Origin: Antrihabitans auranticaus
GTDB taxonomy: Bacteria; Actinomycetota; Actinomycetes; Mycobacteriales; Mycobacteriaceae
NCBI RefSeq assembly: GCF_016481275.1
Contig: NZ_JAEMNW010000004.1
Location: 372,001-436,000, forward strand
Direction of reading: 5' to 3'
Length of the DNA stretch: 64,000 bases
Part shown: one piece after another, positions 1 through 64,000 of the stretch
Layout of the letters: each line of letters starts with the position of its first letter
Position numbering within the stretch: position 1 is the stretch's first letter
Position numbers and translations under genes: made by a program
The notes under the pieces: generated by a model
What the model was told of the DNA's origin: nothing
The model's input: the letters and a program-made list of their open reading frames with translations, nothing else
Database searches by the model: none

Positions 1-1150
1 CATGCTGTGCGACATCGGCATTCTGGTGCGCGGCCGTGTACAGATATACCGCCCGCAGACCCTCGGTGTAGGCCTTCTGCAGCAGAAGCGACCGGCGCAC
101 GTCCGGGTGCGCAATGATCGGAACTTTAGGCGCCGTCTTGTCGGTCATCTGCGTGAGATCGGCGCCCTGGATCCGGGTCTTCGCGTACTCGAGTGCGTTG
201 AGGTAACCGGTGGACAGGGTAGCAATGGCTTTGGTGCCCACAAGCATTCGTGCGTACTCGATGACGTCGAACATCTGATTGATCCCGGCGTGCGTCTCGC
301 CGACCAGCCATCCGACCGCGGGAACGCCGTGGGCGCCGAAGGTGAGCTCGCAGGTCGCCGAGCCCTTGAGTCCCATCTTGTGTTCGAGGTTTGTGACAAA
401 CACACCGTTGCGATCGCGCAGCTCGCCGGTTTTGGGGTCGAAGTGGAACTTGGGGACGAAGAACAGCGACAGACCCTTCGTGCCCGGCCCGGCGCCCGCG
501 GGGCGGGCCAGCACCAAATGGAAGATGTTCTCGAAAAGGTCGCCGGAATCGCCGGAGGTAATGAACCGCTTCACGCCGGTCAGGTGCCAGGAACCGTCCT
601 CCTGGCGGGTGGCGGTGGTGCGGGCAGCGCCGACGTCGGAACCGGCGTCGGGTTCGGTGAGGACCATCGTTGCGCCCCAGTTGCGTTGCGCAGCAAGCAC
701 TGCCCACGCCTTCTGCTCCTCGGTGGCGTTGGCGTAGAAGATGTTCGCGAACGTGCCACCTGCCCAGTAGACGTGGGCGGCGGGGTTCGAGCCCAGGAAC
801 ATCTCGACCATCGCCCAGTACAGCGCCCGTGGGGCTGGGGTGCCGCCGAGGATGGTCGCGACACTCAGCCGATCCCAGCCGCCTTCGAATGCGGTTCGCA
901 GCGAAGTCTTCAGCGAATCGGGCAGCGTCACCTCGTGGGTGGAGGGGTCGAACGTCGGTGGGTTGCGATCGGCGTCGGCGAACGACGCTGCGTAGGGGCC
1001 CTCGGCGATGCGCCGGACCTGGTCCAGAATCTCCGATGCGGTCTCGGTATCGAGGTCGCCGTAAGCCCCGGTATCGAGAACCTCGCCGATTCCGAGAACC
1101 TCGAAGAGGTTGAACTCGAGGTCGCGCACATTGCTCTTGTAATGGCCCAT
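1..1150 (-). CDS. fadE5: Acyl-CoA dehydrogenase, FadE5-like (C-terminus beyond window)
   Basis: FAD-dependent acyl-CoA dehydrogenase for the first oxidation step of fatty-acid beta-oxidation in the cytosol. The minus-strand frame is open from the ATG at 1150 to the window edge (about 383 residues). It begins [20 protein letters not shown], the N-terminal signature of the roughly 610-residue FadE5 subgroup, which has an extra N-terminal segment. The FAD/substrate motif [12 protein letters not shown] is near residue 165. The missing third should hold the C-terminal helical domain. It is divergent from katA. Family assignment is secure; orthology to mycobacterial FadE5 is inferred from the N-terminus. 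Confidence 0.9.
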
Positions 1151-1250
1151 ACGTTGCTCTCCTTCGGTGCGTCCGTCGCCCGATCGACTGTGACCGGAGT
1201 CATCGTAGGTGTATATAACCGTTAGTGTCACCAAACAATTCGCCGTCGCA

Positions 1251-1276
1251 CGTGTCAATCGCTGCGATACGGGTAC
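1251..1276 (+). promoter_or_regulatory. Weak SigF-like promoter for katA
   Basis: CGTGT, 15 bases, then GGGTAC, ending about 35 bases before the katA start. The -10 element matches the mycobacterial SigF consensus GGGYAY; the -35 matches only partly (consensus GGWWT). It is credible mainly because better matches precede other stress genes in this block. Confidence 0.35.
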
Positions 1277-1311
1277 ATCGAAGGTGACCGATATCAGCGT
1301 CAGGAGCATCG

Positions 1312-2832
1312 ATGACAACCAGCGATTTCAACTCGACGACTACGGACGCGGGAATCCCTGTGGCCAGCGACGAGCACTCGTTGACCCTGGGTGCCGGAGG
1401 GCCGATCTTGCTGCAAGATCACTATCTGATCGAGCAGATGGCGCAGTTCAATCGTGAACGCATTCCGGAACGTCAGCCGCACGCTAAAGGCAGTGGCGCG
1501 TTCGGCCACTTCGAAGTCACCGAGGATGTCAGCGCATACACACGCGCCGCGCTGTTTCAGCCCGGCGTGACCACCGACCTCGTCGTCCGATTTTCGACCG
1601 TGGCGGGGGAGCGCGGCAGCCCGGACACCTGGCGCGATCCGCGCGGGTTTGCCGTCAAGTTCTATACGACCGAGGGCGTGTACGACATGGTCGGCAACAA
1701 CACGCCGGTCTTCTTCATCAAGGATCCGATGAAGTTCCAGCACTTCATCCGCTCCCAGAAACGCCGCGCGGACAACAACTTACGCGACCACGACATGCAG
1801 TGGGATTTCTGGAGTCTGTCGCCGGAATCGGCGCACCAGGTCACCTGGCTGATGGGTGATCGCGGGATTCCCCGAACCTGGCGACACATGAACGGCTACA
1901 CGTCGCACACCTACATGTGGGTGAATGCCGACGGTGAGCGCTTCTGGGTGAAGTACCACTTCAAGACCGATCAGGGCATCGAGTTCTTCACGCAGGACGA
2001 GGCCGACCAGATGGCATCGGCGGACACCGATTACCACACGCGGGACCTGTTCGAAGCTATCGCTGCGGGCAACAACCCCAGTTGGACGTTGTTCGTTCAA
2101 CTCATGCCGTTCGACGACGCCGCCGACTACCGGTTCAATCCATTCGACCTGACGAAGGTCTGGCCGCACGACGACTATCCGCTGCACAAGGTCGGACGGA
2201 TGACACTCGATCGCAACCCGACCGATCACCACACGGAAATCGAACAGGCGGCGTTCGAGCCTAACAACCTCGTTCCCGGTATCGGTCCGAGCCCGGACCG
2301 CATGCTTCTTGCGCGGCTGTTCGCATACGCGGACGCACACCGCCACCGAATCGGCGCGAACTACAAGCAGATTCCCGTCAACGCGTCGACATCGCCCGTC
2401 AACAGCTACAGCAAAGACGGTGCAATGCGGTACGAGAAGGTCTCCGATCCCGTCTACGCGCCCAATTCGAAGGGCGGGCCGAGCGCGGCCGGCGACAAGT
2501 TCAAAGATCCGGGCTGGTACTCCGAAGGCGAAATTTCCCGGTTCGCATACGTCTCGCACTCGGAGGACGACGACTGGGGTCAGGCCGGAACCCTCGTCCG
2601 TGACGTGCTCGACGATGCTGCCCGGGAGAGGCTGGTAGACAACATCGTTGGCCACTTGCTGAACGGTGTCTCCGAACCGATCCTCGCGCGTGCCTTCGAG
2701 TATTGGCGCAACGTCGACAAGGACCTGGGCGACAAGGTCGAAGAGGGTGTGCGCGCCAAGGCGGACGAGACTGATCCGAAGGCCGCCGACCAAGGAAATC
2801 CTGCCCGTACCAGCATGCAGGAAAAGGCGTGA
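1312..2832 (+). CDS. katA: Small-subunit monofunctional heme catalase
   Basis: Breaks down hydrogen peroxide to water and oxygen in the cytosol. At 506 residues it is a typical small-subunit (clade 3) catalase. The active-site region [16 protein letters not shown] is near residue 50 with the distal His, [14 protein letters not shown] carries the distal Asn region, and [17 protein letters not shown] near residue 335 holds the proximal Tyr heme ligand. The ATG follows AGGAG at 1302-1306. It is divergent from the fadE5-like gene and converges on fprB with a 12-base gap. A second, large catalase lies 5 kb away. Confidence 0.95.
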
Positions 2833-2844
2833 TCGACAGCACCG

Positions 2845-4476
2845 TCAACGGGTGAGTAGCCGCAGCAATCGGCGTGGCGGCCGCGCAGCGGACAGCATGT
2901 CCTCGGTCCGGTAGAACTTTCGGCGCGGTCGCCCGTCGGCCATGCCTGCGGACCGCTCGGCAGCGTCGATCGCTGCCCACCCATCACGGTCGAGTGCTGC
3001 AGGACGGCGCCGGTGCAGGAGTTGTACCAACTCGCCGCGCCCGGCGGGCGGATCGGCGAGGCGGCCTTCGAGGTAATCCTCGATGAGTGCGGCGACGGTT
3101 TCGTTTGCGCACGTCCGGTTCGTGCCGATGACACCCGTCGGGCCGCGTTTGATCCACCCGGCGGCGTAGACGCCGGTGGCAGGAAGGCCCGTGGTCGGAC
3201 GGATGACGCGGCCGCGGTCGTGCGGAATGGTGCCGTTTGCAGCGTCGAACGGCACGCCGCGAATGGGAGTGCCGCGGAAGCCGATGGACCCGATGAGAAG
3301 ACTTGTCTCGATGACTTCGGGTAGCCCATGTCGCACGACGTGAACGTCGGTGACGCAATGCTCGCCGACGATCTCGCGAACCGACGTATGAAACCGCAAC
3401 ACGATTCGCCTGTTTCCTCGAGTCCGACCGGCACGAGCGAGGCCGGTGAGCAGGTCGAGCTTCTGGCGCACGATCGGGTCGGGGGGTTCGGCGACGCCCT
3501 CGAGGTCGGCGGGGTCGACGATGACGTCGATATCGGGACGCTGGGCCAGCGCATGGAGTTCGGGCGTGGTGAACGCGGCTTCGACGGGGCCGCGCCGCCC
3601 GAGCACGACGACCTCCTCGATTCGGCTGCGACGCAGCCTCGCGTAGGCGTGGTCGGCGATATCGGTGGTGGACAGTCGTTCTGGTTCAGTTGCGAGAATG
3701 CGGGCGACATCGAGCGCAACATTGCCGTTGCCCACGACGATCGCACGAGGTCCCGACAGATCGGGTAGCGCGTCGGCGTGGTCGGGGTGACCGTTGTACC
3801 AGCCGACGAAGTCGAATGCCGACAGCGAACCCGGCAACCGTTCACCGCGTACCTCCAGCCGCCGATTCGACGCTGCGCCATAGGCATACAGCACGGCGTG
3901 GTGGTGTGCGAGCAGCTCGGCGTGGTCGAGATGTGTGCCGATCTCGACGTTGAGATGCAGATGGAATCGGCGCTCCTGATCGCGAGTCCATGCGAACTGG
4001 TCGGCGACCGCCTTCGTAGCCGGATGGTCCGGCGCGACGCCGTGGCGGATCAACCCGAACGGAACCGGTAGCCGTTCGAACATGTGGACTTCGACGCCCG
4101 GCTGCGCAAGCAGTTCTTTCGCCGCGTATTGGGCGGCCGGTCCGGAACCGACGATCGCGACGCGTAGTCCCGGGCGATCGGTCGTGACGAGCGATGTCGA
4201 AGTCCGGTATTGCCACGTGGGGGTCATCGGATTCGTCTGGTAGTAAAGAGCATTCATCGCGGAGTAGTCCGCGGTGAATTCTGTGTCGGGGACGATAGCG
4301 TCGACCGGGCAGGCGTCGGCGCAGGCGCCGCAGTCGATGCACGTCGCGGAATCGATGTACAGCATCTCGGCGGTGCCGAATCCCGGTTCGTCCGGAGTGG
4401 GATGGATACATCCGACCGGGCAGGCAGCGACGCACGAAGCGTCGTTGCAACAGTTCTGGGTAACGACATAGGCCAT
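2845..4476 (-). CDS. fprB: Ferredoxin/ferredoxin-NADP reductase (FprB type)
   Basis: A 543-residue fusion of an N-terminal 7Fe/8Fe ferredoxin to an adrenodoxin-reductase-like flavoprotein. It should pass electrons from NADPH to iron-sulfur partners. The ferredoxin part shows CCNDASCVAACPVGC and CIDCGACADACPVDAI within the first 65 residues. The reductase part has VAIVGSGPAAQYAAKELL (FAD Rossmann) near 110 and an NADP site around VVGNGNVALDVARIL. It is the last gene of the minus-strand operon after the diiron protein and the BVMO (45-base gap). It is the likely electron donor for the diiron oxygenase; the BVMO would use NADPH itself. Confidence 0.92.
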   Translation of the reverse strand: MAYVVTQNCCNDASCVAACPVGCIHPTPDEPGFGTAEMLYIDSATCIDCGACADACPVDAIVPDTEFTADYSAMNALYYQTNPMTPTWQYRTSTSLVTTDRPGLRVAIVGSGPAAQYAAKELLAQPGVEVHMFERLPVPFGLIRHGVAPDHPATKAVADQFAWTRDQERRFHLHLNVEIGTHLDHAELLAHHHAVLYAYGAASNRRLEVRGERLPGSLSAFDFVGWYNGHPDHADALPDLSGPRAIVVGNGNVALDVARILATEPERLSTTDIADHAYARLRRSRIEEVVVLGRRGPVEAAFTTPELHALAQRPDIDVIVDPADLEGVAEPPDPIVRQKLDLLTGLARAGRTRGNRRIVLRFHTSVREIVGEHCVTDVHVVRHGLPEVIETSLLIGSIGFRGTPIRGVPFDAANGTIPHDRGRVIRPTTGLPATGVYAAGWIKRGPTGVIGTNRTCANETVAALIEDYLEGRLADPPAGRGELVQLLHRRRPAALDRDGWAAIDAAERSAGMADGRPRRKFYRTEDMLSAARPPRRLLRLLTR

Positions 4477-4520
4477 GACAATCCTTGGCTAGTGAGAAGG
4501 TTCGGTCGCCGACCTGGCGG

Positions 4521-6329
4521 TTACGCGTCGGCGCTTTCCAGCAATGTGCGCAGCTCGGTCTCGAACGGCAACGGGTAGGGCGAAACACCTTCGCCCACAA
4601 TGTGGGAGCCACCCCAGGGATCCTCGTCGACCAGGACCGCATCGACGTCCGCGTTGGAGCCGATGCGAATGCGGGCAGGCTGATTGTTGAGCAGATGCAG
4701 TTCGCGCAATTGTGTTGTGGGATAGACGCGCCCGGACCAGAGCACTTTGTTGGCGACGGGTTGGTACACAGCGAGTAAGTGAACCTGTACGGCTATTTCG
4801 TAGCCGTCCGTGTCGATGAGGACGGCGGGACCGCGGTAGTCCTCGTCGTCCCGATCTTCCAAGCGGGTGTACTCGAAGTCGGTCAGGTCCGGAGTGCGCG
4901 TCGTCCGCCAGTAGGACAGGGTCGTTGCCGGCCACACTGCGCGATTGACACCTTCTTTGTCGAGGTACCAACTCTCACAACCGCCGGCAGTCCACACCGT
5001 GCCGACCGATTTGCGCTGCAGATTGCGGTTGTACTGTTGTTGCACATGTGATTTCACTTCGACCCTGGTGCACTCGCGGGCTGACAACGCCTGCAGGCAG
5101 GCGACGATGTAGGCGACCTGCGATTCGATCATGAAGACGACCGACTGGTTGCCGACCCCTGAATTCGGTCCCATCACGAGGAAATAGTTGGGCAGCCCGT
5201 TGACGGCGAGTCCGAGGTAGGCCGCAGGGCCGTCCCGCCACAGCTGCTGGATGGTGCGCCCTTCGCGGCCGACGAGTTGTTGTGCGTCGGCCTTGTCGGT
5301 CACTGCGAAACCTGTTGCGTAGATGACGATGTCGGCCTCGTGCTCTGCGCCGTCGCGTGTACGGACACCCTTTTCGGTGAGTTCGGCGATACCTTCGGTC
5401 ACCAGCGACACCGTGTCCTTCTGCAGCGCCGGGTAGTAGTCGTTGGCAATCAGGATTCGCTTGCATCCGACTTCGTATTCCGGCCGCAGTTTTGCGCGCA
5501 ATGCCGGATCGGGCACCTGGCGCCGCAAATGCAAGTCGGCGAGTGCGCGCACCGCCGGCATGTACCGGGGGTTGAGAAACGCCGCGGTCATCGCCTCGTG
5601 GCTGAAATAGATTCCGGCACGGACAAGGCGTCGCAAGCCGGGAATGGTTCGGTAAGAAAGCCTTTCGGCCGCCGTGATCGGTCGGTCCAGCTTCGGCAGC
5701 ACCCAGTGCGGTGTTCGCTGGAAGACCCGGACGGACTTCGCCTGATCCGCGAGCACCGGAATGAATTGCACGGCACTGGCTCCGGTGCCGATCACCGCGA
5801 CGGACTTCCCTGCGAAGTCGATCGAATGGTCCCATTCGGCCGAGTGAAAGGACCGCCCACCGAATGTCTCGCTTCCTTCGAGGTCGGGGATCTTCGGGAT
5901 GTGGAGCGGTCCGGTGCCTGCGATGACAGCGCGCGCGGTGAAGCTGTGGCCTTGTCGGGTCGACACGGTCCAGAGGTCGTTCTCGTCGTCGAAGACTTCC
6001 GAGACAACCTCTTCGCCGAACCTGATGCAGTCCCGGAGTGCGTACTTGTTCGCGACGTGGCGCAAGTAGGTAAGAATTTCGGGCTGCCGCGCATATCCGC
6101 GCGTCCAATGCGGATTCGGTGCGAACGAGAACGAGTACATCAGCGACATCACGTCGCAACCTGCGCCCGGATACGTGTTTTCCCGCCAGGTACCGCCGAC
6201 CTCGTTCGCCTTTTCCAAGACGACGATGTTCTGAATGCCCGCCTCGCGCAGCTTGATCGCGGCGCACATGCCGGCGAAGCCGGACCCGATGATGACGACG
6301 TCGAATTCGGGCTGCACACGCGCGGTCAT
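4521..6329 (-). CDS. Type I Baeyer-Villiger monooxygenase with C-terminal DUF4873
   Basis: FAD/NADPH monooxygenase, 602 residues, expected to insert oxygen into ketones or aldehydes. The first Rossmann motif GSGFAG is at about 15-20 and VGGTWRENTYPGAG near 44-57. The Baeyer-Villiger fingerprint FGGRSFHSAEWD (FxGxxxHxxxWD) spans about 156-167. A second nucleotide motif, VIGTGASAVQF, is near 180. The last ~100 residues, starting YRGPAVLIDTDGYE, match the DUF4873 domain often fused to actinobacterial BVMOs. The ATG at 6329 overlaps the stop of the upstream diiron gene (ATGA), so the two are translationally coupled; in-frame sequence upstream of 6329 lies inside that gene. Substrate unknown. Confidence 0.92.
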   Translation of the reverse strand: MTARVQPEFDVVIIGSGFAGMCAAIKLREAGIQNIVVLEKANEVGGTWRENTYPGAGCDVMSLMYSFSFAPNPHWTRGYARQPEILTYLRHVANKYALRDCIRFGEEVVSEVFDDENDLWTVSTRQGHSFTARAVIAGTGPLHIPKIPDLEGSETFGGRSFHSAEWDHSIDFAGKSVAVIGTGASAVQFIPVLADQAKSVRVFQRTPHWVLPKLDRPITAAERLSYRTIPGLRRLVRAGIYFSHEAMTAAFLNPRYMPAVRALADLHLRRQVPDPALRAKLRPEYEVGCKRILIANDYYPALQKDTVSLVTEGIAELTEKGVRTRDGAEHEADIVIYATGFAVTDKADAQQLVGREGRTIQQLWRDGPAAYLGLAVNGLPNYFLVMGPNSGVGNQSVVFMIESQVAYIVACLQALSARECTRVEVKSHVQQQYNRNLQRKSVGTVWTAGGCESWYLDKEGVNRAVWPATTLSYWRTTRTPDLTDFEYTRLEDRDDEDYRGPAVLIDTDGYEIAVQVHLLAVYQPVANKVLWSGRVYPTTQLRELHLLNNQPARIRIGSNADVDAVLVDEDPWGGSHIVGEGVSPYPLPFETELRTLLESADA

Positions 6330-7225
6330 GCCAGGAATCCGAAGGCTCGCCACAGCGTTCGCGAGATCGGGTTCATCAGTCCGTTCTCGGAAAGAAAGTC
6401 GTAGACGCCAACGAAGGAGTCCCGCCGCACGGCGTTGACCTGTTCGTTTGCGCGGGCTTGCCGCATCGCCTCGCCCTTGTCGAGCCCGCAGCGCACATAG
6501 ACTTCGCCGTCGTACATCATCCGTCGCAGGATGAAACCTGCTGCGCCGTTCGCCGTCGCCGCGAACTGACGTTCCCACCACGGGGCGCGCTGCACACGCC
6601 GGCGCACACCTTCACGGGCGTAGCGGATATGGCGAGCTTCCTCGGTGACGTGAATGCGCATGACCTGCTGCATGATCGGCTGGAGGTCGGGGTGGCGGGC
6701 GAACTTCCGCTGTAGGTCGTCGACCAGTTCCTCGCCACACAGCGCCGCGACCCAGAGGAACAGTCCGCGGTAAGTGAGCGGGAACAACTGCACCGTGAGC
6801 GCTTCCAGCGTCGACAGGCGATAGGGTTCGGCGCCGATTGCGCTCACGGTCCGGCCAAACATGATCATGTGGCGCGTCTCGTCGCCGATTTCGGTCAAGG
6901 CGTAGTGGACGTTGCGTGACGTCGGGTCCTGGTGCAGCATCGCGCGCAGCAAACCCTGGTTCAACGTATTTTCGAACCACACCGCGCGACTGAGCATGTT
7001 CGCCGCCTCTTGGCGCGACAGTTCGACCCGCTCCCGATGAGACATTTTCTCCCACAATGGAGTTCCGTACAGCGAGATGCCCTCCGGCGGGAGGTAGAAC
7101 ACGTCCGGATCTTGGGGCGCATCCCAGTCGACGTCGATCGCGGAATTGTAGGACCGCCGGATCGAACCTCCGATCAAACGATCCGCCATCTGCCGGCGTG
7201 CGACCTCGTGTGTTGGTACAGACAT
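6326..7225 (-). CDS. AurF-like diiron oxygenase
   Basis: Member of the p-aminobenzoate N-oxygenase AurF family (ferritin-like non-heme diiron proteins), 299 residues. Two iron-binding helices are visible: EIGDETRHMIMFGR near 130 and HVTEEARHIRYAREG near 207, giving the paired E...ExxH pattern. The start is set at the ATG at 7225 because AGGAGG lies just upstream; an earlier in-frame start at 7270 has no such site. It heads an operon with the BVMO and FprB and faces a TetR gene. It probably hydroxylates a substrate further processed by the BVMO. The substrate cannot be read from sequence. Confidence 0.88.
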   Translation of the reverse strand: MSVPTHEVARRQMADRLIGGSIRRSYNSAIDVDWDAPQDPDVFYLPPEGISLYGTPLWEKMSHRERVELSRQEAANMLSRAVWFENTLNQGLLRAMLHQDPTSRNVHYALTEIGDETRHMIMFGRTVSAIGAEPYRLSTLEALTVQLFPLTYRGLFLWVAALCGEELVDDLQRKFARHPDLQPIMQQVMRIHVTEEARHIRYAREGVRRRVQRAPWWERQFAATANGAAGFILRRMMYDGEVYVRCGLDKGEAMRQARANEQVNAVRRDSFVGVYDFLSENGLMNPISRTLWRAFGFLA

Positions 7226-7282
7226 CGGGATCAGCCTCCTTCGTCCTGGCCGGCCACTCTGCCGACCCAATGCGTAGAATCA

Positions 7283-7307
7283 TAGACATAAATCGTTCAG
7301 TTGTCTA
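7283..7307. promoter_or_regulatory. Inverted repeat between diiron operon and TetR gene
   Basis: TAGACA at 7283-7288 and TGTCTA at 7302-7307 form a perfect 6-bp inverted repeat with a 13-base spacer. It lies in the 98-base divergent gap, so it is a candidate operator for the adjacent TetR regulator acting on both directions. Confidence 0.4.
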
Positions 7308-7323
7308 CGGTTACGATGTGCTC

Positions 7324-7935
7324 ATGAAATCCCCAGGCAGTGCCGTCGCCGCCGAGCGGGCCGACGACATCAAGACGCGCATCCTTGACGCGGTGCTGTC
7401 TTGGGCGGCGGATACGGGCTTGCGGAAGCTATCGATGGACGAGGTGGCGCAGCGTGCCAAGGTCGGTCGAGCGACTCTGTACAAATACTTTCCTGGACGC
7501 GATGCGCTGATTGCGGCACTCGTGAAAGACGAACTCGCGCGGTTCTTTGCTGACGTCCACGGTGTAGTCGCATTGCACGACGAACCCGACGAACGCTTGA
7601 TCCATGGCTTCGCGCACGCGTACCGGCTGCTCCGGGGCCATCCTGCTGTGCTTCCCGTCCTGAGGCTGAATCCCGAACTTCTACTGCCGTATGTGATCAC
7701 CGACGACAGCTACGCGCTGAACCTCGGCAGCATATTCGTCGAATCGGTGATGAATCTCGATGAGCTCCAGGGCGCATCGCGAGCACAATTTGCCGAGCAC
7801 GTCGCGCGCGCGTTTCACACCCTGATACTCATTCCGACCAGTGTCATTGATCTGGATTCACCCGAGGGTCCGGAGAACTATGCGCGTAATTTTCTTGTGC
7901 CCGTGAAGAATCATCTGTCCACGATGCGGCAGTAG
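7324..7935 (+). CDS. TetR-family regulator of the diiron/BVMO operon
   Basis: A 203-residue TetR repressor. The N-terminal helix-turn-helix is DEVAQRAKVGRATLYKYFPG at about residues 39-58; the C-terminal ligand domain is family-variable. An in-frame GTG at 7318 is an alternative start. Divergent placement relative to the AurF-like/BVMO/FprB operon, with an inverted repeat in the gap, suggests it represses that operon and itself and is released by a substrate or product. It converges on katE, with 8 bases between the two stops. Confidence 0.88.
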   Translation: MKSPGSAVAAERADDIKTRILDAVLSWAADTGLRKLSMDEVAQRAKVGRATLYKYFPGRDALIAALVKDELARFFADVHGVVALHDEPDERLIHGFAHAYRLLRGHPAVLPVLRLNPELLLPYVITDDSYALNLGSIFVESVMNLDELQGASRAQFAEHVARAFHTLILIPTSVIDLDSPEGPENYARNFLVPVKNHLSTMRQ

Positions 7936-7943
7936 CCGGTCCT

Positions 7944-10064
7944 TCACGCACTGATCGACGTTGTATCGCGGTCCCACACTCGATGGTGCGCAACGGCGTC
8001 GGCGAACGCGGTGACGAAGTCGTCGGGCAAGGTGTCTTCGGCTGCAGTCGTCGTTATCACCCCCGCGTCGGTGACGACATCGGCGTCGTCCGCCACCTTC
8101 GCGGTGATTCCGGCCTTGGCCAGCAGCTTGATTCCCGCGCCGAAGGCGCCGATCGGCTTCTTGTGGCGGTATGCCTCGGCCACGAAATGGATAGCAAAGC
8201 CGTTGTCGGACAACACTTCCATCGCGTCCGGACCGCACGGGACGACGACCGCGTCGTAGAGGACCGATGCCGTCGTCTGTAGTCTGCGGTCGGCGTCGAT
8301 ACTGCCGCCTTGCCCACCGTGCAGCTTGCCGGCTGTCGGAGCCAGGATCTCGACCGTCGCACCGCGCTCGGTGAGCGCTTCTCGCAGGTTCTCGATTCCC
8401 CGCACATCAACGCCGTCCGCAGCTATCACCGCGATCGTACGGGTGACGATCGTGTCGGTGACGTGCAGATCCTCGGATTCGAGCTGGGACAGCGCGGACG
8501 AGGGATCGACCAGACCCGCCGGTGCGCTACTGCCGGGAGGCGCCATGCCGAGTTGCAGGGCCACACGAATCGCAAGCTGACCGTCGACCATGTTCAACCG
8601 AGCGATCACGCCCTCTTTGATCTCGGCTGATTCGACCTTGTCGAGTTCGAACGCAAACGCATCGACGATATGTTCGCCTTCGACTTCGGTCATGCTCTGC
8701 CAGAACAGGTTCGGCTGTGTGTAGTGGTCCTTGAACGTGTCGCTGCGCCTGCGGATTCGCTCGCCTTCCACGCTCTGCGTGTAATGCTCGAAGACGTCCT
8801 CGTTCGCCAGCGCGGGACATCCGGCGCCGAGCGTGTTCTCCCGATACGCGACTCTGCCCTTCGGAATGCGGTGCTGCCCGTACCCGTCCTGCTGGTGGTT
8901 ACGGACGTCGGCGAGCGGACGATTCACGGGAATTTGGGCGAAGTTGGGCCCACCGAGGCGAATCAGTTGCGTGTCGAGATAGGAGAAGTTACGAGCTTGC
9001 AGCAGGGGATCATTGGTGAAATCGATCCCAGGCACGACGTTGGCGGTATGGAAGGCGACTTGCTCGGTTTCGGCGAAGAAGTTGTCCGGATTGCGGTCGA
9101 GCACCATCTTTCCGACCGGACGAACAGGAACGAGGTCCTCGGGGATGAGTTTCGTCGCGTCCAAGAGATCGAACTCGAAGTCGAACTCCTTGTCTTCCGG
9201 TACGAGTTGCACGCCCAATTCCCACTCTGGGAACTCACCCGCTTCGATTGCATTCCACAAATCGCGACGATTGAAATCGGGATCAGCACCCGAAATCCGT
9301 TGGCACTCTTCCCATAGCAGCGAGTGCACGCCGAGTTTCGGCTTCCAGTGAAACTTCACGAAAGTGCCGACGCCCTCGGCGTTCACCAGCCGGAAAGTGT
9401 GAACACCGAACCCCTGCATCATTCGGTAGCTGCGCGGCAGAGCACGGTCCGACATCAACCACATGATTGCGTGCAGTGTCTCCGGTTGCAGGGAAACGAA
9501 GTCCCACAACGTATCGTGGGCGGACGCCGCCTGCGGAATCTCGTTGTGCGGTTCCGGTTTTACGGCGTGCACGAAGTCGGGGAATTTGATTCCGTCCTGA
9601 ATAAAGAAGACGGGAAAATTGTTTCCGACCAGGTCGTAATTGCCTTGCGCTGTATAGAACTTGGTGGCGAAGCCGCGCACGTCACGCACGGTGTCTGCGG
9701 ATCCACGCGAACCTGCAACCGTCGAGAATCGGACGAAAACCGGTGTCCGAGTATCAGGTTCGGTGAGGAACCGTGCCGCCGTGTATTCGGCGAGTGAATC
9801 GTCGTACGGCTCGAAGTAGCCGTAGGCGCCTGCGCCGCGCGCGTGGACGACGCGCTCAGGTATGCGCTCGTGGTCGAAGTGTGTGAGTTTCTCCCGGGCG
9901 TGGAAATCTTCCAAGAGGGTTGGACCACGAGGCCCTGCGCGAAGGGAATTGTCGGTGTGGTCTACCCGCACGCCCTGCTGCGTGGTGAGGAATCCAGAGT
10001 CGCGCTCTACTCGGGCGTCGTCGAGTTGGTGCTGCTTCGCATCGGACGGATCATTGGCAGGCAT
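7944..10064 (-). CDS. katE: Large-subunit catalase HPII (KatE) with C-terminal DJ-1-like domain
   Basis: Peroxide-decomposing heme catalase of the large-subunit clade, 706 residues. [18 protein letters not shown] near 85 contains the distal His, [17 protein letters not shown] the distal Asn region, and [18 protein letters not shown] near 385 the proximal Tyr. From about 535 onward a flavodoxin/DJ-1-like domain ([34 protein letters not shown]) is present, typical of HPII. It reads away from the SigF-like promoters of the next genes and has its own candidate SigF-like promoter at 10102-10127. Likely a stress- or stationary-phase catalase. Confidence 0.94.
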
Positions 10065-10101
10065 CTAGGGCGCGCTCCGTTCCACGGTCGTGGACTGATG
10101 G

Positions 10102-10127
10102 GTACCCGTGTCCAGCATCGGCAATCG
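10102..10127 (-). promoter_or_regulatory. SigF-like promoter for katE
   Basis: On the minus strand CGATT (10127-10123), a 15-base spacer, then GGGTAC (10107-10102), about 38 bases before the katE start. This is 4 of 5 at -35 and 6 of 6 at -10 against GGWWT/GGGYAY. Confidence 0.5.
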
Positions 10128-10385
10128 GGACGGTGTCTGCGGCGGCCTGGTGTGTCCTGACCTATTCGTCTTTTACAGGCAGGTCCGGTAGTCGGCTGGT
10201 ATCTGACATGACCTGTCGCCACCATTCATCGAGCGGACTGGGCTGCGGCCACATGACAGGATCGTTCTGCATTTCTGCACTGGTTGGCACAATGCACTGT
10301 TTTCCCAGGCTGAGGCCGTCGCAAACCCTTTTCGGCAGCCGATGCTCTTCGGCTCTGCGATCGGGCGGTGGGCACTCTTGCTGCA
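10128..10385. other. Non-coding stretch upstream of small membrane gene
   Basis: About 260 bases between the katE promoter and the next promoter, with no ORF showing recognisable protein character on either strand. I see no RNA gene or repeat in it. Confidence 0.4.
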
Positions 10386-10411
10386 GGTTTGCCCAGTTTC
10401 GGACGGGGTAT
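10386..10411 (+). promoter_or_regulatory. Consensus SigF-like promoter
   Basis: GGTTT at 10386-10390, a 15-base spacer, and GGGTAT at 10406-10411. This is a full match to GGWWT-N15-17-GGGYAY. It lies 50 bases upstream of the small membrane protein gene. Confidence 0.6.
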
Positions 10412-10460
10412 CCCGCCTCCGTAGGAATGCCGTGTTGCGCTGAGCGGGAGGTCGGTCGAG

Positions 10461-10667
10461 ATGATCATTATCTGGTTGGGGATAGCGGCCGCAGTGTTTC
10501 TGCTGGGATTCGTGGACGCGCTCGGGTGGTGGTTGTGGCCGGTCGCCGGCGTTTTGGTGCTCATCTGGGCTTGGTTGGCGGTTGCCGAGCGGCGGCGGAC
10601 CAAGCGGGTCGGCGAGGCACAGGTTCAGGAGGAGCGGACGGGCACGTCGGAGATGCCGCAGCACTGA
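10461..10667 (+). CDS. Small two-helix membrane protein
   Basis: A 68-residue protein with two closely spaced hydrophobic segments (about 2-20 and 25-43) and a charged C-terminal tail rich in Arg, Glu and Gln. I recognise no family. The consensus SigF-like promoter upstream and its position among catalase and DJ-1 genes suggest a general-stress membrane protein. It converges with the DJ-1/PfpI gene. Confidence 0.7.
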   Translation: MIIIWLGIAAAVFLLGFVDALGWWLWPVAGVLVLIWAWLAVAERRRTKRVGEAQVQEERTGTSEMPQH

Positions 10668-10757
10668 CCAGAGCGGACACTGATTTCGGTGCGGCCGGAC
10701 CAGATGCTTTGTCGGGGGTTTCTGGTCCGGCCGTTCCGTGTTCAGTTCGCTCCGTGC

Positions 10758-11390
10758 TCAGCTCACAGCCGCGTCCCGCGCTTTGGCGTCCGCGACCGTA
10801 TCCGCGGTCGCGCCCTCGTCGTGCACTTCGTGCCTGATCACGGCGAACTGCTCGACGATCTTCTCGCAGAAGGCTGGTAGGTCTCCTGGGTTGCGACTCG
10901 ACACCAGACCGTGGTCGTTGACTACTTCTTCGTCGACAACGTTGCCGCCTGCGTTTCGAATGTCTGTCCGCACGCTCGGGTACGAGGTCAACGTACGACC
11001 TCGGACGACGTCTGCTTCGACGAGCGTCCACGGCCCGTGACAGATAACGCCTACGGGTTTGCCAGCCTTGAAGAAGCCCTGGACAAAGCTGATGACGTCG
11101 GAGCTCTGCCGCAATTTGTCGGGATTGGTGGTGCCACCAGGCAGGATGAGCGCCTCGAAGTCGTCTGCTGAAACGTTGCCCACCAGCTTGTCGACGGTGA
11201 ACGTGTCGGCCGGCTCGGTGTCGTGGTTCATCGCTTGAATCTCTCCGTCTTCGAGAGATACCAATTGGGTTGTCGCGCCTGCTTTCTCTACGGCGTCCCG
11301 TGGCTCCGTCAGTTCGACCTGTTCGACGCCGTTGGTTGCGAGAATCGCCACCCGGATCCCAGCGAGAGTGCTCGTATCGGCCGTCATCAT
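10758..11390 (-). CDS. DJ-1/PfpI-family type 1 glutamine-amidotransferase-like protein
   Basis: A 210-residue class I glutamine-amidotransferase-like fold of the PfpI/YhbO group (deglycase or chaperone/protease-type stress proteins). RVAILATNGVEQVELTEP is the N-terminal strand, FEALILPGGTTNPD the oxyanion region, and PVGVICHGPWTLVEAD the nucleophile elbow with its Cys in ICHG near 119. The ATG at 11390 is followed by a second ATG. A SigF-like promoter lies about 35 bases upstream, divergent from that of the DUF5709 gene. Confidence 0.9.
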   Translation of the reverse strand: MMTADTSTLAGIRVAILATNGVEQVELTEPRDAVEKAGATTQLVSLEDGEIQAMNHDTEPADTFTVDKLVGNVSADDFEALILPGGTTNPDKLRQSSDVISFVQGFFKAGKPVGVICHGPWTLVEADVVRGRTLTSYPSVRTDIRNAGGNVVDEEVVNDHGLVSSRNPGDLPAFCEKIVEQFAVIRHEVHDEGATADTVADAKARDAAVS

Positions 11391-11424
11391 CAGTCCCTTC
11401 GAGTTTGTGTTCTTCGTCCACCGA

Positions 11425-11451
11425 ATGCCCGGTCGTGCGGCGGGTGAAACG
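11425..11451 (-). promoter_or_regulatory. SigF-like promoter for the DJ-1/PfpI gene
   Basis: On the minus strand CGTTT (11451-11447), a 16-base spacer, and GGGCAT (11430-11425). Its -35 shares the palindrome GAAACGTTTC with the divergent promoter on the plus strand. Confidence 0.5.
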
Positions 11452-11476
11452 TTTCCCACGGCCGCGTGCCGGGTAC
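11450..11476 (+). promoter_or_regulatory. SigF-like promoter for the DUF5709 gene
   Basis: CGTTT at 11450-11454, a 16-base spacer, and GGGTAC at 11471-11476, 42 bases before the DUF5709 start. It overlaps the divergent DJ-1/PfpI promoter at the GAAACGTTTC palindrome. Confidence 0.55.
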
Positions 11477-11518
11477 CCGTCCATTTGCACCGAACGCCGA
11501 CGCCTGAAGGGGGTTGAG

Positions 11519-11917
11519 ATGACTGGCACACCGACAGAATCAGAGGGATCGACCGGCGAGTTCAGCGTCGACGAAGAAGATCAGTTACAAGCCGAAGACA
11601 CCCTCGTCGACAGGGGCGTCGACGACGTACTGGACGAAGGCTATTCGCCAGTCGAGAAGCCGTACAACGCCGAATACGAGGGGTTGGACGAGCGGCTGTC
11701 CAGCGAAGTGCCGGACGTGTTCGACAAGCAAGATCGTTGGGGCCCTGACGACGAGAACCTCATGGCGGACGAAGAAGTCGGGGACGCCCGCTCGGGGAGA
11801 CTCATTGCGGGAGAAGACGATACAGTCGCACAGGACGTCGGCATCGACGGGGGAGCGGCATCGGCAGAGGAGGCCGCGGTCCATGCAATCGATCCGAATT
11901 CGATCGACAGGAGCTGA
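11519..11917 (+). CDS. DUF5709 family protein
   Basis: A 132-residue acidic, probably flexible protein. The DTLVDRGVDDVLDEGYSPVE core at about residues 24-43 and the LDERLSSEVPDV segment are characteristic of the actinobacterial DUF5709 family, whose function is unknown. There is no signal peptide or membrane segment. The ATG at 11519 is chosen because the family core begins shortly after it and a SigF-like promoter precedes it. It is followed after 6 bases by another small acidic gene, so the two are likely co-transcribed as stress genes. Confidence 0.85.
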   Translation: MTGTPTESEGSTGEFSVDEEDQLQAEDTLVDRGVDDVLDEGYSPVEKPYNAEYEGLDERLSSEVPDVFDKQDRWGPDDENLMADEEVGDARSGRLIAGEDDTVAQDVGIDGGAASAEEAAVHAIDPNSIDRS

Positions 11918-11923
11918 CCAAAG

Positions 11924-12151
11924 ATGACGAAAGACCATGCAGGCCTTGACGAACGCCGTGCCGAAGAGCCCGATGAAGCAGTGGAGCTGCCACCCGAGGG
12001 CGGTATGCAACACGACGAAGACCTAGGCAAGGTCGTCGAAGACATAGAGAACCGGATCACCGAAGAGCGGCGCGCCCAGAAGGTTCCGGGGAACGTCGAG
12101 GATCGGGAGAGTCAGGCACCTGTCGACTCGGGCGACGACGCTCCCGAATAG
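11924..12151 (+). CDS. Small acidic hypothetical protein
   Basis: A 75-residue hydrophilic protein rich in Glu and Asp with a central amphipathic stretch (LGKVVEDIENRITEERRAQK). I recognise no family. It follows the DUF5709 gene by 6 bases and probably shares its SigF-like promoter. Composition resembles small general-stress proteins, but that is inference. Confidence 0.65.
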   Translation: MTKDHAGLDERRAEEPDEAVELPPEGGMQHDEDLGKVVEDIENRITEERRAQKVPGNVEDRESQAPVDSGDDAPE

Positions 12152-12166
12152 CGTTGAGCCGCTTGA

Positions 12167-12595
12167 TCAAGTAGTCGGAGTGAGGATCACGATGGCGATA
12201 GGCCGATCGGTCTTCTTCTGATACTCCCGATATTGCCCGCGGTTGATTTTGTTCATGGTCTCGAACATGCGCTCATAGCCGTCATCGCCGGGGTAAATCG
12301 AGCGTGCCTTGACCTTTCGGTGCGTGCGACCGATCTGAATCTCGCACTCAGGCTTCGCGTTGAGGTTGTGCCACCACGCGGGAGGCGTCGGAGCGCCGCC
12401 CTTGGAGGCAACAACGAGGTAGTCGTCGCCGTCGCGGCCGTAGGTGAGCGCTGAGGTCCGCGGTTCGCCGGACTTGCGGCCGACGGTATGGAGCAGCAAC
12501 GTCGGCATGCCAAAGAGCAAGCGGTGACCGATCCAACCGCCACTGCGCTCGTAGACAGCCTGGTGCACCTGAAGTATCTTGACGAAAGCGGACAT
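12167..12595 (-). CDS. Deazaflavin (F420)-dependent nitroreductase-family protein
   Basis: A 142-residue split-beta-barrel protein of the Ddn/FDOR-A group, which use reduced F420 to reduce quinones or nitro compounds. Characteristic segments are TVGRKSGEPRTSALTYGRDG near 39-58 and KGGAPTPPAWWHNLNAKP near 66-83, then the IQIG strand. The ATG at 12595 fits family length; an upstream in-frame ATG would add 7 residues without a better ribosome site. It is a single gene converging on the DUF5709 pair. Confidence 0.9.
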   Translation of the reverse strand: MSAFVKILQVHQAVYERSGGWIGHRLLFGMPTLLLHTVGRKSGEPRTSALTYGRDGDDYLVVASKGGAPTPPAWWHNLNAKPECEIQIGRTHRKVKARSIYPGDDGYERMFETMNKINRGQYREYQKKTDRPIAIVILTPTT

Positions 12596-12713
12596 GGGGC
12601 GAGACCTCTCCATCGGCGGATGCTCTCGACACCTTACGTCCACTGCTGGGCCTGGGTGACGGGCGCCACGACCGACTCGGTACCATCGCCGGTGCCCGGA
12701 AAATGACGGGTAC

Positions 12714-12787
12714 GGGGCGGTAGCTCAGTCGGTTAGAGCCGTGGACTCATAATCCATTGGTCGCGGGTTCGAGCCCCGCCCGCCCCA
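12714..12787 (+). tRNA. tRNA-Met (anticodon CAT)
   Basis: A 74-base cloverleaf: acceptor GGGGCGG pairs perfectly with CCGCCCC (12780-12786), discriminator A at 12787, and no encoded CCA. The anticodon loop is CTCATAA with CAT at 12748-12750; the T arm is GCGGG-TTCGAGC-CCCGC. Overall likeness to actinobacterial elongator tRNA-Met is good, though tRNA-Ile2, which also carries CAT before modification, is not excluded. The following DNA is decayed accessory sequence, as expected next to a tRNA used for integration. Confidence 0.93.
12745..12765 (+). repeat. Left copy of tRNA-derived direct repeat (candidate att)
   Basis: Twenty-one bases of the tRNA anticodon loop to variable region recur at 24246-24266 with one mismatch, in the same orientation. 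The pair brackets an 11.5-kb accessory segment. Confidence 0.45.
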
Positions 12788-13232
12788 CAATCTCCCTTCT
12801 GACCTGCTGTGATTCCTACGCTAGTGGCAGTCAAACGTGCTGTCCACCAACGACAAAGAAAAAGTTCAGAAGTTTTCAAGATCGCCAAGAATCGGCTGTG
12901 ACCTGCGGTGATCTGATCTTGAATCCCACTATGTGAACGCACAGCGCTGCTTCACCAATGTATTTACAAAACCGATCGCGAGTTGAGCGGCCTGAACCTA
13001 AATGGTGGTTTCGGTTTGGGGTGGTCGTCCCGCGATCCCGTCTCCGCCGGGTTCTCAACGATCCGCTGACGGGTGGTGTCACGGCGCGTGCTGGCTACCC
13101 CCTACCGGATCGGGGGGGGGCATGACCGCTGCCCACCGGTACGGCCGGTGAACACACCGATCCGCCCAAGTTGTTCGAGAATTAGATGGGGACCGCTGTG
13201 CTGGGGGAACGGCCGCACGACCTCGGGGTTTG
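12788..13232. other. Gene-free stretch after the tRNA
   Basis: About 445 bases without a credible ORF. It contains the 20-base sequence repeated near 34.05 kb and a G-rich run at about 13111-13119. No integrase gene is visible. Confidence 0.4.
12946..12965 (+). repeat. Copy 1 of the CACCAATGTATTT repeat
   Basis: GCTGCTTCACCAATGTATTT; recurs at 34050-34069 with one mismatch and partly at 47974-47990. All three lie in gene-free or decayed DNA. Confidence 0.4.
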
Positions 13233-13665
13233 CTACTTGATCAAACCCACCTTGCGGCCGAGGTTCACCGGCCGCGAGAGGGTGTTGAACCCGAACAGCG
13301 CCGGGCGTGCCTTCTGGCTGGTCAGCGCCGGGATCCCCTACCTGGTTCATCACGCTGAGCAGGTCGTAGACCGTTTTGCCGTAGCGGATCTGCCACCCGC
13401 CGGGACCTTCTGCGGAGCGGACCATGTTGTAGCGGTCGACTCCTTCGAAGTCGCACGCGCCTCCAGAGGGTGCCAGCACCGGGCTGGTCCGGGTGACCGG
13501 CCACATGCGGAAGGTCTCGGTGAAAGTGCCGATTGCCTGCCACTGGGATACCTCGAGCAGCGGACACATGCCGTATTCGTTGCTGCCGCACAGTATTTCG
13601 AAGGCGATCCTCGTCGTGTGCGAATCGCGTTCCGTGAAACTCTCGGCGATGACACGCTGCGTCAC
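13233..13665 (-). pseudogene. Frameshifted gene of unknown family
   Basis: A minus-strand reading runs from a possible GTG at 13665 through SGGACDFEGVDRYNMVRSAE and GGWQIRYGKTVYDLLSVMNQ. It then shifts frame near 13335 and continues as ALTSQKARPALFGFNTLSRP to a stop at 13233. Both parts look like one protein of about 140 residues. I do not recognise the family. The frameshift and the broken neighbours support a pseudogene. Confidence 0.5.
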
Positions 13666-13734
13666 AACGCGACCGTTGTCGTGCCCGCCTTCGTCCTGTT
13701 TGCGGCCGCCCACGTCGGCGCCGGGCTGCAGGAC

Positions 13735-13929
13735 CAGGTGTCGCTCGGCGAAGGCAATTTGCAACTCACGATCAGCTCATTGTCCGGTGCATTCGTGATG
13801 GTATACCTCGACTGGCTCGAAGGCCGCCTCACCGCGACCCGCGACCAAATCGCCGCCCACTGCACCACACTCGTCCTCAACTCACTCCGCGTGCAACACA
13901 TGCCGCCTACCAGGTCGGCATCGAACTGA
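13735..13929 (+). pseudogene. C-terminal remnant of a TetR-type regulator
   Basis: The plus-strand reading GAFVMVYLDWLEGRLTATRD and following residues resembles the last helices of actinobacterial TetR regulators. No helix-turn-helix precedes it; upstream DNA belongs to the antisense pseudogene. Probably a truncated relic. Confidence 0.4.
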
Positions 13930-14174
13930 ACGGGTTGAGAACCAACGCCACCCGATCGCACGAACTCACGGGCGGGACATTTCACATTGACCAACACTGG
14001 CGGCTGCGGGCACGCGTGCCGAAATCGCCTCCGTTACAACGATGGTTGCATTTTCAATGCTCACTTCACCGACGACGAAACCGACGCACGGAACAGCGAC
14101 ACCGGTATACCGACATCGGCGGCGACCCCGGCCGATCCAACCGGCGGGAACACCGGGCGAGTCGTAGGTGGCAG

Positions 14175-14252
14175 TTGGATGGCCGTTCCCATGCTGGAGA
14201 AGCCAGTGCCGATGATGAGTACGCGCGTCTGAGTCGTCGTTGAATCAGTCAT
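14175..14252 (-). pseudogene. N-terminal stub of a flavin monooxygenase
   Basis: From the ATG at 14252 the protein starts MTDSTTTQTRVLIIGTGFSS, the N-terminus and FAD Rossmann motif (GTGFSS) of a flavin-containing monooxygenase. After about 26 residues the family likeness ends abruptly and unrelated sequence follows. The remaining ~470 residues are deleted. Confidence 0.65.
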
Positions 14253-14282
14253 TGTCGCAATTCCATTCAATGCTGGGAAAGA

Positions 14283-14927
14283 TCAAGTGTGCGGAGGTAG
14301 TTGGTCGAGGAGGCTTCGCGTGAAGTTCGCGAAACGTTGCGCGGTGAATTCCTCGGGCTGGTTGAGCACCATGCGTGCGCCCTGCTCGCCGACGGCAAGT
14401 AACGAGATCGCCATCAGGTCTAGATCGATGTCTGCTAGTCCGGGGCGCTGGTCGCGACCCCACTCGAGCAGCGCACGCAATTGTGCGAGCGCGAATTGCC
14501 GTCCGGCCTCGAAGTTGTCGCGGACTTGCTGTGGAGCGTCATTGGGCGGAATCAGCAGTGGCCGCCAGGAGTCCGGGTTCGCCTCGACCGCCTGCAGCAA
14601 GTTCGTCGCTGCCGCGACCAGGATGTCGTCGAACTTGGCTCCTGCGTCGAACGTTGGCATAGCGACGGTGAGCGTGGCCAACGCACGGTCTCTTTCTCGT
14701 TCAAGCAACGCGAGGAGAAGCGGTTCGACACCGGGATAGGCCGCGTAGACACGCGGTTTCGCGAGCTCGACCTCACGGGAGACCGCTTCCATCGTGACCG
14801 CCGCGTAGCCGCCCCGGTTGAGTAACCGCAGCGCGCCGTCGAGCACCTGTTCGCGCCGTACTTCGAGCAGCATCCTGGGCTGGCGGGTCCTTTTGGCGGC
14901 TGGTTTCATCGCTCTGACGCTACTCAT
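14283..14927 (-). CDS. TetR-family regulator
   Basis: A 214-residue TetR protein. The helix-turn-helix lies around TMEAVSREVELAKPRVYAAY, preceded by QVLDGALRLLNRGGYAAV. It begins 2 bases after the stop of the FAD-monooxygenase gene, so the two form an operon. The 28-bp palindrome upstream of that operon (16207-16234) is its likely operator, giving autoregulation plus control of the monooxygenase. The start at 14927 is preferred; an ATG at 14909 is possible. Confidence 0.88.
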   Translation of the reverse strand: MSSVRAMKPAAKRTRQPRMLLEVRREQVLDGALRLLNRGGYAAVTMEAVSREVELAKPRVYAAYPGVEPLLLALLERERDRALATLTVAMPTFDAGAKFDDILVAAATNLLQAVEANPDSWRPLLIPPNDAPQQVRDNFEAGRQFALAQLRALLEWGRDQRPGLADIDLDLMAISLLAVGEQGARMVLNQPEEFTAQRFANFTRSLLDQLPPHT

Positions 14928-14929
14928 GA

Positions 14930-16150
14930 TCAGTAGAAATTCCGGGAACCCGGTCGCGGCACCGGGACCTGGATGGGTCCGTTGGCCAGCCAGGCGCCTG
15001 CCGGCCAGACCAGCGGTGCAACCCGGGATGCGATTGCTCGCTTCGCCTTGTTGACGATGTCGGTGCCGCGCATCTGACGCAGGGCTTTCGATGAGATGTC
15101 GCGATTGTGTATGCCCCACTTCTTGCCTTCGTCGGCGCAGCGTTCGATGATCGTGCGGCGCTTGACGGGATCGTCGGTCGTGGATGCCTCGGCGATCGCG
15201 GTCGCTGCATCCGTTGCGTCGAAGACGCCGGAGTTCAGCCCCCTTCCACCCCATGGAGCGAACAGGTGTGCCGCTTCCCCGGCCAGGAGAACCCGCCGGT
15301 GTTCGTCGGTGTAGGAGTCGGCGACGACCTGATGGAACCGGTACGTCGATACCCATTGCACGTGGTCGCCGTACCAGGGGCCTACTACCTTGGAGACCCA
15401 TTCGCGCACGCCCTCCGGGCTGGAGAGGTAGTCCACGTCATCGGTTGGTAGGCACTGCAAGTCGACGCGCATGCCTGTCGCGAACGGCATGTGCATCACG
15501 TTGCGGCCGCCCACAGCTGGGCTGTTGTAGGCGAACACGCCGGTCATCGGTGTCGAGCCGTCGGGGTGTTGGTCGACGTCGACGATGATGAACGGTGTCT
15601 CGTCGGTGACGCCGTCCATCGTGACGCCAATCGCCTTGCGTACTACGGAGCGTGCACCGTCGGCACCGATCACATACGACGCGGCGATCTGTTCCCCGGA
15701 GGTCAAGGTGATCAGCGCGCCGTTCGGGCTGCTCTTCAGCTCGGAAACCGGTGAATTCCAACGAAACTGCACACCTGCGGCGACGCATTCGGCGAAGACG
15801 ATCTTCTCGGTTGTGCGCTGCGGCAGGCTGCTCGCGAGTTGCACCGACCCGATCGAGGGAATCGTCTGGCTGAATACTCGGCGGCCGTCGTAGAACGCGT
15901 CATAGCCTGTCGGTACCACTCCTGCCTCGGCAACCTGCTTGCCGAGGCCCGGTTTCACCTCGTCAAGGCGCCGCAACGTCGGCTGCATCAGCGCGATCGC
16001 TCGACTCCCCGGCCGCACCCGATCCTGCGGTTCAGCCTCGAGCACCACGACCGAGAGCCCCTTGCGGGCCAAGGCGAGTGCGGCGACCAGACCCACGGGT
16101 CCAGCGCCGACGACGACGCACGGGTCACGATCTGCTGTTCGATTCGACAT
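14930..16150 (-). CDS. FAD-dependent aromatic-ring-hydroxylase-type monooxygenase
   Basis: A 406-residue class A flavoprotein monooxygenase of the p-hydroxybenzoate hydroxylase fold. GAGPVGLVAALALARKG at about 14-30 is the FAD dinucleotide motif. VIGADGARSVVRKAIG near 165 is the DG motif binding FAD and NAD(P)H. The second FAD motif is RRVLLAGEAAHLFAPWGGRG near 289, with GEAAH in place of the usual GDAAH. GGAGG precedes the ATG at 16150. It is co-transcribed with the TetR gene. Its aromatic substrate is unknown; the fold also occurs in tailoring and antibiotic-modifying enzymes. Confidence 0.9.
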   Translation of the reverse strand: MSNRTADRDPCVVVGAGPVGLVAALALARKGLSVVVLEAEPQDRVRPGSRAIALMQPTLRRLDEVKPGLGKQVAEAGVVPTGYDAFYDGRRVFSQTIPSIGSVQLASSLPQRTTEKIVFAECVAAGVQFRWNSPVSELKSSPNGALITLTSGEQIAASYVIGADGARSVVRKAIGVTMDGVTDETPFIIVDVDQHPDGSTPMTGVFAYNSPAVGGRNVMHMPFATGMRVDLQCLPTDDVDYLSSPEGVREWVSKVVGPWYGDHVQWVSTYRFHQVVADSYTDEHRRVLLAGEAAHLFAPWGGRGLNSGVFDATDAATAIAEASTTDDPVKRRTIIERCADEGKKWGIHNRDISSKALRQMRGTDIVNKAKRAIASRVAPLVWPAGAWLANGPIQVPVPRPGSRNFY

Positions 16151-16206
16151 TGAAACGACCTCCAGATTGGGGGAGTGATTGAGGTAGGGGGGCAATAACC
16201 GTATAG

Positions 16207-16234
16207 GTACGCTAACGTAGCTACGGTAGCGTAC
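16207..16234. promoter_or_regulatory. 28-bp palindrome, candidate TetR operator
   Basis: GTACGCTA (16207-16214) and TAGCGTAC (16227-16234) are perfect 8-bp arms. Between them CGTAGCTACG (16216-16225) is itself a perfect palindrome, so only one symmetric pair of 14 is mismatched. It lies 57 bases upstream of the FAD-monooxygenase start, where a repressor would act. Confidence 0.7.
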
Positions 16235-16341
16235 TTATCGTCGGGCCGCAATGGTGGCGGGCGGTACACGCTCTCGACGTGGAGGGATTGCCCATGGTCA
16301 GGACAGTGCAGAAGGTTGTCGTGCGATGGTGTCGACGCGGA

Positions 16342-16876
16342 TCAGGAGGATGCGAGGTCACGCGCGATCGGGAGTGTGGCGCCCACGATTCCTCCCTTTG
16401 AGGCCGAGCAGGCAGCCTGCCCGATCTGGCCGTCGAACGCCGCAGCCGACGCGGTGTTGACGATCACCCCGCGTTCGCCGTCGACCGACTCGTTCTGCGA
16501 CATCGCGTTCGCGGCGAGCCGGATAACGTTGAAGGTGCCGCCAGGTTCACCTTGATGATCTTCTCGAAGTCGGCCAGCGGGAACGGCCCGTTCTTGCCAA
16601 CGGTCTTGATGGCATTGCCGATGCCTGCGCAATTCACCACGATCCGCAACGACGACTCGGCGGTAGCCGCGGCAACAGCTTCGGTGACCGCCGCCTCGTC
16701 GGTGACGTCGGCGGGTGCGAACTATGCATCGTCGCCGAAAGCATCGAGCGCATCGGTCTTCGCGCCAGGTAAGTCGACGGCGACCACCCGCGCGCCGGAC
16801 TTGGCGAGCGCGGTCACAGTGGCCAGTCCGAGGCTCGACGCTCCGCCGGTGACGAGTGCTGTGGTCCCTGAGATCT
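16342..16876 (-). pseudogene. Decayed short-chain dehydrogenase
   Basis: Reads as an SDR of the 3-hydroxyacyl-CoA dehydrogenase type II group: [20 protein letters not shown] (cofactor motif), [10 protein letters not shown] (NAG region) and [20 protein letters not shown]. There is an in-frame TAG near 16722, a frameshift near 16545, no start codon, and the C-terminus is missing after about residue 165. A Cys also stands where the catalytic Tyr should be (ACSASK). Inactive by several independent lesions. Confidence 0.8.
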
Positions 16877-16880
16877 GCCT

Positions 16881-17369
16881 ATGGTGCTCGTATCGGAAAA
16901 TGTTGTCGAACAGTGCTTTTCAGAGCGTGCGCGCGATCAGCCGGCCGGCAGCGAGCCCTACACAACGCTAGGGCCGTTCAGCTCCCGGGCGTGGGATATC
17001 GATCCCGACGGGACCGTTCACGAAGTCACCGGCCACGATCACGCCCCGATTCCGCGTCGGGGCCGGCATCCCGGCGAGCGGTGTCGTCGCTTCATGGCAT
17101 GTCGACGAGGGTTGGGGAGTCATCGATTCGGCGGACACACCGGGTGGTTGTTGGACGTATTACAGCGCCCCGCATCCCGATGAAGTACTCGATGCCCAGC
17201 CGGGTGACAGTTTCGCCATTGGCGGGGCGTTCATGCTTTCGACGTCGGCGAGCAGGTCGACTTCGAATGGGAAGCGGTCATCGATCAGGACGGCTACAAA
17301 TTCCGTGCGGTGAAGGTTCGCTCGCGGCGCGACATCGAACCGTGGCGGGTCCGACGACTCGATACGTAG
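16881..17369 (+). pseudogene. Decayed cold-shock-domain-like gene, copy 1
   Basis: The plus-strand readings VVASWHVDEGWGVIDSADTP, GGCWTYYSA, then after a frameshift near 17225 HAFDVGEQVDFEWEAVIDQD and GYKFRAVKV, ending at TAG 17367-17369, resemble an actinobacterial cold-shock-like domain with a GCW core. The upstream segment (from 16881) is in another frame. Two related remnants lie near 32.9 and 58.9 kb. Confidence 0.6.
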
Positions 17370-17480
17370 CGATCGACGTTGTCGAACGGTCGGTTCGGTA
17401 GTGATCACTTCGAAGGCGGCTCACCGTCCGTCCGCGATCTCGCCCATTCAATTATGTTGCAGCAGAATCTATTCGGCGAG

Positions 17481-18437
17481 TCACTCGGGGGAGTTGGCGG
17501 TTCCCCGCACAAACGAGTTCTCCGGCGGCGAGGGTACCGCGGTGTGCAGAGCTCGGGCCACCGCACGCATGGCGGGGGTGTAGGCGCGGCGGGTGAGGGT
17601 CGCGATATAGATCGACCGCGTCGGAACGTCGTCGGCCTTGTTGAATGCGACCGCCCGTACATCGGGGCGATGTTGAGCGGTGGCAAGCCGCGGCACCATG
17701 GCTATGCCGACGCCGGCAGCAACCATGGCCTGGATCTCTTGATAGTCGTGGCCTTCGTAAACCACGTCGGGTTCGAAACCTGCGGCGCGACAACTTCGAT
17801 ACAGCACTTCGGCCGCAGGGTGATCGGCGCTGCGGATGATCCACCGTTGCGATCGCAACGCGCTGAGCCATGCGCCGCCGGTTCCGATTTCCCGGTCGGC
17901 GGGGATGAGGAGCATGGTCGGGTCCTGCATCAGCGGTTCCAGAGTGAGTGAGCGCTCGGTCTCCTCGGTCCAGGCATAGCTCCACAGTAGGGCGATCTCG
18001 ATTTCGCTCGAGTGAAGCATTTCCAACAGTTGTGGCCGCGTCGCCGACCGGACACGAACGTCGATGTCGGGCCACCGCAGGTGGTATTCCTTCAGCGCGT
18101 CGGACAGGATCGAGGCGCTGGCGGTGGGGAAGGAGCCCAACCGGACCGTTCCCTGGTGCAGGCCGCTGAGCGCATCGAGATCGCCACGGGCAGCACGCAT
18201 TTCGCGACGGAACAGCCGTGCTCGTGCGACCAGTACCTGTCCGGCTTCGGTGAGTTCCACGCCACGAGGCAAGCGGACGAGTACGGGCTGCTTGATCGAT
18301 TGCTCGAGTTTGCTTATCCGCTGGGACGCCGCGGACGCAGTCATGCTGGCCCGGTCGGCACCGGCGGTCAGTGATCCAGCTTCCGCGATATCGAGCAGCA
18401 CGAACAGTGTGACGACGTCGAACGTGGGGTTTGTCAT
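17481..18437 (-). CDS. LysR-family regulator of the MatC/PrpF locus
   Basis: A 318-residue LysR-type activator. The winged HTH covers the first ~65 residues (LLDIAEAGSLTAGADRASMT, SAASQRISKLEQSI) and the rest is the substrate-binding effector domain. It is divergent from the MatC-type transporter. A 7-bp inverted repeat 38 bases upstream, and a related 19-base site upstream of the prpF-like gene, are likely binding sites. The effector is probably the carboxylate taken up by the transporter. Confidence 0.9.
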   Translation of the reverse strand: MTNPTFDVVTLFVLLDIAEAGSLTAGADRASMTASAASQRISKLEQSIKQPVLVRLPRGVELTEAGQVLVARARLFRREMRAARGDLDALSGLHQGTVRLGSFPTASASILSDALKEYHLRWPDIDVRVRSATRPQLLEMLHSSEIEIALLWSYAWTEETERSLTLEPLMQDPTMLLIPADREIGTGGAWLSALRSQRWIIRSADHPAAEVLYRSCRAAGFEPDVVYEGHDYQEIQAMVAAGVGIAMVPRLATAQHRPDVRAVAFNKADDVPTRSIYIATLTRRAYTPAMRAVARALHTAVPSPPENSFVRGTANSPE

Positions 18438-18474
18438 TCGTGGTTACCCTCGATCCTGAGTTAAGTACGCCTAA

Positions 18475-18503
18475 AGAACAAGCTAGCAAATCGTGATTGT
18501 TCT
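18475..18503. promoter_or_regulatory. LysR-type inverted repeat, site 1
   Basis: AGAACAA (18475-18481) and TTGTTCT (18497-18503) are perfect 7-bp arms with a 15-base spacer. The right half (18485-18503) matches 16 of 19 bases of the site upstream of the prpF-like gene. Confidence 0.55.
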
Positions 18504-18655
18504 GAAGTGATGCGGGCCATAGTGTGATCGGCATAACGTTGATCGGACGACGTGGGCGTGAAGTACAGCGGCCCTCCCGGCCGACGTGAACCCGGAGATG
18601 ACGTCCAGGAGCTGAGCGACATCTCGCATCACTTCGAAAGGCAAGGACTGCCGCT

Positions 18656-20047
18656 ATGAGCTCGGTAGAGATACTTCCCCTGATCGCCCTGGTGGCCATG
18701 TTCGTCATCGCCAGCATCGTGCCTATCAACATCGGCATCCTCGGGTTCATCGGGGCGTTCGCGGTCGGTGCGTTGGCGCTGGGTTACGACGACAAGGAGA
18801 TTCTGGCGTCGTTCCCCAGCTCGATCGTCTTGACGATCATCGGAGTCACCTACTTCTTCGGCATGGCCAAGAAGAACGGGACGATCGATCTGCTGGTGAA
18901 TGCGTGTATTCGCGCAGTTCACGGCCGGGTGACCGTCGTGCCGTGGGTGTTCTTCTTTTCCGCGTCGGTCCTCACCGCGCTGGGCACGTTCAGCCCGGCC
19001 GCGGTCGCGCTCATCTCGCCGGCGGCGATGTCGTTCGCGGCGAAAGCGCGGATGAGTCCACTGGTGATTGGCATCATGACCATCAACGGCGCCCACGCCG
19101 GCGCATTTTCACCGATTTCGGTGTCCGGGGTGCTGGTGCACGACCTCGTGGAGAAGAACGGGCTCTCGATCAACCCGTGGACGCTGTTCATCGCCAGCTA
19201 CGGCATCAATTTGCTGCTGTCGATCCTGACCGTCCTCGGCTACTCGGTGCTGGCTCGCATGCGCAACCTCGAGTACACGGCGACCGGATCGGCGATGGCT
19301 GCGGCCACAGACGGTCATCCCTTCGGTGGGCCGGAGTCCGGGCCAGCGTCGAGCAGCTATCGCGGCAATACGGGCGGCTCGTCGACGACGCTGCTCACCC
19401 GCACGCGCACCGAGATTGCCGAGACCAAGTCTCCGGCACTGACTGTGACCGCGGTGCAGAAACTCACTTTGGTGCTGATAGGGGCTTTGCTGGTCCTGGT
19501 GCTGGTCTTCCACCTGCCCATCAGCTTCATCGCGATTGCCGCCGGCGCACTCCTGGCCTTCACCGACCTCAAGGGGCAGAACGACGCCATCGCCGGCATC
19601 AGTTGGTCCACCGTTCTGCTTGTCGCCGGAATGGTCACCTATATCTCGGTTCTCGAAGAGATCGGCACAATCGATCACGTCGCCCACCTGGCGATCACCA
19701 TCGGCGCGCCGCTCGTCGTGGCGCTGGTTCTCTGCTACGTCATCGGTGCCACTTCGGCCTTCGCGTCGTCCACCGCACTGCTCGCTGCGATCATTCCGCT
19801 CGCCATGCCGCTGCTCGACACTGGTGCATTGCCTGTGGTCGGGGTCGTCGCAGCCCTGGCCATCTCGGCCACCGTGGTCGACGTCTCACCGTTCTCGACC
19901 AACGGTGCACTCGTTCTCGCCAACGCCCAAGGCATCGACCGCCGCGCCTTCTACCGGCAACTGATCATCAACGCCGGCATCGTCGTGGCCCTCGCACCGG
20001 CGCTCTGCTGGACCGTGATGGTCCTGGTGCCCGCACTCGCGAGCTGA
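18656..20047 (+). CDS. MatC/SLC13-type dicarboxylate carrier
   Basis: A 463-residue inner-membrane transporter with about 11-12 hydrophobic segments. The first ~150 residues correspond to the MatC N-terminal domain of malonate/dicarboxylate carriers (VPINIGILGFIGAFAVGALA; SPAAVALISPAAMSF). A hydrophilic central loop of ~55 residues precedes the second half. AAGGA lies 9 bases before the ATG. The LysR gene and a PrpF-family isomerase next to it suggest uptake of a tricarboxylate or unsaturated dicarboxylate such as aconitate or a relative. Confidence 0.88.
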   Translation: MSSVEILPLIALVAMFVIASIVPINIGILGFIGAFAVGALALGYDDKEILASFPSSIVLTIIGVTYFFGMAKKNGTIDLLVNACIRAVHGRVTVVPWVFFFSASVLTALGTFSPAAVALISPAAMSFAAKARMSPLVIGIMTINGAHAGAFSPISVSGVLVHDLVEKNGLSINPWTLFIASYGINLLLSILTVLGYSVLARMRNLEYTATGSAMAAATDGHPFGGPESGPASSSYRGNTGGSSTTLLTRTRTEIAETKSPALTVTAVQKLTLVLIGALLVLVLVFHLPISFIAIAAGALLAFTDLKGQNDAIAGISWSTVLLVAGMVTYISVLEEIGTIDHVAHLAITIGAPLVVALVLCYVIGATSAFASSTALLAAIIPLAMPLLDTGALPVVGVVAALAISATVVDVSPFSTNGALVLANAQGIDRRAFYRQLIINAGIVVALAPALCWTVMVLVPALAS

Positions 20048-20085
20048 GCCGTCGGCGAGCGTTAAGCACAGCAACGGTTACTTGC

Positions 20086-20104
20086 AGCAATTCGTAATTG
20101 TCCT
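20086..20104. promoter_or_regulatory. LysR-type site 2 upstream of prpF-like gene
   Basis: AGCAATTCGTAATTGTCCT, 16 of 19 identical to 18485-18503. It contains the palindrome CAATT-CGT-AATTG. It lies 82 bases upstream of the prpF-like start. Confidence 0.5.
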
Positions 20105-20186
20105 ACAGCCGCAAGCGCGGCACCCTTAAAGCGACGAACTAACCGCCTCCCGGACGATCCCGGTCAGGCAAGAGAGGTGCGCACAC

Positions 20187-21329
20187 ATGTTCACCATCCG
20201 AGGAACCTGGATGCGCGGCGGAACCAGCAAATGCTGGCTCTTCAACGCCGTCGACATCGATCCGCTGATCGGCACAATCGGCAGTCTGGACACGATCCTC
20301 GCCGCAGCCTTCGGCTCCGGTGATCCGAGACAGCTCGACGGCATCGGTGGCGGCAGCTCGACGACCTCGAAAGCCGCGATCGTTCGACGCTCTGCCCATC
20401 ACGACATCGACATCGACTACCTGTTCGCGCAGGTCGCAATCGCCGATCGCTCGGTCGAATGGGGCAGCAACTGCGGCAACTGCGCCACCGCCATCGGCCT
20501 CTACGCCATCCAGGCCGGACTAGTCCCGGTGCACTCGCACTCGACACGGGTGCGGATGCGCAATGAAAATACCGGCGCGGTCCTCACCGCAGAGATCGCA
20601 ACCCCGGGCGGCCGGGTCCCCTTCGACGGTGATGCCATGGTGCCCGGAGCAGCCGCGCCCGGCGTCCCAGTGGATCTGACCTTCAACGCCCCCGTAAGCC
20701 GAGACCGGGCATTATTGCCCACCGGCAACCCGATCGACCACCTCGTCCACGGGTCGTCCCGCTACCCGGCGACGCTCATCTCAGCAGGTGCCCCTGCCGT
20801 GTTGATCGATGCTCGCGACACCGATCTCGGTGTCGCGGCGACCGAGTCTCTGGAGCGAATCTCCACGGTGATGCCCGCTCTCGTATCGCTTCGCCGCGTC
20901 GCAGCGCTCCGCATGGGTCTCTGCGGCCCCGGCGACCCGGTCTCGCACGCGATACCCAAGATCGGAATCGTTTGCAGCGCAGAAGATTACGTGACCACAA
21001 CAGGTACCTCGGTTGCCGCAGCTGACTACGACATCGCAGTCCGCATGATCTCGATGATGGCCCCCCACCCCGCCATCGGCCTGACCGCCGCCGTTGCGGT
21101 AGCAGCCGCTGCAACGGTCGCCGGCTCTGTTGTCTTCGACGCGGCCTCGGGTCGGACGGTGAAGAACACGCTCCGGATCGGTACCGCGGCCGGCGTGGTC
21201 CCCGTCGGCATCACCTTGACGGCGGACGGGCAGATCGGCGGAATCACCTTGCACCGCGCTGCCCGCCGCATCGCGTCCGCCGAACTCTTCATCGCCCCGC
21301 CTGTTCGGGAGCTGCTCGCCTCGGCGTAA
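20187..21329 (+). CDS. PrpF-family isomerase/tautomerase
   Basis: A 380-residue protein of the PrpF family (aconitate or methylaconitate isomerases and 4-oxalomesaconate tautomerase), which move a double bond in tricarboxylates. TWMRGGTSKCW at the N-terminus and WGSNCGNCATAIG near residue 92 are the family signatures with the catalytic Cys residues. AGAGAGG precedes the ATG. It follows the transporter by 139 bases, with a second LysR-type site in the gap. Together they form a small carboxylate uptake and isomerization unit. Confidence 0.9.
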   Translation: MFTIRGTWMRGGTSKCWLFNAVDIDPLIGTIGSLDTILAAAFGSGDPRQLDGIGGGSSTTSKAAIVRRSAHHDIDIDYLFAQVAIADRSVEWGSNCGNCATAIGLYAIQAGLVPVHSHSTRVRMRNENTGAVLTAEIATPGGRVPFDGDAMVPGAAAPGVPVDLTFNAPVSRDRALLPTGNPIDHLVHGSSRYPATLISAGAPAVLIDARDTDLGVAATESLERISTVMPALVSLRRVAALRMGLCGPGDPVSHAIPKIGIVCSAEDYVTTTGTSVAAADYDIAVRMISMMAPHPAIGLTAAVAVAAAATVAGSVVFDAASGRTVKNTLRIGTAAGVVPVGITLTADGQIGGITLHRAARRIASAELFIAPPVRELLASA

Positions 21330-21545
21330 GCCGCGCATGGGCTGACGATTGACGCGGTTGCCTCGTGACAAGTGGTCGGGCCTTGCCAGAACGACTCAGC
21401 TGAAGGCTGACGTGGCGAAGTTCTGTCGGGTGTGCCGGGAATTCGGTCCATCGCAGTGCCCGTGCGAACGGCCGAGGCATGGTTCGTGCCGCAATGAACG
21501 TCACAGTGCACGCCGCCGAGACGTCGGCCAATAGGGCAAACCGCG
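21330..21545. other. Gene-free gap before parDE
   Basis: About 215 bases with no ORF of protein-like character on either strand. It ends at the parDE palindrome. Confidence 0.4.
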
Positions 21546-21564
21546 GATACCAACTATTGGTATC
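21546..21564. promoter_or_regulatory. ParD operator palindrome
   Basis: GATACCAA (21546-21553) and TTGGTATC (21557-21564) are perfect 8-bp arms with a 3-base spacer, 9 bases before the parD ATG. This position fits autorepression by ParD or ParDE. No clear ribosome site lies between it and the ATG. Confidence 0.7.
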
Positions 21565-21573
21565 ATTGTCGGC

Positions 21574-21816
21574 ATGGGTAAGAACACCTCGTTCAGTCTC
21601 GACGAGCACTTCAGTGCCTTCATCGACGCAGAAGTGGCCTCGGGACGCTACCGCTCGGCCAGTGACGTGGTCCGCTCGGCGCTGCGCCTACTCGAAGACC
21701 GCGAAACCCAGATCGGTGCGCTGCGCAGCGCGCTCATCGACGGGGAACGCAGCGGCCCGTCGACCCCATTCGATATCGATGCCTTCCTCTCCCGTAAGCG
21801 GGAGAGGGACCGTTAG
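21574..21816 (+). CDS. parD: ParD-like antitoxin
   Basis: An 80-residue ribbon-helix-helix protein. KNTSFSLDEHFSAFIDAEVA at about 3-22 and the following SGRYRSASDVVRSALRLLED are the DNA-binding and dimerization segments of type II ParD antitoxins. The C-terminal half should neutralize ParE. Its stop lies 1 base before the parE GTG. The palindrome overlapping its promoter supports autoregulation. Confidence 0.9.
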   Translation: MGKNTSFSLDEHFSAFIDAEVASGRYRSASDVVRSALRLLEDRETQIGALRSALIDGERSGPSTPFDIDAFLSRKRERDR

Positions 21817-21817
21817 A

Positions 21818-22111
21818 GTGCCGAGGTTTCTCCTTTCACCCGCCGCGCAGGCCGACCTCGAAGACATCTGGGACCACACCGCGCAACGTTGGAACGCCGA
21901 GCAAGCCGAGCACTTCGTTCGTGAGTTGCAGCGCGCGATCGAACGAGTCGCCGACAACCCAGCAGTCGGACGGCGCTGTGATGAGGTCCGGGCCGGATAC
22001 TTGAAGCTCGCGGCCGGATCTCATGTGCTGTTCTATCGAGTTACCGACGAGGGTGTCATCGATATTGTGCGAGTCCTGCACCAACGCATGGACATAGACC
22101 GCCACCTCTGA
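21818..22111 (+). CDS. parE: ParE/RelE-family toxin
   Basis: A 97-residue toxin of the RelE/ParE superfamily. PRFLLSPAAQADLEDIWDHT starts the fold, and VGRRCDEVRAGYLKL, HVLFYRVTDE and IDIVRVLHQRMDIDRHL are the conserved strands and C-terminal motif. ParE proteins inhibit DNA gyrase; RelE relatives cleave mRNA. The start is GTG at 21818, which gives tight coupling to parD and a family-typical N-terminus. Confidence 0.88.
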   Translation: MPRFLLSPAAQADLEDIWDHTAQRWNAEQAEHFVRELQRAIERVADNPAVGRRCDEVRAGYLKLAAGSHVLFYRVTDEGVIDIVRVLHQRMDIDRHL

Positions 22112-22255
22112 GCGGTCGGGATACGCCGGACGAGCCGAGGAACAAGCCACTGTGCACGATCGACGAGAACCTTCGATCTCACTCAGCGGTGAAGCTCGCG
22201 AGCGAACACGCCCCATTGATGTACCGCGTCAGTGGCCGATTCGGTCCAGTCCGGT

Positions 22256-22447
22256 TGAACCGTATCGAGTTTGATGCCGCTTCCTTCATGTACAGGATGC
22301 CGATCATGCCCAAAGCATTACCCCACCGAGGGGCAACTGGGGTGAGTCCCCGGACCACTCCGCCAACGTCGGTGAAGCGTTGTTCGCGATTCCGCAAAGC
22401 GTTGTGCAGCGAAGCATTTCGATTAAGGAGGTAGGTGTGACCTCAAC
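22256..22447 (+). repeat. 192-bp diverged direct repeat, copy A
   Basis: Matches 23700-23891 over its whole 192-base length, by eye at roughly three quarters identity. It carries a 42-codon ORF from ATG 22306 to TAG 22434 beginning MPKALPHRGA. The ORF in the other copy has the same start, length and stop but a different internal frame. Confidence 0.6.
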
Positions 22448-23128
22448 ATTATCGAAAAGCATTGCGGTGGCTGCAGCAGCATCGGAGACTGTCCCATCCT
22501 TGCCCGTGACTGTCCATACCTAGTCGTTGGCCCCGCACGTCACGGTGGCCGCGTGCCCGGCGACTCGTGTCGTTCCCGGACGCGCGGCGTCACCACCTGC
22601 GGTGGCGGCTCACGCGGGTGCGGTGCTGTGACCGTCGTGTCAGCGCGGGGAGAACCCGGCGCTTCCGCCGGGCCTGGGTGGGTAGGGCAGAGTCTGCCGC
22701 CGATGACTGTTCGGCCGGCGCTTTTCGGTGGCGACGCCTGGCGCGACCTGTGTCGCGCGCGATGCGAGGTGTATGTAGGGCAACAGGCACGGCGCGTCCT
22801 TTGAGCGGCACCGCGGGTCGTGCGTTGCGGTTGCGGACCGCGGTCCACCAGTTGGGGACGTTGATTGTTTCGCGGGCTCCGGTCTGAATATGTTCTGCCG
22901 AAACGCAATTGGCGCGTCTTTCTTCGCCTCCTTTTGACCGCCAGCATGATCTTGGTCGTGGCAAAGATGCCACAGGTCATAGCCCCTTGGCGGCGATCTT
23001 GAAACCGTGAACCTTTCCTTCACGTTGGTGGACAACATGTTTGACCGCCCCGTAGCGTCATATCAATGCAGGCGATCTTGACTCGCACACCCACCCACGC
23101 CGACGGCGGCGCAATTCGCTCCGGACGA
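22448..23128. other. Gene-free DNA between the 192-bp repeats
   Basis: About 680 bases. ORFs here are Arg/Pro/Thr-rich and look like antisense or random reading in high-GC DNA. I see no family, tRNA or clear terminator. Confidence 0.35.
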
Positions 23129-23587
23129 CTACTTCAGTAGTGGCGAGCGCCCTCGGGATGTGGGCCTGAGGTCCGTGTATGCGGAGCAGTTAGTGGGAGG
23201 GTTACTCCGCGACGAGGTCGTGCTCTCGGACGTCCACCAAATGATCAATGCGCCGGTACCGAGGTAGATGACTTGTAAGAAATGGAACGCGCGAATCGAG
23301 GCAATTTCCCCGACGATCCACATGATCATTATTGTTCCCGATGAGATGCAAGCTAATTGCGCTCCGGCGGTTCGCTTGAGCATGGCTACCGCAGCGACGA
23401 GCGCGCTTCCTCCGACGAGTGACATGAGTATTACGCCAGGAAAGTAGAGACTGGTGAAGTCGGTGTGTCGGACCCATGATGGCTGCTCGGGAATCACTCC
23501 AACCATCAGGGCAATACCACCGCCGATTGCTGACACCGCATTGAACAGCAAAAGTCCGAAAACCGCTTTGTGTCTTATCGATCGCAT
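23129..23587 (-). CDS. Four-helix membrane protein of unknown function
   Basis: A 152-residue protein with four predicted membrane segments (about 8-28, 44-66, 72-92 and 97-118) and a short hydrophilic tail. It begins MRSIRHKAVFGLLLFNAVSA; GGGA lies 8 bases upstream of the ATG at 23587. I do not recognise a named family, although the compact four-helix design is common among actinobacterial conserved hypotheticals. It lies alone between the two copies of the 192-bp repeat. Confidence 0.65.
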   Translation of the reverse strand: MRSIRHKAVFGLLLFNAVSAIGGGIALMVGVIPEQPSWVRHTDFTSLYFPGVILMSLVGGSALVAAVAMLKRTAGAQLACISSGTIMIMWIVGEIASIRAFHFLQVIYLGTGALIIWWTSESTTSSRSNPPTNCSAYTDLRPTSRGRSPLLK

Positions 23588-23699
23588 GTTGGTTCTCCCT
23601 CGAGGGCGGCTCCCATGGCAGCTTGTCGACAACGATAAGTGTCGGCAATTGCGGACGGCAGAGTCCGAGGTCACGCAGGAGAAGGGGCGTCTGGCACAC

Positions 23700-23891
23700 T
23701 GAACCGTACCGAGTTTGATGCCGTTCCTTTCTTGTGAAGGATCCGGATCATGCCCAAAAAATTCCCCCGCCGAGGGGCCATTTTGGTCGAGGTCCCCGAC
23801 CGCTCCGCCCAACGTCCCTGGAGCAGTGTTTTCGATCTGCAAAGCGTTGTGCAGCAGGTTATTTCGATTGGGAAGTAGATCTGATCTCAAC
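23700..23891 (+). repeat. 192-bp diverged direct repeat, copy B
   Basis: Second copy. It carries a 42-codon ORF from ATG 23750 to TAG 23878 that begins MPKKFPRRGAILVEVPDRSA. The MPKKFP...EV.DRS pattern recalls the start of IS3-type OrfA proteins, but the match is too short to be sure. Confidence 0.6.
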
Positions 23892-24406
23892 CAAAGCCAT
23901 AATCGTTGGGTAACAACCTAATTCGGCAGGTCTGTGGTTGCGGTCTTCTGCGTGTTGAAGTTCGCATGGAGGGCGTTTGGCTGCGTCGGCAGAAGTCCGG
24001 CGGGCGCAACATGGCAAAGGTGTCGCCGCACTCGAGGCGAGCGAGGGGAGCGTGTCAGGTCCCAGTGGGCCAGGTTGGCGTCCGTCCACATAGTGAGATC
24101 GGACTGCAACACGTGTCTCTCGTCTACGAACGCCCGTCTCGACAATCCGGTCGCCTACGAGGTCGTCGTTGCCTGCGTAACCTCAGAATTCGCCCGACCA
24201 ATCGGACGGTCAAGGCATGGTGGGCAAAGCGTTCGGGGTGTTTGAACTCATGATCCATTGGTCGCGTTGGTCTCGTGGATTATGACATCCGAGCCGTGGG
24301 TCGAAGGTTGCTCGGTCAGGCCGAAGCTGTGAAATAAGACAACTCGCTGAAGCTGCTCTCCGGCTACATGTTTCGCGGCCGAGTGCGTTGCTGATTCCCC
24401 GGGCGG
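23892..24406. other. Gene-free DNA at the right end of the accessory segment
   Basis: About 515 bases with no credible gene. It contains the second tRNA-derived 21-mer at 24246-24266. Confidence 0.4.
24246..24266 (+). repeat. Right copy of tRNA-derived direct repeat (candidate att)
   Basis: ACTCATGATCCATTGGTCGC (24246-24265) plus G; it differs from tRNA positions 12745-12765 only at the base after CAT. No acceptor or T-arm follows, so this is not a tRNA gene. Confidence 0.45.
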
Positions 24407-25054
24407 TCACTCCAGCAGCTGGTTGCGCATCGCGTGCGCCACAGCCGCGCCACGATCCGACACTCCTAGCTTCTCGTAGAGCCGCCTGATGTGCGTCTTG
24501 ATCGTCGTAGGAGCCAGAAACAGTTCTGCAGCCATCTCGGGCACCGACTTCCCATCGGCGATGAGTCGCAGGATTTCACGCTCGCGCCCGCTGAGCAGGG
24601 GCGCCTGGTTGTCGGCTTGGCGATGCACCTGGGTGGCGAAGCCCGTGACGAGTTCGGGTGGCAGCACACTGTCGCCACGCGCGCACGCCACGACTGCAGC
24701 GACGATGTCGTCGCGGTCTGCGTTCTTCGACAGATAGCCCGCTGCGCCCTCCCGGATAGCGCGGTAGACCACGGGGCCTTCGGTGCTGGCAGATAACAAC
24801 AGCACTCGTGTAGGCAGGCCGTCTCGGATCACCGCGTGGGTGACCGCGATCCCGTCGATTCCCGGCATATGGTAATCCAGCAGGGCGACATCGGGCCGAT
24901 GGACGCGAATGGCTTCGAGAGCAGCTGTGCCGTCGCAGACGGCTTCGACCACCTCGGTGCGTCCGCTGTTCGTCAGCGCACGCACCACGCCGTCGCGATA
25001 GATGGGGTGGTCGTCACCGACCACCACACGCACTCTGCGATCGGACTCGATCAC
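24407..25054 (-). CDS. NarL/LuxR-type response regulator
   Basis: A 215-residue two-component regulator. The receiver domain has VALLDYHMPGIDG with the phospho-acceptor Asp near 60, LLLSAST, and YLSKNAD with the conserved Lys. The C-terminal LuxR HTH is SGREREILRLIADGKSVPEM through IKTHIRRLYEKLGVSDRG. Its ATG overlaps the kinase stop by 4 bases (ATGA), so it pairs with that kinase. Target genes are unknown; the acyltransferase gene upstream of the kinase may be co-regulated. Confidence 0.93.
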   Translation of the reverse strand: MIESDRRVRVVVGDDHPIYRDGVVRALTNSGRTEVVEAVCDGTAALEAIRVHRPDVALLDYHMPGIDGIAVTHAVIRDGLPTRVLLLSASTEGPVVYRAIREGAAGYLSKNADRDDIVAAVVACARGDSVLPPELVTGFATQVHRQADNQAPLLSGREREILRLIADGKSVPEMAAELFLAPTTIKTHIRRLYEKLGVSDRGAAVAHAMRNQLLE

Positions 25055-26373
25055 GACGCCTCCTGCTGGTATCTCGCCGGGAGGCGGACGTACACGGAGG
25101 TTCCGCGCTCCACGGATTCGAAATCGATTCTGCCGCCGAGTGTTTCGATGCGCGCGCGGTGCGACGCCAGTCCGATGTGGCCCTCGGCCAGACGTTGGGA
25201 GATCACCGCGGGGTCCATGCCAACACCGTCATCTCGCACAATCAGGGTCAGCTCGGTGCCCTCGTCGCGAAGTTCCAACCGCACCTTCTGAGCGTGAGCG
25301 TGACGCGCGACGTTGTTGAGCAGCTCTCGCGCGACGCCATACAACGCCGCGTCGCCGGCATGGGCGAACGGATAGTCGATGGCGAGCTCGACCGGCACTG
25401 CGGTGCGCTCCGAGAATGCCTGTGCCAGCGTCTGTACCGCTGCGGCCACACCGGCTTCGTGGAGGACCGCCGGGTGGAGTTCGCGCGTGACCTGTCGCAG
25501 CTCCTCGGATACCGACTCGACCAGTTCGCTGGCCCGCTGGATCCCTCGATCGTCGTCCTTCCCGCGGAGGACATCTCTGAGGTCCTGCTTGGCAGCGAGC
25601 AGCGTCTGCAATGCGCCGTCGTGCAGCGCCTCGGCAATCCGCCTGCGTTCGCGCTCTTCGGCTGTCATCACATCGGCGAGGAGAAGCGATCGACCCGCGG
25701 TCAGTTCCGCGACGCTCACAAGCCGGCGCTCCTGTACCCGTGACACCGTGTACGAGCACAGGCAGAGCACGCTCAGCATCACGAGAATCGTCACTATTTC
25801 GAGGGCGGACAGCTGTCCGAGGAACACCGGATCCGCCACCACTGCGACTCCGCCGGCAACAATTGACGCAAGCGACAGAAATGCTGCGCGTCGACCTGTC
25901 TGAGTGGCAATGAAAAAGGGCAGAAACGCCAGCACTCCCAGCACCAGATACCTTCCGGTGGAAAGGAATTGAAGGCCGCACACCGCCGCAATATCAATGG
26001 GCACCATCGGCTCGACGGCGCGTAGGCGCCGAGCCCGCTCAGGGCGTCGCAGCCACACCCATGCGGCGATGAGCGATAGCGCACCGTACACCCCAACGAG
26101 AGCGAGTTGAGCGGGCCACTCGTCGGTCGGCGTTGCGCTGAGAACAACAAGCACCATTAGCCCGACCATTGCCAATCGCAGGATGCTGCGCTGGCGCTGT
26201 GTCTGCCGGTCGAATTCGAGGAAGATCGACCACACCGCGTCGTTGCTGCCGGCTCCTGCAACAAATGGAGGAGCCGCCCAGCTCGCCCATTTCGAACCTC
26301 GCTGTGCCTCATCGGCAGGTCGGGCGGTGTCGCCGTCCGACAATCGCCCAAGCCGGGTCACTGCACTATCCAC
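25051..26373 (-). CDS. Membrane histidine kinase (HisKA_3 type)
   Basis: A 440-residue sensor kinase. Five or six hydrophobic segments span about 65-210 without a large extracytoplasmic domain, which suggests membrane-embedded sensing. The dimerization/phosphotransfer helix is ERERRRIAEALHDGALQTLL with the phosphorylated His near 252. The HATPase domain shows ELLNNVARHAHA (N box), VRDDGVGMD (G1) and HIGLASHRARIETLGG. It is cognate to the overlapping response regulator. The acyltransferase gene lies 48 bases upstream on the same strand. Confidence 0.92.
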   Translation of the reverse strand: MDSAVTRLGRLSDGDTARPADEAQRGSKWASWAAPPFVAGAGSNDAVWSIFLEFDRQTQRQRSILRLAMVGLMVLVVLSATPTDEWPAQLALVGVYGALSLIAAWVWLRRPERARRLRAVEPMVPIDIAAVCGLQFLSTGRYLVLGVLAFLPFFIATQTGRRAAFLSLASIVAGGVAVVADPVFLGQLSALEIVTILVMLSVLCLCSYTVSRVQERRLVSVAELTAGRSLLLADVMTAEERERRRIAEALHDGALQTLLAAKQDLRDVLRGKDDDRGIQRASELVESVSEELRQVTRELHPAVLHEAGVAAAVQTLAQAFSERTAVPVELAIDYPFAHAGDAALYGVARELLNNVARHAHAQKVRLELRDEGTELTLIVRDDGVGMDPAVISQRLAEGHIGLASHRARIETLGGRIDFESVERGTSVYVRLPARYQQEAS

Positions 26374-26421
26374 GTGTGCACAACCGGAAGTCTATCCGGG
26401 TCGTTGGTGCTCCTCGTGTAT

Positions 26422-27498
26422 TCAGGCTGCGGATGCCGCTGGCGAACGGTCGACCTCTTCACGCACGGACGCGAGCGCCTTACGGACCTGGGCGATATCA
26501 CCCTGGCCGCGACGCAGTGTCCCGGTTATCACCGCTGGGGCACCGGCATTCTCGGCTGCTGCCGACATTGCGGCGGTGAGCACAGGATGCGCGCTGGACT
26601 CGACGAACACCCGGCGGCCGGCGGCGATGAGCTGTTGTATCACCGGCTCGAAGAGGACGGGCCGACGAGCGTTTTCGTACCAGTAGTCCGCTGTCAGCTC
26701 GCGTCCGTCGATCGCCGCGCCAGTCACCGTCGAGTACAGGGGGATCTGGCTGGGCCGTGGGTTGATGCCTGCGAGCATCTCGGTCAGTTGGGAATGCAGC
26801 GGCTCGATGAAAGAACAGTGCGACGGGATGGATGCGGGGACGACCTTGGCGGGGATGCCGCGACCGGACAGGCGCGCCACCAGGTCGTCGAGGGCGCCGA
26901 GCTCGCCCGCGACGGTCACCGTGCGAGGGCCGATGACGCCGGCGATCTCCAGCGCGCCCGTGTAAGGGGCGAGCAGCGGCTCGACCTCGGCGGCTGACAG
27001 CGCGATGGAGGCGATCCCGCCCTTCCCGACGAGTTGCTCGGCGAACAGTTGTGACCGGCGCACAATGATGCGTGCCGCGTCGTCGAGGGATAGGGCGCCG
27101 GCCACGCACGCTGCGGCAACCTCGCCCTGTGACTGTCCAGCGATGGCGGCCACGGCGAGACCGTTGGCCTGCCACAGCGCGGCCAGCGCGACGTGCACCG
27201 CGAAGATGACCGGTTGCACGATCTCGACACGGTCAAGGGACGGTGCGCCGGGACGCTGACGCATCACGTCCTCGACCGACCAGTCGACGAATGCGCCTAG
27301 AGCGGAGTCACATTCACGTAGCCGGCCGGCGAAGACAGGGCTGGAGTCCAACAGCTCGGCAGCCATGCCCGCCCATTGTGAACCCTGTCCGGGGAACACG
27401 AGAACCGCTGGCTCCGTCAAACGCGAATGCTCGGTGGCCCAGCCCTGTGGAATCTGATCGATGGAAAGAAACGGTGGGGTGTGGAGTGCAGTAGTCAT
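26422..27498 (-). CDS. Stand-alone PKS-type acyltransferase
   Basis: A 358-residue acyl-CoA:ACP acyltransferase domain, like those inside modular type I PKSs but encoded alone. VFPGQGSQWAGMAAELL is at 33-49. The nucleophile elbow is AIAGQSQGEVAAACVAGALS, with Gln where PKS ATs normally have His (GHSxG). The second catalytic region is ASIPSHCSFIEPLHSQL with the His. Stand-alone ATs act in trans on AT-less PKS modules, but no PKS lies nearby. It is followed by a two-component system on the same strand. The GQSQG change may alter activity. Confidence 0.85.
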   Translation of the reverse strand: MTTALHTPPFLSIDQIPQGWATEHSRLTEPAVLVFPGQGSQWAGMAAELLDSSPVFAGRLRECDSALGAFVDWSVEDVMRQRPGAPSLDRVEIVQPVIFAVHVALAALWQANGLAVAAIAGQSQGEVAAACVAGALSLDDAARIIVRRSQLFAEQLVGKGGIASIALSAAEVEPLLAPYTGALEIAGVIGPRTVTVAGELGALDDLVARLSGRGIPAKVVPASIPSHCSFIEPLHSQLTEMLAGINPRPSQIPLYSTVTGAAIDGRELTADYWYENARRPVLFEPVIQQLIAAGRRVFVESSAHPVLTAAMSAAAENAGAPAVITGTLRRGQGDIAQVRKALASVREEVDRSPAASAA

Positions 27499-27657
27499 GT
27501 GAATGAGACTGCGGCGCAGAGCACTACGGCGGAATCGTCAAATCGCAGTAGGTGCGAGATGAATCCAGTGTCGTCCGAATTGATGACACCCGGTTCATCG
27601 TGCGGTTCACGCGAACGGTCGGTACCGAGTCGTGTCTGGCGACCGCAGGCTGTTGAT

Positions 27658-28392
27658 ATGACAAACACCAGCACCACTACCAGCAGCAAAGCAATGACAT
27701 CGACCACCCCCGCGGCGAGTTCCGACCACCCCGCCGCCGGTGCTCAGCTTTCAAACACCACCGCCCGCATGATCGTGGAGGGGATCGGAATCTTCTTCCT
27801 GGTCTTCACGATCGGAGCCAGTGTCCGCGGCGGCAGCAGCCTGGCGCCGTTGGCGATCGGCGGTGTCCTGATGGCCATGATCTACGCAGGCGGACACGTC
27901 TCCGGCGCGCACTACAACCCCGCGGTGACTCTTGCGGTACTGATTCGCCGCCGGATCGAATTGCCGGACGCCGTCCGCTACTGGACCGCGCAATTTGTCG
28001 GCGGCCTGGCCGCGGCTGTCGCGGTCCGCGCGTTCGTGCCTGCGGCGCAGGGCGCCGCGCCGCTGTCGTTCACCGGGCAGACGGTCGCTGCCGCCTTCCT
28101 AGTGGAGCTGTTGTTCACCTTCGCCCTCTGCTACGTGGTTCTCAACGTCGCCACCAGTAAGAGCCACCCGGACAACAACTTTTACGGCCTCGCGATCGGC
28201 TTCACCGTCCTGGCTGGAGCGGTGTCGGTCGGCGGAATCTCGGGAGGGGTCTTCAACCCGGCCGTCGCGCTCGCTGGCGTTGCAATGGGCACGTTCGCAG
28301 GCGCGACGCTGTGGGTGCACATCACAGCTCAGATCACCGCGGCGATCGCTGCGGGGATTGCGTTTCGGCTACTGAATCCGAACGACAAATAA
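27658..28392 (+). CDS. Aquaporin/MIP-family channel
   Basis: A 244-residue major intrinsic protein with six membrane helices and both pore motifs, HYNPAVTLAV and VFNPAVALAG. A 35-residue Ser/Thr-rich N-terminal extension precedes helix 1. The ATG at 27658 gives a family-like length. It should conduct water or small neutral solutes across the inner membrane. It converges on the multicopper oxidase across a strong hairpin. A decayed paralog lies on the other side of that oxidase. Confidence 0.9.
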   Translation: MTNTSTTTSSKAMTSTTPAASSDHPAAGAQLSNTTARMIVEGIGIFFLVFTIGASVRGGSSLAPLAIGGVLMAMIYAGGHVSGAHYNPAVTLAVLIRRRIELPDAVRYWTAQFVGGLAAAVAVRAFVPAAQGAAPLSFTGQTVAAAFLVELLFTFALCYVVLNVATSKSHPDNNFYGLAIGFTVLAGAVSVGGISGGVFNPAVALAGVAMGTFAGATLWVHITAQITAAIAAGIAFRLLNPNDK

Positions 28393-28402
28393 CTATCCAT
28401 CC

Positions 28403-28445
28403 GCGGCCCCTTCCCACGCCAGCAAGCGGCGATGGGAGGGGGCCG
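28403..28445. terminator. Bidirectional hairpin between aquaporin and oxidase
   Basis: GCGGCCCC-TTCCCA-CGCC (28403-28420) pairs with GGCGATGGGAGGGGGCCGC (28427-28445) with a 7-base loop and two small irregularities. It lies just after the aquaporin stop, between convergent genes. There is no U-tract, as is common in actinobacteria. Confidence 0.6.
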
Positions 28446-28702
28446 CCTTCACGTGTCGCCGCACCGCCATCCCGCACAGGCGCGCCTGAAATCGCCTGCG
28501 CCGCCGGTGCCGAGTACGCGCCCTCCTGCCTATCCATGCTTACTCCCAAAAGCAATTGAGCAGGGTGTCAGTACGTGTAGACGAGCTCAATCGCTTTGTC
28601 ACGTCCCGATCCGAGTCCGACTCGGGGCACAACGTTGGGCTGAGACGGCCACCATCGCCCGCAAACCGTTGTATCACAACGCTTTTGAGTGGCGAGCGGC
28701 CA
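28446..28702. other. Short gene-free gap
   Basis: About 250 bases before the stop of the oxidase, with no credible ORF. Confidence 0.35.
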
Positions 28703-30121
28703 CTAAACGACCTCGACGTTGGCCATCATGCCCATGTCGGCGTGGTTGAGGATGTGGCAGTGGTAGACGAACTTGCCGGTGAAATCGCGGAACGGGATCC
28801 GGATCACCACCTCGCTGTTGGCTGGCAGGTTTACGGTGTCCTGGAAGCTGACCGCATCATAGGGCGCTCCGTTGACGGACATCACCTGGAAGTCGTTGGT
28901 GTGGATGTGGAATGGGTGCTGCTGCTTGTCCTCGTTGCGGATCGTCCAGTCTTCGACTGCGCCGAGTTTGACCTGCTGGTCGATGCGGTTGTGATCGTAC
29001 ATCTGCCCGTCGATCATGAAGTGCCCCGTGGCCTGGTCCTTCGCGAACCGCACGGTGCGGGTGTTGTCCACCGTGGTGTTCGCGAGGGTGTAGGAGTCTA
29101 CGAGTTTCGCCGGAATCGCGGCTGGCGCCAGCGACGATTCCCGCACCTCGACCGTGGCGAGCTGGGCCTGCGGGTACATGTCGCCCTGCTGATCGTAGGG
29201 CAGGGTCTTGAGCTGATAGGTACCTGCCTTTGCGCCCTGTACCAACACGTCCAGACGCTGGCCGGGCGGCAGCACTAGTGAGTCCCTGGCGTCGATCCGC
29301 CACACGGGGTTGCCGTCGACGGTCAGCACGTGGAACTGGTGTCCGTCGAGCTGAAGCTCGTAGTAGATATCCGCGCCGATGTTGGCCAATCGCCACAACT
29401 GGGTCTCTCCGGCGTCGAGGGTCATGGTCGGGTTCACCGCGCCGTTCACCGTCCGCGTCGTCGGCGCGTTGCTGTCGATATTCTGGGTCAGAATCGCGCC
29501 GTTGACCGCCTGATAGTCCTTGAGCGCCACGGTCTGTTCCTTGATGCCGTGCAGTTCCGGCGGCAGCAGGTCGGTGAGTCCGTCGACGATCAGCAACGCG
29601 GCGAGCCCGCCGAACACCTGCGCCTCGGTGTACGGGTGCGCGTGGGTGTGGTACCAGAAGGTGCCCATCGGGTGGTTGTGCGGGATGTCGACGACGTAGT
29701 TCTGGGTGCTCCCCGGCTGGATCGTGATGAAGACGTTGTCCGAGATGCCGGACGGCGACACGTGCAGACCATGGAAGTGGACGTTGGTGATCTCCGGAAG
29801 GCTGTTGGTGACCGCGAGTTCCAGACGCTCGCCGCGCCGCAGCCGCAGAGTCGGTCCGACGAACGCGCCGTTGTAGACGGTGCCGACCACGGTCTGATCT
29901 CCGATTGTGAGCCGCTCGCGAGTGACCTCGACGGCCGCCTTGAGGACGCCGTCCTGGCTGATCATTTGCTCCGGCTCGGGGTATGGCGGTGGGGGCGTCG
30001 CCCCAGTGGGCTCGTTGCGGCTGCTGCACCCGCCCGTGACCGCGGCAGCACCGAGGCCGATCAGAGCGAGAAACTGCCTGCGGTCGATGGGCACGAAGAC
30101 CGTGTTCCTGGCTGTGGCCAC
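28703..30121 (-). CDS. Tat-exported multicopper oxidase lipoprotein
   Basis: A 472-residue laccase/CueO-type oxidase that oxidizes Cu(I), metals or phenols and reduces oxygen to water outside the membrane. DRRQFLALIGLGAAAVTGGC is a twin-arginine signal ending in a lipobox Cys. The four copper motifs are present: HFHGLH, FWYHTHAHP, HPFHIHTNDF, and YHCHILNHADMGMM with the T1 Cys. The start is GTG at 30121 after AAGGA. Flanking aquaporin genes are unusual company; copper handling is a plausible but unproven role. Confidence 0.93.
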   Translation of the reverse strand: MATARNTVFVPIDRRQFLALIGLGAAAVTGGCSSRNEPTGATPPPPYPEPEQMISQDGVLKAAVEVTRERLTIGDQTVVGTVYNGAFVGPTLRLRRGERLELAVTNSLPEITNVHFHGLHVSPSGISDNVFITIQPGSTQNYVVDIPHNHPMGTFWYHTHAHPYTEAQVFGGLAALLIVDGLTDLLPPELHGIKEQTVALKDYQAVNGAILTQNIDSNAPTTRTVNGAVNPTMTLDAGETQLWRLANIGADIYYELQLDGHQFHVLTVDGNPVWRIDARDSLVLPPGQRLDVLVQGAKAGTYQLKTLPYDQQGDMYPQAQLATVEVRESSLAPAAIPAKLVDSYTLANTTVDNTRTVRFAKDQATGHFMIDGQMYDHNRIDQQVKLGAVEDWTIRNEDKQQHPFHIHTNDFQVMSVNGAPYDAVSFQDTVNLPANSEVVIRIPFRDFTGKFVYHCHILNHADMGMMANVEVV

Positions 30122-30230
30122 GGCGGAAGATCCTTCCTTGCATTACGACGTGATGTCCAATTTGACTGTCTTCGACAATTGTTCACAGTACGGCGCTTTG
30201 CTATCGCTGCGCAGGCTATCGACACGATGG

Positions 30231-30272
30231 AGCGGCCCTCCTGCCACTGATGGTGGTGAAGGGAGGGCCGCT
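30231..30272. terminator. Hairpin after the decayed aquaporin
   Basis: AGCGGCCCTCC (30231-30241) and GGAGGGCCGCT (30262-30272) form a perfect 11-bp stem with a 20-base loop, immediately downstream of the aquaporin remnant on the minus strand. Confidence 0.6.
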
Positions 30273-30283
30273 GAGGTGGATGG

Positions 30284-30735
30284 TTACTTGTCGTTGGGGT
30301 TCAGCGCCCGGAAGGCCGCTCCTGCCGCGATGCCGGCGATCGCCTGTGCCGCCACGAAGAGACACAAGGCCGGCCAGGCGAGCAGGCCCATCGCGATCCC
30401 GCCGATCACGACGGCGGGGTTGAATGCCGCCCCCGAAATCCCGCCGACCGCCACGGCTCCGGCCAGAACGGTGAACCCGATGGCGATCCCAAAATACGAA
30501 ATTGTCGGGGTGGTCGTTGTTCGTCGTGACGTTGAGGACCACGTAGCACAGCACGAAGGTGAACAGCAGTTCCACCGCGAACGCGCTGATCAGGGCGTGC
30601 CCAGACAATGCTGGGAGTTGCACGGTGCCGGCTGGGATGATGTAGCGGACCGCGACGGCTCCCATTTCGCGCCGGTGATCTGCGCGATCACGTACCAGAC
30701 GGCGTGGTGCGGGTCTAACCGGAACGGCGGTCTGC
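30284..30735 (-). pseudogene. Truncated, frameshifted aquaporin paralog
   Basis: Minus-strand segments HHAVWYVIAQITGAKW, ISAFAVELLFTFVLCYVVLN and, after a frameshift near 30505, GGISGGAFNPAVVIGGIAMG followed by AFRALNPNDK correspond to the second half of the intact aquaporin. The first helices and first NPA motif are lost. The C-terminal LNPNDK end is identical to that of the intact paralog at 27658-28392, so the two arose by duplication or share a recent ancestor. Confidence 0.85.
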
Positions 30736-30779
30736 CGCGCGGGATTGTTGTGATTTCACCGCGATAGAGGACGATGATT

Positions 30780-31250
30780 TGAATCCTCACCGGGTGGCCG
30801 GAATTCACACAGAGCTGCTGTTCGAAGGCATGTGGGATGCCGCTGACGTGCTGACGACTCGCCAGATCGAGGTCTGGATCGATCTTCGTGGGCGGTTCAC
30901 GACGTGCGATGCCCCTGTACTCGTCCCTTTCCGGCACGGCGTGGGACCGTCACTGTTGTCTTCGCCGTACATCATCTGGCCGGTAAGCCCATACCGAGTC
31001 GTAGCGCTCAGCAACGAACTGGTTGGACAGAAGGCGGTCATTCGCCGAGCAAACGGGCCGATGATCGAAACCGTTCGGAGCGCCGTCGTACAGGGACGCG
31101 AGCGGTTGATTTTCGCTTCCGAACAGCAGCACAGCACCGTGCCGCACGGCAAGACGATCCTCCGTCGAGCCCAGTCACGGTTGCGTTGCTCGGACAGATC
31201 ACCTACTGGAAAGTGGGTTGCACCACCGGGCTGCTGTGTCGAATGGTCGG
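30780..31250 (+). pseudogene. C-terminal fragment, possibly DUF4238
   Basis: The plus-strand reading SLLSSPYIIWPVSPYRVVAL and the following residues (VGQKAVIRRANGPMIETVRS, GRERLIFASEQQ) look like real protein and resemble the C-terminal part of DUF4238 proteins. There is no credible start or N-terminal domain, and the frame runs on into unrelated sequence. The family call is tentative. Confidence 0.4.
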
Positions 31251-31757
31251 TGGCGGCCTTTTCGAGATGGCGGGCGCCTCGATTTCGCTGCATCGGCGTA
31301 CGCGCAGAGTTGTTAGGAGCGGCCGACCCGGACCACGGTGCAACTGGAGACCGTACGGCTTGTATGCCTTGGGCGGACCAACTTTGGGGAGGTTAACGAG
31401 GGGACGGTATTCGCGTCCTTCACGGAACCTGGAAGTGGGGTTTGCATGTCCTGGTTGACGATCCCCGACAGACTTCGCGTGAGGTGTTGGGCTTCGTCAA
31501 TCCAAGCACTCGGGCGTCCTGTCCAGGTGGTCGGTAGCTCGATTCGGGTCACTGTCGATGTACGCGACTGCTAATCCTTGCGGGTGGTGATCTTCGTCCT
31601 TACTGCGAACGGCCGTCGATCTCGCGGTCGCAACGAGGCCGCATAGCCGCATCGCGGGCGCGACAGATTTACCGCTTGCAGGGTTCAGCGACACTTCCCG
31701 TTGCCGAGTAGGCGGTCCGAGTCGCGCGGCGAAGATCGACTAGGGTCGCCGGCGGAG
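31251..31757. other. Decayed or non-coding DNA
   Basis: About 500 bases between the DUF4238-like fragment and the VOC gene. I recognise no gene in it. Confidence 0.35.
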
Positions 31758-32222
31758 TCAAACAGGAAGGCGAGGTTCGGAGTACATCTGCGGGGCTCCG
31801 TCGTCGAACGAGAAACCAACGAAGCTGTCGCTGACGAATTGGCCAGCCACAAACCGCAGGACAGTTCCGTCAGGATCGGGGACATCCATCGCGACGCCGA
31901 ATTGTCCCCGGTCGTGGATCTCGCTGTGTTCGATTGCACGCCTGTCGCATTGAGCCGAGAACTCACGAACCGCGGCGACAGAATCTAGCTCGAATGCGAC
32001 GACATCGAATCCGTCCAAGCGAGGCGTACCTTCACAATGGTCGCGTTCGCGGAGTCCGACAACGACACCCGACTCGAGATCGGTCAGGACTACGCCACGG
32101 ACGACACCGCGCTCCTCGAACTCGTGGACTAACGACAGGCCGAGCAGATCCCGATACCACTTGGCGCTACTGGCGAGGTCGGTGACGGGCAACTTTATCT
32201 GTCGAATACGGGTCACTCGCAT
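31758..32222 (-). CDS. VOC-family (glyoxalase/dioxygenase-like) protein
   Basis: A 154-residue vicinal-oxygen-chelate protein. It begins MRVTRIRQIKLPVTDLASSA and continues WYRDLLGLSLVHEF, the paired beta-alpha-beta motif. DPDGTVLRFVAG near 125 holds the usual metal-site strand. GGAAAGGAAA precedes the ATG at 32222. Members include glyoxalase I, bleomycin-resistance proteins and extradiol enzymes; this one cannot be assigned a substrate. It is an intact gene surrounded by decayed DNA and an IS256 remnant. Confidence 0.85.
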   Translation of the reverse strand: MRVTRIRQIKLPVTDLASSAKWYRDLLGLSLVHEFEERGVVRGVVLTDLESGVVVGLRERDHCEGTPRLDGFDVVAFELDSVAAVREFSAQCDRRAIEHSEIHDRGQFGVAMDVPDPDGTVLRFVAGQFVSDSFVGFSFDDGAPQMYSEPRLPV

Positions 32223-32394
32223 CGTTGTTTCCTTTCCGGGGCGGGCGGTTCCTACCGCAGGGATTGTCGTCGTCATCCTCCCGGCTGCACCACCACACCG
32301 TCGTCCGTTTCGTCGGCCGCACGCTGTGACAGTTCGCCACAACGACTCGCGCAGCTTCCCCTCCACACCGATTCCTCTTGATTCCGGCCACCCC

Positions 32395-32780
32395 GCACGT
32401 ACGAGATGTGGTGGCTTGACTCCGATCACAGGGTAGATCGGCCGACTGGTGACCTGCCCGTCGCAGACCTTGACGTGAATTGCATCGATGAACATGGCCG
32501 AATACGTTCGTTCCAACGGGAGGTTCGGTCATCTCTCCGTTTACTTTGTCGGTGATCCGGCTGATGGTGTCCTTGGAGACCGTTGCTCCGCAGACGTCGG
32601 CGAAATGAGGCGCGACCTCGCCTGTGGTCAATCCTTCTGCCGTCAAGGACAATACGATTCTCGTCGACGCCAGACAGGCGGCGCTTCCGCTTCTTGACGA
32701 TCTGCGGGTCGAACGAGGACCCGGTGTCGCGCGGAATACCGGCTGAGCCTTCAGGGTCGCGACAATGTGCAGTCAATGTT
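32395..32780 (-). mobile_element. IS256-family transposase remnant
   Basis: Three minus-strand frames together spell the middle of an IS256 (Mutator-like) transposase: GSSFDPQIVKKRKRRLSGVD, then SLTAEGLTTGEVAPHFADVC and GATVSKDTISRITDKVNGEM, then SAMFIDAIHVKVCDGQVTSR, which includes the first catalytic Asp (FIDAIHVK). At least two frameshifts and loss of both ends make it inactive. No terminal inverted repeats were found. Confidence 0.88.
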
Positions 32781-32869
32781 TCGACTGCACGTAGCAGTAT
32801 CCGCCTCCGTGGGAAGCCGATTTGTGACGTGCCCTGATTCTCATCTCCGCGCTGTGTACGAGGGCTTCG

Positions 32870-33060
32870 CATCGATGAGTTGCCGCGTCTTACCCGTCCT
32901 GAAATCCGTTGCCACTTAATGGCTCCCGCACGAATCCGCACGCGAGGGCCCACCGGGAGTCCGAGTCCGCGGGGCTCGGTCGAGAGCGACGAAATGTGGA
33001 CCCAGCACGGTGGACACAAAGTGGCCACTAATTCGTGCGACGCGGCCGGTGTACGACCTC
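32870..33060 (-). pseudogene. Decayed cold-shock-domain-like gene, copy 2
   Basis: The minus-strand reading CWVHISSLSTEPRGLGLPVG matches CWVDISSLMIEHPGLVLPVG of the remnant near 58.9 kb, and the DNA of the two is clearly alignable. The segment between TGR and GCW is deleted here and the downstream half is out of frame. It abuts the IS256 remnant. Confidence 0.6.
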
Positions 33061-33278
33061 AGCATCGAAGATCCCGTGATCGGGACTGTCTGGAGATACT
33101 CGTGTGTCGTGGTCTGATGTCCCCGACTGAGACCCCTCGCCTCCCAACTGCTTCCAGCCCGAGCGGTATCACCCGGTTCCATATTCGTTCGTTTTCGGGA
33201 TACGAGTGAGTGGATTACCCGGCAGGTGATCGTCGCGCAAAGGGGCGTCTTCTACCGTGATTGTGGGAGGCTTGGCTG

Positions 33279-33689
33279 GTGGCGTTTTCTGAGGACGAAG
33301 TCCAGTTTCTGCGGTCTCAGTCGTTGGGGAGATTAGCGACAGTCGGCACCGATGGGCAGCCTGACGTTGTCCCGGTGGCAGTCGAGTATGACGGTGAGTA
33401 CTTCTGGGTCGGGGGACCCGACGTGACAGGGACGCGGAAGTTCAAGAATGTGGCCGCGGGCAACGAGCGGGTGGGCTTGGTTTTTGACGACCTGCCCTCG
33501 TTCGAGCCTTTCGTCGCGCGCGGTCTTCGCATCGACGGCGTCGCCGAGCAGCCCTTTGAGCGTGTGGGAATGGTCGGTCCGGGTACTTACATGCGGATCA
33601 CGCCGGTTGTGTCGTGGAGTTGGAACCTTGCCGGGGAGCCTGTTGGCGACCAGTGGTATCCGGTGATCCGGACTGGTCACACCGCTTAA
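33279..33689 (+). CDS. PPOX-class F420-dependent oxidoreductase-family protein
   Basis: A 136-residue split-barrel flavin/deazaflavin protein. It begins VAFSEDEVQFLRSQSLGRLA, then TVGTDGQPDVVPVAVEYDGE and NVAAGNERVGLVFDDL, the usual pattern of the PPOX-class F420 family in actinobacteria. GGGAGG lies upstream of the GTG at 33279. It should bind F420 or FMN and reduce an unknown small molecule. It is a single gene with no operon partner. Confidence 0.85.
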   Translation: MAFSEDEVQFLRSQSLGRLATVGTDGQPDVVPVAVEYDGEYFWVGGPDVTGTRKFKNVAAGNERVGLVFDDLPSFEPFVARGLRIDGVAEQPFERVGMVGPGTYMRITPVVSWSWNLAGEPVGDQWYPVIRTGHTA

Positions 33690-34568
33690 AACCGACGGGA
33701 GCCGAACCTTCCGAACCAGTGAAAATCATTGCCGATAGGATAAGTCAACCAGACTAATGTGTCGTGTTTCATTCACTGCAACAACAGCTTTCGTTGATCG
33801 ACCTCAACCGTTGTTGTGGCTTCTCCCGCATGGTGGATATTTGTGTGCGCGGCCAGCGCTCGGATCCTGAGTTCGGTTGTGGGGTCTGAACGCGTCAAAC
33901 GCCATAACCGAACGTCGCGTCGGAACGCGGTTCCTTACCCAGTGATCGTGGACGGCGCCTCATCGAGGCTGGCTTTCACTTTGAAGGCGTCGGTTAGTTC
34001 CATCAATTCCAGCTGTCGCGGTCGCCGGAGCGACGGCGACGACGGTGACGCTGCTTCGCCAATGTATTTTCGGTTTCGGTCCACGCTTTCGGCTGTTACG
34101 CCGAGCCAGGTCCAGGTCCTGGTCCAGGTATGAGGCTGGCTCCGGCGATGATTGCGAGGTGGACAGTGTCGTGATGTCCTGACTTGAACAGCTCAATGCG
34201 GACGACTTCAGTGGGTTGCGTGATCGCCATCGTCAGTCGAATCTCGAGACGCGCGTACAGCAACGAGTGCGACGGAGTCAGGCACCTGCGACGAACCGGG
34301 AATCTGTAGTTTCTTGTATTGCGGCAGAAACAGTCCGTTTGCTGGGCGTACGACGGTCGTAGATCAATGACTGCGTTTCCCGCAAGGCAACCGGTCGCAG
34401 TGCCGCCGGATCGACATCGACCAGGTTGAGGTTCGCGACCGTCACGGGGCGCACAAGCCCTTCGCTGCCGCGGAGCGCGGTCCCTCCGCATTCGACCTTG
34501 GCCGTACCTTGTTTCTCTCCGACGATTGTGCAAGGACGAATCAAGACTCGGGGTGACGGTCTTGGAAG
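33690..34568. other. Gene-free, probably decayed DNA
   Basis: About 880 bases with no gene I can support. It contains a short repeat copy at 34050-34069 and a tract of GGTCCA/GGTCCT units near 34110-34132 that would encode a Gly-Pro run on the minus strand. Confidence 0.4.
34050..34069 (+). repeat. Copy 2 of the CACCAATGTATTT repeat
   Basis: GCTGCTTCGCCAATGTATTT, 19 of 20 identical to 12946-12965. Confidence 0.4.
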
Positions 34569-34605
34569 CCCCCACCACCCGTGATCGCATCGTGGGTGGT
34601 GGGGG
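34569..34605. terminator. Strong hairpin downstream of the catabolic operon
   Basis: CCCCCACCACCC (34569-34580) and GGGTGGTGGGGG (34594-34605) form a perfect 12-bp GC-rich stem with a 13-base loop. It begins 57 bases after the stop of the last gene of the minus-strand operon. Confidence 0.65.
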
Positions 34606-34661
34606 CGGATCGGCGGCACCGGTGGTCGGCAAGTGCCATCGAAGACTTGCGCGGTGTCTGT

Positions 34662-35495
34662 TCACTCGGAACTTGGCGCACCGGTCCTGCTCTCGAGGCT
34701 GTTGCGGATCTTCGGTACGAGACCGGAGCTGCGCTTGTCGAAAAGAGGTTTCCGCTTTTCGCGGCGGGAAGTGAGTACCTCGGTGAACTCGGGGGAATTG
34801 AGCTGGGCGGCCAAAACGGCCTCCTCTTCGCTCATGCGATCGAGCGTGTGAAGCGTAGTCGATCGACTGAGAGTCTTCGTATGCCGAACGGCACCAGGCG
34901 GTTTGGCTGCGATGCCGTGTCCGACTTCGATGGCGCGCTCCAGCGGTGTCGGTGTCGCCTCGTTGATGAGGCCCCACGCGGCCGCCTCGATGGCGGTCAA
35001 CTTGCGCCCGGTCAATAGCAGCTCGGTAGAACGGCGGGCACCGATGAGCTGGGGAAGCAGCAGGCTCGATGCCGCTTCGGGTACGAGCCCGAGTTCGACG
35101 AACGGAACCTGAAAGCTCGCCGACGGGTCCGCGTAGACAAGATCGCAATGCAAAAGCATCGTGACTCCTACTCCGACGGCCAGGCCGTTGACCGCGGCGA
35201 TGACGGGCACCGAGATGCTGGCGATGGTGCGCAGAAACTCTTGCACCGGTGCTTTTCCGTCGATGTCGATGGCGAAGTCGTTCAGATCGTTTCCGGCGGT
35301 GAACGCCTTTCCCACACCGGAGATGACCACTGCGCGCACGTCTGCGTCGCGATCGGCCGACACCAGCGCGAGACGGAGATCGGTGTACATGTCCTGGGTG
35401 ATGGCGTTGTATTTGTCCGGCCGGTTCAGTCGGATGATGGCCAGAAACCCCAGTCTCTCAACGAGAATCAAGTCGGGGCGTGGGTTGGCGAGCAA
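34662..35495 (-). CDS. Enoyl-CoA hydratase/isomerase-family protein (distal operon gene)
   Basis: A 277-residue crotonase-fold protein. LIRLNRPDKYNAI-type N-terminus, KAFTAGNDLNDFA near 62-74 (first oxyanion-hole strand), and VIAAVNGLAVGVGVTMLLHC near 98-117 (second oxyanion hole). ELGLVPEAASSLLLPQ carries the second acid position region (Glu present). It probably hydrates or isomerizes an enoyl-CoA. It is the last gene of the minus-strand catabolic operon, 94 bases after the hydrolase. The strong hairpin at 34569-34605 follows. Confidence 0.9.
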   Translation of the reverse strand: MLANPRPDLILVERLGFLAIIRLNRPDKYNAITQDMYTDLRLALVSADRDADVRAVVISGVGKAFTAGNDLNDFAIDIDGKAPVQEFLRTIASISVPVIAAVNGLAVGVGVTMLLHCDLVYADPSASFQVPFVELGLVPEAASSLLLPQLIGARRSTELLLTGRKLTAIEAAAWGLINEATPTPLERAIEVGHGIAAKPPGAVRHTKTLSRSTTLHTLDRMSEEEAVLAAQLNSPEFTEVLTSRREKRKPLFDKRSSGLVPKIRNSLESRTGAPSSE

Positions 35496-35589
35496 TTGGC
35501 TGCCTCTTCTGGTCGAAGCGCCGTCGGTGCGGCGGGATGGTCAGGGTCGCTCGAGGGGGCCGCCCAGCGGATTGTGAGCGGCCCTCCGC

Positions 35590-36444
35590 TCAGTTCGCAG
35601 CGATCTGATCCAGCAGTGGTAAGAAGTGCTTCTTGAACACTTCCGGGTTCTCCGACATCGAGAAGTGGCCCACGCCCTCCATGAGAGTGAATGTGGCGCC
35701 GTCGACCTCGTCGGCCAGCGCCTGGCACGCGGCGGGCGGGGCGGGCCAGTCGTATTCGGCGGACACGACATGGAGTGCAGTCTTGGCTGTGTCGATCGTC
35801 TTCGCTGTTTCGGTGAGGTCGTGCTCGGCAAAGTAGTAGTGCACGTCTCCCTTGAGGACTGGGGGCGCGCCTTGGCTGTAGATATAGGCGGTTTCGCGCT
35901 TGTATGCCTCGGGACTTTGCGGTGCACAGCCGGTGTACATCATCGCGGGCTTGGAGTCGTTGGAGATACGCGGGTGGTGGAACCAGGGAACGAATCGGTC
36001 GACCCCGAGGGTAGCCAGCGCAGCTCCGAAACCGATTGCAGCGCGGAACAATCCGGGGTGGTGCAACGCAAGATCCGGGGCCAGGTGCCCGCCGAGTGAG
36101 ACTCCCGCGTAGATCGGGCGGTCCAACTCGAGCGCGTCGACCAGCGCTACGTAGAAGGCCAGGAGGAAGCCGAGCCGCAACAGATATTCCTCGGTCCACC
36201 ACTCCTGAGATTCTGGAGGAAGGGAGCGGCCGTGGAATGGAAGATCGATCGCGATGAGGCGGTAATTGGACGTGAAGTCGGGATCTTCGAGGAGGTGTCG
36301 CCACTGCCGGCTGTCGCATCCCGCGGTGTGCTGGAGCACGACCGGAATACCCTGTCCTGCCTCCTCGTAATAGACGCGGTATTCGATGCCTTGGACTTCG
36401 AGGTACAGGTAGCGACCGACGATGTCTGCGAGACGTGCGCTCAT
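35590..36444 (-). CDS. Alpha/beta hydrolase, copy 1
   Basis: A 284-residue esterase-type alpha/beta hydrolase. The nucleophile elbow is AGVSLGGH with Ser near 116; the acid region is VSAEYDWPAPP; the His is in EGVGHFSMSENPEV near 262. No signal peptide, so cytosolic. Its ATG overlaps the stop of the SCP2-like gene by 4 bases, an arrangement repeated exactly in the paralogous pair at 46284-47551. It may cleave an ester, lactone or thioester intermediate; the coupling suggests it works with the SCP2-like protein. Confidence 0.92.
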   Translation of the reverse strand: MSARLADIVGRYLYLEVQGIEYRVYYEEAGQGIPVVLQHTAGCDSRQWRHLLEDPDFTSNYRLIAIDLPFHGRSLPPESQEWWTEEYLLRLGFLLAFYVALVDALELDRPIYAGVSLGGHLAPDLALHHPGLFRAAIGFGAALATLGVDRFVPWFHHPRISNDSKPAMMYTGCAPQSPEAYKRETAYIYSQGAPPVLKGDVHYYFAEHDLTETAKTIDTAKTALHVVSAEYDWPAPPAACQALADEVDGATFTLMEGVGHFSMSENPEVFKKHFLPLLDQIAAN

Positions 36445-36839
36445 GCTGTCACCCCCGCCGTCGCCACGGTCCGGAAGATGTCGCCGAGGCGGCGAAGCCC
36501 GGGGTAGTAGGCCATGATCGTCTCCATGTCGCCTTCGATACGAAAGCCGTGGTGGACCATCGCCGGGTAGAAGTCTTGGTAGAACGCCGGTGGCATCGAG
36601 GCCAGCAGGAAGGCCCAGTGTTCTTCGGTGCCGGCGAGTTGGATGTCGTAGGCGTCGAACGGGGTCACCACGGGATCGACCTTGTCGATCGCCCCGTCTC
36701 GGAGCACGATCTGGAAGGACTGCGACTCGCCGATGACGACGCGGATTTTGGTGGTGAGATAGCGGCTGTGGAGAGCGAACTCGGGGTCTCGCCGGAGCTC
36801 GTGCTCCAGCGCGTCGAGATCGAGTTGGATGGTCGTCAT
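36441..36839 (-). CDS. SCP2-like small protein, copy 1
   Basis: A 132-residue protein resembling sterol-carrier-protein-2 domains (hydrophobic ligand binding). It begins MTTIQLDLDALEHELRRDPE; FDAYDIQLAGTEEHWAFLL and HHGFRIEGDMETIMAYYPGL are the conserved blocks, shared with the paralog at 46284-46676. AAGGA precedes the ATG at 36839. It overlaps the hydrolase gene. It may present a hydrophobic substrate to the hydrolase or be a subunit of it. The SCP2 likeness is by eye, so the fold is moderately certain. Confidence 0.75.
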   Translation of the reverse strand: MTTIQLDLDALEHELRRDPEFALHSRYLTTKIRVVIGESQSFQIVLRDGAIDKVDPVVTPFDAYDIQLAGTEEHWAFLLASMPPAFYQDFYPAMVHHGFRIEGDMETIMAYYPGLRRLGDIFRTVATAGVTA

Positions 36840-36864
36840 GATGATCCTTTTCTCTTGGTGCTGT

Positions 36865-38016
36865 TCAGTTCTCGCGCAGCAGGTGCTGAGCGATGATGGT
36901 GCGTTGTATCTCCGAGGTGCCCTCGAAGATCTGTGTGAGGCGGCCGTCGCGCCAGTGCCGTTCGATCGCATATTCGGTGGTGTAACCGTTTCCGCCGAGC
37001 ACTTGCATCGCGGAACTCGCGACCTTCTCGGCTACCTCACTTGCAAACAGCTTTGCCATGGAACATTCCTTCTGACAGTCCAATCCGGCGTCGTAGAGGG
37101 TTGCGGCGTCGAGGTACAACGCCCTGGCGGCGGCGACTTGTGTGGCCATGTCGGCCAGGCGAAACTTGACGCCCTGGAACGACGCGATCGTTTGGCCGAA
37201 CTGCACTCGTTGACGGGCGTACTCGGTGGCGTCCTCCAGCGCACCGCGCGCAGCGCCGACCGCGCGGGCCGCGGTGTGCAGCCGTGCCCAATTGACGAGG
37301 GTCGCGAACATGCCGAACCCGTTGCCGCTCTCCCCGTTTGGGCCGAGTTGCAGGTTTGTCGACGGTATTTCGAGGTCGGTGATCTGAAGTTGCCACGAGG
37401 TGATGCCGTGATAGCCGATCTTCGGGATGGGGGTACCGGTGATGCCCTTGGGGAACTCTCCGCGCTTTTTCTCCAGCAGGAACACATCGAGGCCTTCGCG
37501 TCGACCGGGGGAGGTGCGGGCCAGGATCAGGATCGCGTCGGCAGCCTTTGCCCAACCGCACCAACGTTTCTCCCCGTTGAGCACGTACGTGTCGCCCCGC
37601 CGCTCGGCTCGGCACGAGATCGCGGCTAGGTCCGATCCGGCTTCGGGTTCGCTGAACGCGCCCGCCGAGATCCATTGCCCGCGTGCTTGACGACGCAGGA
37701 TGTCGTCGCGCCACTGCGGGTCCGTGACCCCAGAACCGACGCCGTTGGCGCGTGCAAGGACACTCGCCGCGCTCATCCAGCCTCGGGAGAGTTCCTCGGC
37801 GACCAGGCAGTACTCGGTCATTCCGAGACCGAGTCCACCGTGGTCGCGATCGATCATGATTCCGAAATAGCCGAGTTCGGCCATTCGATCGATGATCGAC
37901 CACGGGATGTCTGCGTGCAGTGGGTCGAGTTTGTTGGCGACCGGCAGCAACTCGTTGGCTGTGAACTCGCGGGCCTGCGCCTGGAGCTGGTGTTGTGCGG
38001 TCGTGAGCACCGTCAT
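36865..38016 (-). CDS. Acyl-CoA dehydrogenase of the catabolic operon
   Basis: A 383-residue FAD acyl-CoA dehydrogenase of normal length. FSEPEAGSDLAAISCRAERR near 132 is the FAD/substrate motif, LGGNGYTTEYAIERHWRDGR the C-terminal FAD contact, and QIFEGTSEIQR holds the catalytic Glu of the short/medium-chain type. It should oxidize a saturated acyl-CoA to the enoyl-CoA for the hydratase. It lies 25 bases upstream of the SCP2-like gene and after the CitE-type lyase gene. Confidence 0.93.
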   Translation of the reverse strand: MTVLTTAQHQLQAQAREFTANELLPVANKLDPLHADIPWSIIDRMAELGYFGIMIDRDHGGLGLGMTEYCLVAEELSRGWMSAASVLARANGVGSGVTDPQWRDDILRRQARGQWISAGAFSEPEAGSDLAAISCRAERRGDTYVLNGEKRWCGWAKAADAILILARTSPGRREGLDVFLLEKKRGEFPKGITGTPIPKIGYHGITSWQLQITDLEIPSTNLQLGPNGESGNGFGMFATLVNWARLHTAARAVGAARGALEDATEYARQRVQFGQTIASFQGVKFRLADMATQVAAARALYLDAATLYDAGLDCQKECSMAKLFASEVAEKVASSAMQVLGGNGYTTEYAIERHWRDGRLTQIFEGTSEIQRTIIAQHLLREN

Positions 38017-38049
38017 AGGTCGCTCCTCCGGTGAATAGTGATGGGGCGT

Positions 38050-39021
38050 TCAGCTATTTGGCGGGTCGAACCGGGTGGTACGAGGCATGTCGATGAGTCG
38101 GCCGCGCTCGGCGGTCACGAGTGCGAGCTTCCGGCTCGCTTCATCGATCATTTCGTCGCCGAGCATCACTGCGCCGAGTCCGCCGCCCGCAGCGGAGGAG
38201 TAGTAGTCGTAGGCGTCGATGATCATCTCGGCCTTGTCGTAGATCGCCTGCGTCGGAGCGAAAACGTCGTTGGCGGTGTCGATTTGACCGGGGTGGAGGA
38301 CCCATTTGCCGTCATAGCCGTAGGCGGCTGCGCGTTCGGCGGATGCTCGGTAGCCGTCCAGGTCCCGGATAAGTGCGAAGGGCCCGTCGATGGCCTGCAG
38401 TCCGTATTTGCGCGCGGTCATCGCGATCGTCATGAGCACGGTGTCGAAGGGATCGAAGCCAGAGGCGCCGGGGGCGCCGATCGTCAGCGCAGGCATCTTC
38501 ATGGCGGCCATGAAATCCCCGGGTCCGAAGATAAGTGCCTCGGTACGGGAGGTTGCGGCTGCGATCGCGTCGATCTCGCTGAGCCCAGCCGGGCCCTCGA
38601 TCTGCGCTTCGATGCCGATCCCGCCGACCGGCAGACCCAATTCACGTTCGATCTGTGTCAGCAACACATCCAACCAATGGATGTGGGCGACTCGTTCGAC
38701 TTTCGGGAGCATGATGCAGTCGAGGTTCGCGCCAGCGCCGCGGACCACCTGGAGAACATCTTCGTGTGCCCATTCGGTATCGGCATCGTTGACGCGTACG
38801 ACTCGAGTCTTCCCGGACCAGTCGCCGTGATTCAGCGCCTGAACGACCGCTGTTCGGGCGGCAGGTTTGGCTACGGGTGCGACGGCGTCTTCGAGGTCGA
38901 GGAATACTTGGTCGGACGAAAATCCCTGCGCCTTCTTCAGCATCTTGTCGCTACTTCCGGGCACAGCCATACAGGACCGGCGGGGACGTAGGGGGCGGTT
39001 TGTGATCACTGGTGAGTTCAC
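38050..39021 (-). CDS. HpcH/CitE-family acyl-CoA lyase
   Basis: A 323-residue TIM-barrel lyase of the malyl-CoA/citramalyl-CoA type (Mcl/CitE), which cleaves 3-hydroxyacyl-CoA esters to a keto acid and acetyl- or propionyl-CoA with Mg2+. Motifs: VFLDLEDAVAP near 40, RVVRVND near 74, MLPKVERV, IEAQIEGPAGL (metal Glu), FGPGDF, and DGKWVLHPGQID. It overlaps the MaoC-type gene by 4 bases (ATGA). Following a mesaconyl-CoA-hydratase-like enzyme, a beta-methylmalyl- or citramalyl-CoA substrate is likely. Confidence 0.92.
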   Translation of the reverse strand: MNSPVITNRPLRPRRSCMAVPGSSDKMLKKAQGFSSDQVFLDLEDAVAPVAKPAARTAVVQALNHGDWSGKTRVVRVNDADTEWAHEDVLQVVRGAGANLDCIMLPKVERVAHIHWLDVLLTQIERELGLPVGGIGIEAQIEGPAGLSEIDAIAAATSRTEALIFGPGDFMAAMKMPALTIGAPGASGFDPFDTVLMTIAMTARKYGLQAIDGPFALIRDLDGYRASAERAAAYGYDGKWVLHPGQIDTANDVFAPTQAIYDKAEMIIDAYDYYSSAAGGGLGAVMLGDEMIDEASRKLALVTAERGRLIDMPRTTRFDPPNS

Positions 39022-40025
39022 CTTTCAGTAGCGTTCGTTGAGCTGGTCGAGTCGAAGTCGCGGCCGATCGAGGCGAAATCGGCTGCGGTGGAACGAGTCC
39101 GGACCTGGAGTTTGCGGGTTACTTCGCACACGACGTCGCCGTGTTGGTTCATGCCGAAATGGCGGAAGGAGACGATCGCATCGCCGCCGGCGATCGGTTC
39201 GACGGCCAGCACCTCCGTGGCCGCGCCGACGGTGTCGCCGTGCCGGACCGGAACTGCGAAACGGATGTCGTCGAGCCCGATTTCGCGAACTGACTGCCCG
39301 CTGGTGTCTTGAGTTGCGAGGCCGACCGTGAGGGCAAGGGTCAGGCCGCCGAAATTGATGCGCCCGCCGAAAGCGGACCCGGCCATCTCCTGTTCGCTGA
39401 AATGCCCCGAGGCAGTGTTCATCACGAGCAGTGTCAGTCCGTTGAGATCGAGATCGGTGATGGTCCGTGTCCGGGCATGTCGGAAGCGTGCCCCGACGAC
39501 GAAATCCTCCGCAAACCCATCGGGAACGGCTGCGAGACCGTGGCTTTCGGCGCGTAGCCGCACGAGATTGGTGCGCCTGAACCTGATCACCGGATCGGCC
39601 GCCACCCGGCCGAGCGTCTCCCAGGTGACGATTCCGGCGTCCGTTCGAGATGCCGACTTTCGTGCGTCGACGACCGTGCTCGAGGCCGTGAGGGTCTGTC
39701 CCGGATAGACGTCACGGATGTACTCGACTGCGCTCGCGCCCAAGAACGGTCCGCCGGCCTCGCTGAGATCTTCGACGCTCAGTCCGAAGACCACGTCGAA
39801 CACGAGCAGCGGGTTGACGACCTCGTCTGGGTGCCCGGCGGCCACGGCAGCGGTGCGATTGAAGTACATCGGGTTGAACGCGAGCATCTGGGTGCTGAAG
39901 GCGATGTTGTCGCTCCCGTGAATCGTTCGGCCCCAGTGATGGTCGAAGACGCGGCCGACGACGTGATCTTCGAATGCTGTGCCGCGGGGGATCAGGGGCC
40001 AATCGTGTGGCTCCAAAGTCTTCAT
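39018..40025 (-). CDS. Double-hotdog MaoC-type hydratase (mesaconyl-CoA-hydratase-like)
   Basis: A 335-residue protein with two hotdog units. The first half has VGRVFDHHWGRTIHGSDNIA and the second VGARFRHARTRTITDLDLNG, both MaoC-like, with a total length like mesaconyl-C1-CoA hydratases. It should add water to an unsaturated branched acyl-CoA, giving the substrate of the overlapping lyase. It heads the minus-strand operon. Start at 40025 (MKTLEPHDW) or 40040; neither has a strong ribosome site. Palindrome O1 and two direct repeats lie upstream. Confidence 0.85.
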   Translation of the reverse strand: MKTLEPHDWPLIPRGTAFEDHVVGRVFDHHWGRTIHGSDNIAFSTQMLAFNPMYFNRTAAVAAGHPDEVVNPLLVFDVVFGLSVEDLSEAGGPFLGASAVEYIRDVYPGQTLTASSTVVDARKSASRTDAGIVTWETLGRVAADPVIRFRRTNLVRLRAESHGLAAVPDGFAEDFVVGARFRHARTRTITDLDLNGLTLLVMNTASGHFSEQEMAGSAFGGRINFGGLTLALTVGLATQDTSGQSVREIGLDDIRFAVPVRHGDTVGAATEVLAVEPIAGGDAIVSFRHFGMNQHGDVVCEVTRKLQVRTRSTAADFASIGRDFDSTSSTNATER

Positions 40026-40042
40026 AGGGACTCGTTTCATTG

Positions 40043-40073
40043 AGTGGCACAAGCGGACTGCTAAGTGGCACAA
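40043..40073 (-). promoter_or_regulatory. Tandem AGTGGCACAA repeats upstream of the MaoC-type gene
   Basis: AGTGGCACAA occurs at 40043-40052 and 40064-40073, exactly 21 bases (two helix turns) apart. The GTGGCA core resembles one half of the IclR-type palindromes nearby. Confidence 0.45.
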
Positions 40074-40114
40074 ATAGTGTTACGCGCCACTCGCCGATCT
40101 GTCAATGGCAAACG

Positions 40115-40129
40115 TGCCGTATGACGGCA
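40115..40129. promoter_or_regulatory. IclR-type operator O1
   Basis: TGCCGTATGACGGCA: perfect 6-bp arms with a 3-base centre. It is followed by TATAGTCC, as is O2. It lies between the two divergent catabolic operons. Confidence 0.65.
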
Positions 40130-40246
40130 TATAGTCCTTGAGTCACGCAAAGCGAAACGACGTGCAGCCCGCTGGATCGACAGAAAACGGGCATTGACAA
40201 GGCATCATTGAACGTCACATACTCAAATCAAATCGAGAACTTTACG

Positions 40247-40261
40247 TGCCGCTATATGGCA
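40247..40261. promoter_or_regulatory. IclR-type operator O2
   Basis: TGCCGCTATATGGCA, preceded by ACG and followed by TATAGTCC exactly as at O1. It ends 21 bases before the aldehyde dehydrogenase start, overlapping the expected promoter or transcription start. Confidence 0.7.
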
Positions 40262-40282
40262 TATAGTCCACTAGGAGCGCAA

Positions 40283-41698
40283 ATGAAGGTCAATTTCGAC
40301 CACTGGATCGACGGTCAGAGTGCACCAGCCCGCGACGGCGGTCAGTTCACGACGAAGAGCCCGGTCGACGGCGCCGAAATCGCAACCATCGCCATGGGCA
40401 CCGCCGCAGATGTCGAGGACGCTGTCAGCGCAGCACAGGCTGCTGCGTCGGCCTGGCGACGACAAAAGCCGATCGCCCGAGGCCGCTTGCTCATGCGCCT
40501 AGCCGAATCCATCCTGGCCCATGCGGACGAGCTCGCACGCCTCGAGGCGGGGGAGGCAGGCAAACCCGATTCGAACGCGCGGCAGGAAATTGCCGGTGCT
40601 GCCGCATATTTCGAGTTCTACGGCGGGCTCGTCAACTCGCTCCACGGCGAGACCATCGACTTGGGGCCCGAGCACCACAGTTTTACACGACGTGAGCCGT
40701 TCGGCGTGGTTGGCGTCATTACCCCCTGGAATGTCCCGCTGAACCAAGCCGCGCGAGCAGCGGCGCCCGCGCTCGCCGCCGGCAATGTCGTAGTGATCAA
40801 GCCGTCGGAATTCACGTCGGCCACCACCTTGGTACTTGCACGACTCGCAACAGAGGTTGGATTTCCGCCCGGCGTGCTGAACGTAGTGACCGGCGACGGC
40901 CAGGGACCCGGATCCGCGCTCGTGAAGAATCCCGGAGTTCGAAAGATCGTCTTCACAGGGTCGGTACGCGCGGGACGCGAGGTCGGTCGGGTTGCGGCTG
41001 ACAGGATCATTCCTTTGACACTCGAACTCGGCGGGAAATCGGCGAACATCGTCTTCGCAGACGCCGACCTGGACCGCGCTGCGGCAATGTCTCTCGTCGC
41101 CTTCACGATGAATACCGGGCAGGTCTGTTCGGCCGGAACACGGCTGCTCGTGCAACGTCCGGTTCACGACGAATTCGTCGCGAGGCTCGTCGAGGCCACT
41201 GAGAAACTCAGCGCCGCAGGGACGTTGGGTCCGGTCACCACGCGAGCGCAGTACGACAAGGTTATCGAGTACTTCGAGATTGCCCGGGACGACGGCGCAC
41301 ACGCCGCGGTCGGCGGTGTGGCCATTGGCGACCGAGGCGACGGATTCTTCGTCCCCCCAACGATTTACACGGACGTGGACAACTCGATGCGCATCGCGCG
41401 CGAGGAAGTCTTTGGACCTGTCGTGGTCGTAATAGCCTTCGACGACGAACAGGAGGCCGTCTCCGTCGCCAACGACAGCGATTATGGCCTGGTCTCCGGT
41501 GTGTGGACCCGCGACATCTCACGAGCGCTCCGCGTGGCGGACCAACTCGAGACCGGACAGGTCTTCGTCAACACGTGGTTCGCGGGTGGGGTCGAGACGC
41601 CTTTCGGCGGATACAAGCAGAGCGGTTACGGACGCGAGAAGGGTGTCGAAGCACTGCATCACTACACCCAGGTCAAGAGCGTGACGGTCGCGCTGTGA
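40283..41698 (+). CDS. NAD(P)-dependent aldehyde dehydrogenase
   Basis: A 471-residue ALDH-superfamily enzyme that oxidizes an aldehyde to the acid. FGVVGVITPWNVPLNQAARA near 141 (cofactor/Asn region), FTGSVRAGREVG (Rossmann turn), LELGGKSANIVF with the general-base Glu, and NTGQVCSAGTRL with the catalytic Cys near 278. AGGAG lies 6 bases upstream of the ATG at 40283; an earlier frame start would overlap operator O2. It heads the plus-strand operon, and its stop overlaps the CoA-transferase GTG (GTGA). Confidence 0.95.
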   Translation: MKVNFDHWIDGQSAPARDGGQFTTKSPVDGAEIATIAMGTAADVEDAVSAAQAAASAWRRQKPIARGRLLMRLAESILAHADELARLEAGEAGKPDSNARQEIAGAAAYFEFYGGLVNSLHGETIDLGPEHHSFTRREPFGVVGVITPWNVPLNQAARAAAPALAAGNVVVIKPSEFTSATTLVLARLATEVGFPPGVLNVVTGDGQGPGSALVKNPGVRKIVFTGSVRAGREVGRVAADRIIPLTLELGGKSANIVFADADLDRAAAMSLVAFTMNTGQVCSAGTRLLVQRPVHDEFVARLVEATEKLSAAGTLGPVTTRAQYDKVIEYFEIARDDGAHAAVGGVAIGDRGDGFFVPPTIYTDVDNSMRIAREEVFGPVVVVIAFDDEQEAVSVANDSDYGLVSGVWTRDISRALRVADQLETGQVFVNTWFAGGVETPFGGYKQSGYGREKGVEALHHYTQVKSVTVAL

Positions 41699-42939
41699 CC
41701 ACCCACTCTCGTCGCGCAGCGAGCGGCGGCCCACTCGATGGAGTACGAGTCGTCGACCTCACGCACGCACTCGCTGGGCCCTACGCCACTATGTTGCTCG
41801 CCGACATGGGTGCAGATGTGCTGAAAATCGAAACGCCCGCCGGTGACATGTCCCGTCTGACCGGACCGTTCCACGTCGACGACCAGGAGCGCGCGTTCGG
41901 CGGATACTTCCAGAGTGTCAACCGCGGCAAGCGCAGCATCGTCCTCGATCTGAAGACCGAAGCCGGCATCGCCGCATTCCGAAAGCTCGTCGCCGAAGCA
42001 GACGTACTCGTCGAAAACTTCACCGCAGGTGTCATGGAGCGCCTCGGTTTGTCCTATGAATCACTGAGCGCGGACAACCCGCGCCTCATCTATGCCGCCG
42101 TGCGCGGCTTCGGTGACGCCCGGTCGGGTGAGAGCCCGTACCTGCATTGGCCGGCTTTCGACGTGGTCGTCCAGGCGATGGCCGGTCTCATGGGCATCAC
42201 CGGCACCGAGGACGGCAACCCGATCAAGGTGGGGCCGGGTATCGGGGATATCTATCCCGGCACGATGCTGGCCCTCGGTGTCACCGCAGCGCTGTACGAG
42301 ACCCGCGGGTCCGGCCTCGGGCAGTTCGTCGATGTGGCGATGTACGACGCGATCCTCGCCCTGTGCGAACGGATCATCTATCAGCACTCCTACACCGGGT
42401 CGGTGCCCACGCCCGAGGGAAACCGGCACCCTCTGCTCAGTCCCTTCGACATCCTGCCTGCAGTCGACGGCTGGGTCGCGATCGCTGCGCCGAACGACGT
42501 CCGGTGGCGCACGCTCTGCGGGCTCATAGGTCGACCAGATCTGGCTGCCGATCCCGATCTGGCCACGAACCGGCTGCGAGTCGCGCGGCGTCGTGAGGTG
42601 TTCGATTGCCTCGCTGACTGGACCGGCGTGCGGACCAAGGCAGAAATCTTGGCTCAGCTGGGCGGTCGCGTCCCAGTCGGCGATGTACGCGACGCAGCCG
42701 AAATCATGGCCGATCCGCACGTGGCTGCTCGCAAGATGGTCATTCAGCTCGAGCACCCTGGTATGTCCCACACGCTCGCCGTTGCCGGTCAGCCGATGAA
42801 GTTTTCGGGCACGCCCGCAGAACCGGATCGCCGAGCGCCGTTGCTGGACGAGCACGGAGCGGATGTCCGGGAACACCTGGACCAAGGCCGCTCAGGCTTC
42901 CCCCGTCGATTCGCGGCCCTGGCAGACCGCAGCGTGTGA
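41695..42939 (+). CDS. CaiB/BaiF family III CoA-transferase
   Basis: A 414-residue formyl-CoA-transferase-type enzyme that moves CoA from a donor thioester to a carboxylic acid. LAGPYATMLLADMGADVLKI near 26-45 and the YESLSADNPRLIYAAVRGFG region are typical; a conserved Asp in FVDVAMYDAILA fits the active-site neighbourhood. It starts at GTG 41695, overlapping the aldehyde dehydrogenase stop. Placed right after an aldehyde dehydrogenase, it probably activates the acid that enzyme makes. Confidence 0.93.
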   Translation: MTTHSRRAASGGPLDGVRVVDLTHALAGPYATMLLADMGADVLKIETPAGDMSRLTGPFHVDDQERAFGGYFQSVNRGKRSIVLDLKTEAGIAAFRKLVAEADVLVENFTAGVMERLGLSYESLSADNPRLIYAAVRGFGDARSGESPYLHWPAFDVVVQAMAGLMGITGTEDGNPIKVGPGIGDIYPGTMLALGVTAALYETRGSGLGQFVDVAMYDAILALCERIIYQHSYTGSVPTPEGNRHPLLSPFDILPAVDGWVAIAAPNDVRWRTLCGLIGRPDLAADPDLATNRLRVARRREVFDCLADWTGVRTKAEILAQLGGRVPVGDVRDAAEIMADPHVAARKMVIQLEHPGMSHTLAVAGQPMKFSGTPAEPDRRAPLLDEHGADVREHLDQGRSGFPRRFAALADRSV

Positions 42940-42997
42940 GTCCGCAAGCGCAAGAACACATTTCCGATACCGATTCTTCTAGTGAGCGAGGTTCGCT

Positions 42998-43741
42998 ATG
43001 TCCCCCGACGACGAGCACGTATTAGTGGAGCACCACGACGGCTGGGCGTTGATCACACTCAACCGGCCCGACAAGCGCAACGCCATGAACAGAGCAGCGC
43101 AGCGCCGTCTGCGGGAAGTCTTCACCGAGGTGTACGACAAGAAGGTCGTTGTTCTGACCGGCGTCGGCTCGAGCTTCTGTTCTGGTGTCGACCTGACCGA
43201 AACGCACGTCGCTTCGCAGACGGACAGGTTGGCAAGCGCGAACATCGGATACTGGGCCGAGTGCAACGAAGATCTTCGGAAGCATCCGGCGCTGTTCATC
43301 GCCGCGGTGAACGGATTCGCGCTGGGCGGAGGCTCGACTCTCGTTCACAACTGTGAGCTTGCGATCGCCGCCGAATCCGCGAGCATCGGCACACCGGAGA
43401 TGGGATTCGGTGCGTGGGCGGCGCTCTCCGGGCCGTCACTCATCAACCGGGTGCTGCCGAAGCACGCCGCCCAGCTCATCTTCCTGGCCAAGCGAGTAGA
43501 CGCAGCCACAGCGTGGCGAATGGGCATGGTCAACGAGGTCGTTCCAGACGACCAACTCCTGGCACGAAGCATCGAAATCGCCGAGCACATCGCAAAATTC
43601 GACCCGATCGCCCTGGACTGGGGGAAGCGTGCCTTTCACAGCATGGTGAACGCGTCGTGGGAGGAGTCGATGAAGGTCAGCCGGCTCACGGGGTGGTCCA
43701 TCGAGGCGAGTCGAACTCACCAACGCGGGCCCCTCGATTGA
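42998..43741 (+). CDS. Enoyl-CoA hydratase/isomerase-family protein (plus-strand operon)
   Basis: A 247-residue crotonase-fold enzyme. WALITLNRPDKRNAMNRAAQ near 16, SSFCSGVDLTETH near 58 and AAVNGFALGGGSTLVHNCEL near 103 are the oxyanion-hole segments. At the usual catalytic Glu positions it has TPEMGFGAWAALSG, so one Glu is present and the second is not obvious; hydratase, isomerase or hydrolase activity is possible. It lies between the CoA-transferase and DUF35 genes in the same operon. Confidence 0.9.
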   Translation: MSPDDEHVLVEHHDGWALITLNRPDKRNAMNRAAQRRLREVFTEVYDKKVVVLTGVGSSFCSGVDLTETHVASQTDRLASANIGYWAECNEDLRKHPALFIAAVNGFALGGGSTLVHNCELAIAAESASIGTPEMGFGAWAALSGPSLINRVLPKHAAQLIFLAKRVDAATAWRMGMVNEVVPDDQLLARSIEIAEHIAKFDPIALDWGKRAFHSMVNASWEESMKVSRLTGWSIEASRTHQRGPLD

Positions 43742-43766
43742 CATCCGACGCTGCAACTGAAGAGAG

Positions 43767-44153
43767 ATGAACGCCATGGTTGAACCTTGGATCGAAACGA
43801 ATCCCCACGAATCGGTCGCCCTTGTGCGTCGGGAGGGTCGGATCGTAGGCAGCTGCTGCGTCGAATGCGGTCAGGCGGCATTCCCGCCGGTTCGAGTGTG
43901 CCGTAACTGCCGTGCGTCGAATTTGGAGGAGCGGACATTTGCAGATCACGGAAACCTGTACTCCTACACGGTCGTTCATGTGAGCTCGGCACGCGCGGTT
44001 CCGTACGCGGTGGGTTACGTAGACCTCGCGGACGGCCTCAGAGTCCTCGGCGATCTCGATATCTCGCCCGATGCGCTGGCTTGCGATACGCAGGTGCGTT
44101 TGCGCAACGGACCCACCGGATGGGCCTTTCACTCCAGCGAGACGAACCCGTGA
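43767..44153 (+). CDS. DUF35 / OB-fold partner of the thiolase
   Basis: A 128-residue protein with an N-terminal zinc-ribbon (CCVECGQ...VCRNCRASNLE) and a C-terminal OB-fold (GNLYSYTVVHVSSARAVPYA). DUF35 proteins bind SCP-x-type thiolases and help bind acyl-CoA; in steroid side-chain degradation the pair is a retro-aldolase. Its stop overlaps the thiolase GTG (GTGA), the usual arrangement for obligate partners. MVEPW at 43776 is an alternative start. Confidence 0.9.
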   Translation: MNAMVEPWIETNPHESVALVRREGRIVGSCCVECGQAAFPPVRVCRNCRASNLEERTFADHGNLYSYTVVHVSSARAVPYAVGYVDLADGLRVLGDLDISPDALACDTQVRLRNGPTGWAFHSSETNP

Positions 44154-45301
44154 GCGCGGCGTACGTCATGGGTGCCGAGATGGTCCGAATGGGTCGCCAT
44201 CCACATTCGAGCTACGTCGGCCTCGCGGCTCCGGCCGTCATCGCTGCCGTGCAGTCCGCGGGCCTATCGCTCGAGGACGTGGGCTCGGTGGCTTGCGGGC
44301 ATTCTTTCGGCGGCCCGCTCCTCGGTCAACGCATCATGTCGCGGCTCGGGGCCGGTCGTATACCAGTGACCAATGTCGAGAATGCGTGCTCGGGCGGAGG
44401 AACTGCCCTGCGCACCGCGATCCAGGACGTCGAATCTGGACGCGTAGACGTTGCCTTGGCAATTGGCGTCGACAGTCTCTCGCAGTTCGGCAAGGGCACG
44501 CTGCCCCTGCCGGAGAGGGATGTCGAGACCGAGATCGGGCTGGTGATGCCGGCTCTCTATGCCTTGCGGGCTCGCCGATTCATGCATGAACGCGATGCTT
44601 CCGTCTCGGACTTGGCCCTCGTCAGCGTGAAGAATCGACGGCACGGGAGCACGAACCCCTGTGCCCAGTTCCGCTCCGAAGTAACTGTGGCAGAGGTACT
44701 TGCGTCGCGTCCGATCGCCGATCCCCTGACGCTCCTTCAGTGTTGCCCAACGGGCGACGGTGCGGCCGTAGCGGTGGTCGTCTCGGAGAAGGTGCGCCGC
44801 AGACTCGGTGGGCCTGCTGTTCGAGTGCTCGCGTCGACGTTGCACTCTGGGCAGTACGAGAGCGGCCGGCGCGACATGCTCGCGCCGGAGATCACCGCCG
44901 AGTCGGCGTGTGAGGCGTACGAGATGGCGGGTCTGGGACCCGACGACCTGGATCTGGTCGAGCTGCACGACGCCTTCTCGATCGCGGAGCTGGTGTATTA
45001 CGAGGTGTTGGGCTTGTGCAAAGCCGGCGACGCGGTGCAATTTCTGACGTCTGGGTCCAGCACGTACGGCGGCGATGTTGTGGTCAACCCGTCGGGCGGG
45101 CTCTTGTCGAGGGGACACCCCGTCGGTGCCACTGGATTGGCGCAGGTCGTGGAGTGCTTCGCGCAGCTCACACAACGTGCGGGCAGCCGGCAGGTAGAAG
45201 GCGCAACCATCGGCATGACCCACGTGACGGGCGGCGGTATAGCTGGGCTCGACCACGGTGCATGCTCGGTTCATATCTTGGCTGCTGATGGCGTTCGCTG
45301 A
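44150..45301 (+). CDS. SCP-x/Ltp2-type thiolase or aldolase
   Basis: A 383-residue thiolase-fold protein of the lipid-transfer (SCP-x, Ltp2) subgroup. The Cys is in VENACSGGGTALRTA near 79; LVELHDAFSIAELVYYEVLG supplies the His region; and NPSGGLLSRGHPVGATGLAQ the C-terminal His motif. GTG at 44150 overlaps the DUF35 gene. Such pairs cleave 3-keto- or tertiary 3-hydroxyacyl-CoA. It ends the plus-strand operon and converges on iclR with a 12-base gap. Confidence 0.92.
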   Translation: MSAAYVMGAEMVRMGRHPHSSYVGLAAPAVIAAVQSAGLSLEDVGSVACGHSFGGPLLGQRIMSRLGAGRIPVTNVENACSGGGTALRTAIQDVESGRVDVALAIGVDSLSQFGKGTLPLPERDVETEIGLVMPALYALRARRFMHERDASVSDLALVSVKNRRHGSTNPCAQFRSEVTVAEVLASRPIADPLTLLQCCPTGDGAAVAVVVSEKVRRRLGGPAVRVLASTLHSGQYESGRRDMLAPEITAESACEAYEMAGLGPDDLDLVELHDAFSIAELVYYEVLGLCKAGDAVQFLTSGSSTYGGDVVVNPSGGLLSRGHPVGATGLAQVVECFAQLTQRAGSRQVEGATIGMTHVTGGGIAGLDHGACSVHILAADGVR

Positions 45302-45313
45302 TGTCCTCGGTAG

Positions 45314-46066
45314 TCAGCCGAGAGCGCGGCCGATGCGTGCACACGTTTCGCGTGCGAGTCCGCCCCACTCCTCGACGCGGTCAGGGTCGAATCGGGTTGC
45401 CGGCATGGAGATGCTGACCGCGGCGAGGGTCCCGACGGCACTACCGATCGCGAAGACGTCTTCGCGGTTCTCTGCGAAGTTGGCGGCATAGCCTTGTGCG
45501 CGAACTTGTTCGAGCTGGCGAAGGAAATCGGGCGCGGATGTGAGGGTCGTCGGTGTAATCCGGTCCAAGCCGCCGTTGATGTAAGCGTTGAGTCGCGCAT
45601 CCTCCCACCCGGACATAATCGCCTTGCCCGATGCGGACGCGTGAAGCGGAATTGTCGTGCCGATCGCCATGAACGTGCGGACCGGTCGCGTGGAGTCGAC
45701 CCGGTCGAGTACGACCATCGAACGATCACCGATGGGCACACCGAAGTGGATGGTCTCCTGCGTTTGTTGCGCGAGCCATTGGACATGCGGTAACGCTGCC
45801 TGGAGCAGGCTCGGTTCGCCACCTGCCCTATGGCCGATGGAGCGGACCTTCGCGGCGAGGAACCACCGTGTCCGGTGCTCGTCGGTCGACACGAGCCATC
45901 CAGCCTCCGCCAATGTCTTCAGAGTTCGCTGCACAGAAGACTTCGGCATGTCGAGGCGCCGCGCGAGATCAGCAACCCCGATCGGCTGCGCGTCGGCGAT
46001 GACCTCGAGAACGAGAAGGCCTCGCGCGAGGCTGCTCATCGAGTCAGTGGTTCCGTTCGTATCCAT
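45314..46066 (-). CDS. IclR-family regulator of the catabolic cluster
   Basis: A 250-residue IclR-type regulator. The winged HTH is IGVADLARRLDMPKSSVQRT near 28-47 followed by LKTLAEAGWLV. The GAF-like effector domain follows, with the C-terminal VSISMPATRFDPDRVEEWGG typical of the family. Operator O3 lies 22 bases upstream of its ATG, and near-identical palindromes precede three other transcription units of the cluster. It is probably autoregulated and controls all of them, most likely as a repressor given the promoter-overlapping sites. Confidence 0.93.
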   Translation of the reverse strand: MDTNGTTDSMSSLARGLLVLEVIADAQPIGVADLARRLDMPKSSVQRTLKTLAEAGWLVSTDEHRTRWFLAAKVRSIGHRAGGEPSLLQAALPHVQWLAQQTQETIHFGVPIGDRSMVVLDRVDSTRPVRTFMAIGTTIPLHASASGKAIMSGWEDARLNAYINGGLDRITPTTLTSAPDFLRQLEQVRAQGYAANFAENREDVFAIGSAVGTLAAVSISMPATRFDPDRVEEWGGLARETCARIGRALG

Positions 46067-46088
46067 CCAGGGTCTCCGATCGCTTTTG

Positions 46089-46103
46089 TACCGTTATATG
46101 GCA
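46089..46103. promoter_or_regulatory. IclR-type operator O3 (iclR promoter)
   Basis: TACCGTTATATGGCA, two mismatches from O2. It lies 22 bases upstream of the iclR start, consistent with autoregulation. Confidence 0.65.
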
Positions 46104-46252
46104 CAGTAGCGCAGTTGGCATCGAAAAGGCGTAACAGGTCGTATATTTCGAAAAGTTGCTGCATGCAAGCGTTCTTCCGACGAAAATCGCTGTGTCTCTT
46201 GACACATTCCGGGCGGGTCTGTGACGATTACGTATCAACAAAATATCAATCG

Positions 46253-46267
46253 TGCCGCTATATGGAC
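46253..46267. promoter_or_regulatory. IclR-type operator O4
   Basis: TGCCGCTATATGGAC: the first 13 bases equal O2 exactly. It lies 16 bases upstream of the second SCP2-like gene. Confidence 0.65.
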
Positions 46268-46283
46268 CAAAGATGGAGACCTA

Positions 46284-46676
46284 ATGGAAATCGACGCGGA
46301 GCTCTTGCGAAACGCGCTGAACAATGACCCGGAGTTCCGGATTCACGCACGATATTGGAATGTTCAGTTCCGCATCGTGACTGACGAGCAGAGCCTGCTG
46401 GTAAAGCTCATCGAGGGCAACGTCGTTGCCGTCGACCCCGGGGTAACGCCTTTCGACGGCTGGGACTTCCAGCTTGCGGGGACCGACGAGCAGTGGGCAG
46501 CGCTGCTCGCTCCGGTGCCGCCGCCGTTCTTCCAGGACTACTACTGCGCGATGCTGTATCACGGCTTCCGGATCGAAGGAAATATGAAGATGATCATGGC
46601 CTACTACCCGGCGATCCGTCGGACCCGAGAAGTCCTGTGCCAGATCGCCGACGGCGTTCGGTCGGTGGCGGCATGA
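46284..46676 (+). CDS. SCP2-like small protein, copy 2
   Basis: A 130-residue paralog of the protein at 36441-36839, sharing VDPGVTPFD, QLAGTDEQWAALLAPVPPPF and YHGFRIEGNMKMIMAYYPAI. It should bind a hydrophobic ligand if it has the SCP2 fold. The start at ATG 46284 is preferred: GGAG lies upstream, and an earlier in-frame start would overlap operator O4. Its stop overlaps the hydrolase ATG (ATGA), as in copy 1. It is divergent from iclR. Confidence 0.75.
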   Translation: MEIDAELLRNALNNDPEFRIHARYWNVQFRIVTDEQSLLVKLIEGNVVAVDPGVTPFDGWDFQLAGTDEQWAALLAPVPPPFFQDYYCAMLYHGFRIEGNMKMIMAYYPAIRRTREVLCQIADGVRSVAA

Positions 46677-47551
46677 GCAGGTACGCAGACATCACGGGCC
46701 GCTATCTGTACCTCACCGTGCAAGGTGTCGAATACCGGGTATACGTCGAAGAATCGGGAACTGGTGTTCCAGTAGTACTGCAGCACACCGCCGGGTGCGA
46801 CAACCGGCAGTGGCGCCACCTGCTCGAATCCCCTGAGATCACAGAAGAATTCAGGCTTATCGCACCGGACCTGCCTTTCCATGGCAAGTCAGTCCCTCCG
46901 ACCTCCGTGGACTGGTGGAACCAGAATTACACCCTGACTCAGGACTTCCTCATCGCATTCCATCTCGAACTCGCCGACGCACTGCAGTTGGATCGCCCGA
47001 TTTTTGTTGGTTGTTCCATGGGCGGTCACCTGGGAGCGGACCTTGCGTTGAGTCACCCCGAGCGGTACCGCGCAGTGGTGTGTGTCGAGGCTGCGCTGCA
47101 CTCACACGGGATGGAGCGGATCCTGCCCTACCTGTATCACCCCGAGGTGGGCAACGACACCAAGTTCGGCATGATGTACACGTTCTGCGCCCCGACAAGC
47201 CCCGAGGAGTGCAAACGCGAGACCGCCTGGATCTACAGTCAGGGAGCGCCGTCGGTCTTCAAGGGCGACCTCGAGTACTACTTCATTGAGCACGACCTCA
47301 CCGAAACGGCCCGGAACATCGACACGGCACAGATCGCTGTATGGATCCTCAGCGCTGAATACGACTGGACGGCCCCGCCGGCAGTCGGTGCCCTCCTCGC
47401 TGCGGAAATCGAGGGTTCGCACTTCGTGGAAATGCAAGGCGTAGGCCACTTTCCGATGTCGGAGAACCCCGACGTCTTCAAGGGTTTCCTCCAGCCGATC
47501 CTGCGAGAGGCCGCATCTTTGGAGCACTTGACTTTGGCTGCCAGGCATTGA
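46673..47551 (+). CDS. Alpha/beta hydrolase, copy 2
   Basis: A 292-residue paralog of the hydrolase at 35590-36444, with the same N-terminal GRYLYLTVQGVEYRVY and TAGCDNRQWRHLLE blocks. The nucleophile elbow is VGCSMGGH with Ser near 115; the acid region is LSAEYDWTAPP; the His is in QGVGHFPMSENPDV. It is cytosolic. Clear divergence between the copies suggests an old duplication, perhaps with different substrate preference. It is coupled to the SCP2-like gene and probably under IclR control through O4. Confidence 0.92.
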   Translation: MSRYADITGRYLYLTVQGVEYRVYVEESGTGVPVVLQHTAGCDNRQWRHLLESPEITEEFRLIAPDLPFHGKSVPPTSVDWWNQNYTLTQDFLIAFHLELADALQLDRPIFVGCSMGGHLGADLALSHPERYRAVVCVEAALHSHGMERILPYLYHPEVGNDTKFGMMYTFCAPTSPEECKRETAWIYSQGAPSVFKGDLEYYFIEHDLTETARNIDTAQIAVWILSAEYDWTAPPAVGALLAAEIEGSHFVEMQGVGHFPMSENPDVFKGFLQPILREAASLEHLTLAARH

Positions 47552-48109
47552 GGTCGGTGCATCGTCCGCCGTCGCGGCCGCTACGCGACCGTGGGCAGGC
47601 GCGGCCTACGGGCACGTCCACTCGCCGGCGAACTCGGTACCTCCGTTTGGGCGGCGTTGCGGGTGCGGGCAGGTAATGGTGTTGCAATCCTGGTTGTGGT
47701 CGACGTAGGCCGAGCGATTCGATTCAGCGATCGAGGGTTTGAAGTGTTTATGGTGCAGTGGTTTTCGGTGTCCCGTGCGACACACTAGGCTGCGCGGTTG
47801 CGATGGGCGGCTGCGGTTGTCGACCGGCCGGAGTCGTCGGGTCGGAATATTCGCCGAAGTGGCTGACGGGGACCTATGTCTCTGAGTCGGCCGCAGAGCT
47901 ATCGAACGACTTGATCGAGGATTCAGGGTGGTCAACTAGCGTTGGGTCGTAAGTGCGAATTCGGGTGCTTTTCGTTTCACCAATGTATTTCATTTTTTTA
48001 TCCACGTTCAGCTGTAGCGCCTGCTCCGGGTCGCGGGCTGAGCAGGGCGGCCGCTCGGACGATCACTACGCGGTCGGTTCCCTCGTCGATCTGGGGGATA
48101 CGTGCGGTG
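47552..48109. other. Gene-free DNA right of the catabolic cluster
   Basis: About 560 bases without a supported gene; short ORFs look random. It contains a partial copy of the CACCAATGTATTT repeat. Confidence 0.4.
47974..47990 (+). repeat. Partial copy 3 of the CACCAATGTATTT repeat
   Basis: GTTTCACCAATGTATTT: the 15 bases TTCACCAATGTATTT are identical to copy 1. Confidence 0.35.
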
Positions 48110-48937
48110 CTAACTGCTCTTCTTCGGCCGCTCAGTGGCGTTGCGTATCCCGGCCCGGGACAGCGTCGCCATAACGACCAGGGGAAACAGCAAGAACACC
48201 GAGAGGATCGACAGCACCGCCGAGACGTTGCCGTAGCTGCCGCCGCTCCCGACATTGCCGAAGTAGCCGAAGTACACAAAGCAGGCGACCACGACGACAA
48301 ATGCGCGGCGAAGCAGGTCACTGCCACTGGACTGGGCCAGCACGCTCGGCAGCAGACGGCTGAAGAGGTCCCAGCCGACCCAAATCGAGGGCACAGTAAC
48401 GAACGGCAGCAATGTCCAGGTCGAGATGCCGAGACCCTGGGCCGCGTTCGCCATGTCGTAACGTGTCGTGATGGTGCGCACGGGCGCATAAGCCCAGAGA
48501 TCGCCGGCCGACATCACGGCCACCCAGAACAGGAACATCGTGCCGGCTGACCGCATTCGCGATGCTCGACTCCGCAAAACCAGGGCGCAGACAACGTAGA
48601 CAAGCAGCATGCTTGTGATGCCCGCCAACGCGATCACCGACACGTCCACCCGATGTCCGGCGCGGAATATCGACTCATAATCGACGTTCTCGTCCATCTC
48701 ACCCTGCAGCAGTACGTTTGGCAGGTTGAGACGGCCATAAGTGATAGCCAGCGGATTTGACTTGAAGCCGAGAATCCATGCCATCGCGGAGTGCGCCCAC
48801 TCATGCAGAAACAGGACGATCGCATGGGCAATCAACAGGGCGGCAGTTGTCAGGGCCGCAAACGAAAGGTCGCGGCGGAGCACCGCGGTACTGACGAGCG
48901 TGGTGGATGCACCCTCATCCGAAGGGATTTGATCCAT
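48110..48937 (-). CDS. M50-like membrane metalloprotease-type protein
   Basis: A 275-residue membrane protein with about six hydrophobic segments. LFLHEWAHSAMAWILGFKSN near residue 44 places an HExxH zinc motif (HEWAH) inside or next to the first membrane helix, as in site-2-protease-like M50 proteins. I do not see a clear second metal motif (NxxPxxxLDG type), so protease activity is uncertain. The ATG at 48937 is preferred over the GTG at 48946. It has no operon partner; an IS3 remnant lies just upstream. Confidence 0.7.
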   Translation of the reverse strand: MDQIPSDEGASTTLVSTAVLRRDLSFAALTTAALLIAHAIVLFLHEWAHSAMAWILGFKSNPLAITYGRLNLPNVLLQGEMDENVDYESIFRAGHRVDVSVIALAGITSMLLVYVVCALVLRSRASRMRSAGTMFLFWVAVMSAGDLWAYAPVRTITTRYDMANAAQGLGISTWTLLPFVTVPSIWVGWDLFSRLLPSVLAQSSGSDLLRRAFVVVVACFVYFGYFGNVGSGGSYGNVSAVLSILSVFLLFPLVVMATLSRAGIRNATERPKKSS

Positions 48938-49044
48938 GCAGGTCACATTACTGCGCTAGGGGTAACCATCGGTGCGGCATCGTCGACGGAACCGCCCCAG
49001 AAATGTTCGGCAACCATGGGAAATCCGGGTAGACGTTGCCGTGT

Positions 49045-49245
49045 GCCGTCAGTCGACGGCGCGCCGCCGTGCCCTCGGCGGCGGCTTCCCAGGAGTAGAA
49101 CGACGAGCGCGCCACCTCAAAGGCCTTACATAACCGCGTCACCTCGAAGGCGTTCTGGTGGTCTGCGACGAACTGGAAGCGGTCAACAGCGCGTCTCCCG
49201 GCGAGATATTTGGCTGCCGAACGCAATATGTCTCGTTCGGTGGTG
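49045..49245 (-). mobile_element. IS3-family transposase remnant
   Basis: The minus-strand reading ERDILRSAAKYLAG (end of OrfA) followed directly by DRFQFVADHQNAFEVTRLCK and AFEVARSSFYSWEAAAEG (start of OrfB) identifies an IS3-family element. Only about 65 residues remain, and the catalytic DDE core is missing. Confidence 0.85.
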
Positions 49246-49261
49246 AAGGTTCGAAGTGCGA

Positions 49262-49705
49262 TCAGTTGACCCGCTGCATCGACACATTACCTTCCCAGGA
49301 TCCCAGTTTGCCGACGTTGCAACCGCCCTCGACGCCGAAGGCGGTGAGTTTGACGAGGTGGTTGCCGGCGGTGGCGGGGACGAAGATCGCACCCGTGCTC
49401 TCACCCGGGCCGACCTGGACTTCTTTGATTGTTGGTCCGTCGACGGAGAGGCGCACGATGATGTCGGAGCAGTGTCCGGGGTCGGCGACGAACTCGACGA
49501 ACATGTTCGGGTACTGCTCCGTGGTGGTGAACGACTGCCGTTCGATGCCGTTGCAGAACTGGCCGCCCTGTGTGCACAGTTGGACGACGTGGACGGTCGT
49601 AAGATCGGTTGCTGCCGATGCCGGGTTGGCAAAGGCGAGCAGGGCAAGTGCGGTGGTGGCGGTGCCGGTGATGCCACGACGAAGACGGGTGCGGAATGTG
49701 CTCAT
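49262..49705 (-). CDS. Small secreted protein
   Basis: A 147-residue protein with a Sec signal peptide: a charged start (MSTFRTRLRRG), a hydrophobic core, and the cleavage motif ANPASAA near 32. The mature part has four Cys residues (LCTQGGQFC, GHC, GGC), which could form two disulfides outside the cell. Segments such as GPTIKEVQVGPGESTGAIFV suggest a beta-sandwich. I recognise no named family. It is a single gene. Confidence 0.75.
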   Translation of the reverse strand: MSTFRTRLRRGITGTATTALALLAFANPASAATDLTTVHVVQLCTQGGQFCNGIERQSFTTTEQYPNMFVEFVADPGHCSDIIVRLSVDGPTIKEVQVGPGESTGAIFVPATAGNHLVKLTAFGVEGGCNVGKLGSWEGNVSMQRVN

Positions 49706-50265
49706 GGGATGTCCCTAGGGCTGGATGGTGGAATTTCTTGTGTCTCAATAAGTTTCCACGCAACGAGGCTCTTGATTCAATGCCCCCTACAGGGTGCGGA
49801 TCGGCCACCCCTGTGCTTGTTATTTAGCGAAAATGGTTGTGATACAACGAGTTAGAACAGATTTCCAGTGTCGTGAGGGGTGCGGCAAGTGTCGGCGCGG
49901 ACACGGAGCGAACGTCGGCGCCCCGACACTTCGAGGGCCGAATGGGAGCGCTTTGGGTGCTCGAGCGGGTATCTGGGCGGAGCCGTCTCGTTCGAGGTGG
50001 CGGCGAAGGTGCTCCGAGACGATCGTGATCGTCGTTGATGCGAGTGTCGTTGCTTGGCGACGACGGCGATGACGGCGATGACGGTGCTACGGCGCGGGTG
50101 CGTTTACAGGGGGAGTCCTTGGTCGCACGGCTGACATTCGGAGTTCGGGTTCAAGTCGCGGCCGCGTACGTGAACAGCACTTCCGTGTCATCGACGGTGA
50201 GGTCCAGATTGTCGAGCAGCTCCGGTACCGCCGCGTTGTCGACGGCACGTTTGGTTCGAGATTGC
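49706..50265. other. Non-coding or decayed DNA before the truncated dehydrogenase
   Basis: About 560 bases. It includes a GATGACGGC-type triplet-rich tract near 50058-50090. I support no gene here. Confidence 0.4.
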
Positions 50266-51069
50266 GCTTGCGGCTACGGTATCGCCCTCACCGAGCCTGG
50301 CTCGGGCTCGGATGCGGGTGGTCTTCGCACCGCGGCGAAGCCGGTTCCCGGCGGCTGGGTGCTCAATGGCGAGAAGACCGCGATCTCGTTTGCGATGAAC
50401 GCAACCGTCGCGCTCGTTTACGCCCGCGAAGCCGGCACCACGCGCGCCTCGGGCGTGAGTTGTTTTGTGGTTCCGCTCGATTCCGACGGTGTGTCGGTCA
50501 GCCACATGATGGGAATGGGCTGCCTGCCCTTGGGGTGGGGATCGATCCATTTCGACAACGTCTTCGTTCCGCACAGCCACCTCATCGGCGAGGAAGGCCA
50601 TGGGTTCCGAACTGTGATGAACCACTTCGACTTTAGCCGAGCGGCACTTGGCTTGCTCTGCCTGGGAGCCGCGAAACAGAGTCTCGAGGAAGCGGCTGTG
50701 TATGCGCAGCAACGCGAAACGTTCGGACGCCCGATCGCCGAGAACCAAGGGATCTCGTTCCAGCTTGCCGAGCACGCAACCTACATCGAGGGCGCGCGCT
50801 GGACCTGCTACCGGGCATTGTGGCTTCGCGAGACCGGTCAGCCGCACACCGCTCTGGCGTCGATGAGCAAGTGGTGGGCCCCGGTTGTTGCGAAGAATGC
50901 GATCGAGTCGTCGATGCGGATCCACGGAAACCTCGGCTACTCAACCGAATTCCCGATCCAGCAGCGGTTCCGCGACGTCATGGCCTACCTATCGGCAGAC
51001 GGCACGTCCGAAATTCAGAAGCACGTCATCGCAAGGGACATCTTCGCGAGAGGGACGGTGTCGTTGTGA
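50266..51069 (+). pseudogene. 5'-truncated acyl-CoA dehydrogenase
   Basis: From CGYGIALTEPGSGSDAGGLR onward the sequence is a normal acyl-CoA dehydrogenase: LNGEKTAISFAMN, QQRETFGRPIAENQGISFQL, MRIHGNLGYSTEFPIQQRFR and YLSADGTSEIQKHVIARDIF. The N-terminal ~115 residues are missing, and the in-frame DNA before 50266 codes for unrelated low-complexity sequence. In the last motif the usual catalytic Glu of FEGTSE is Ala or Asp (SADGTSE). Probably a broken gene, although the frame is open from 50035. Confidence 0.75.
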
Positions 51070-51863
51070 CCGCGTCGGATATCGGCCTTCCTCCGCCGAA
51101 GGCGTTGGGGGACAGTGGCGCGTTGATCGTGGGCGGGACAGCTGGCATCGGCCTGGCCTCCGCCGAACAACTCGCCGCAGCTGGAGTACCGCGCATCGTC
51201 CTCGTCGGGCGAAATGTCCAGCGCGGCGAGGACGCGCGGGCGCTCGTTGCCCGCCACGGCGCACAGGTCACGTTCATTGCCGGGAACGCTATAGATGCAT
51301 TGTCCGCCAGAAGAATTGCCGAGGAGGCCGAGAATGTTCTCGGTGGGATCGACATACTGATGTACACCACAGCCCCCGAGGTTCGGCCGGAATTGTTCGC
51401 CGACATCCCGACTGAAGACATCGCTCGGATCTACACGCACCTGGCCTTGCCGTCGATGCATATGGCGAGCGAAGTGCTGCCGCTAATGCGTACGCGTCGA
51501 TCGGGTGTGATCGTCAATGTCGCATCCGATGCGGCCAAGACTGCGACGCCAGGCGAATCGGTGATCGGTGCTGCCAAAGCCGGCATCGTGATGTTCGCGA
51601 GGGTGCTCGCCATCGAGGGGAAGCGCGACGGCATCCGGGCGAATGTCCTCACGCCGTCGCTCGTCCACGACACCGGATCGACCGACCGCATCACCAGCGA
51701 TGGATTCAGCAAGAGGCTGTTCGCGAAGGCTGCTCAGCAGGCTCATCTCGGGGTGCCTGTGCCCGACGATCTGGCTGCGCTCGTTGTATTTCTGTACAGC
51801 CCTGCTGCCGGTCGGATCACCGGACAGGCGATCAGTATCAACGGCGGCATCTCGGCGGCCTGA
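51066..51863 (+). CDS. SDR-family protein lacking the catalytic Tyr
   Basis: A 265-residue short-chain dehydrogenase fold. GGTAGIGLASAEQLAAAG near 24 is the cofactor motif, VNVASDAAKTATPG holds the catalytic Ser region, and ITGQAISINGGISAA is the C-terminus. The YxxxK motif is replaced by IGAAK, so the catalytic Tyr is absent and the Lys retained. GTG at 51066 overlaps the stop of the truncated dehydrogenase. It may be inactive, use another mechanism, or act as a binding protein. Confidence 0.85.
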   Translation: MTASDIGLPPPKALGDSGALIVGGTAGIGLASAEQLAAAGVPRIVLVGRNVQRGEDARALVARHGAQVTFIAGNAIDALSARRIAEEAENVLGGIDILMYTTAPEVRPELFADIPTEDIARIYTHLALPSMHMASEVLPLMRTRRSGVIVNVASDAAKTATPGESVIGAAKAGIVMFARVLAIEGKRDGIRANVLTPSLVHDTGSTDRITSDGFSKRLFAKAAQQAHLGVPVPDDLAALVVFLYSPAAGRITGQAISINGGISAA

Positions 51864-51942
51864 GACTTTCTTTCACGATCCGCCGACTTACGGCCTCATG
51901 GTAGGACCGAAGCGCGCACGAGTACGCGCTCGCGGCAAGGAT

Positions 51943-52260
51943 TCACCGGTAGTAGATGTCCAGTGACTGAACTAGCCCGTCCTCGACGATGAAGACGTCG
52001 ACGGCGTGGCGCGTTTCGCCCGTCGGACTGGTCGCCTTGAATTGGACGATCTGTGCGCTCCCATCGGCAAACTGATTCTCGATCTCGTGGGCGGATGGGC
52101 CGCCGAGCCACAGGTTTCGATAGAACTCGGCGATCTGACCGGTGCCGCGGTAGAAGCCATCTCGCTGTGTCAGAGTCGCAGTCGGCGCGAAGAGGGCAGT
52201 CAGGGCATCGATGTCGGCACGGTTGACGGCGTCGATGTACTTGTCGACAAGCACGGTCAT
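51943..52260 (-). CDS. SnoaL/NTF2-like protein
   Basis: A 105-residue cone-shaped alpha+beta barrel protein. VDKYIDAVNRADIDALTALF and APTATLTQRDGFYRGTGQIA are the typical helix and loop of SnoaL-like polyketide-cyclase/isomerase folds, and the C-terminal strand is DVFIVEDGLVQSLDIYYR. The ATG at 52260 fits family length. It is a single gene; no substrate can be inferred. Confidence 0.82.
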   Translation of the reverse strand: MTVLVDKYIDAVNRADIDALTALFAPTATLTQRDGFYRGTGQIAEFYRNLWLGGPSAHEIENQFADGSAQIVQFKATSPTGETRHAVDVFIVEDGLVQSLDIYYR

Positions 52261-52373
52261 GGCGAAGAACGATAGCCCGTGGCGCCGCGATGGTCTAGCG
52301 TCCCACATCGGCACCCATGCGCCGATGGCCTTCGGCGCGTTCCCGATCTCGTGTGCGTGTGTACGTTGAAACC

Positions 52374-52829
52374 ATGACCTCCCTTCGAAATTCGGTCCTG
52401 GCGAGCGGTCTGGCAGTTGCCGGGTTGTTCGCCGCTACGGGTCCTGCGGCAGCAGATCAAACGCAGGACAGGTGGGTCAATCTTCGTGACACCGTTACTG
52501 TCGCGGACGGGATTGCCTGCGCCGGCCGAATAGGTGGAGTCACAGTCGCGACGGACAGCCTGCCCGGAAAGCTCTACATCCGCCTCAATGCCACCTTCGT
52601 CGGAATTTCGGCCCCGCCCGGGGTCGTGTGTTCGGTGCCGGCCACCGTCGCGTGGCGAAACCTCGAGACCGGTGCGACGGGGTCCTGGACTGCTGTTGCC
52701 TCGGGCAGCCCTATCGACTTTCCGGCGGAGCCGAATACTCATCTGCAAACGGGCTCGGGGCGGGTCGAACTCACTCTGACGACGACTCGTCCGCACATCC
52801 CGAGCGTGACGGCCGTCGACGTCTACTAG
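52374..52829 (+). CDS. Secreted protein of unknown function
   Basis: A 151-residue protein with a Sec signal (MTSLRNSVLASGLAVAGLFA; cleavage near GPAAADQ). The mature part is about 120 residues with two Cys and a beta-rich pattern (KLYIRLNATFVGISAP; VAWRNLETGATGSW). It resembles small exported actinobacterial proteins without a named family. It is divergent from the SnoaL-like gene. Confidence 0.72.
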   Translation: MTSLRNSVLASGLAVAGLFAATGPAAADQTQDRWVNLRDTVTVADGIACAGRIGGVTVATDSLPGKLYIRLNATFVGISAPPGVVCSVPATVAWRNLETGATGSWTAVASGSPIDFPAEPNTHLQTGSGRVELTLTTTRPHIPSVTAVDVY

Positions 52830-53048
52830 CTGGACAGAAACGCGCGCTCGTCCTTGACTAGCAACCAATCACTATGGCGGACACTGCATGTCACCGCACC
52901 GATAAACCGGTGGGTGACGGAGTCGGTTACAACGTGTCGGTATTTGTATTCGACCCCATGGGACGAGTCACAGTTCCTGCCGGACTCGTAACGATCAAAC
53001 CCCCTGCTTTCCCCTGAGGCGTGCCGGAGGCGGCCGCGAGGACGCTCA

Positions 53049-53900
53049 TCAGCGTGGTTGGGACCATCCCGAGGGGGAGGCTTGGGCGATTGCGTCGGGG
53101 ATGGTGGTGCCGCGGAATCCGATGCGGTCGATGATGGGCCGGACGAGGCCCGGGATCCGTGCGACGAGTGCGTTTCGGCGGGTGGGTACGACCAGATCTG
53201 CTCGGCGTTCGACGCCGGACACAACGGAGTTGACGACGGTGTCGAGCGGAATCGTCTTCCACAGGCCGTTCCTGTTCCCGCCCCACAGTCTGGTGGCGGC
53301 GGGGTCGGCGTGGACGTCGTCCATCATCGGGGTCTGGAAGAACGTGGGGTGCACGCTGCCTACGCCGACGCCGTAGTGGCGAACCTCGAGGCGGAAGGCG
53401 TCACACAGCGCCCAGGCCCCGGCCTTGCTGGCCACATAGGGACCATTGAGCGGTGAGTGGACGAAGGCCGCCATCGAGGAGACGGCCAGCATGTAACCGC
53501 CAGTCTGTTTGACGTGGGGTAGACCCGTACGGAACGTCCGCCACACCCCGTTGAGATTGATGTCGATGATGCGCTCGAACGCCTCGGGGTCCATGGTCTC
53601 TATGGGTGCCACCGCGCCGATGCCGGCGTTGGCGATGACGACGTCGATGCGGCCGAAATGTTCGGCCGCGGCATCGACCGCAGCGCGAAGGCTGTCGAGG
53701 TCGCGGACGTCAGCGGCCCAGCCTCGTGCGACCGTCTCGGGTCCGAGGTCGGCGGCCTGCCGCTGGGCCAGGTCGGCGTCGAGGTCGAGCAGGGCGAGGT
53801 TTGCGCCGCGCCGGCGCAGTGCACGGGCGACAGCCGTACCGAGGCCACCCGTGGAGCCGGTGATGAGGACGGTGCGTCCGTCGAGTTCGTATTTAGGCAT
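53049..53900 (-). CDS. Short-chain dehydrogenase/reductase
   Basis: A 283-residue classical SDR. Cofactor motif TGSTGGLGTAVARAL at 14-28, Asp-containing LALLDLDADLAQR (suggesting NAD(H)), VIANAGIGAV, catalytic AVSSMAAF Ser and YVASK Tyr/Lys. The longer C-terminus (VPTRRNALVARIPGLVRPII) recalls membrane-associated SDRs. It lies 18 bases downstream of the alpha/beta hydrolase gene in the same operon, opposite a TetR gene. Confidence 0.92.
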   Translation of the reverse strand: MPKYELDGRTVLITGSTGGLGTAVARALRRRGANLALLDLDADLAQRQAADLGPETVARGWAADVRDLDSLRAAVDAAAEHFGRIDVVIANAGIGAVAPIETMDPEAFERIIDINLNGVWRTFRTGLPHVKQTGGYMLAVSSMAAFVHSPLNGPYVASKAGAWALCDAFRLEVRHYGVGVGSVHPTFFQTPMMDDVHADPAATRLWGGNRNGLWKTIPLDTVVNSVVSGVERRADLVVPTRRNALVARIPGLVRPIIDRIGFRGTTIPDAIAQASPSGWSQPR

Positions 53901-53918
53901 GGGGACTCCTGTGATGTT

Positions 53919-54815
53919 TCAGCCGGTGACGGGCACGTGGTGGTTGAGGAAGGCGAGCTGTTGGAAGATGTTGTGCTCGAAGTCTTCTCCGACGTAGATG
54001 TCGAAGTGGCCGCCCGGCTGGAGTTTGATTTCTCCCCGCGGTGCTTTCGAGACGTGACGCAGGGTCGCTTTGGTGGGGGCGACGGAGTCGTCCTGGCAGA
54101 CCGCGAAGTGGATCGGGCACGTGATGTCGCGGGCGCCGCGGCCAGGGTAATAGCGGATGATGTCGAGCGCGAAGCGTGCCGCGACGTCGGGGCGTAGGTC
54201 GAACCCGGGCGCTATCAGGGCCTCGAGACCAGCTACGGAGTCCGGGGAGGTCATCAGCGCTGTCGAGCCGGGCGGTCCGTAGGTGGGCACCATGAGGGGT
54301 GTCCGTCCTTGCTGGGACCGGATGCGGTCGCGCACGGCTCGTGCGAGGACCTTGACTGACGTTCTCAGGGGGATCGCCAGTGTCGAGGCGAGGCCGTCGG
54401 TGAAAGGGCACTGAGAGATGACCGCTGCGATGCGACGGTCCTGGGCAGCGGTGCGAAGGACGTGGCCTCCGCCGAACGAGGTACCCCAGAGGACAACTCT
54501 GTCGGGATCCACCCCTTCCAGCGTCCGGGCGAAGGCGACGGCGGATGCCCAGTCCTGGAGCTGGCGTTTGATGTCGAGGAGCTGTCGCGGCTCACCGCTG
54601 CTGGCGCCGAAGTGGCGGTAGTCGAACACCAGGCACTGATATCCGGCTTCGCTGAACCTCTTCGCGAAGGCGTCCAGACCCATTTCCCGCACCCCGCCAA
54701 GACCATGGGCGAGCACGATGATCGGGCGCAACGCATTGCCGGGCTGCTGGGGGGCGTAAAGCCAGGCTCCACAAATGCCGTCACCGGACGGGAACTCGAT
54801 GTCGGTCTGAATCAT
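53919..54815 (-). CDS. Alpha/beta hydrolase (dienelactone-hydrolase-like)
   Basis: A 298-residue hydrolase. IIVLAHGLGGVREMGLDAFA is the oxyanion region, VLWGTSFGGGHVLRTA near 108 holds the nucleophile Ser, and LQPGGHFDIYVGEDFEHN near 268 the His. No signal peptide. It heads a two-gene operon with the SDR. A 32-bp palindrome lies between it and the divergent TetR gene. Confidence 0.9.
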   Translation of the reverse strand: MIQTDIEFPSGDGICGAWLYAPQQPGNALRPIIVLAHGLGGVREMGLDAFAKRFSEAGYQCLVFDYRHFGASSGEPRQLLDIKRQLQDWASAVAFARTLEGVDPDRVVLWGTSFGGGHVLRTAAQDRRIAAVISQCPFTDGLASTLAIPLRTSVKVLARAVRDRIRSQQGRTPLMVPTYGPPGSTALMTSPDSVAGLEALIAPGFDLRPDVAARFALDIIRYYPGRGARDITCPIHFAVCQDDSVAPTKATLRHVSKAPRGEIKLQPGGHFDIYVGEDFEHNIFQQLAFLNHHVPVTG

Positions 54816-54828
54816 AAAAGTATCGTAA

Positions 54829-54860
54829 TAGAAGACATACCAAAGTTGGAAGACCTTCTA
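54829..54860. promoter_or_regulatory. Composite palindrome, candidate TetR operator
   Basis: TAGAAG (54829-54834) and CTTCTA (54855-54860) are outer arms. CCAA (54840-54843) and TTGG (54846-54849) are inner arms around a 2-base centre. It lies in the 71-base gap between the hydrolase and TetR starts. Confidence 0.5.
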
Positions 54861-54886
54861 AGTATGACACCGCTTACACTTATCCC

Positions 54887-55546
54887 ATGCCGTCATTCCC
54901 CGTACCGCCTTCGCCCCACGAGATTGGTGCAAGTTCACCTCCACCGACCCGAACCCAGCGTCGAGCGGCTGCTAATCGGCAATCTGTGATCGACGCCGCC
55001 CGCGAGATCGTGGCGACCGAGGGCATGGGCGCGCTCACCCTCGAGGCAGTGGCCGAGCGCGCCGACGTGGCGGTCGCGACCATCTATAACCGGGTTGGGA
55101 ATCGGTCGTCGTTGCTGCTCGCGGTAGCGGAGCAGGCCATGGAGGAAAGTCGCGCCTACATGGATGCTGCCTATGCTGCCGAAGGCACCGCGGAGGAGCG
55201 ATTGCTCTTGGTAGCGACCACTTGGGTCCGATTTGCGCGCGAGCGTCCCCACGAGTTCCGAATCCTCGTCGAGCCCGCCGATCAGCCGGACGCCGTGGCT
55301 CGTTTGGCCGAGCTGACCAGGACCCAGAACGCAAAGCTCGCTGACGCGATCCGCGCCGGCATGGCGACGGGCGCCGTTCGTCCCGATCTGGAACCCGATC
55401 AGGTCGCAACGGCACTCTGGGCGTCCCTGAACGGGGTGCTCGCACTCGCCTGGCGTCCGGGTGAGCTGAGGGTCGAGGCCGCGGCCCTCGACCAGCTCAT
55501 GGCTGCATTCATAGCTATAGCCGCCGACGGCCTGCGCGCCCACTGA
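54887..55546 (+). CDS. TetR-family regulator
   Basis: A 219-residue TetR protein. The HTH is LTLEAVAERADVAVATIYNR near 46-65, followed by VGNRSSLLLAVAEQAMEES. The ligand domain (RFARERPHEFRILVEPADQP) is of the TetR_C type common near hydrolases. It is divergent from the hydrolase/SDR operon, with a composite palindrome between, and converges with the molybdopterin oxidoreductase (stops 1 base apart). Confidence 0.9.
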   Translation: MPSFPVPPSPHEIGASSPPPTRTQRRAAANRQSVIDAAREIVATEGMGALTLEAVAERADVAVATIYNRVGNRSSLLLAVAEQAMEESRAYMDAAYAAEGTAEERLLLVATTWVRFARERPHEFRILVEPADQPDAVARLAELTRTQNAKLADAIRAGMATGAVRPDLEPDQVATALWASLNGVLALAWRPGELRVEAAALDQLMAAFIAIAADGLRAH

Positions 55547-55547
55547 C

Positions 55548-57788
55548 CTACACGGGCTTGTCTCGACCAGCGCCGGATCCTGTCTCCCGTAGTGCTGGGG
55601 GTTCCAGCCTTACCGCCACACCGTTGAGCAGTGACATCCCGGCAAGCGCCTCTAGGTCGATTGGATCGCTGGACATGAGTTTGTTGACGTTGGTGCCTTC
55701 GCTGGCGTTGGCCAGCTGCCAGCCTCCGCGGTGCCCCCAGCCGTGGGGGACGGCCACGGTGCCCGGCCCGACTTCGTCGGTGACGGTGACCGCGACCTCG
55801 ATCGACCCGTGACGAGAGACGATCCGCACGTTCCCGCCGTCGACGACCCCGGCTGCCGCGGCGTCGTCAGGGTGCACGCGCGCGGACTGCCGGCGCGGAC
55901 CCTTCATCAGGAGGGGGCTGTTGTGCATCCAGGAGTTCTGCGAGCGGATCTCGCGCAGGCCGATCAGCAGGGTCGGAAAGTCGGGATCCGAGCCGTCGGC
56001 GCCGTCCATGCGGTGACGGTCACCCAGCCTGGCGAGCTCCTCGGCGATCTCAGTGGGGTCCAGGCGAACCTTTTTGCTGGGCAGCAGGACGACCTCGGAC
56101 AGGATGCCGGTGGCGGCATGGTCCGCGAGGAGGACTCCGTGCGGTTTGCTCTGCATGGTCTTTCCGTTGAGCCCGCCGCGTCGTAGGCCGAACCGGTCGC
56201 CGAAGGGCCCGGTGCGGAGCAGGGCCACCATCAGCCGGCGCGGGGTGAGCCGAAGGCCGCTCTTCTCGAGCGCGAGCATTGGACGGTTGAGGAACGACAG
56301 CCGACCACCGGAGGTCATCGCCAGCCCCATCCGGTGCATCAGCTCCTCGAAGACCTCCCACTCGGGGCGGGCCTCGCCGTAGGGCTTCAGCACGGCCTCG
56401 GTGGCCTGGTAGAAGGGTCGGGGTGAGGCGGCGGTGAGGGCGAAGGGGAAGTCCTCGCGCTCCAGGAAAGTCACCGCCGGCAGCACGTAGTCGGCATGCC
56501 TATTGGTTTCGTTCACGTAGAGGTCGAAGGAGACCAGCAGGTCGAGCTCTCCGAGCGCCTCCACCAGACGTTCGCCGTCTGGGACCGTCAGTACGGGGTT
56601 GCCCGCCGTGACGATCAGCGCCCGCAGTCGACCCGGGCCGGTGCGGGTGATCTCCTCGGCCATGATGCTCGACGGGAAGATGCCCATCACGTCAGGGAAG
56701 CCACCGACCCGCGAGTGGCTGGCGCCGTAGGTCATCGCGCCCGCTTTCTCGCCCATCTCCTCGACCGGGATGACACCCCGCGAGAAGACCGTGCCGCCCG
56801 GGCGGTCGAGGTTGCCGGTGACCAGGGTGAGGACGTCGATCAGGAACGACACCAACGTGCCGTGCCTGCCCAGGCACGCGCCGGTGCGCCCGTAGGCCGT
56901 CGCGCTGGGCGCGGTCGCGAAATCTCGGGCGAGCTGTCGTACCACCGCTGCATCGACCCCTGTGCGCGCGGCTGTCTCCTCGGGCGGGAATTCCTTCGCC
57001 GCGGTCCGCAGCATCTCGACCCCGCTGGCCTGCTCGGCGATCGCCGTCTCGTCGGTCAGGCCCTCGGCGAAGACCACGTGCAGCAGGGAAAGCAGCAACC
57101 AGGCATCGGAGTCCGGGCGGACCCGCACGTGCTCGTGCGCCTTCGCGGTTTCGGTCCGACGTGGGTCCACCACCACCACCCTGCCGCCACGTGCGGTGAT
57201 CGCGGACAGCTCGTGCTTGATCCGCGGGGCGTGCACGGCGCTGCCGTGCGAGACGTGCGGGTTCGCGCCGATCATCAGAACGAACTGCGTGCGGGGCAGG
57301 TCAGGGAACGGCATCTGGGTGGCGGCGCCGTACAACAGCTTGCTGGCCACGAAGCGGCTGTTGATGTCCTGCGATCCGGTGGTGAACTGGTGCACCGAAC
57401 CGAGGCGTTTGAGGAACAGTCCGCTCCACAACGCGGCGGAGTAGGAGAACGCGCTGGGGTTGCCGAGGTAGTGGCCGACCGCCGAGCCACCGTCCTCGTC
57501 CCACACCTTGCGCAACCGAGCGGCGATGTCGGTGAGGGCGATGTCCCAGGAGACCTGCTCGAACTCGCCGTCCGCAGTGCGTCGCAAGGGGTGCAGCACC
57601 CGGTCGGGGTCGTTCTGTACCTCGGTGAACGCGATGCCCTTGGGGCAGGCGTTGCCCTTCGACAACGGGTGCTTGGGGTCCGGACGCAGGGACAGAAGGC
57701 GACCGTCCTCGACGGTTGCGATGAGCCCGCACAGCGGCTCGCAGATGCGGCAGTACGTGACGACGGTCGTAGGTGAAGCAGCGGACAT
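55548..57788 (-). CDS. Molybdopterin oxidoreductase (formate-dehydrogenase/BisC-like)
   Basis: A 746-residue bis-MGD molybdoenzyme. The N-terminal 4Fe-4S site is complete: YCRICEPLCGL then NACPKG (C-x2-C-x3-C...C). The central Mo/MGD regions include VLMIGANPHVSHGSAVHAPR and GNLDRPGGTVFSRG, and the C-terminal MGD-binding domain has QNSWMHNSPLL and HGWGHRGGWQLANASEGTNV. No Tat signal, so cytosolic. The ATG at 57788 follows AAGG and gives a normal start; upstream in-frame sequence is not family-like. Electron partner and substrate are unknown. Confidence 0.92.
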   Translation of the reverse strand: MSAASPTTVVTYCRICEPLCGLIATVEDGRLLSLRPDPKHPLSKGNACPKGIAFTEVQNDPDRVLHPLRRTADGEFEQVSWDIALTDIAARLRKVWDEDGGSAVGHYLGNPSAFSYSAALWSGLFLKRLGSVHQFTTGSQDINSRFVASKLLYGAATQMPFPDLPRTQFVLMIGANPHVSHGSAVHAPRIKHELSAITARGGRVVVVDPRRTETAKAHEHVRVRPDSDAWLLLSLLHVVFAEGLTDETAIAEQASGVEMLRTAAKEFPPEETAARTGVDAAVVRQLARDFATAPSATAYGRTGACLGRHGTLVSFLIDVLTLVTGNLDRPGGTVFSRGVIPVEEMGEKAGAMTYGASHSRVGGFPDVMGIFPSSIMAEEITRTGPGRLRALIVTAGNPVLTVPDGERLVEALGELDLLVSFDLYVNETNRHADYVLPAVTFLEREDFPFALTAASPRPFYQATEAVLKPYGEARPEWEVFEELMHRMGLAMTSGGRLSFLNRPMLALEKSGLRLTPRRLMVALLRTGPFGDRFGLRRGGLNGKTMQSKPHGVLLADHAATGILSEVVLLPSKKVRLDPTEIAEELARLGDRHRMDGADGSDPDFPTLLIGLREIRSQNSWMHNSPLLMKGPRRQSARVHPDDAAAAGVVDGGNVRIVSRHGSIEVAVTVTDEVGPGTVAVPHGWGHRGGWQLANASEGTNVNKLMSSDPIDLEALAGMSLLNGVAVRLEPPALRETGSGAGRDKPV

Positions 57789-57947
57789 CGCATTACCTTG
57801 ACACATGACTGGGCAGGTGTCCAGAACTTCGGCTCTGGCAACTGGGACGACCATGCCGTGCCGATCGGGTCTCGGAGGGTCTCAGGTCGTCGACTCGGCG
57901 TTATCGTGCTCTCGCAATACACCGCTGGCGAGCGCTGACCCAGAGTG

Positions 57948-58170
57948 TTATCGCTTCGGTTCGCCGGATGGATGTGCGCTGTCGAGGAACGCGTCGATCC
58001 GGGTGGCGAACCGCGGGGTGTCGCAGTTTTCGATGACGAGTACTTCCGACAGTGCGGGAGCGATCAGCGCAAGTGTCAGGTATCCGTGCGCAATTGTTCT
58101 GCCGAACGGTCCGGACGCTGCTCTCTGCGGATCGGTGTGTTTTGAAACATACTGTGGCGAATGGGGATTG
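57948..58170 (-). pseudogene. MaoC-type hydratase remnant
   Basis: The minus-strand reading [20 protein letters not shown] followed by [18 protein letters not shown] is the hotdog core of a MaoC (R)-specific enoyl-CoA hydratase, containing the hydratase Asp and His. The N-terminal half and the C-terminal strands are missing, and the frame ends at TAA 57948. Confidence 0.7.
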
Positions 58171-58234
58171 GGGACCGTTCAGCGTACGCGGTCTGCATCC
58201 TTGAGCATGAACGCTGCAACTCAGATCGTGTGGG

Positions 58235-58726
58235 TTATCCGGCGAGGTTGGCGAACGGTCGCTGGGCGTGCGCTGCTTTGAATTCGGCAATCATGTCTCG
58301 CTCGAGGTCACGTGCGAGGCCGTCCGCGGTCGTTTTCCATCCAACCAGCAACTCGTCGCTGTCGGCGAGCTGCCAGATGTATCGTCCACCCCAGTGGCCG
58401 ACGGGGTCCCCGGCCCCATGTCGTCGGTACTCGTCGAGTCGTTTACGGAGACCCCTTCTCCCAGTGCTACCACCGTTGGCTTTGCCGACATACACCAGCG
58501 ATGTATCGGGAACCCATTTCTTTTGCAGGACTGGAATCGACACAGACGGATCTTTGCCCTTGAACCAGCCGGCCGGACTAGCCGGAAGGAATTTGGGTGT
58601 TGTACCGGTAGGTCGAACGACAACGTATACGCCAGGATTGATCGGCACGTTCGCGGCCGGGAGATCCCTGAAGGGGACGAAACCTGAAAAGCCTGCGCGC
58701 ACGAGCGCCGGCTGCGACCAATCCAT
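58235..58726 (-). CDS. GIY-YIG nuclease-like protein
   Basis: A 163-residue protein with a GIY-YIG-type core: PGVYVVVRP near 30 and SLVYVGKANG near 72, with LRKRLDEYRRHGAG holding the Arg and ARDLERDMIAEFKAAH the Glu region. The spacing between GVY and VYVG is longer than in UvrC, as in stand-alone GIY-YIG proteins. The ATG at 58726 (MDWSQPAL) fits better than 58786. It may be a DNA-processing or mobile-element nuclease; it lies among gene remnants. Confidence 0.78.
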   Translation of the reverse strand: MDWSQPALVRAGFSGFVPFRDLPAANVPINPGVYVVVRPTGTTPKFLPASPAGWFKGKDPSVSIPVLQKKWVPDTSLVYVGKANGGSTGRRGLRKRLDEYRRHGAGDPVGHWGGRYIWQLADSDELLVGWKTTADGLARDLERDMIAEFKAAHAQRPFANLAG

Positions 58727-58804
58727 GGCCTTTGATAACACGTGGAGACCTATCGCGGAAGTTGGTGAGGTACAGAATGCCCGCACGATATGTAGTGACT
58801 GGCG

Positions 58805-59110
58805 TCATGCGGTGCGCGCCAGTGCTTGCGACTGGTCGGGGTCGGCGGACGTGGGTATGGCTGCTCGCCGTCGTTCCACACCCTCGGAGGCGACGTAGTC
58901 GTACCCGTCCTGAACTCCGTTGCTGCTCAATCGCTCCCACATGAATCGCATGCGACGACCAACGGGTAGTACGAGTCCGGGGTGCTCGATCATGAGCGAC
59001 GAAATGTCGACCCAGCATCCCTCTGGTGTGTCCGCAGACTCGATCACGCCTCAGCGGTCATCGTAGTTCCACGTCTGCACCCGCCCGGTCGACTCGTTCT
59101 TGCCTTTCAA
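58805..59110 (-). pseudogene. Decayed cold-shock-domain-like gene, copy 3
   Basis: The minus-strand reading GRVQTWNYDDR, stop, GVIESADTPEGCWVDISSLM, then EHPGLVLPVGRRMRFMWERL and QDGYDYVASE is a cold-shock-like domain. A TGA at 59053-59051 stands where copy 1 has Trp (EGWGVIDSADTP). A single TGG to TGA change would explain it. No good start codon is seen upstream. Confidence 0.65.
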
Positions 59111-59249
59111 CGTCGTCGCGGCATGTGTCTTTGCGTTTCTCGATTATCGCGTGGACTGCCCGGTGTGAAACGGAGGACACTTCTCTAAGAAGGCGATGTG
59201 TCTGCAAATGCGTTGTCCGGGAATGCGGTTGGTGTCCGAGAACGCCCCT

Positions 59250-59993
59250 TCAGGGAAGTATCGTCGGAGAGTCTGGTGGTGGTGCTTGCACGTACCACCT
59301 GCCGGGGGAGTCTTCAATCAGTCCGGGGCTGTGTGTTCGCCAGCCGAGGGTGTGGGCACGGTCGAGGATTCTTCGTTCGATCGTGGGTCGGTCGGCCGGT
59401 GTTGTGCGCCAGGCGTAGCTGAGTGCTGCGATGGTGCGCAGGATGGTGATGTCGCGGCCACCGTCGGGTCGGTGGGGCGGGCCGGCGGGGACGTCGCTCC
59501 ACATGTGTCCGCCGAGTGCGGGGTGCAGGAAGCCGTCGCTGATGCGTGCTGCCATCGTCTTGCTGTGGACGCGTAGTCCAGCGGCGGCGGGTCCGTCGCC
59601 GCGATCACCACCGAGTTCGTAGAACAGTCGCAACGCTAGGTTGTGTTGGTGGTGGGTGATGCGGCTGCCCAATCCGTCGACCGTTGTGTCTCCGGGTTGT
59701 GCCCGCTGGAACTGGGTCAGGATTTCCGCGACGGTGCTCGCGATAGCGGGTGGAATCAACGGCGGTGGACGCTGCAGGTCACCATCGACGGCGGACAGGT
59801 AGTTCGCGCAGGCGGTGGGGAACATCGCCCAGGTGCCTTCGCCGACAGCGATTGTCGTTGCGGTGTAGAGGAAGTTGTCGAAGAGGTCGCGGTGTAGTGG
59901 TGGTTGTCGGCGCAGGCTGTCTGCTGCCGTGGGTGTCGGTCCGTGACCGAGGAAGTGGGTGAGTACTCGATTTTCGACGTCTAGGAGCAGCAC
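59250..59993 (-). CDS. Hypothetical protein, unknown family
   Basis: A 247-residue predicted soluble protein, read from a GTG at 59993; the true start is uncertain. Mostly helical in appearance, with conserved-looking segments TIAVGEGTWAMFPTACANYL and GLRVHSKTMAARISDGFLHP. There is no signal peptide or membrane segment. The C-terminus (TLGWRTHSPGLIEDSPGRWY) is hydrophilic. I do not recognise the family. Codon and GC pattern look coding, but I have no functional clue; no partner genes. Confidence 0.55.
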   Translation of the reverse strand: MLLLDVENRVLTHFLGHGPTPTAADSLRRQPPLHRDLFDNFLYTATTIAVGEGTWAMFPTACANYLSAVDGDLQRPPPLIPPAIASTVAEILTQFQRAQPGDTTVDGLGSRITHHQHNLALRLFYELGGDRGDGPAAAGLRVHSKTMAARISDGFLHPALGGHMWSDVPAGPPHRPDGGRDITILRTIAALSYAWRTTPADRPTIERRILDRAHTLGWRTHSPGLIEDSPGRWYVQAPPPDSPTILP

Positions 59994-60347
59994 ATTCGTA
60001 CTCGCGTGTTCGGGGGACGACGGGCGATGCCGTCGGACGCGAGGTCACCGGTACTGAGTTAACCGTGTCGATGTCGCGGGTGCAACCAATTCTCCTGGGG
60101 TCCGGCGATTTTCCGGTTCACGCGCACTTCGAAGATGGGCTGCCGAGGCTGATTTGCGTGTGTGCGGACGGGGTGTCGAGGTTGCGACCCGCAGACCAGT
60201 CTGGATTGCAATCGGTCACGTCTTTCTCGATCGGCGCGGACGACCCCGCTGGCGGTCGACGAGTGACGCGCTCACTCTCGCCCGCGAACTCGCCGAAACA
60301 TATTCCGGCAAAACCAGATTGGCGTGATGGCCGGTCGCGCGTTCGGC
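59994..60347. other. Gene-free DNA
   Basis: About 350 bases with no supported gene, between the hypothetical gene and a gene-fragment junction. Confidence 0.35.
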
Positions 60348-60515
60348 TCAGTCGTCGAGTCGGTGGGTGGTCGGGCGGTCGAGCAGGTCGGTGAGTTCTG
60401 CTCTGGTTGCGGGCCACGGGTCGGGTCGGCTCGGCTGCTGGCGGGGTTCGATGTTCAGGCGCAGTGCCAGGCCGCGCATGGTGTCGAGTGCGACACCTAG
60501 GCGGCGGTTGTACCT
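60348..60515 (-). pseudogene. C-terminal fragment of an unknown protein
   Basis: A minus-strand reading YNRRLGVALDTMRGLALRLN continues RQQPSRPDPWPATRAELTDL and LDRPTTHRLDD to a stop at 60348. It looks like a genuine C-terminus but has no start; a TGA lies a few codons upstream. It ends where the antisense TetR fragment begins, which suggests a deletion joined two genes. Confidence 0.45.
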
Positions 60516-61026
60516 CGCGGTGCTCGACCATCATGCGAGTGTTCTCGTCACGAGTGTCCGCGCCGCATTGCTGTCGACCGACGACAACAAGAGTCGGGTT
60601 CGAGCGGCGGTGCGCGCGTTCTACGACTTCGTCGACAACGATGTGCAAGGCTTCCGGCTGGTCTTCGAGTCGGACCTGGCTAGCGATATCGCGGTCGCGG
60701 CGCGAATCGAGCAGGTGACCGAGGACTGCCTGGAAGCGGTCTTCGACCTCGTCGAGCACGATTCGGGACTCGATCACCACCGCGCACGTGTCCTGGCCGC
60801 CAGCCTGATCGGCGCGAGCCGACTCGCAGCACGCTACTGGCTCGATACAGATAGGCCCATCTCCAAAGCGGCGGCAATCGAGACGACGGTCGCGCTCGCG
60901 TGGGGTGGATTGTCGCGAGTGCCGCCGTCCGTCGACACCGCCGGTCACGCCAGCAGCACAGCACCGTGGCCGCGCAGGGCCTCGCACAACGCGTCATGGA
61001 AATCGGTCGACAAAGTCTTTCGATGA
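60510..61026 (+). pseudogene. TetR-type regulator lacking its DNA-binding domain
   Basis: The plus-strand reading LYLAVLDHHASVLVTSVRAA continues through FYDFVDNDVQGFRLVFESDL and ARVLAASLIGASRLAARYWL, the ligand-binding domain of a TetR regulator of ~220 residues. The helix-turn-helix before LYLAVLDHH is absent; the upstream DNA is the antisense fragment. Probably inactive. Confidence 0.7.
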
Positions 61027-61185
61027 ACGGCCGATGATCGAAGGTGCCCGCGAACGCGGGTAGGTTATGCGCCCTTGTCGGGTCGCCTGGGGGGCGGCGA
61101 ACGTGCGTGTGCTCCGGGGATCAGTGGGGCATACGGAGCTGGTGAATTGCTAGGCTTCGGTCGGACTCTCAGGGAGGTGTGCGCG

Positions 61186-61557
61186 ATGCGGCGATCCCCG
61201 GGCGAGCTCGAAGCGGAGATCCTTCGAGCTCTCGATTCGTCACCTGCGCCGAAGTCTGTCGCGGAAGTGGGCGCGCTGCTGCCGAATGATCTCGCGCATA
61301 CGACGGTGATGACTGCCCTGGTTCGGTTGACCGAGAAGGGGCTGCTGACCAGGAGACGCCGGGGCCGCAGCTTCGAATACTCATTGGCAGGGCCGATCAG
61401 TTCGCTGGCTGCCCTGCGTGCCGCGTCTCGAATGCGGGCCGCGCTGGACGGACGCGTACACCGAGCAGAGGTTTTGGCGAACTTTGTAGCATCCCTCGAT
61501 CCGACAGAGGAGGCTCTGCTCCGGAAGGCTCTGGACGACGCGGACAACGCCGAATAG
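61186..61557 (+). CDS. blaI: BlaI/MecI-family repressor
   Basis: A 123-residue winged-helix repressor. SVAEVGALLPNDLAHTTVMT near 23-42 and LVRLTEKGLLTRRRRGRSFE near 44-63 form the HTH and wing; the C-terminus (LANFVASLDPTEEALLRKAL) is the dimerization part holding the usual cleavage zone. AGGGAGG at 61171-61177 selects the ATG at 61186. It lies 11 bases before an M56-type peptidase gene, the classic BlaI/BlaR-type pair. A BlaI-like operator lies downstream before the NRPS. Confidence 0.9.
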   Translation: MRRSPGELEAEILRALDSSPAPKSVAEVGALLPNDLAHTTVMTALVRLTEKGLLTRRRRGRSFEYSLAGPISSLAALRAASRMRAALDGRVHRAEVLANFVASLDPTEEALLRKALDDADNAE

Positions 61558-61568
61558 GAGGTGCACTA

Positions 61569-62453
61569 ATGGGAATGGCGCTGACGGTAGTTACACCGTG
61601 GCTGCTCACGATGGCGTTGCTCGCAGCTGTCGGACGACTTGAACGAACGCTCGAACCTTTCACATATGTGGTTGCCATGACTGCCGCATCGACTGTGCTC
61701 TCGCTCGCGACTTGGACCACTTTGGTCGCATTGGGTGCGGTCGTTATTGTCGCAGCTCCACCGTTCGCGCTGCTCGCTGTCGGATATGCCCTGGTCGCCC
61801 TGGCCCTTTCTCGGGTCGTCGTCCTGTCAGCGCATTGGCGTCGCGTTCTGTCCAGTCGGGCTGTAAGTCGCCACTTCAGTGACGCTCGCGCAGACGACGA
61901 TGGAGTTGTCGTTATCGAGGACCCGATCCCAGATGCCTTTGCGGTGCGGACCGGCCGCGGAGCGGTCGTGATAACGACCGGGATGAAGGCCGCGCTGCCT
62001 CCGCGAGAACTGGCGGCGGTTATCGCACACGAGTCCGCGCACGTGCGTTACCGGCACAGTACGTGGATTCAGATCGCGGAGTCGGCTCGTGCGCTCAACC
62101 CCGTCGTGCGACCGCTGACTGCCTCCATCCGCTTGGCCGCGGAGCGGCATGCGGACGAATGCGCGGCATACCTGGACCGCCCGGCTGCTCTGCGCGCTGT
62201 CGCGCGCGCGTCGATCTTGCCCAGGGCAGCGGTTCGGATGCCGGCGATCGGCATCTCCAGCAAGGGTGGCGACGCAGTGCGTCGGGTGCAGGCGCTTGCA
62301 GCGCCGCCCATCGAGAACCAACCGAAGTCCCTTGTTGTTTTGATTGGTGCGGTGGCAGTCGTTGCAGCGTTGTTGTGGGGCGCGTTGGCCGACGTGGCAC
62401 AAGACAGCGTCTTCCCGGAACCCGGGCACAGTCCGACCGACGTCTTCCGGTGA
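61569..62453 (+). CDS. M56/BlaR1-like membrane zinc peptidase
   Basis: A 294-residue membrane protease. Hydrophobic helices at about 5-25, 34-52 and 53-82, then a cytosolic zinc domain with ELAAVIAHESAHVRYRHSTW (HExxH) near 155-163 and ERHADECAAYLDRP as the third-ligand segment, and a C-terminal helix (SLVVLIGAVAVVAALLWGAL). It lacks a penicillin-binding sensor domain, like mycobacterial BlaR partners. It should inactivate the BlaI repressor in response to a cell-envelope signal. AGGAGG lies upstream of the ATG. Confidence 0.9.
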   Translation: MGMALTVVTPWLLTMALLAAVGRLERTLEPFTYVVAMTAASTVLSLATWTTLVALGAVVIVAAPPFALLAVGYALVALALSRVVVLSAHWRRVLSSRAVSRHFSDARADDDGVVVIEDPIPDAFAVRTGRGAVVITTGMKAALPPRELAAVIAHESAHVRYRHSTWIQIAESARALNPVVRPLTASIRLAAERHADECAAYLDRPAALRAVARASILPRAAVRMPAIGISSKGGDAVRRVQALAAPPIENQPKSLVVLIGAVAVVAALLWGALADVAQDSVFPEPGHSPTDVFR

Positions 62454-62501
62454 CGCTCGTCTGTTCTCTGAAATCGGACGATTCTGCGCAACGAGGTTTA
62501 A

Positions 62502-62523
62502 AACTACTCAGTTTGTAGTAGTT
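62502..62523. promoter_or_regulatory. BlaI-like operator before the NRPS
   Basis: AACTACT (62502-62508) and AGTAGTT (62517-62523) are perfect 7-bp arms with an 8-base spacer. The ACTAC...GTAGT pattern resembles actinobacterial BlaI sites (TACTAC/GTAGTA). It lies 39 bases upstream of the NRPS start; TTGACA follows at 62529-62534. Confidence 0.6.
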
Positions 62524-62562
62524 ATCAGTTGACAGCGTTGCGTAGCTATCGACGGAGAATGG

Positions 62563-64000
62563 ATGGTCACCCGATTGCAGGGTTCCGATGACGGTGTGCG
62601 CATCCTGCCGCTCAGCCCCCAACAGCACGCGCTCTGGCTTGCGCAGACGATGACCCCCGATGTCCCGTTCGTCGTCGCGCAGTACGCGGATCTGCGCGGA
62701 TCGGTCGACACAGGGCTCATGGCCGACTGCATGCGGCGTGCGCTCCGGGAGTTGGACGTCGCAACCGATCCGCTGGTCGAAGTCGAGGGCCGGCCGCACC
62801 AGGTCCTCGGTCTCGGATTGTTCGACGTCGCTTCCCTCGACTTGCGGCAGGAGTCCGACCCGGCCGGAGCGGCGCGCGCAATCATGTCAGCGGATTACAC
62901 CAAACCGTTGTCCGTGCTGCGTGATCCGCTCGTTGCGTGCAGCATCTTCCGCTTGGCCGACGACAGGTACTGGTGGTACTCGCGCGCCCACCACATCGTC
63001 CTGGATGGCTACGCCGCGATGCAGGTCATGCGCCGCACCACTGATCTGTATCGGTGTTTCATGACCGGCGAGGAGCCTCAGGGCGCCGCTACGACCGGGT
63101 TGGCGGACGTAATCGAGGAGGAAACGCGTTATCGCACATCTCGTCGGTATCGAATCGATGGTGACTTCTGGCGCGCTCAGGCCGGTTGGCTGCAGCCTCA
63201 GCCGAGCCTGGCAGGTGCGGTGGGACGCCCGACCGCTCATTCTTGGGTTGCGAGCGCTGCACTGCCCGAACAAGTTTCGGGCGTCTTGCGTTCGCTCGAC
63301 GACCGCTTTGGCGCGGCAACGTTGATCGCCGGTTTTGCAGCATTTCTTTCACGCATGCTCGATGCGGACGATCTCGTACTCGGGTTACCTGTTGCTGCTC
63401 GCACGACAGCGAGGTTGCGACGTGGCGGCGGGTCGACGGCAAACGTCGTTCCGTTGGTGCTGGCGGGAGTGGGTTCGGTCGAGGCCGAGTCCGCTGTCCG
63501 AATTTGCCAGTCGGCGATTGTGAATGCTCTTCGACACCAACGGTTTCCGCGCTACGACATCGTCGAATCCGACAATCGTCTCGTCCATTTCGGTCCAGTC
63601 GTCAACGTGATGATGTTTCGCAACGAAATAGCGATCGCTGGAGTGCACGGGCACGTGCACGTACTCACTACTGGCCCGACAACGGACCTGTCGGTCAACA
63701 TTTATCCTGGCTACGACGATTCGGCGTGGCGCATCGATTTCGAGGCGAACGCGAACTTGTACAGCCACGAAACCCTTGTGAATCACCACCGTCGCTTTTT
63801 GTCGTTTCTCGGCCGTTTCGTCGGCGGCCTGGGTTCGCGCGCGATGGTCTCGGACTTGGACCTCTTCCGGGCCGGCGAACACGGTGAATTCATACCAGCA
63901 ACCGGAGCGTGTGGACTCGCCCCCGCGTCGCTACCCGACCTGCTTGCTACCGGTCTGGAGGGACACGAACACAGCACGGCCGTTTGCGACGACCGGGCTG
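62563..64000 (+). CDS. Non-ribosomal peptide synthetase, N-terminal condensation domain (partial)
   Basis: An NRPS reading frame open to the window edge (about 479 residues). It begins with a condensation domain: ILPLSPQQHALWLAQTM near 14-30 (core C1), YSRAHHIVLDGYAAMQ near 139-154 with the HHxxxDG catalytic motif, and LVLGLPVAARTTARLRRGGS (core C4). DLSVNIYPGYDDS and the end at LLATGLEGHEHSTAVCDDRA lead toward an adenylation domain. GGAG precedes the ATG at 62563. Starting with C and no preceding A-T module suggests an N-acylating starter or a partner protein. Confidence 0.92.
   Translation, partial: MVTRLQGSDDGVRILPLSPQQHALWLAQTMTPDVPFVVAQYADLRGSVDTGLMADCMRRALRELDVATDPLVEVEGRPHQVLGLGLFDVASLDLRQESDPAGAARAIMSADYTKPLSVLRDPLVACSIFRLADDRYWWYSRAHHIVLDGYAAMQVMRRTTDLYRCFMTGEEPQGAATTGLADVIEEETRYRTSRRYRIDGDFWRAQAGWLQPQPSLAGAVGRPTAHSWVASAALPEQVSGVLRSLDDRFGAATLIAGFAAFLSRMLDADDLVLGLPVAARTTARLRRGGGSTANVVPLVLAGVGSVEAESAVRICQSAIVNALRHQRFPRYDIVESDNRLVHFGPVVNVMMFRNEIAIAGVHGHVHVLTTGPTTDLSVNIYPGYDDSAWRIDFEANANLYSHETLVNHHRRFLSFLGRFVGGLGSRAMVSDLDLFRAGEHGEFIPATGACGLAPASLPDLLATGLEGHEHSTAVCDDRA

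What the first reader, a model, noticed from the sequence alone, without database searches (positions are those of the whole stretch)
34569..47551. Undescribed-looking CoA-dependent catabolic cluster under one IclR regulator
Seen: two divergent operons plus a flanking bicistron encode a double-hotdog MaoC hydratase, CitE-type lyase, acyl-CoA dehydrogenase, two SCP2-like/hydrolase pairs, two crotonase-fold enzymes, aldehyde dehydrogenase, CaiB CoA-transferase, DUF35 and SCP-x thiolase, with iclR inside. Known: CaiB plus MaoC hydratase plus CitE lyase is the logic of mesaconate/itaconate-type degradation, while DUF35 plus SCP-x thiolase is the retro-aldol logic of sterol side-chain degradation. 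Inference: both cleavage logics combined suggest breakdown of a branched or cyclic compound via aldehyde, acid and acyl-CoA, ending in two C-C cleavages. I know of no described pathway with exactly this set.
Basis: partly seen in the sequence, partly recalled or inferred. Interest (0 to 1): 0.8.

Follow-up and report, generated by a model that had tools for sequence, protein, structure and literature searches.

The report
Branched-succinate breakdown cluster with unusual hydrolase
A bacterium carries a gene set that probably breaks down an unknown compound through a branched dicarboxylic acid; most of its chemistry resembles a recently described pathway, but it seems to be fed by an uncharacterised two-part hydrolase found in many bacteria and some archaea.

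Summary
Observation confirmed: window 34662-47551 holds the 14 genes named. Interpretation partly right. CaiB, acyl-CoA dehydrogenase, MaoC hydratase and CitE lyase are the four enzyme types of the methylsuccinate/itaconate pathway of Pseudomonas and Cupriavidus (PMC9875883, PMC12290011), so the core logic is known, although no enzyme here reaches the matching NCBIfam cut-off. The thiolase is closest to benzoylsuccinyl-CoA thiolase BbsB and shares its HDAF motif, not the YDHF/YDCY of steroid retro-aldolases. The least described part is a small SCP2-like protein with an alpha/beta hydrolase: in the best 80 loci of a genome scan with the hydrolase it lies upstream on the same strand (41) or is fused to it (39). 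The small protein has no Pfam or NCBIfam match; its predicted fold is SCP2. In 7 of these 80 loci (Actinomycetota, Acidobacteriota, Alphaproteobacteria) at least four of five core genes lie nearby; 65 have none. Best reading: the hydrolase releases a semialdehyde, oxidised to a 2-substituted succinate, activated with CoA and cleaved to acetyl-CoA plus a 2-oxo acid; the thiolase is a local addition. Substrate unknown; no activity tested. New variant of a known kind.

The parts
34662..35495 (-). ECH1, crotonase-fold protein; perhaps a delta3-delta2-enoyl-CoA isomerase type rather than a hydratase (motif reading by eye, from recall)
   Evidence: Pfam ECH_1 1.9e-46; 76% identical relative in the L087 operon; sequence
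35590..36444 (-). ABH1, alpha/beta hydrolase of the SCP-associated family
   Evidence: Pfam Abhydrolase_1; family alignment A1 with invariant Ser, Asp and His; 90% in L087
36441..36839 (-). SCP1, small SCP2-like partner of ABH1; overlaps it by 4 bp
   Evidence: AF2 pLDDT 94.4; Foldseek SCP2; no Pfam/NCBIfam match
36865..38016 (-). acyl-CoA dehydrogenase (proposed 2-substituted succinyl-CoA dehydrogenase)
   Evidence: Pfam Acyl-CoA_dh; NCBIfam matches all below cut-off
38050..39021 (-). CitE/HpcH-type C-C lyase (proposed 2-substituted malyl-CoA lyase)
   Evidence: Pfam HpcH_HpaI 4.2e-38; RipC 141.8 bits against cut-off 375; 92% in L087
39018..40028 (-). double-hotdog MaoC hydratase (proposed 2-substituted fumaryl-CoA hydratase)
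   Evidence: Pfam MC_hydratase 3.8e-49 (on 39018-40073); PDB beta-methylmalyl-CoA dehydratase 8hgn 9.1e-20; two single-hotdog genes take its place in L132, L147, L151, L153, L156 (side by side) and L101 (with ACAD between)
40029..40282 (.). divergent promoter region with two palindromic operator-like boxes (40115-40129 and 40247-40261)
40283..41698 (+). aldehyde dehydrogenase (proposed semialdehyde dehydrogenase)
   Evidence: Pfam Aldedh 6.4e-166; nearest NCBIfam betaine-aldehyde dehydrogenase, below cut-off
41695..42939 (+). CaiB class III CoA-transferase (proposed succinyl-CoA:2-substituted succinate CoA-transferase)
   Evidence: NCBIfam succinyl-CoA:mesaconate CoA-transferase 479 bits, cut-off 700 (on 41503-42939); one other copy in the genome at E<=1e-60
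42998..43741 (+). ECH2, crotonase-fold protein next to DUF35-thiolase
   Evidence: Pfam ECH_1 3.1e-39
43767..44153 (+). DUF35 (zinc ribbon + OB fold), probable partner of the thiolase
   Evidence: Pfam OB_ChsH2_C and zf-ChsH2
44150..45301 (+). BbsB-like thiolase (proposed acylsuccinyl-CoA thiolase releasing succinyl-CoA)
   Evidence: NCBIfam BbsB 348 bits, cut-off 750 (on 44081-45301); PDB 7pxp 3e-90; HDAF motif shared
45314..46066 (-). IclR-family regulator
   Evidence: Pfam IclR_C 2.9e-33
46067..46283 (.). iclR/SCP2' intergenic region with two operator-like boxes (46089-46103 and 46253-46267)
46284..46676 (+). SCP2', second SCP2-like protein (48% identical to SCP1)
   Evidence: alignment A2
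46673..47551 (+). ABH2, second alpha/beta hydrolase of the same family (61% identical to ABH1)
   Evidence: alignment A1

Best explanation
An IclR-controlled aerobic catabolic cluster that breaks an unknown compound down through a 2-substituted succinate. Step 1 (inferred): an SCP2-like protein and an alpha/beta hydrolase act as one enzyme that hydrolyses an ester, lactone or related bond and releases a semialdehyde. Step 2 (inferred): the aldehyde dehydrogenase makes a 2-substituted succinate, methylsuccinate in the simplest case. Step 3: the CaiB transferase moves CoA onto it from succinyl-CoA. Step 4: the acyl-CoA dehydrogenase makes a fumaryl-CoA type ester (mesaconyl-CoA type). Step 5: the MaoC enzyme hydrates it to a 2-substituted malyl-CoA (citramalyl-CoA type). 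Step 6: the CitE lyase cuts that into acetyl-CoA and a 2-oxo acid. Steps 3-6 have the order and enzyme types of the characterised methylsuccinate pathway; their substrates here are inferred. In this genome the operon also carries a crotonase, DUF35 and a BbsB-type thiolase, which may cut an acylsuccinyl-CoA into an acyl-CoA and succinyl-CoA, giving back the CoA donor of step 3 (inferred). What is shown is gene content, predicted fold, conserved association and repeated operator-like boxes; no activity and no regulator binding is shown.
For: Enzyme families. The same four families (CoA-transferase, MaoC-type hydratase, lyase, ACAD) make up the methylsuccinate/itaconate route, with the ACAD as methylsuccinyl-CoA dehydrogenase (PMC9875883 section 2.2; PMC12290011). 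The alphaproteobacterial cluster L156 also has an MmgE/PrpD protein, the family of the methylsuccinate isomerase in those papers. L087, taken to be the same contig as L102 (equal contig length; record title 'UNVERIFIED_CONTAM: Williamsia faeni'), has MaoC-CitE-ALDH-SCP-ABH-CaiB-ECH1-ACAD as one run (identity 76-92%, ACAD 50%). A second cluster in the same genome (L086) has ACAD, CaiB, CitE, small MaoC, ALDH, IclR and SCP-ABH; both CaiB copies at E<=1e-60 and all 3 SCP matches of the genome lie in these two clusters. Among the best 80 ABH-selected loci, 7 have at least 4 of 5 core genes nearby and 11 have at least 2. The SCP2-like sequence is upstream of or fused to ABH in 80 of 80. From the SCP side in 298 genomes of the order, 15 of 15 places have ABH beside it or fused. 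Thiolase.
Against: No substrate or activity data. Every enzyme falls below the NCBIfam cut-off of its nearest described function, so the substituent may be something other than methyl. 65 of 80 SCP-ABH loci have none of the five core genes at my thresholds (32 of 80 loci are under 19 kb, but of the 48 longer ones only 7 have two or more), so SCP-ABH also serves other pathways. The core exists without SCP-ABH of this family in Sphingomonas panacis and Rhodococcus opacus plasmids. No 3-hydroxyacyl-CoA dehydrogenase lies in the cluster for the BbsB-type branch; the nearest SDR seen is 50820-51863, outside it. The thiolase part is absent from L087. The operator-like box is not found in the L087 promoter, and genome-wide the pattern is no commoner than its control (10 against 12 sites).
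Confidence: 0.55

Rival explanations
1. It is simply a divergent itaconate/methylsuccinate (C5) degradation cluster, equivalent to ict-ich-ccl plus methylsuccinyl-CoA dehydrogenase, and the hydrolases, ALDH and thiolase are incidental neighbours.
For: Same four enzyme families; the core also occurs without SCP-ABH.
Against: RipC/Ccl 141.8 bits against cut-off 375; RipB/Ich 130.1 against 340; no match in the genome passes the RipC cut-off. ALDH and SCP-ABH lie with the core in L087, L086, L090, L101 (Conexibacter), L132 (Acidobacteriota MAG), L153 (Polymorphobacter) and L156 (alphaproteobacterial MAG), so they are probably not incidental.
Confidence: 0.15
2. One reading: a sterol-like side-chain pathway in which DUF35 plus SCP-x thiolase works as a retro-aldolase next to a mesaconate-type lyase.
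For: DUF35-thiolase pairing and SCP2-like proteins are present; two P450s beside other SCP-ABH loci (2 tested of 9 loci with a P450) resemble CYP125/CYP124; a Glyoxalase/dioxygenase-superfamily gene lies at 31758-32516, and its role is open.
Against: Thiolase cysteine and HDAF motif as in BbsB, not YDHF/YDCY; apart from the gene at 31758-32516, no candidate steroid ring-cleavage gene among the window genes scanned (window 1-24 kb was not scanned).
Confidence: 0.08
3. Two unrelated modules under one regulator: the branched-dicarboxylate module (with SCP-ABH, ALDH, CaiB) and a separate ECH-DUF35-thiolase module for another acid.
For: L087 lacks ECH2-DUF35-thiolase; close thiolase relatives sit with other CaiB genes (34-39% identical) and without SCP-ABH of this family in 7 of 7 loci examined.
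Against: CaiB and ALDH are in the same operon as ECH2-DUF35-thiolase here; operator-like boxes lie at both promoter regions.
Confidence: 0.17
4. The hydrolase opens an N-heterocycle product (as E-2-(acetamidomethylene)succinate hydrolase does in vitamin B6 breakdown; recalled), releasing a succinate semialdehyde type product.
For: Genes annotated succinate-semialdehyde dehydrogenase near SCP-ABH in Rhizobium and Peribacillus plasmids; ALDH relatives beside it in Neobacillus; a gene cluster named luciferase-like monooxygenase from one representative in 12 of 80 loci.
Against: The SCP2 fold suggests a hydrophobic ligand; no ring-opening monooxygenase among the window genes scanned (window 1-24 kb not scanned); the closest solved ABH folds are esterases and enol-lactonase.
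Confidence: 0.1

Closest known systems
Methylsuccinate/itaconate (branched short-chain dicarboxylate) cluster of Pseudomonas aeruginosa PA0878-0886 and Cupriavidus necator (PMC9875883, PMC12290011)
   Same: CoA-transferase, acyl-CoA dehydrogenase, hydratase and lyase; MmgE/PrpD in one relative (L156)
   Different: Enzymes below equivalog cut-offs; double-hotdog MaoC; IclR gene; ALDH and SCP-ABH added; DUF35-thiolase added; no MmgE/PrpD in the cluster
Benzylsuccinate beta-oxidation (Bbs) of anaerobic toluene degraders, thiolase BbsAB (PDB 7pxp)
   Same: CaiB transferase, ACAD, crotonase, DUF35 plus thiolase with HDAF motif (pathway order recalled; thiolase)
   Different: No BbsCD-like SDR in the cluster; no benzylsuccinate synthase among the window genes scanned; thiolase 348 bits against the BbsB cut-off of 750; MaoC/CitE branch added
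DUF35/SCP-x steroid aldolases (Ltp2-ChsH2, Sal-Shy)
   Same: DUF35 partner and thiolase fold
   Different: Motif HDAF with the thiolase cysteine instead of YDHF/YDCY
SCP2-domain alkylsulfatase Pisa1 (PDB 2yhe, Foldseek hit)
   Same: A hydrolase carrying an SCP2-fold domain
   Different: Metallo-beta-lactamase-type hydrolase with the SCP2 domain at the C-terminus (recalled); here an alpha/beta hydrolase with the SCP2 part at the N-terminus or as a separate gene
3-oxoadipate enol-lactonase PcaD
   Same: Nearest named alpha/beta hydrolase family after the PcaDC fusions (61.7 and 67.9 bits)
   Different: Far below cut-off 255.85; PcaD has no SCP partner (recalled)

Membership tests
Itaconate/methylsuccinate degradation cluster | Genes for CoA-transferase, MaoC-type hydratase, CitE-type lyase and ACAD in one cluster | tested here: met
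Itaconate/methylsuccinate degradation cluster | Lyase and hydratase pass NCBIfam RipC (375) and RipB/Ich (340) cut-offs | tested here: not met
   141.8 and 130.1 bits
Itaconate/methylsuccinate degradation cluster | MmgE/PrpD methylsuccinate isomerase gene in the cluster (saprophyte version) | tested here: not met
   None among the 14 cluster genes; one found in relative L156
Itaconate/methylsuccinate degradation cluster | Activity on methylsuccinate or itaconate | not testable with these tools
   needs enzymes or growth tests
Benzylsuccinate (Bbs) pathway | DUF35 plus BbsB-type thiolase | tested here: inconclusive
   Best named match and HDAF shared but 348 bits against cut-off 750
Benzylsuccinate (Bbs) pathway | 3-hydroxyacyl-CoA dehydrogenase BbsCD in the operon | tested here: not met
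   No SDR among the 14 genes between 34662 and 47551
Steroid retro-aldolase (Ltp2/Sal) | YDHF or YDCY catalytic motif | tested here: not met
   HDAF
SCP2 fold | Fold match of the small protein | tested here: met
   SCP1: pLDDT 94.4; 2cx7 E 2.9e-6, prob 1.00
SCP2 fold | Sequence match to a Pfam or NCBIfam model | tested here: not met
   0 families for both window proteins
SCP2 fold | Binds a lipid or other hydrophobic ligand | not tested
   needs binding assay

The most novel reading that the evidence does not exclude
The SCP2-like/alpha-beta-hydrolase unit is a new, widespread class of two-part hydrolase in which an SCP2 domain presents a hydrophobic (perhaps isoprenoid-derived) ester or lactone to the hydrolase. 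With ALDH and the CaiB-ACAD-MaoC-CitE core it would form an undescribed route from such compounds to branched dicarboxylates, and so a possible natural source of the environmental methylsuccinate whose breakdown genes are common but whose origin is open.
Probability: 0.3. Interest if true: 0.72.

Novelty: new variant of a known kind. Interest (0 to 1): 0.5.

Why it matters
The 2025 methylsuccinate paper argues that methylsuccinate must be important in the environment because its degradation genes are widespread (PMC12290011, abstract and passages). A hydrolase and aldehyde dehydrogenase lying with the same kind of core in Actinomycetota, Acidobacteriota and Alphaproteobacteria would point to what such branched acids come from, and gives a concrete enzyme to test. 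Independently, an SCP2-like protein found beside or fused to one hydrolase family in bacteria and haloarchaea, without a Pfam or NCBIfam match, is a gap in annotation.

Tried and rejected
Retro-aldol reading of the thiolase: rejected on motif. Plain itaconate cluster: the core enzymes fall well below the cut-offs. Isoprene degradation (isoG CoA-transferase, aldH, GST): considered because of the CaiB + ALDH pairing and read by passages (PMC9804861); dropped because that pathway runs through glutathione adducts and no MaoC or CitE appeared in the passages seen. Viral fold search of the fused protein gave only generic hydrolases near the top. The Sphingomonas panacis and Rhodococcus opacus plasmid loci have the CaiB-MaoC-CitE-ACAD core but no SCP-ABH of this family at E<=1e-8, so the core also exists without it. 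The CitE relatives at 54-61% identity whose regions I fetched in the same family (L092, L095-L098) had no other cluster gene at E<=1e-8; three regions from outside the family (L093, L094, L099) had only weak MaoC (29-32%) and, in two, an ACAD at 38% (L099 also a second CitE at 44%); these seem to be a different lyase. G418 (L089) has CitE 69%, CaiB, MaoC and ACAD but no SCP gene and only a 30% hydrolase; L091 has ACAD, CaiB, CitE, MaoC and ALDH without SCP-ABH in the stretch fetched.

Literature searches for an SCP2-type protein with an alpha/beta hydrolase or for this whole gene set (lists capped at 20 of 767, 12 of 53 and 12 of 68) listed no paper that by title and abstract start describes either; one search did list PMC12290011, which describes the core. 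This covers open PubMed Central papers only.

A tree of 86 hydrolases showed core association in several separate lineages (9 changes, at least 6 forced by well supported branches; 0 of 500 shuffles as low, mean 14.1), so I cannot say whether the combination is ancient or assembled repeatedly. Genome-wide, the operator pattern at up to 2 mismatches gave 10 sites against 12 for the reversed control, so the total is not above control; only the placement (4 of 10 in the cluster, including the only 0- and 1-mismatch sites) is informative.

Full report
What is there. Minus strand: MaoC (39018-40028), CitE, ACAD, SCP1, ABH1, ECH1. Plus strand: ALDH (40283-41698), CaiB, ECH2, DUF35, thiolase. Then iclR on minus (45314-46066) and a plus-strand bicistron SCP2'-ABH2 (46284-47551). 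Several neighbours overlap by 4 bp (SCP1/ABH1, MaoC/CitE, ALDH/CaiB, DUF35/thiolase, SCP2'/ABH2; coordinates), as in operons. A codon-position GC filter kept 12 of the 14 frames.

Regulation. A palindrome close to TGCCGYTATATGGCA occurs twice in the MaoC/ALDH divergent region and twice in the iclR/SCP2' region. The window has 6 matches at up to 3 mismatches against 1.12 expected, largest shuffle 5; the other two lie inside genes. In the whole genome there are 10 sites at up to 2 mismatches, 4 of them here including the only 0- and 1-mismatch sites, while the reversed control gave 12. Similar palindromes were seen by eye in the promoters of the second cluster (L086) and of L090, but the L087 promoter has no copy within 3 mismatches. 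That IclR binds them is inference.

Core pathway. CaiB is closest to succinyl-CoA:mesaconate CoA-transferase (479 bits, cut-off 700), MaoC to 2-methylfumaryl-CoA hydratase (169.9, cut-off 560) and CitE to citrate lyase beta and RipC (168.6 and 141.8; cut-offs 443.4 and 375). Together with an ACAD these are the enzyme types of methylsuccinate degradation in P. aeruginosa and C. necator: CoA transfer from succinyl-CoA, methylsuccinyl-CoA dehydrogenase, hydratase and lyase, giving acetyl-CoA and pyruvate. For PMC9875883 I read section 2.2 and passages; for PMC12290011 the abstract, outline and passages. So the core works like that pathway, but the enzymes are not members of its described families by cut-off.

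Gene-neighbourhood test. In L087 (genome G389; taken to be the contig of L102, 'UNVERIFIED_CONTAM: Williamsia faeni', by equal contig length, 313897) MaoC 81%, CitE 92%, ALDH 80%, SCP 82%, ABH 90%, CaiB 81%, ECH1 76% and an ACAD (50%) lie in one run beside an IclR gene (43%); ECH2, DUF35 and thiolase are missing. A second cluster of the same genome about 180 kb away (L086) has ACAD, CaiB 55%, CitE 61%, a small MaoC (30%), ALDH 56%, IclR 38% and SCP-ABH 57%; L090 is alike. Against: G418 (L089) has CitE 69% with CaiB, MaoC and ACAD but no SCP, and L091 shows no SCP-ABH. In the family, 90 of 151 genomes have a CitE match at E<=1e-80 but only 3 of 151, own included, have the MaoC at E<=1e-60, and the three congeners listed lack both, so the cluster is patchy.

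The SCP-ABH unit. All 80 have the SCP2-like sequence on the same strand just before the hydrolase: 39 in one open frame with it, and 41 as a separate frame, 39 of them within 38 bp and two (L147, L151) 347 bp away. They span Actinomycetota, Pseudomonadota, Bacillota, Acidobacteriota, Myxococcota and haloarchaea (labels). In an earlier scan of 298 genomes of the order, 13 of 14 hydrolase places had it too, two of them weakly (L018, L020, about 23 bits); L015 did not. From the SCP side, 15 of 15 places in 12 of 298 genomes have the hydrolase beside or fused; that profile was made from hydrolase-linked proteins, so this is not an independent test. The small protein has no family match, is predicted with pLDDT 94.4 and matches SCP2 structures, with the alkylsulfatase Pisa1 also listed. 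The fused protein of L153 gives pLDDT 89.4 and pTM 0.89; its top PDB matches are esterases and an enol-lactonase. Ser115, Asp231 and His259 (ABH2 numbering) are invariant in 15 sequences; calling them the triad is recalled knowledge.

What travels with it. Within the 80 loci the commonest neighbour clusters, each named from one representative, are ACAD (24 loci), SDR (23), ALDH (23), CaiB (18), ECH (15), zinc ADH (13), luciferase-like monooxygenase (12), AMP ligase (10) and P450 (9). Counting only close relatives of the window genes (CaiB, ACAD >=45%, CitE, MaoC >=40%, ALDH >=50%), 65 of 80 loci have none, 4 have one, 4 have two, 3 have four and 4 have all five. The seven with four or five are Conexibacter, Williamsia faeni, three Acidobacteriota MAGs, Polymorphobacter and an alphaproteobacterial MAG. 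48 of 80 loci are at least 19 kb long, and 7 of these 48 have two or more. The genome of the window has only two CaiB genes at E<=1e-60, so a chance meeting in about 20 kb would be expected in about 0.6% of loci, against 9 of 80 seen; this estimate is mine and assumes that other genomes are similar.

Thiolase. It is closest to benzoylsuccinyl-CoA thiolase BbsB, 306 bits against 227 for the next PDB sequence. It shares the nucleophile cysteine and the HDAF motif; SCP2 thiolases have HDCF and steroid aldolases YDHF/YDCY (PMC12329534, passages only). Close relatives look rare: 4 of 393 other genomes of the class at E<=1e-95, with at most 4 candidates scored per genome. In 7 relatives examined (4 of 12 plasmids listed of 244; 3 of 4 non-own genomes) DUF35 is adjacent and a CaiB gene (34-39%) is within the stretch in 7 of 7; SCP-ABH of this family is in none, though L191 has a generic hydrolase at 23%. 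In C. necator pBB2 and Variovorax SRS16 an SDR, a CoA-transferase and an enoyl-CoA hydratase follow, that is, a benzylsuccinate-like set without an annotated acyl-CoA dehydrogenase. So ECH2-DUF35-thiolase looks like a second module joined here to the first.

Substrate. Unknown. The SCP2 fold and CYP125/CYP124-like P450s beside two SCP-ABH loci (2 tested of 9 with a P450) suggest an isoprenoid-type compound; the annotated succinate-semialdehyde dehydrogenase and sugar-type ABC transporter in a Rhizobium plasmid and the ABC transporter in Conexibacter suggest a small polar one. I rank a lactone or ester giving a 2-substituted succinate semialdehyde highest, on chemistry alone.

Limits. Of the window, positions 1-24 kb were not scanned for families. 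No enzyme, ligand or binding data exist here.

Verdict. Observation confirmed; retro-aldol logic not supported; core logic known in kind; the SCP-ABH unit and its link to a branched-dicarboxylate core were not found described in the open papers searched.

Noticed in passing
L190 (Cupriavidus necator N-1 pBB2) 9627-17603 and L192 (Variovorax sp. SRS16) 7307-13901: DUF35-thiolase-SDR-CoA transferase-enoyl-CoA hydratase with a PrpF protein and tripartite tricarboxylate transporter binding proteins: a benzylsuccinate-like beta-oxidation set (no acyl-CoA dehydrogenase annotated in the stretch) next to polycarboxylate-type genes.
   Followed up: partly
L025 and L157, L164, L166, L167 (Rhizobium/Ensifer): SCP-ABH pair with an ALDH relative in all five; in the annotated plasmid L025 this is called succinate-semialdehyde dehydrogenase and lies with a 3-hydroxyisobutyrate dehydrogenase-like gene and a sugar-type ABC transporter. 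A hydrolase match also lies at 96550-97392 of an R. etli CFN 42 plasmid record (NC_004041.2).
   Followed up: no
L088:2-861: In genome G405 the SCP gene appears cut short and is followed by a transposase-like frame (by eye), beside a MaoC-CitE-ALDH-CaiB run; no hydrolase of this family was found in the stretch.
   Followed up: partly
L175 and L179: SCP-ABH pair in haloarchaea (Halegenticoccus, Natronobiforma).
   Followed up: no
L153:18180-19439 and L123:14186-15631: P450s near fused SCP-ABH genes are closest in the PDB to a CYP125-type sequence (340 and 238 bits).
   Followed up: partly
L090:15381-16721: Isocitrate/isopropylmalate dehydrogenase-family gene next to the second type of cluster, with an MFS transporter after it.
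   Followed up: no
window 31758-32516 (-): Glyoxalase/dioxygenase-superfamily gene a little upstream of the cluster; could be anything from a glyoxalase to a ring-cleaving dioxygenase.
   Followed up: no
window 50035-51863 (+): Another acyl-CoA dehydrogenase followed by an SDR just outside the cluster, without the operator-like boxes.
   Followed up: no
window 28703-30121 (-) and 55548-57854 (-): Multicopper oxidase and molybdopterin oxidoreductase genes on either side of the region.
   Followed up: no
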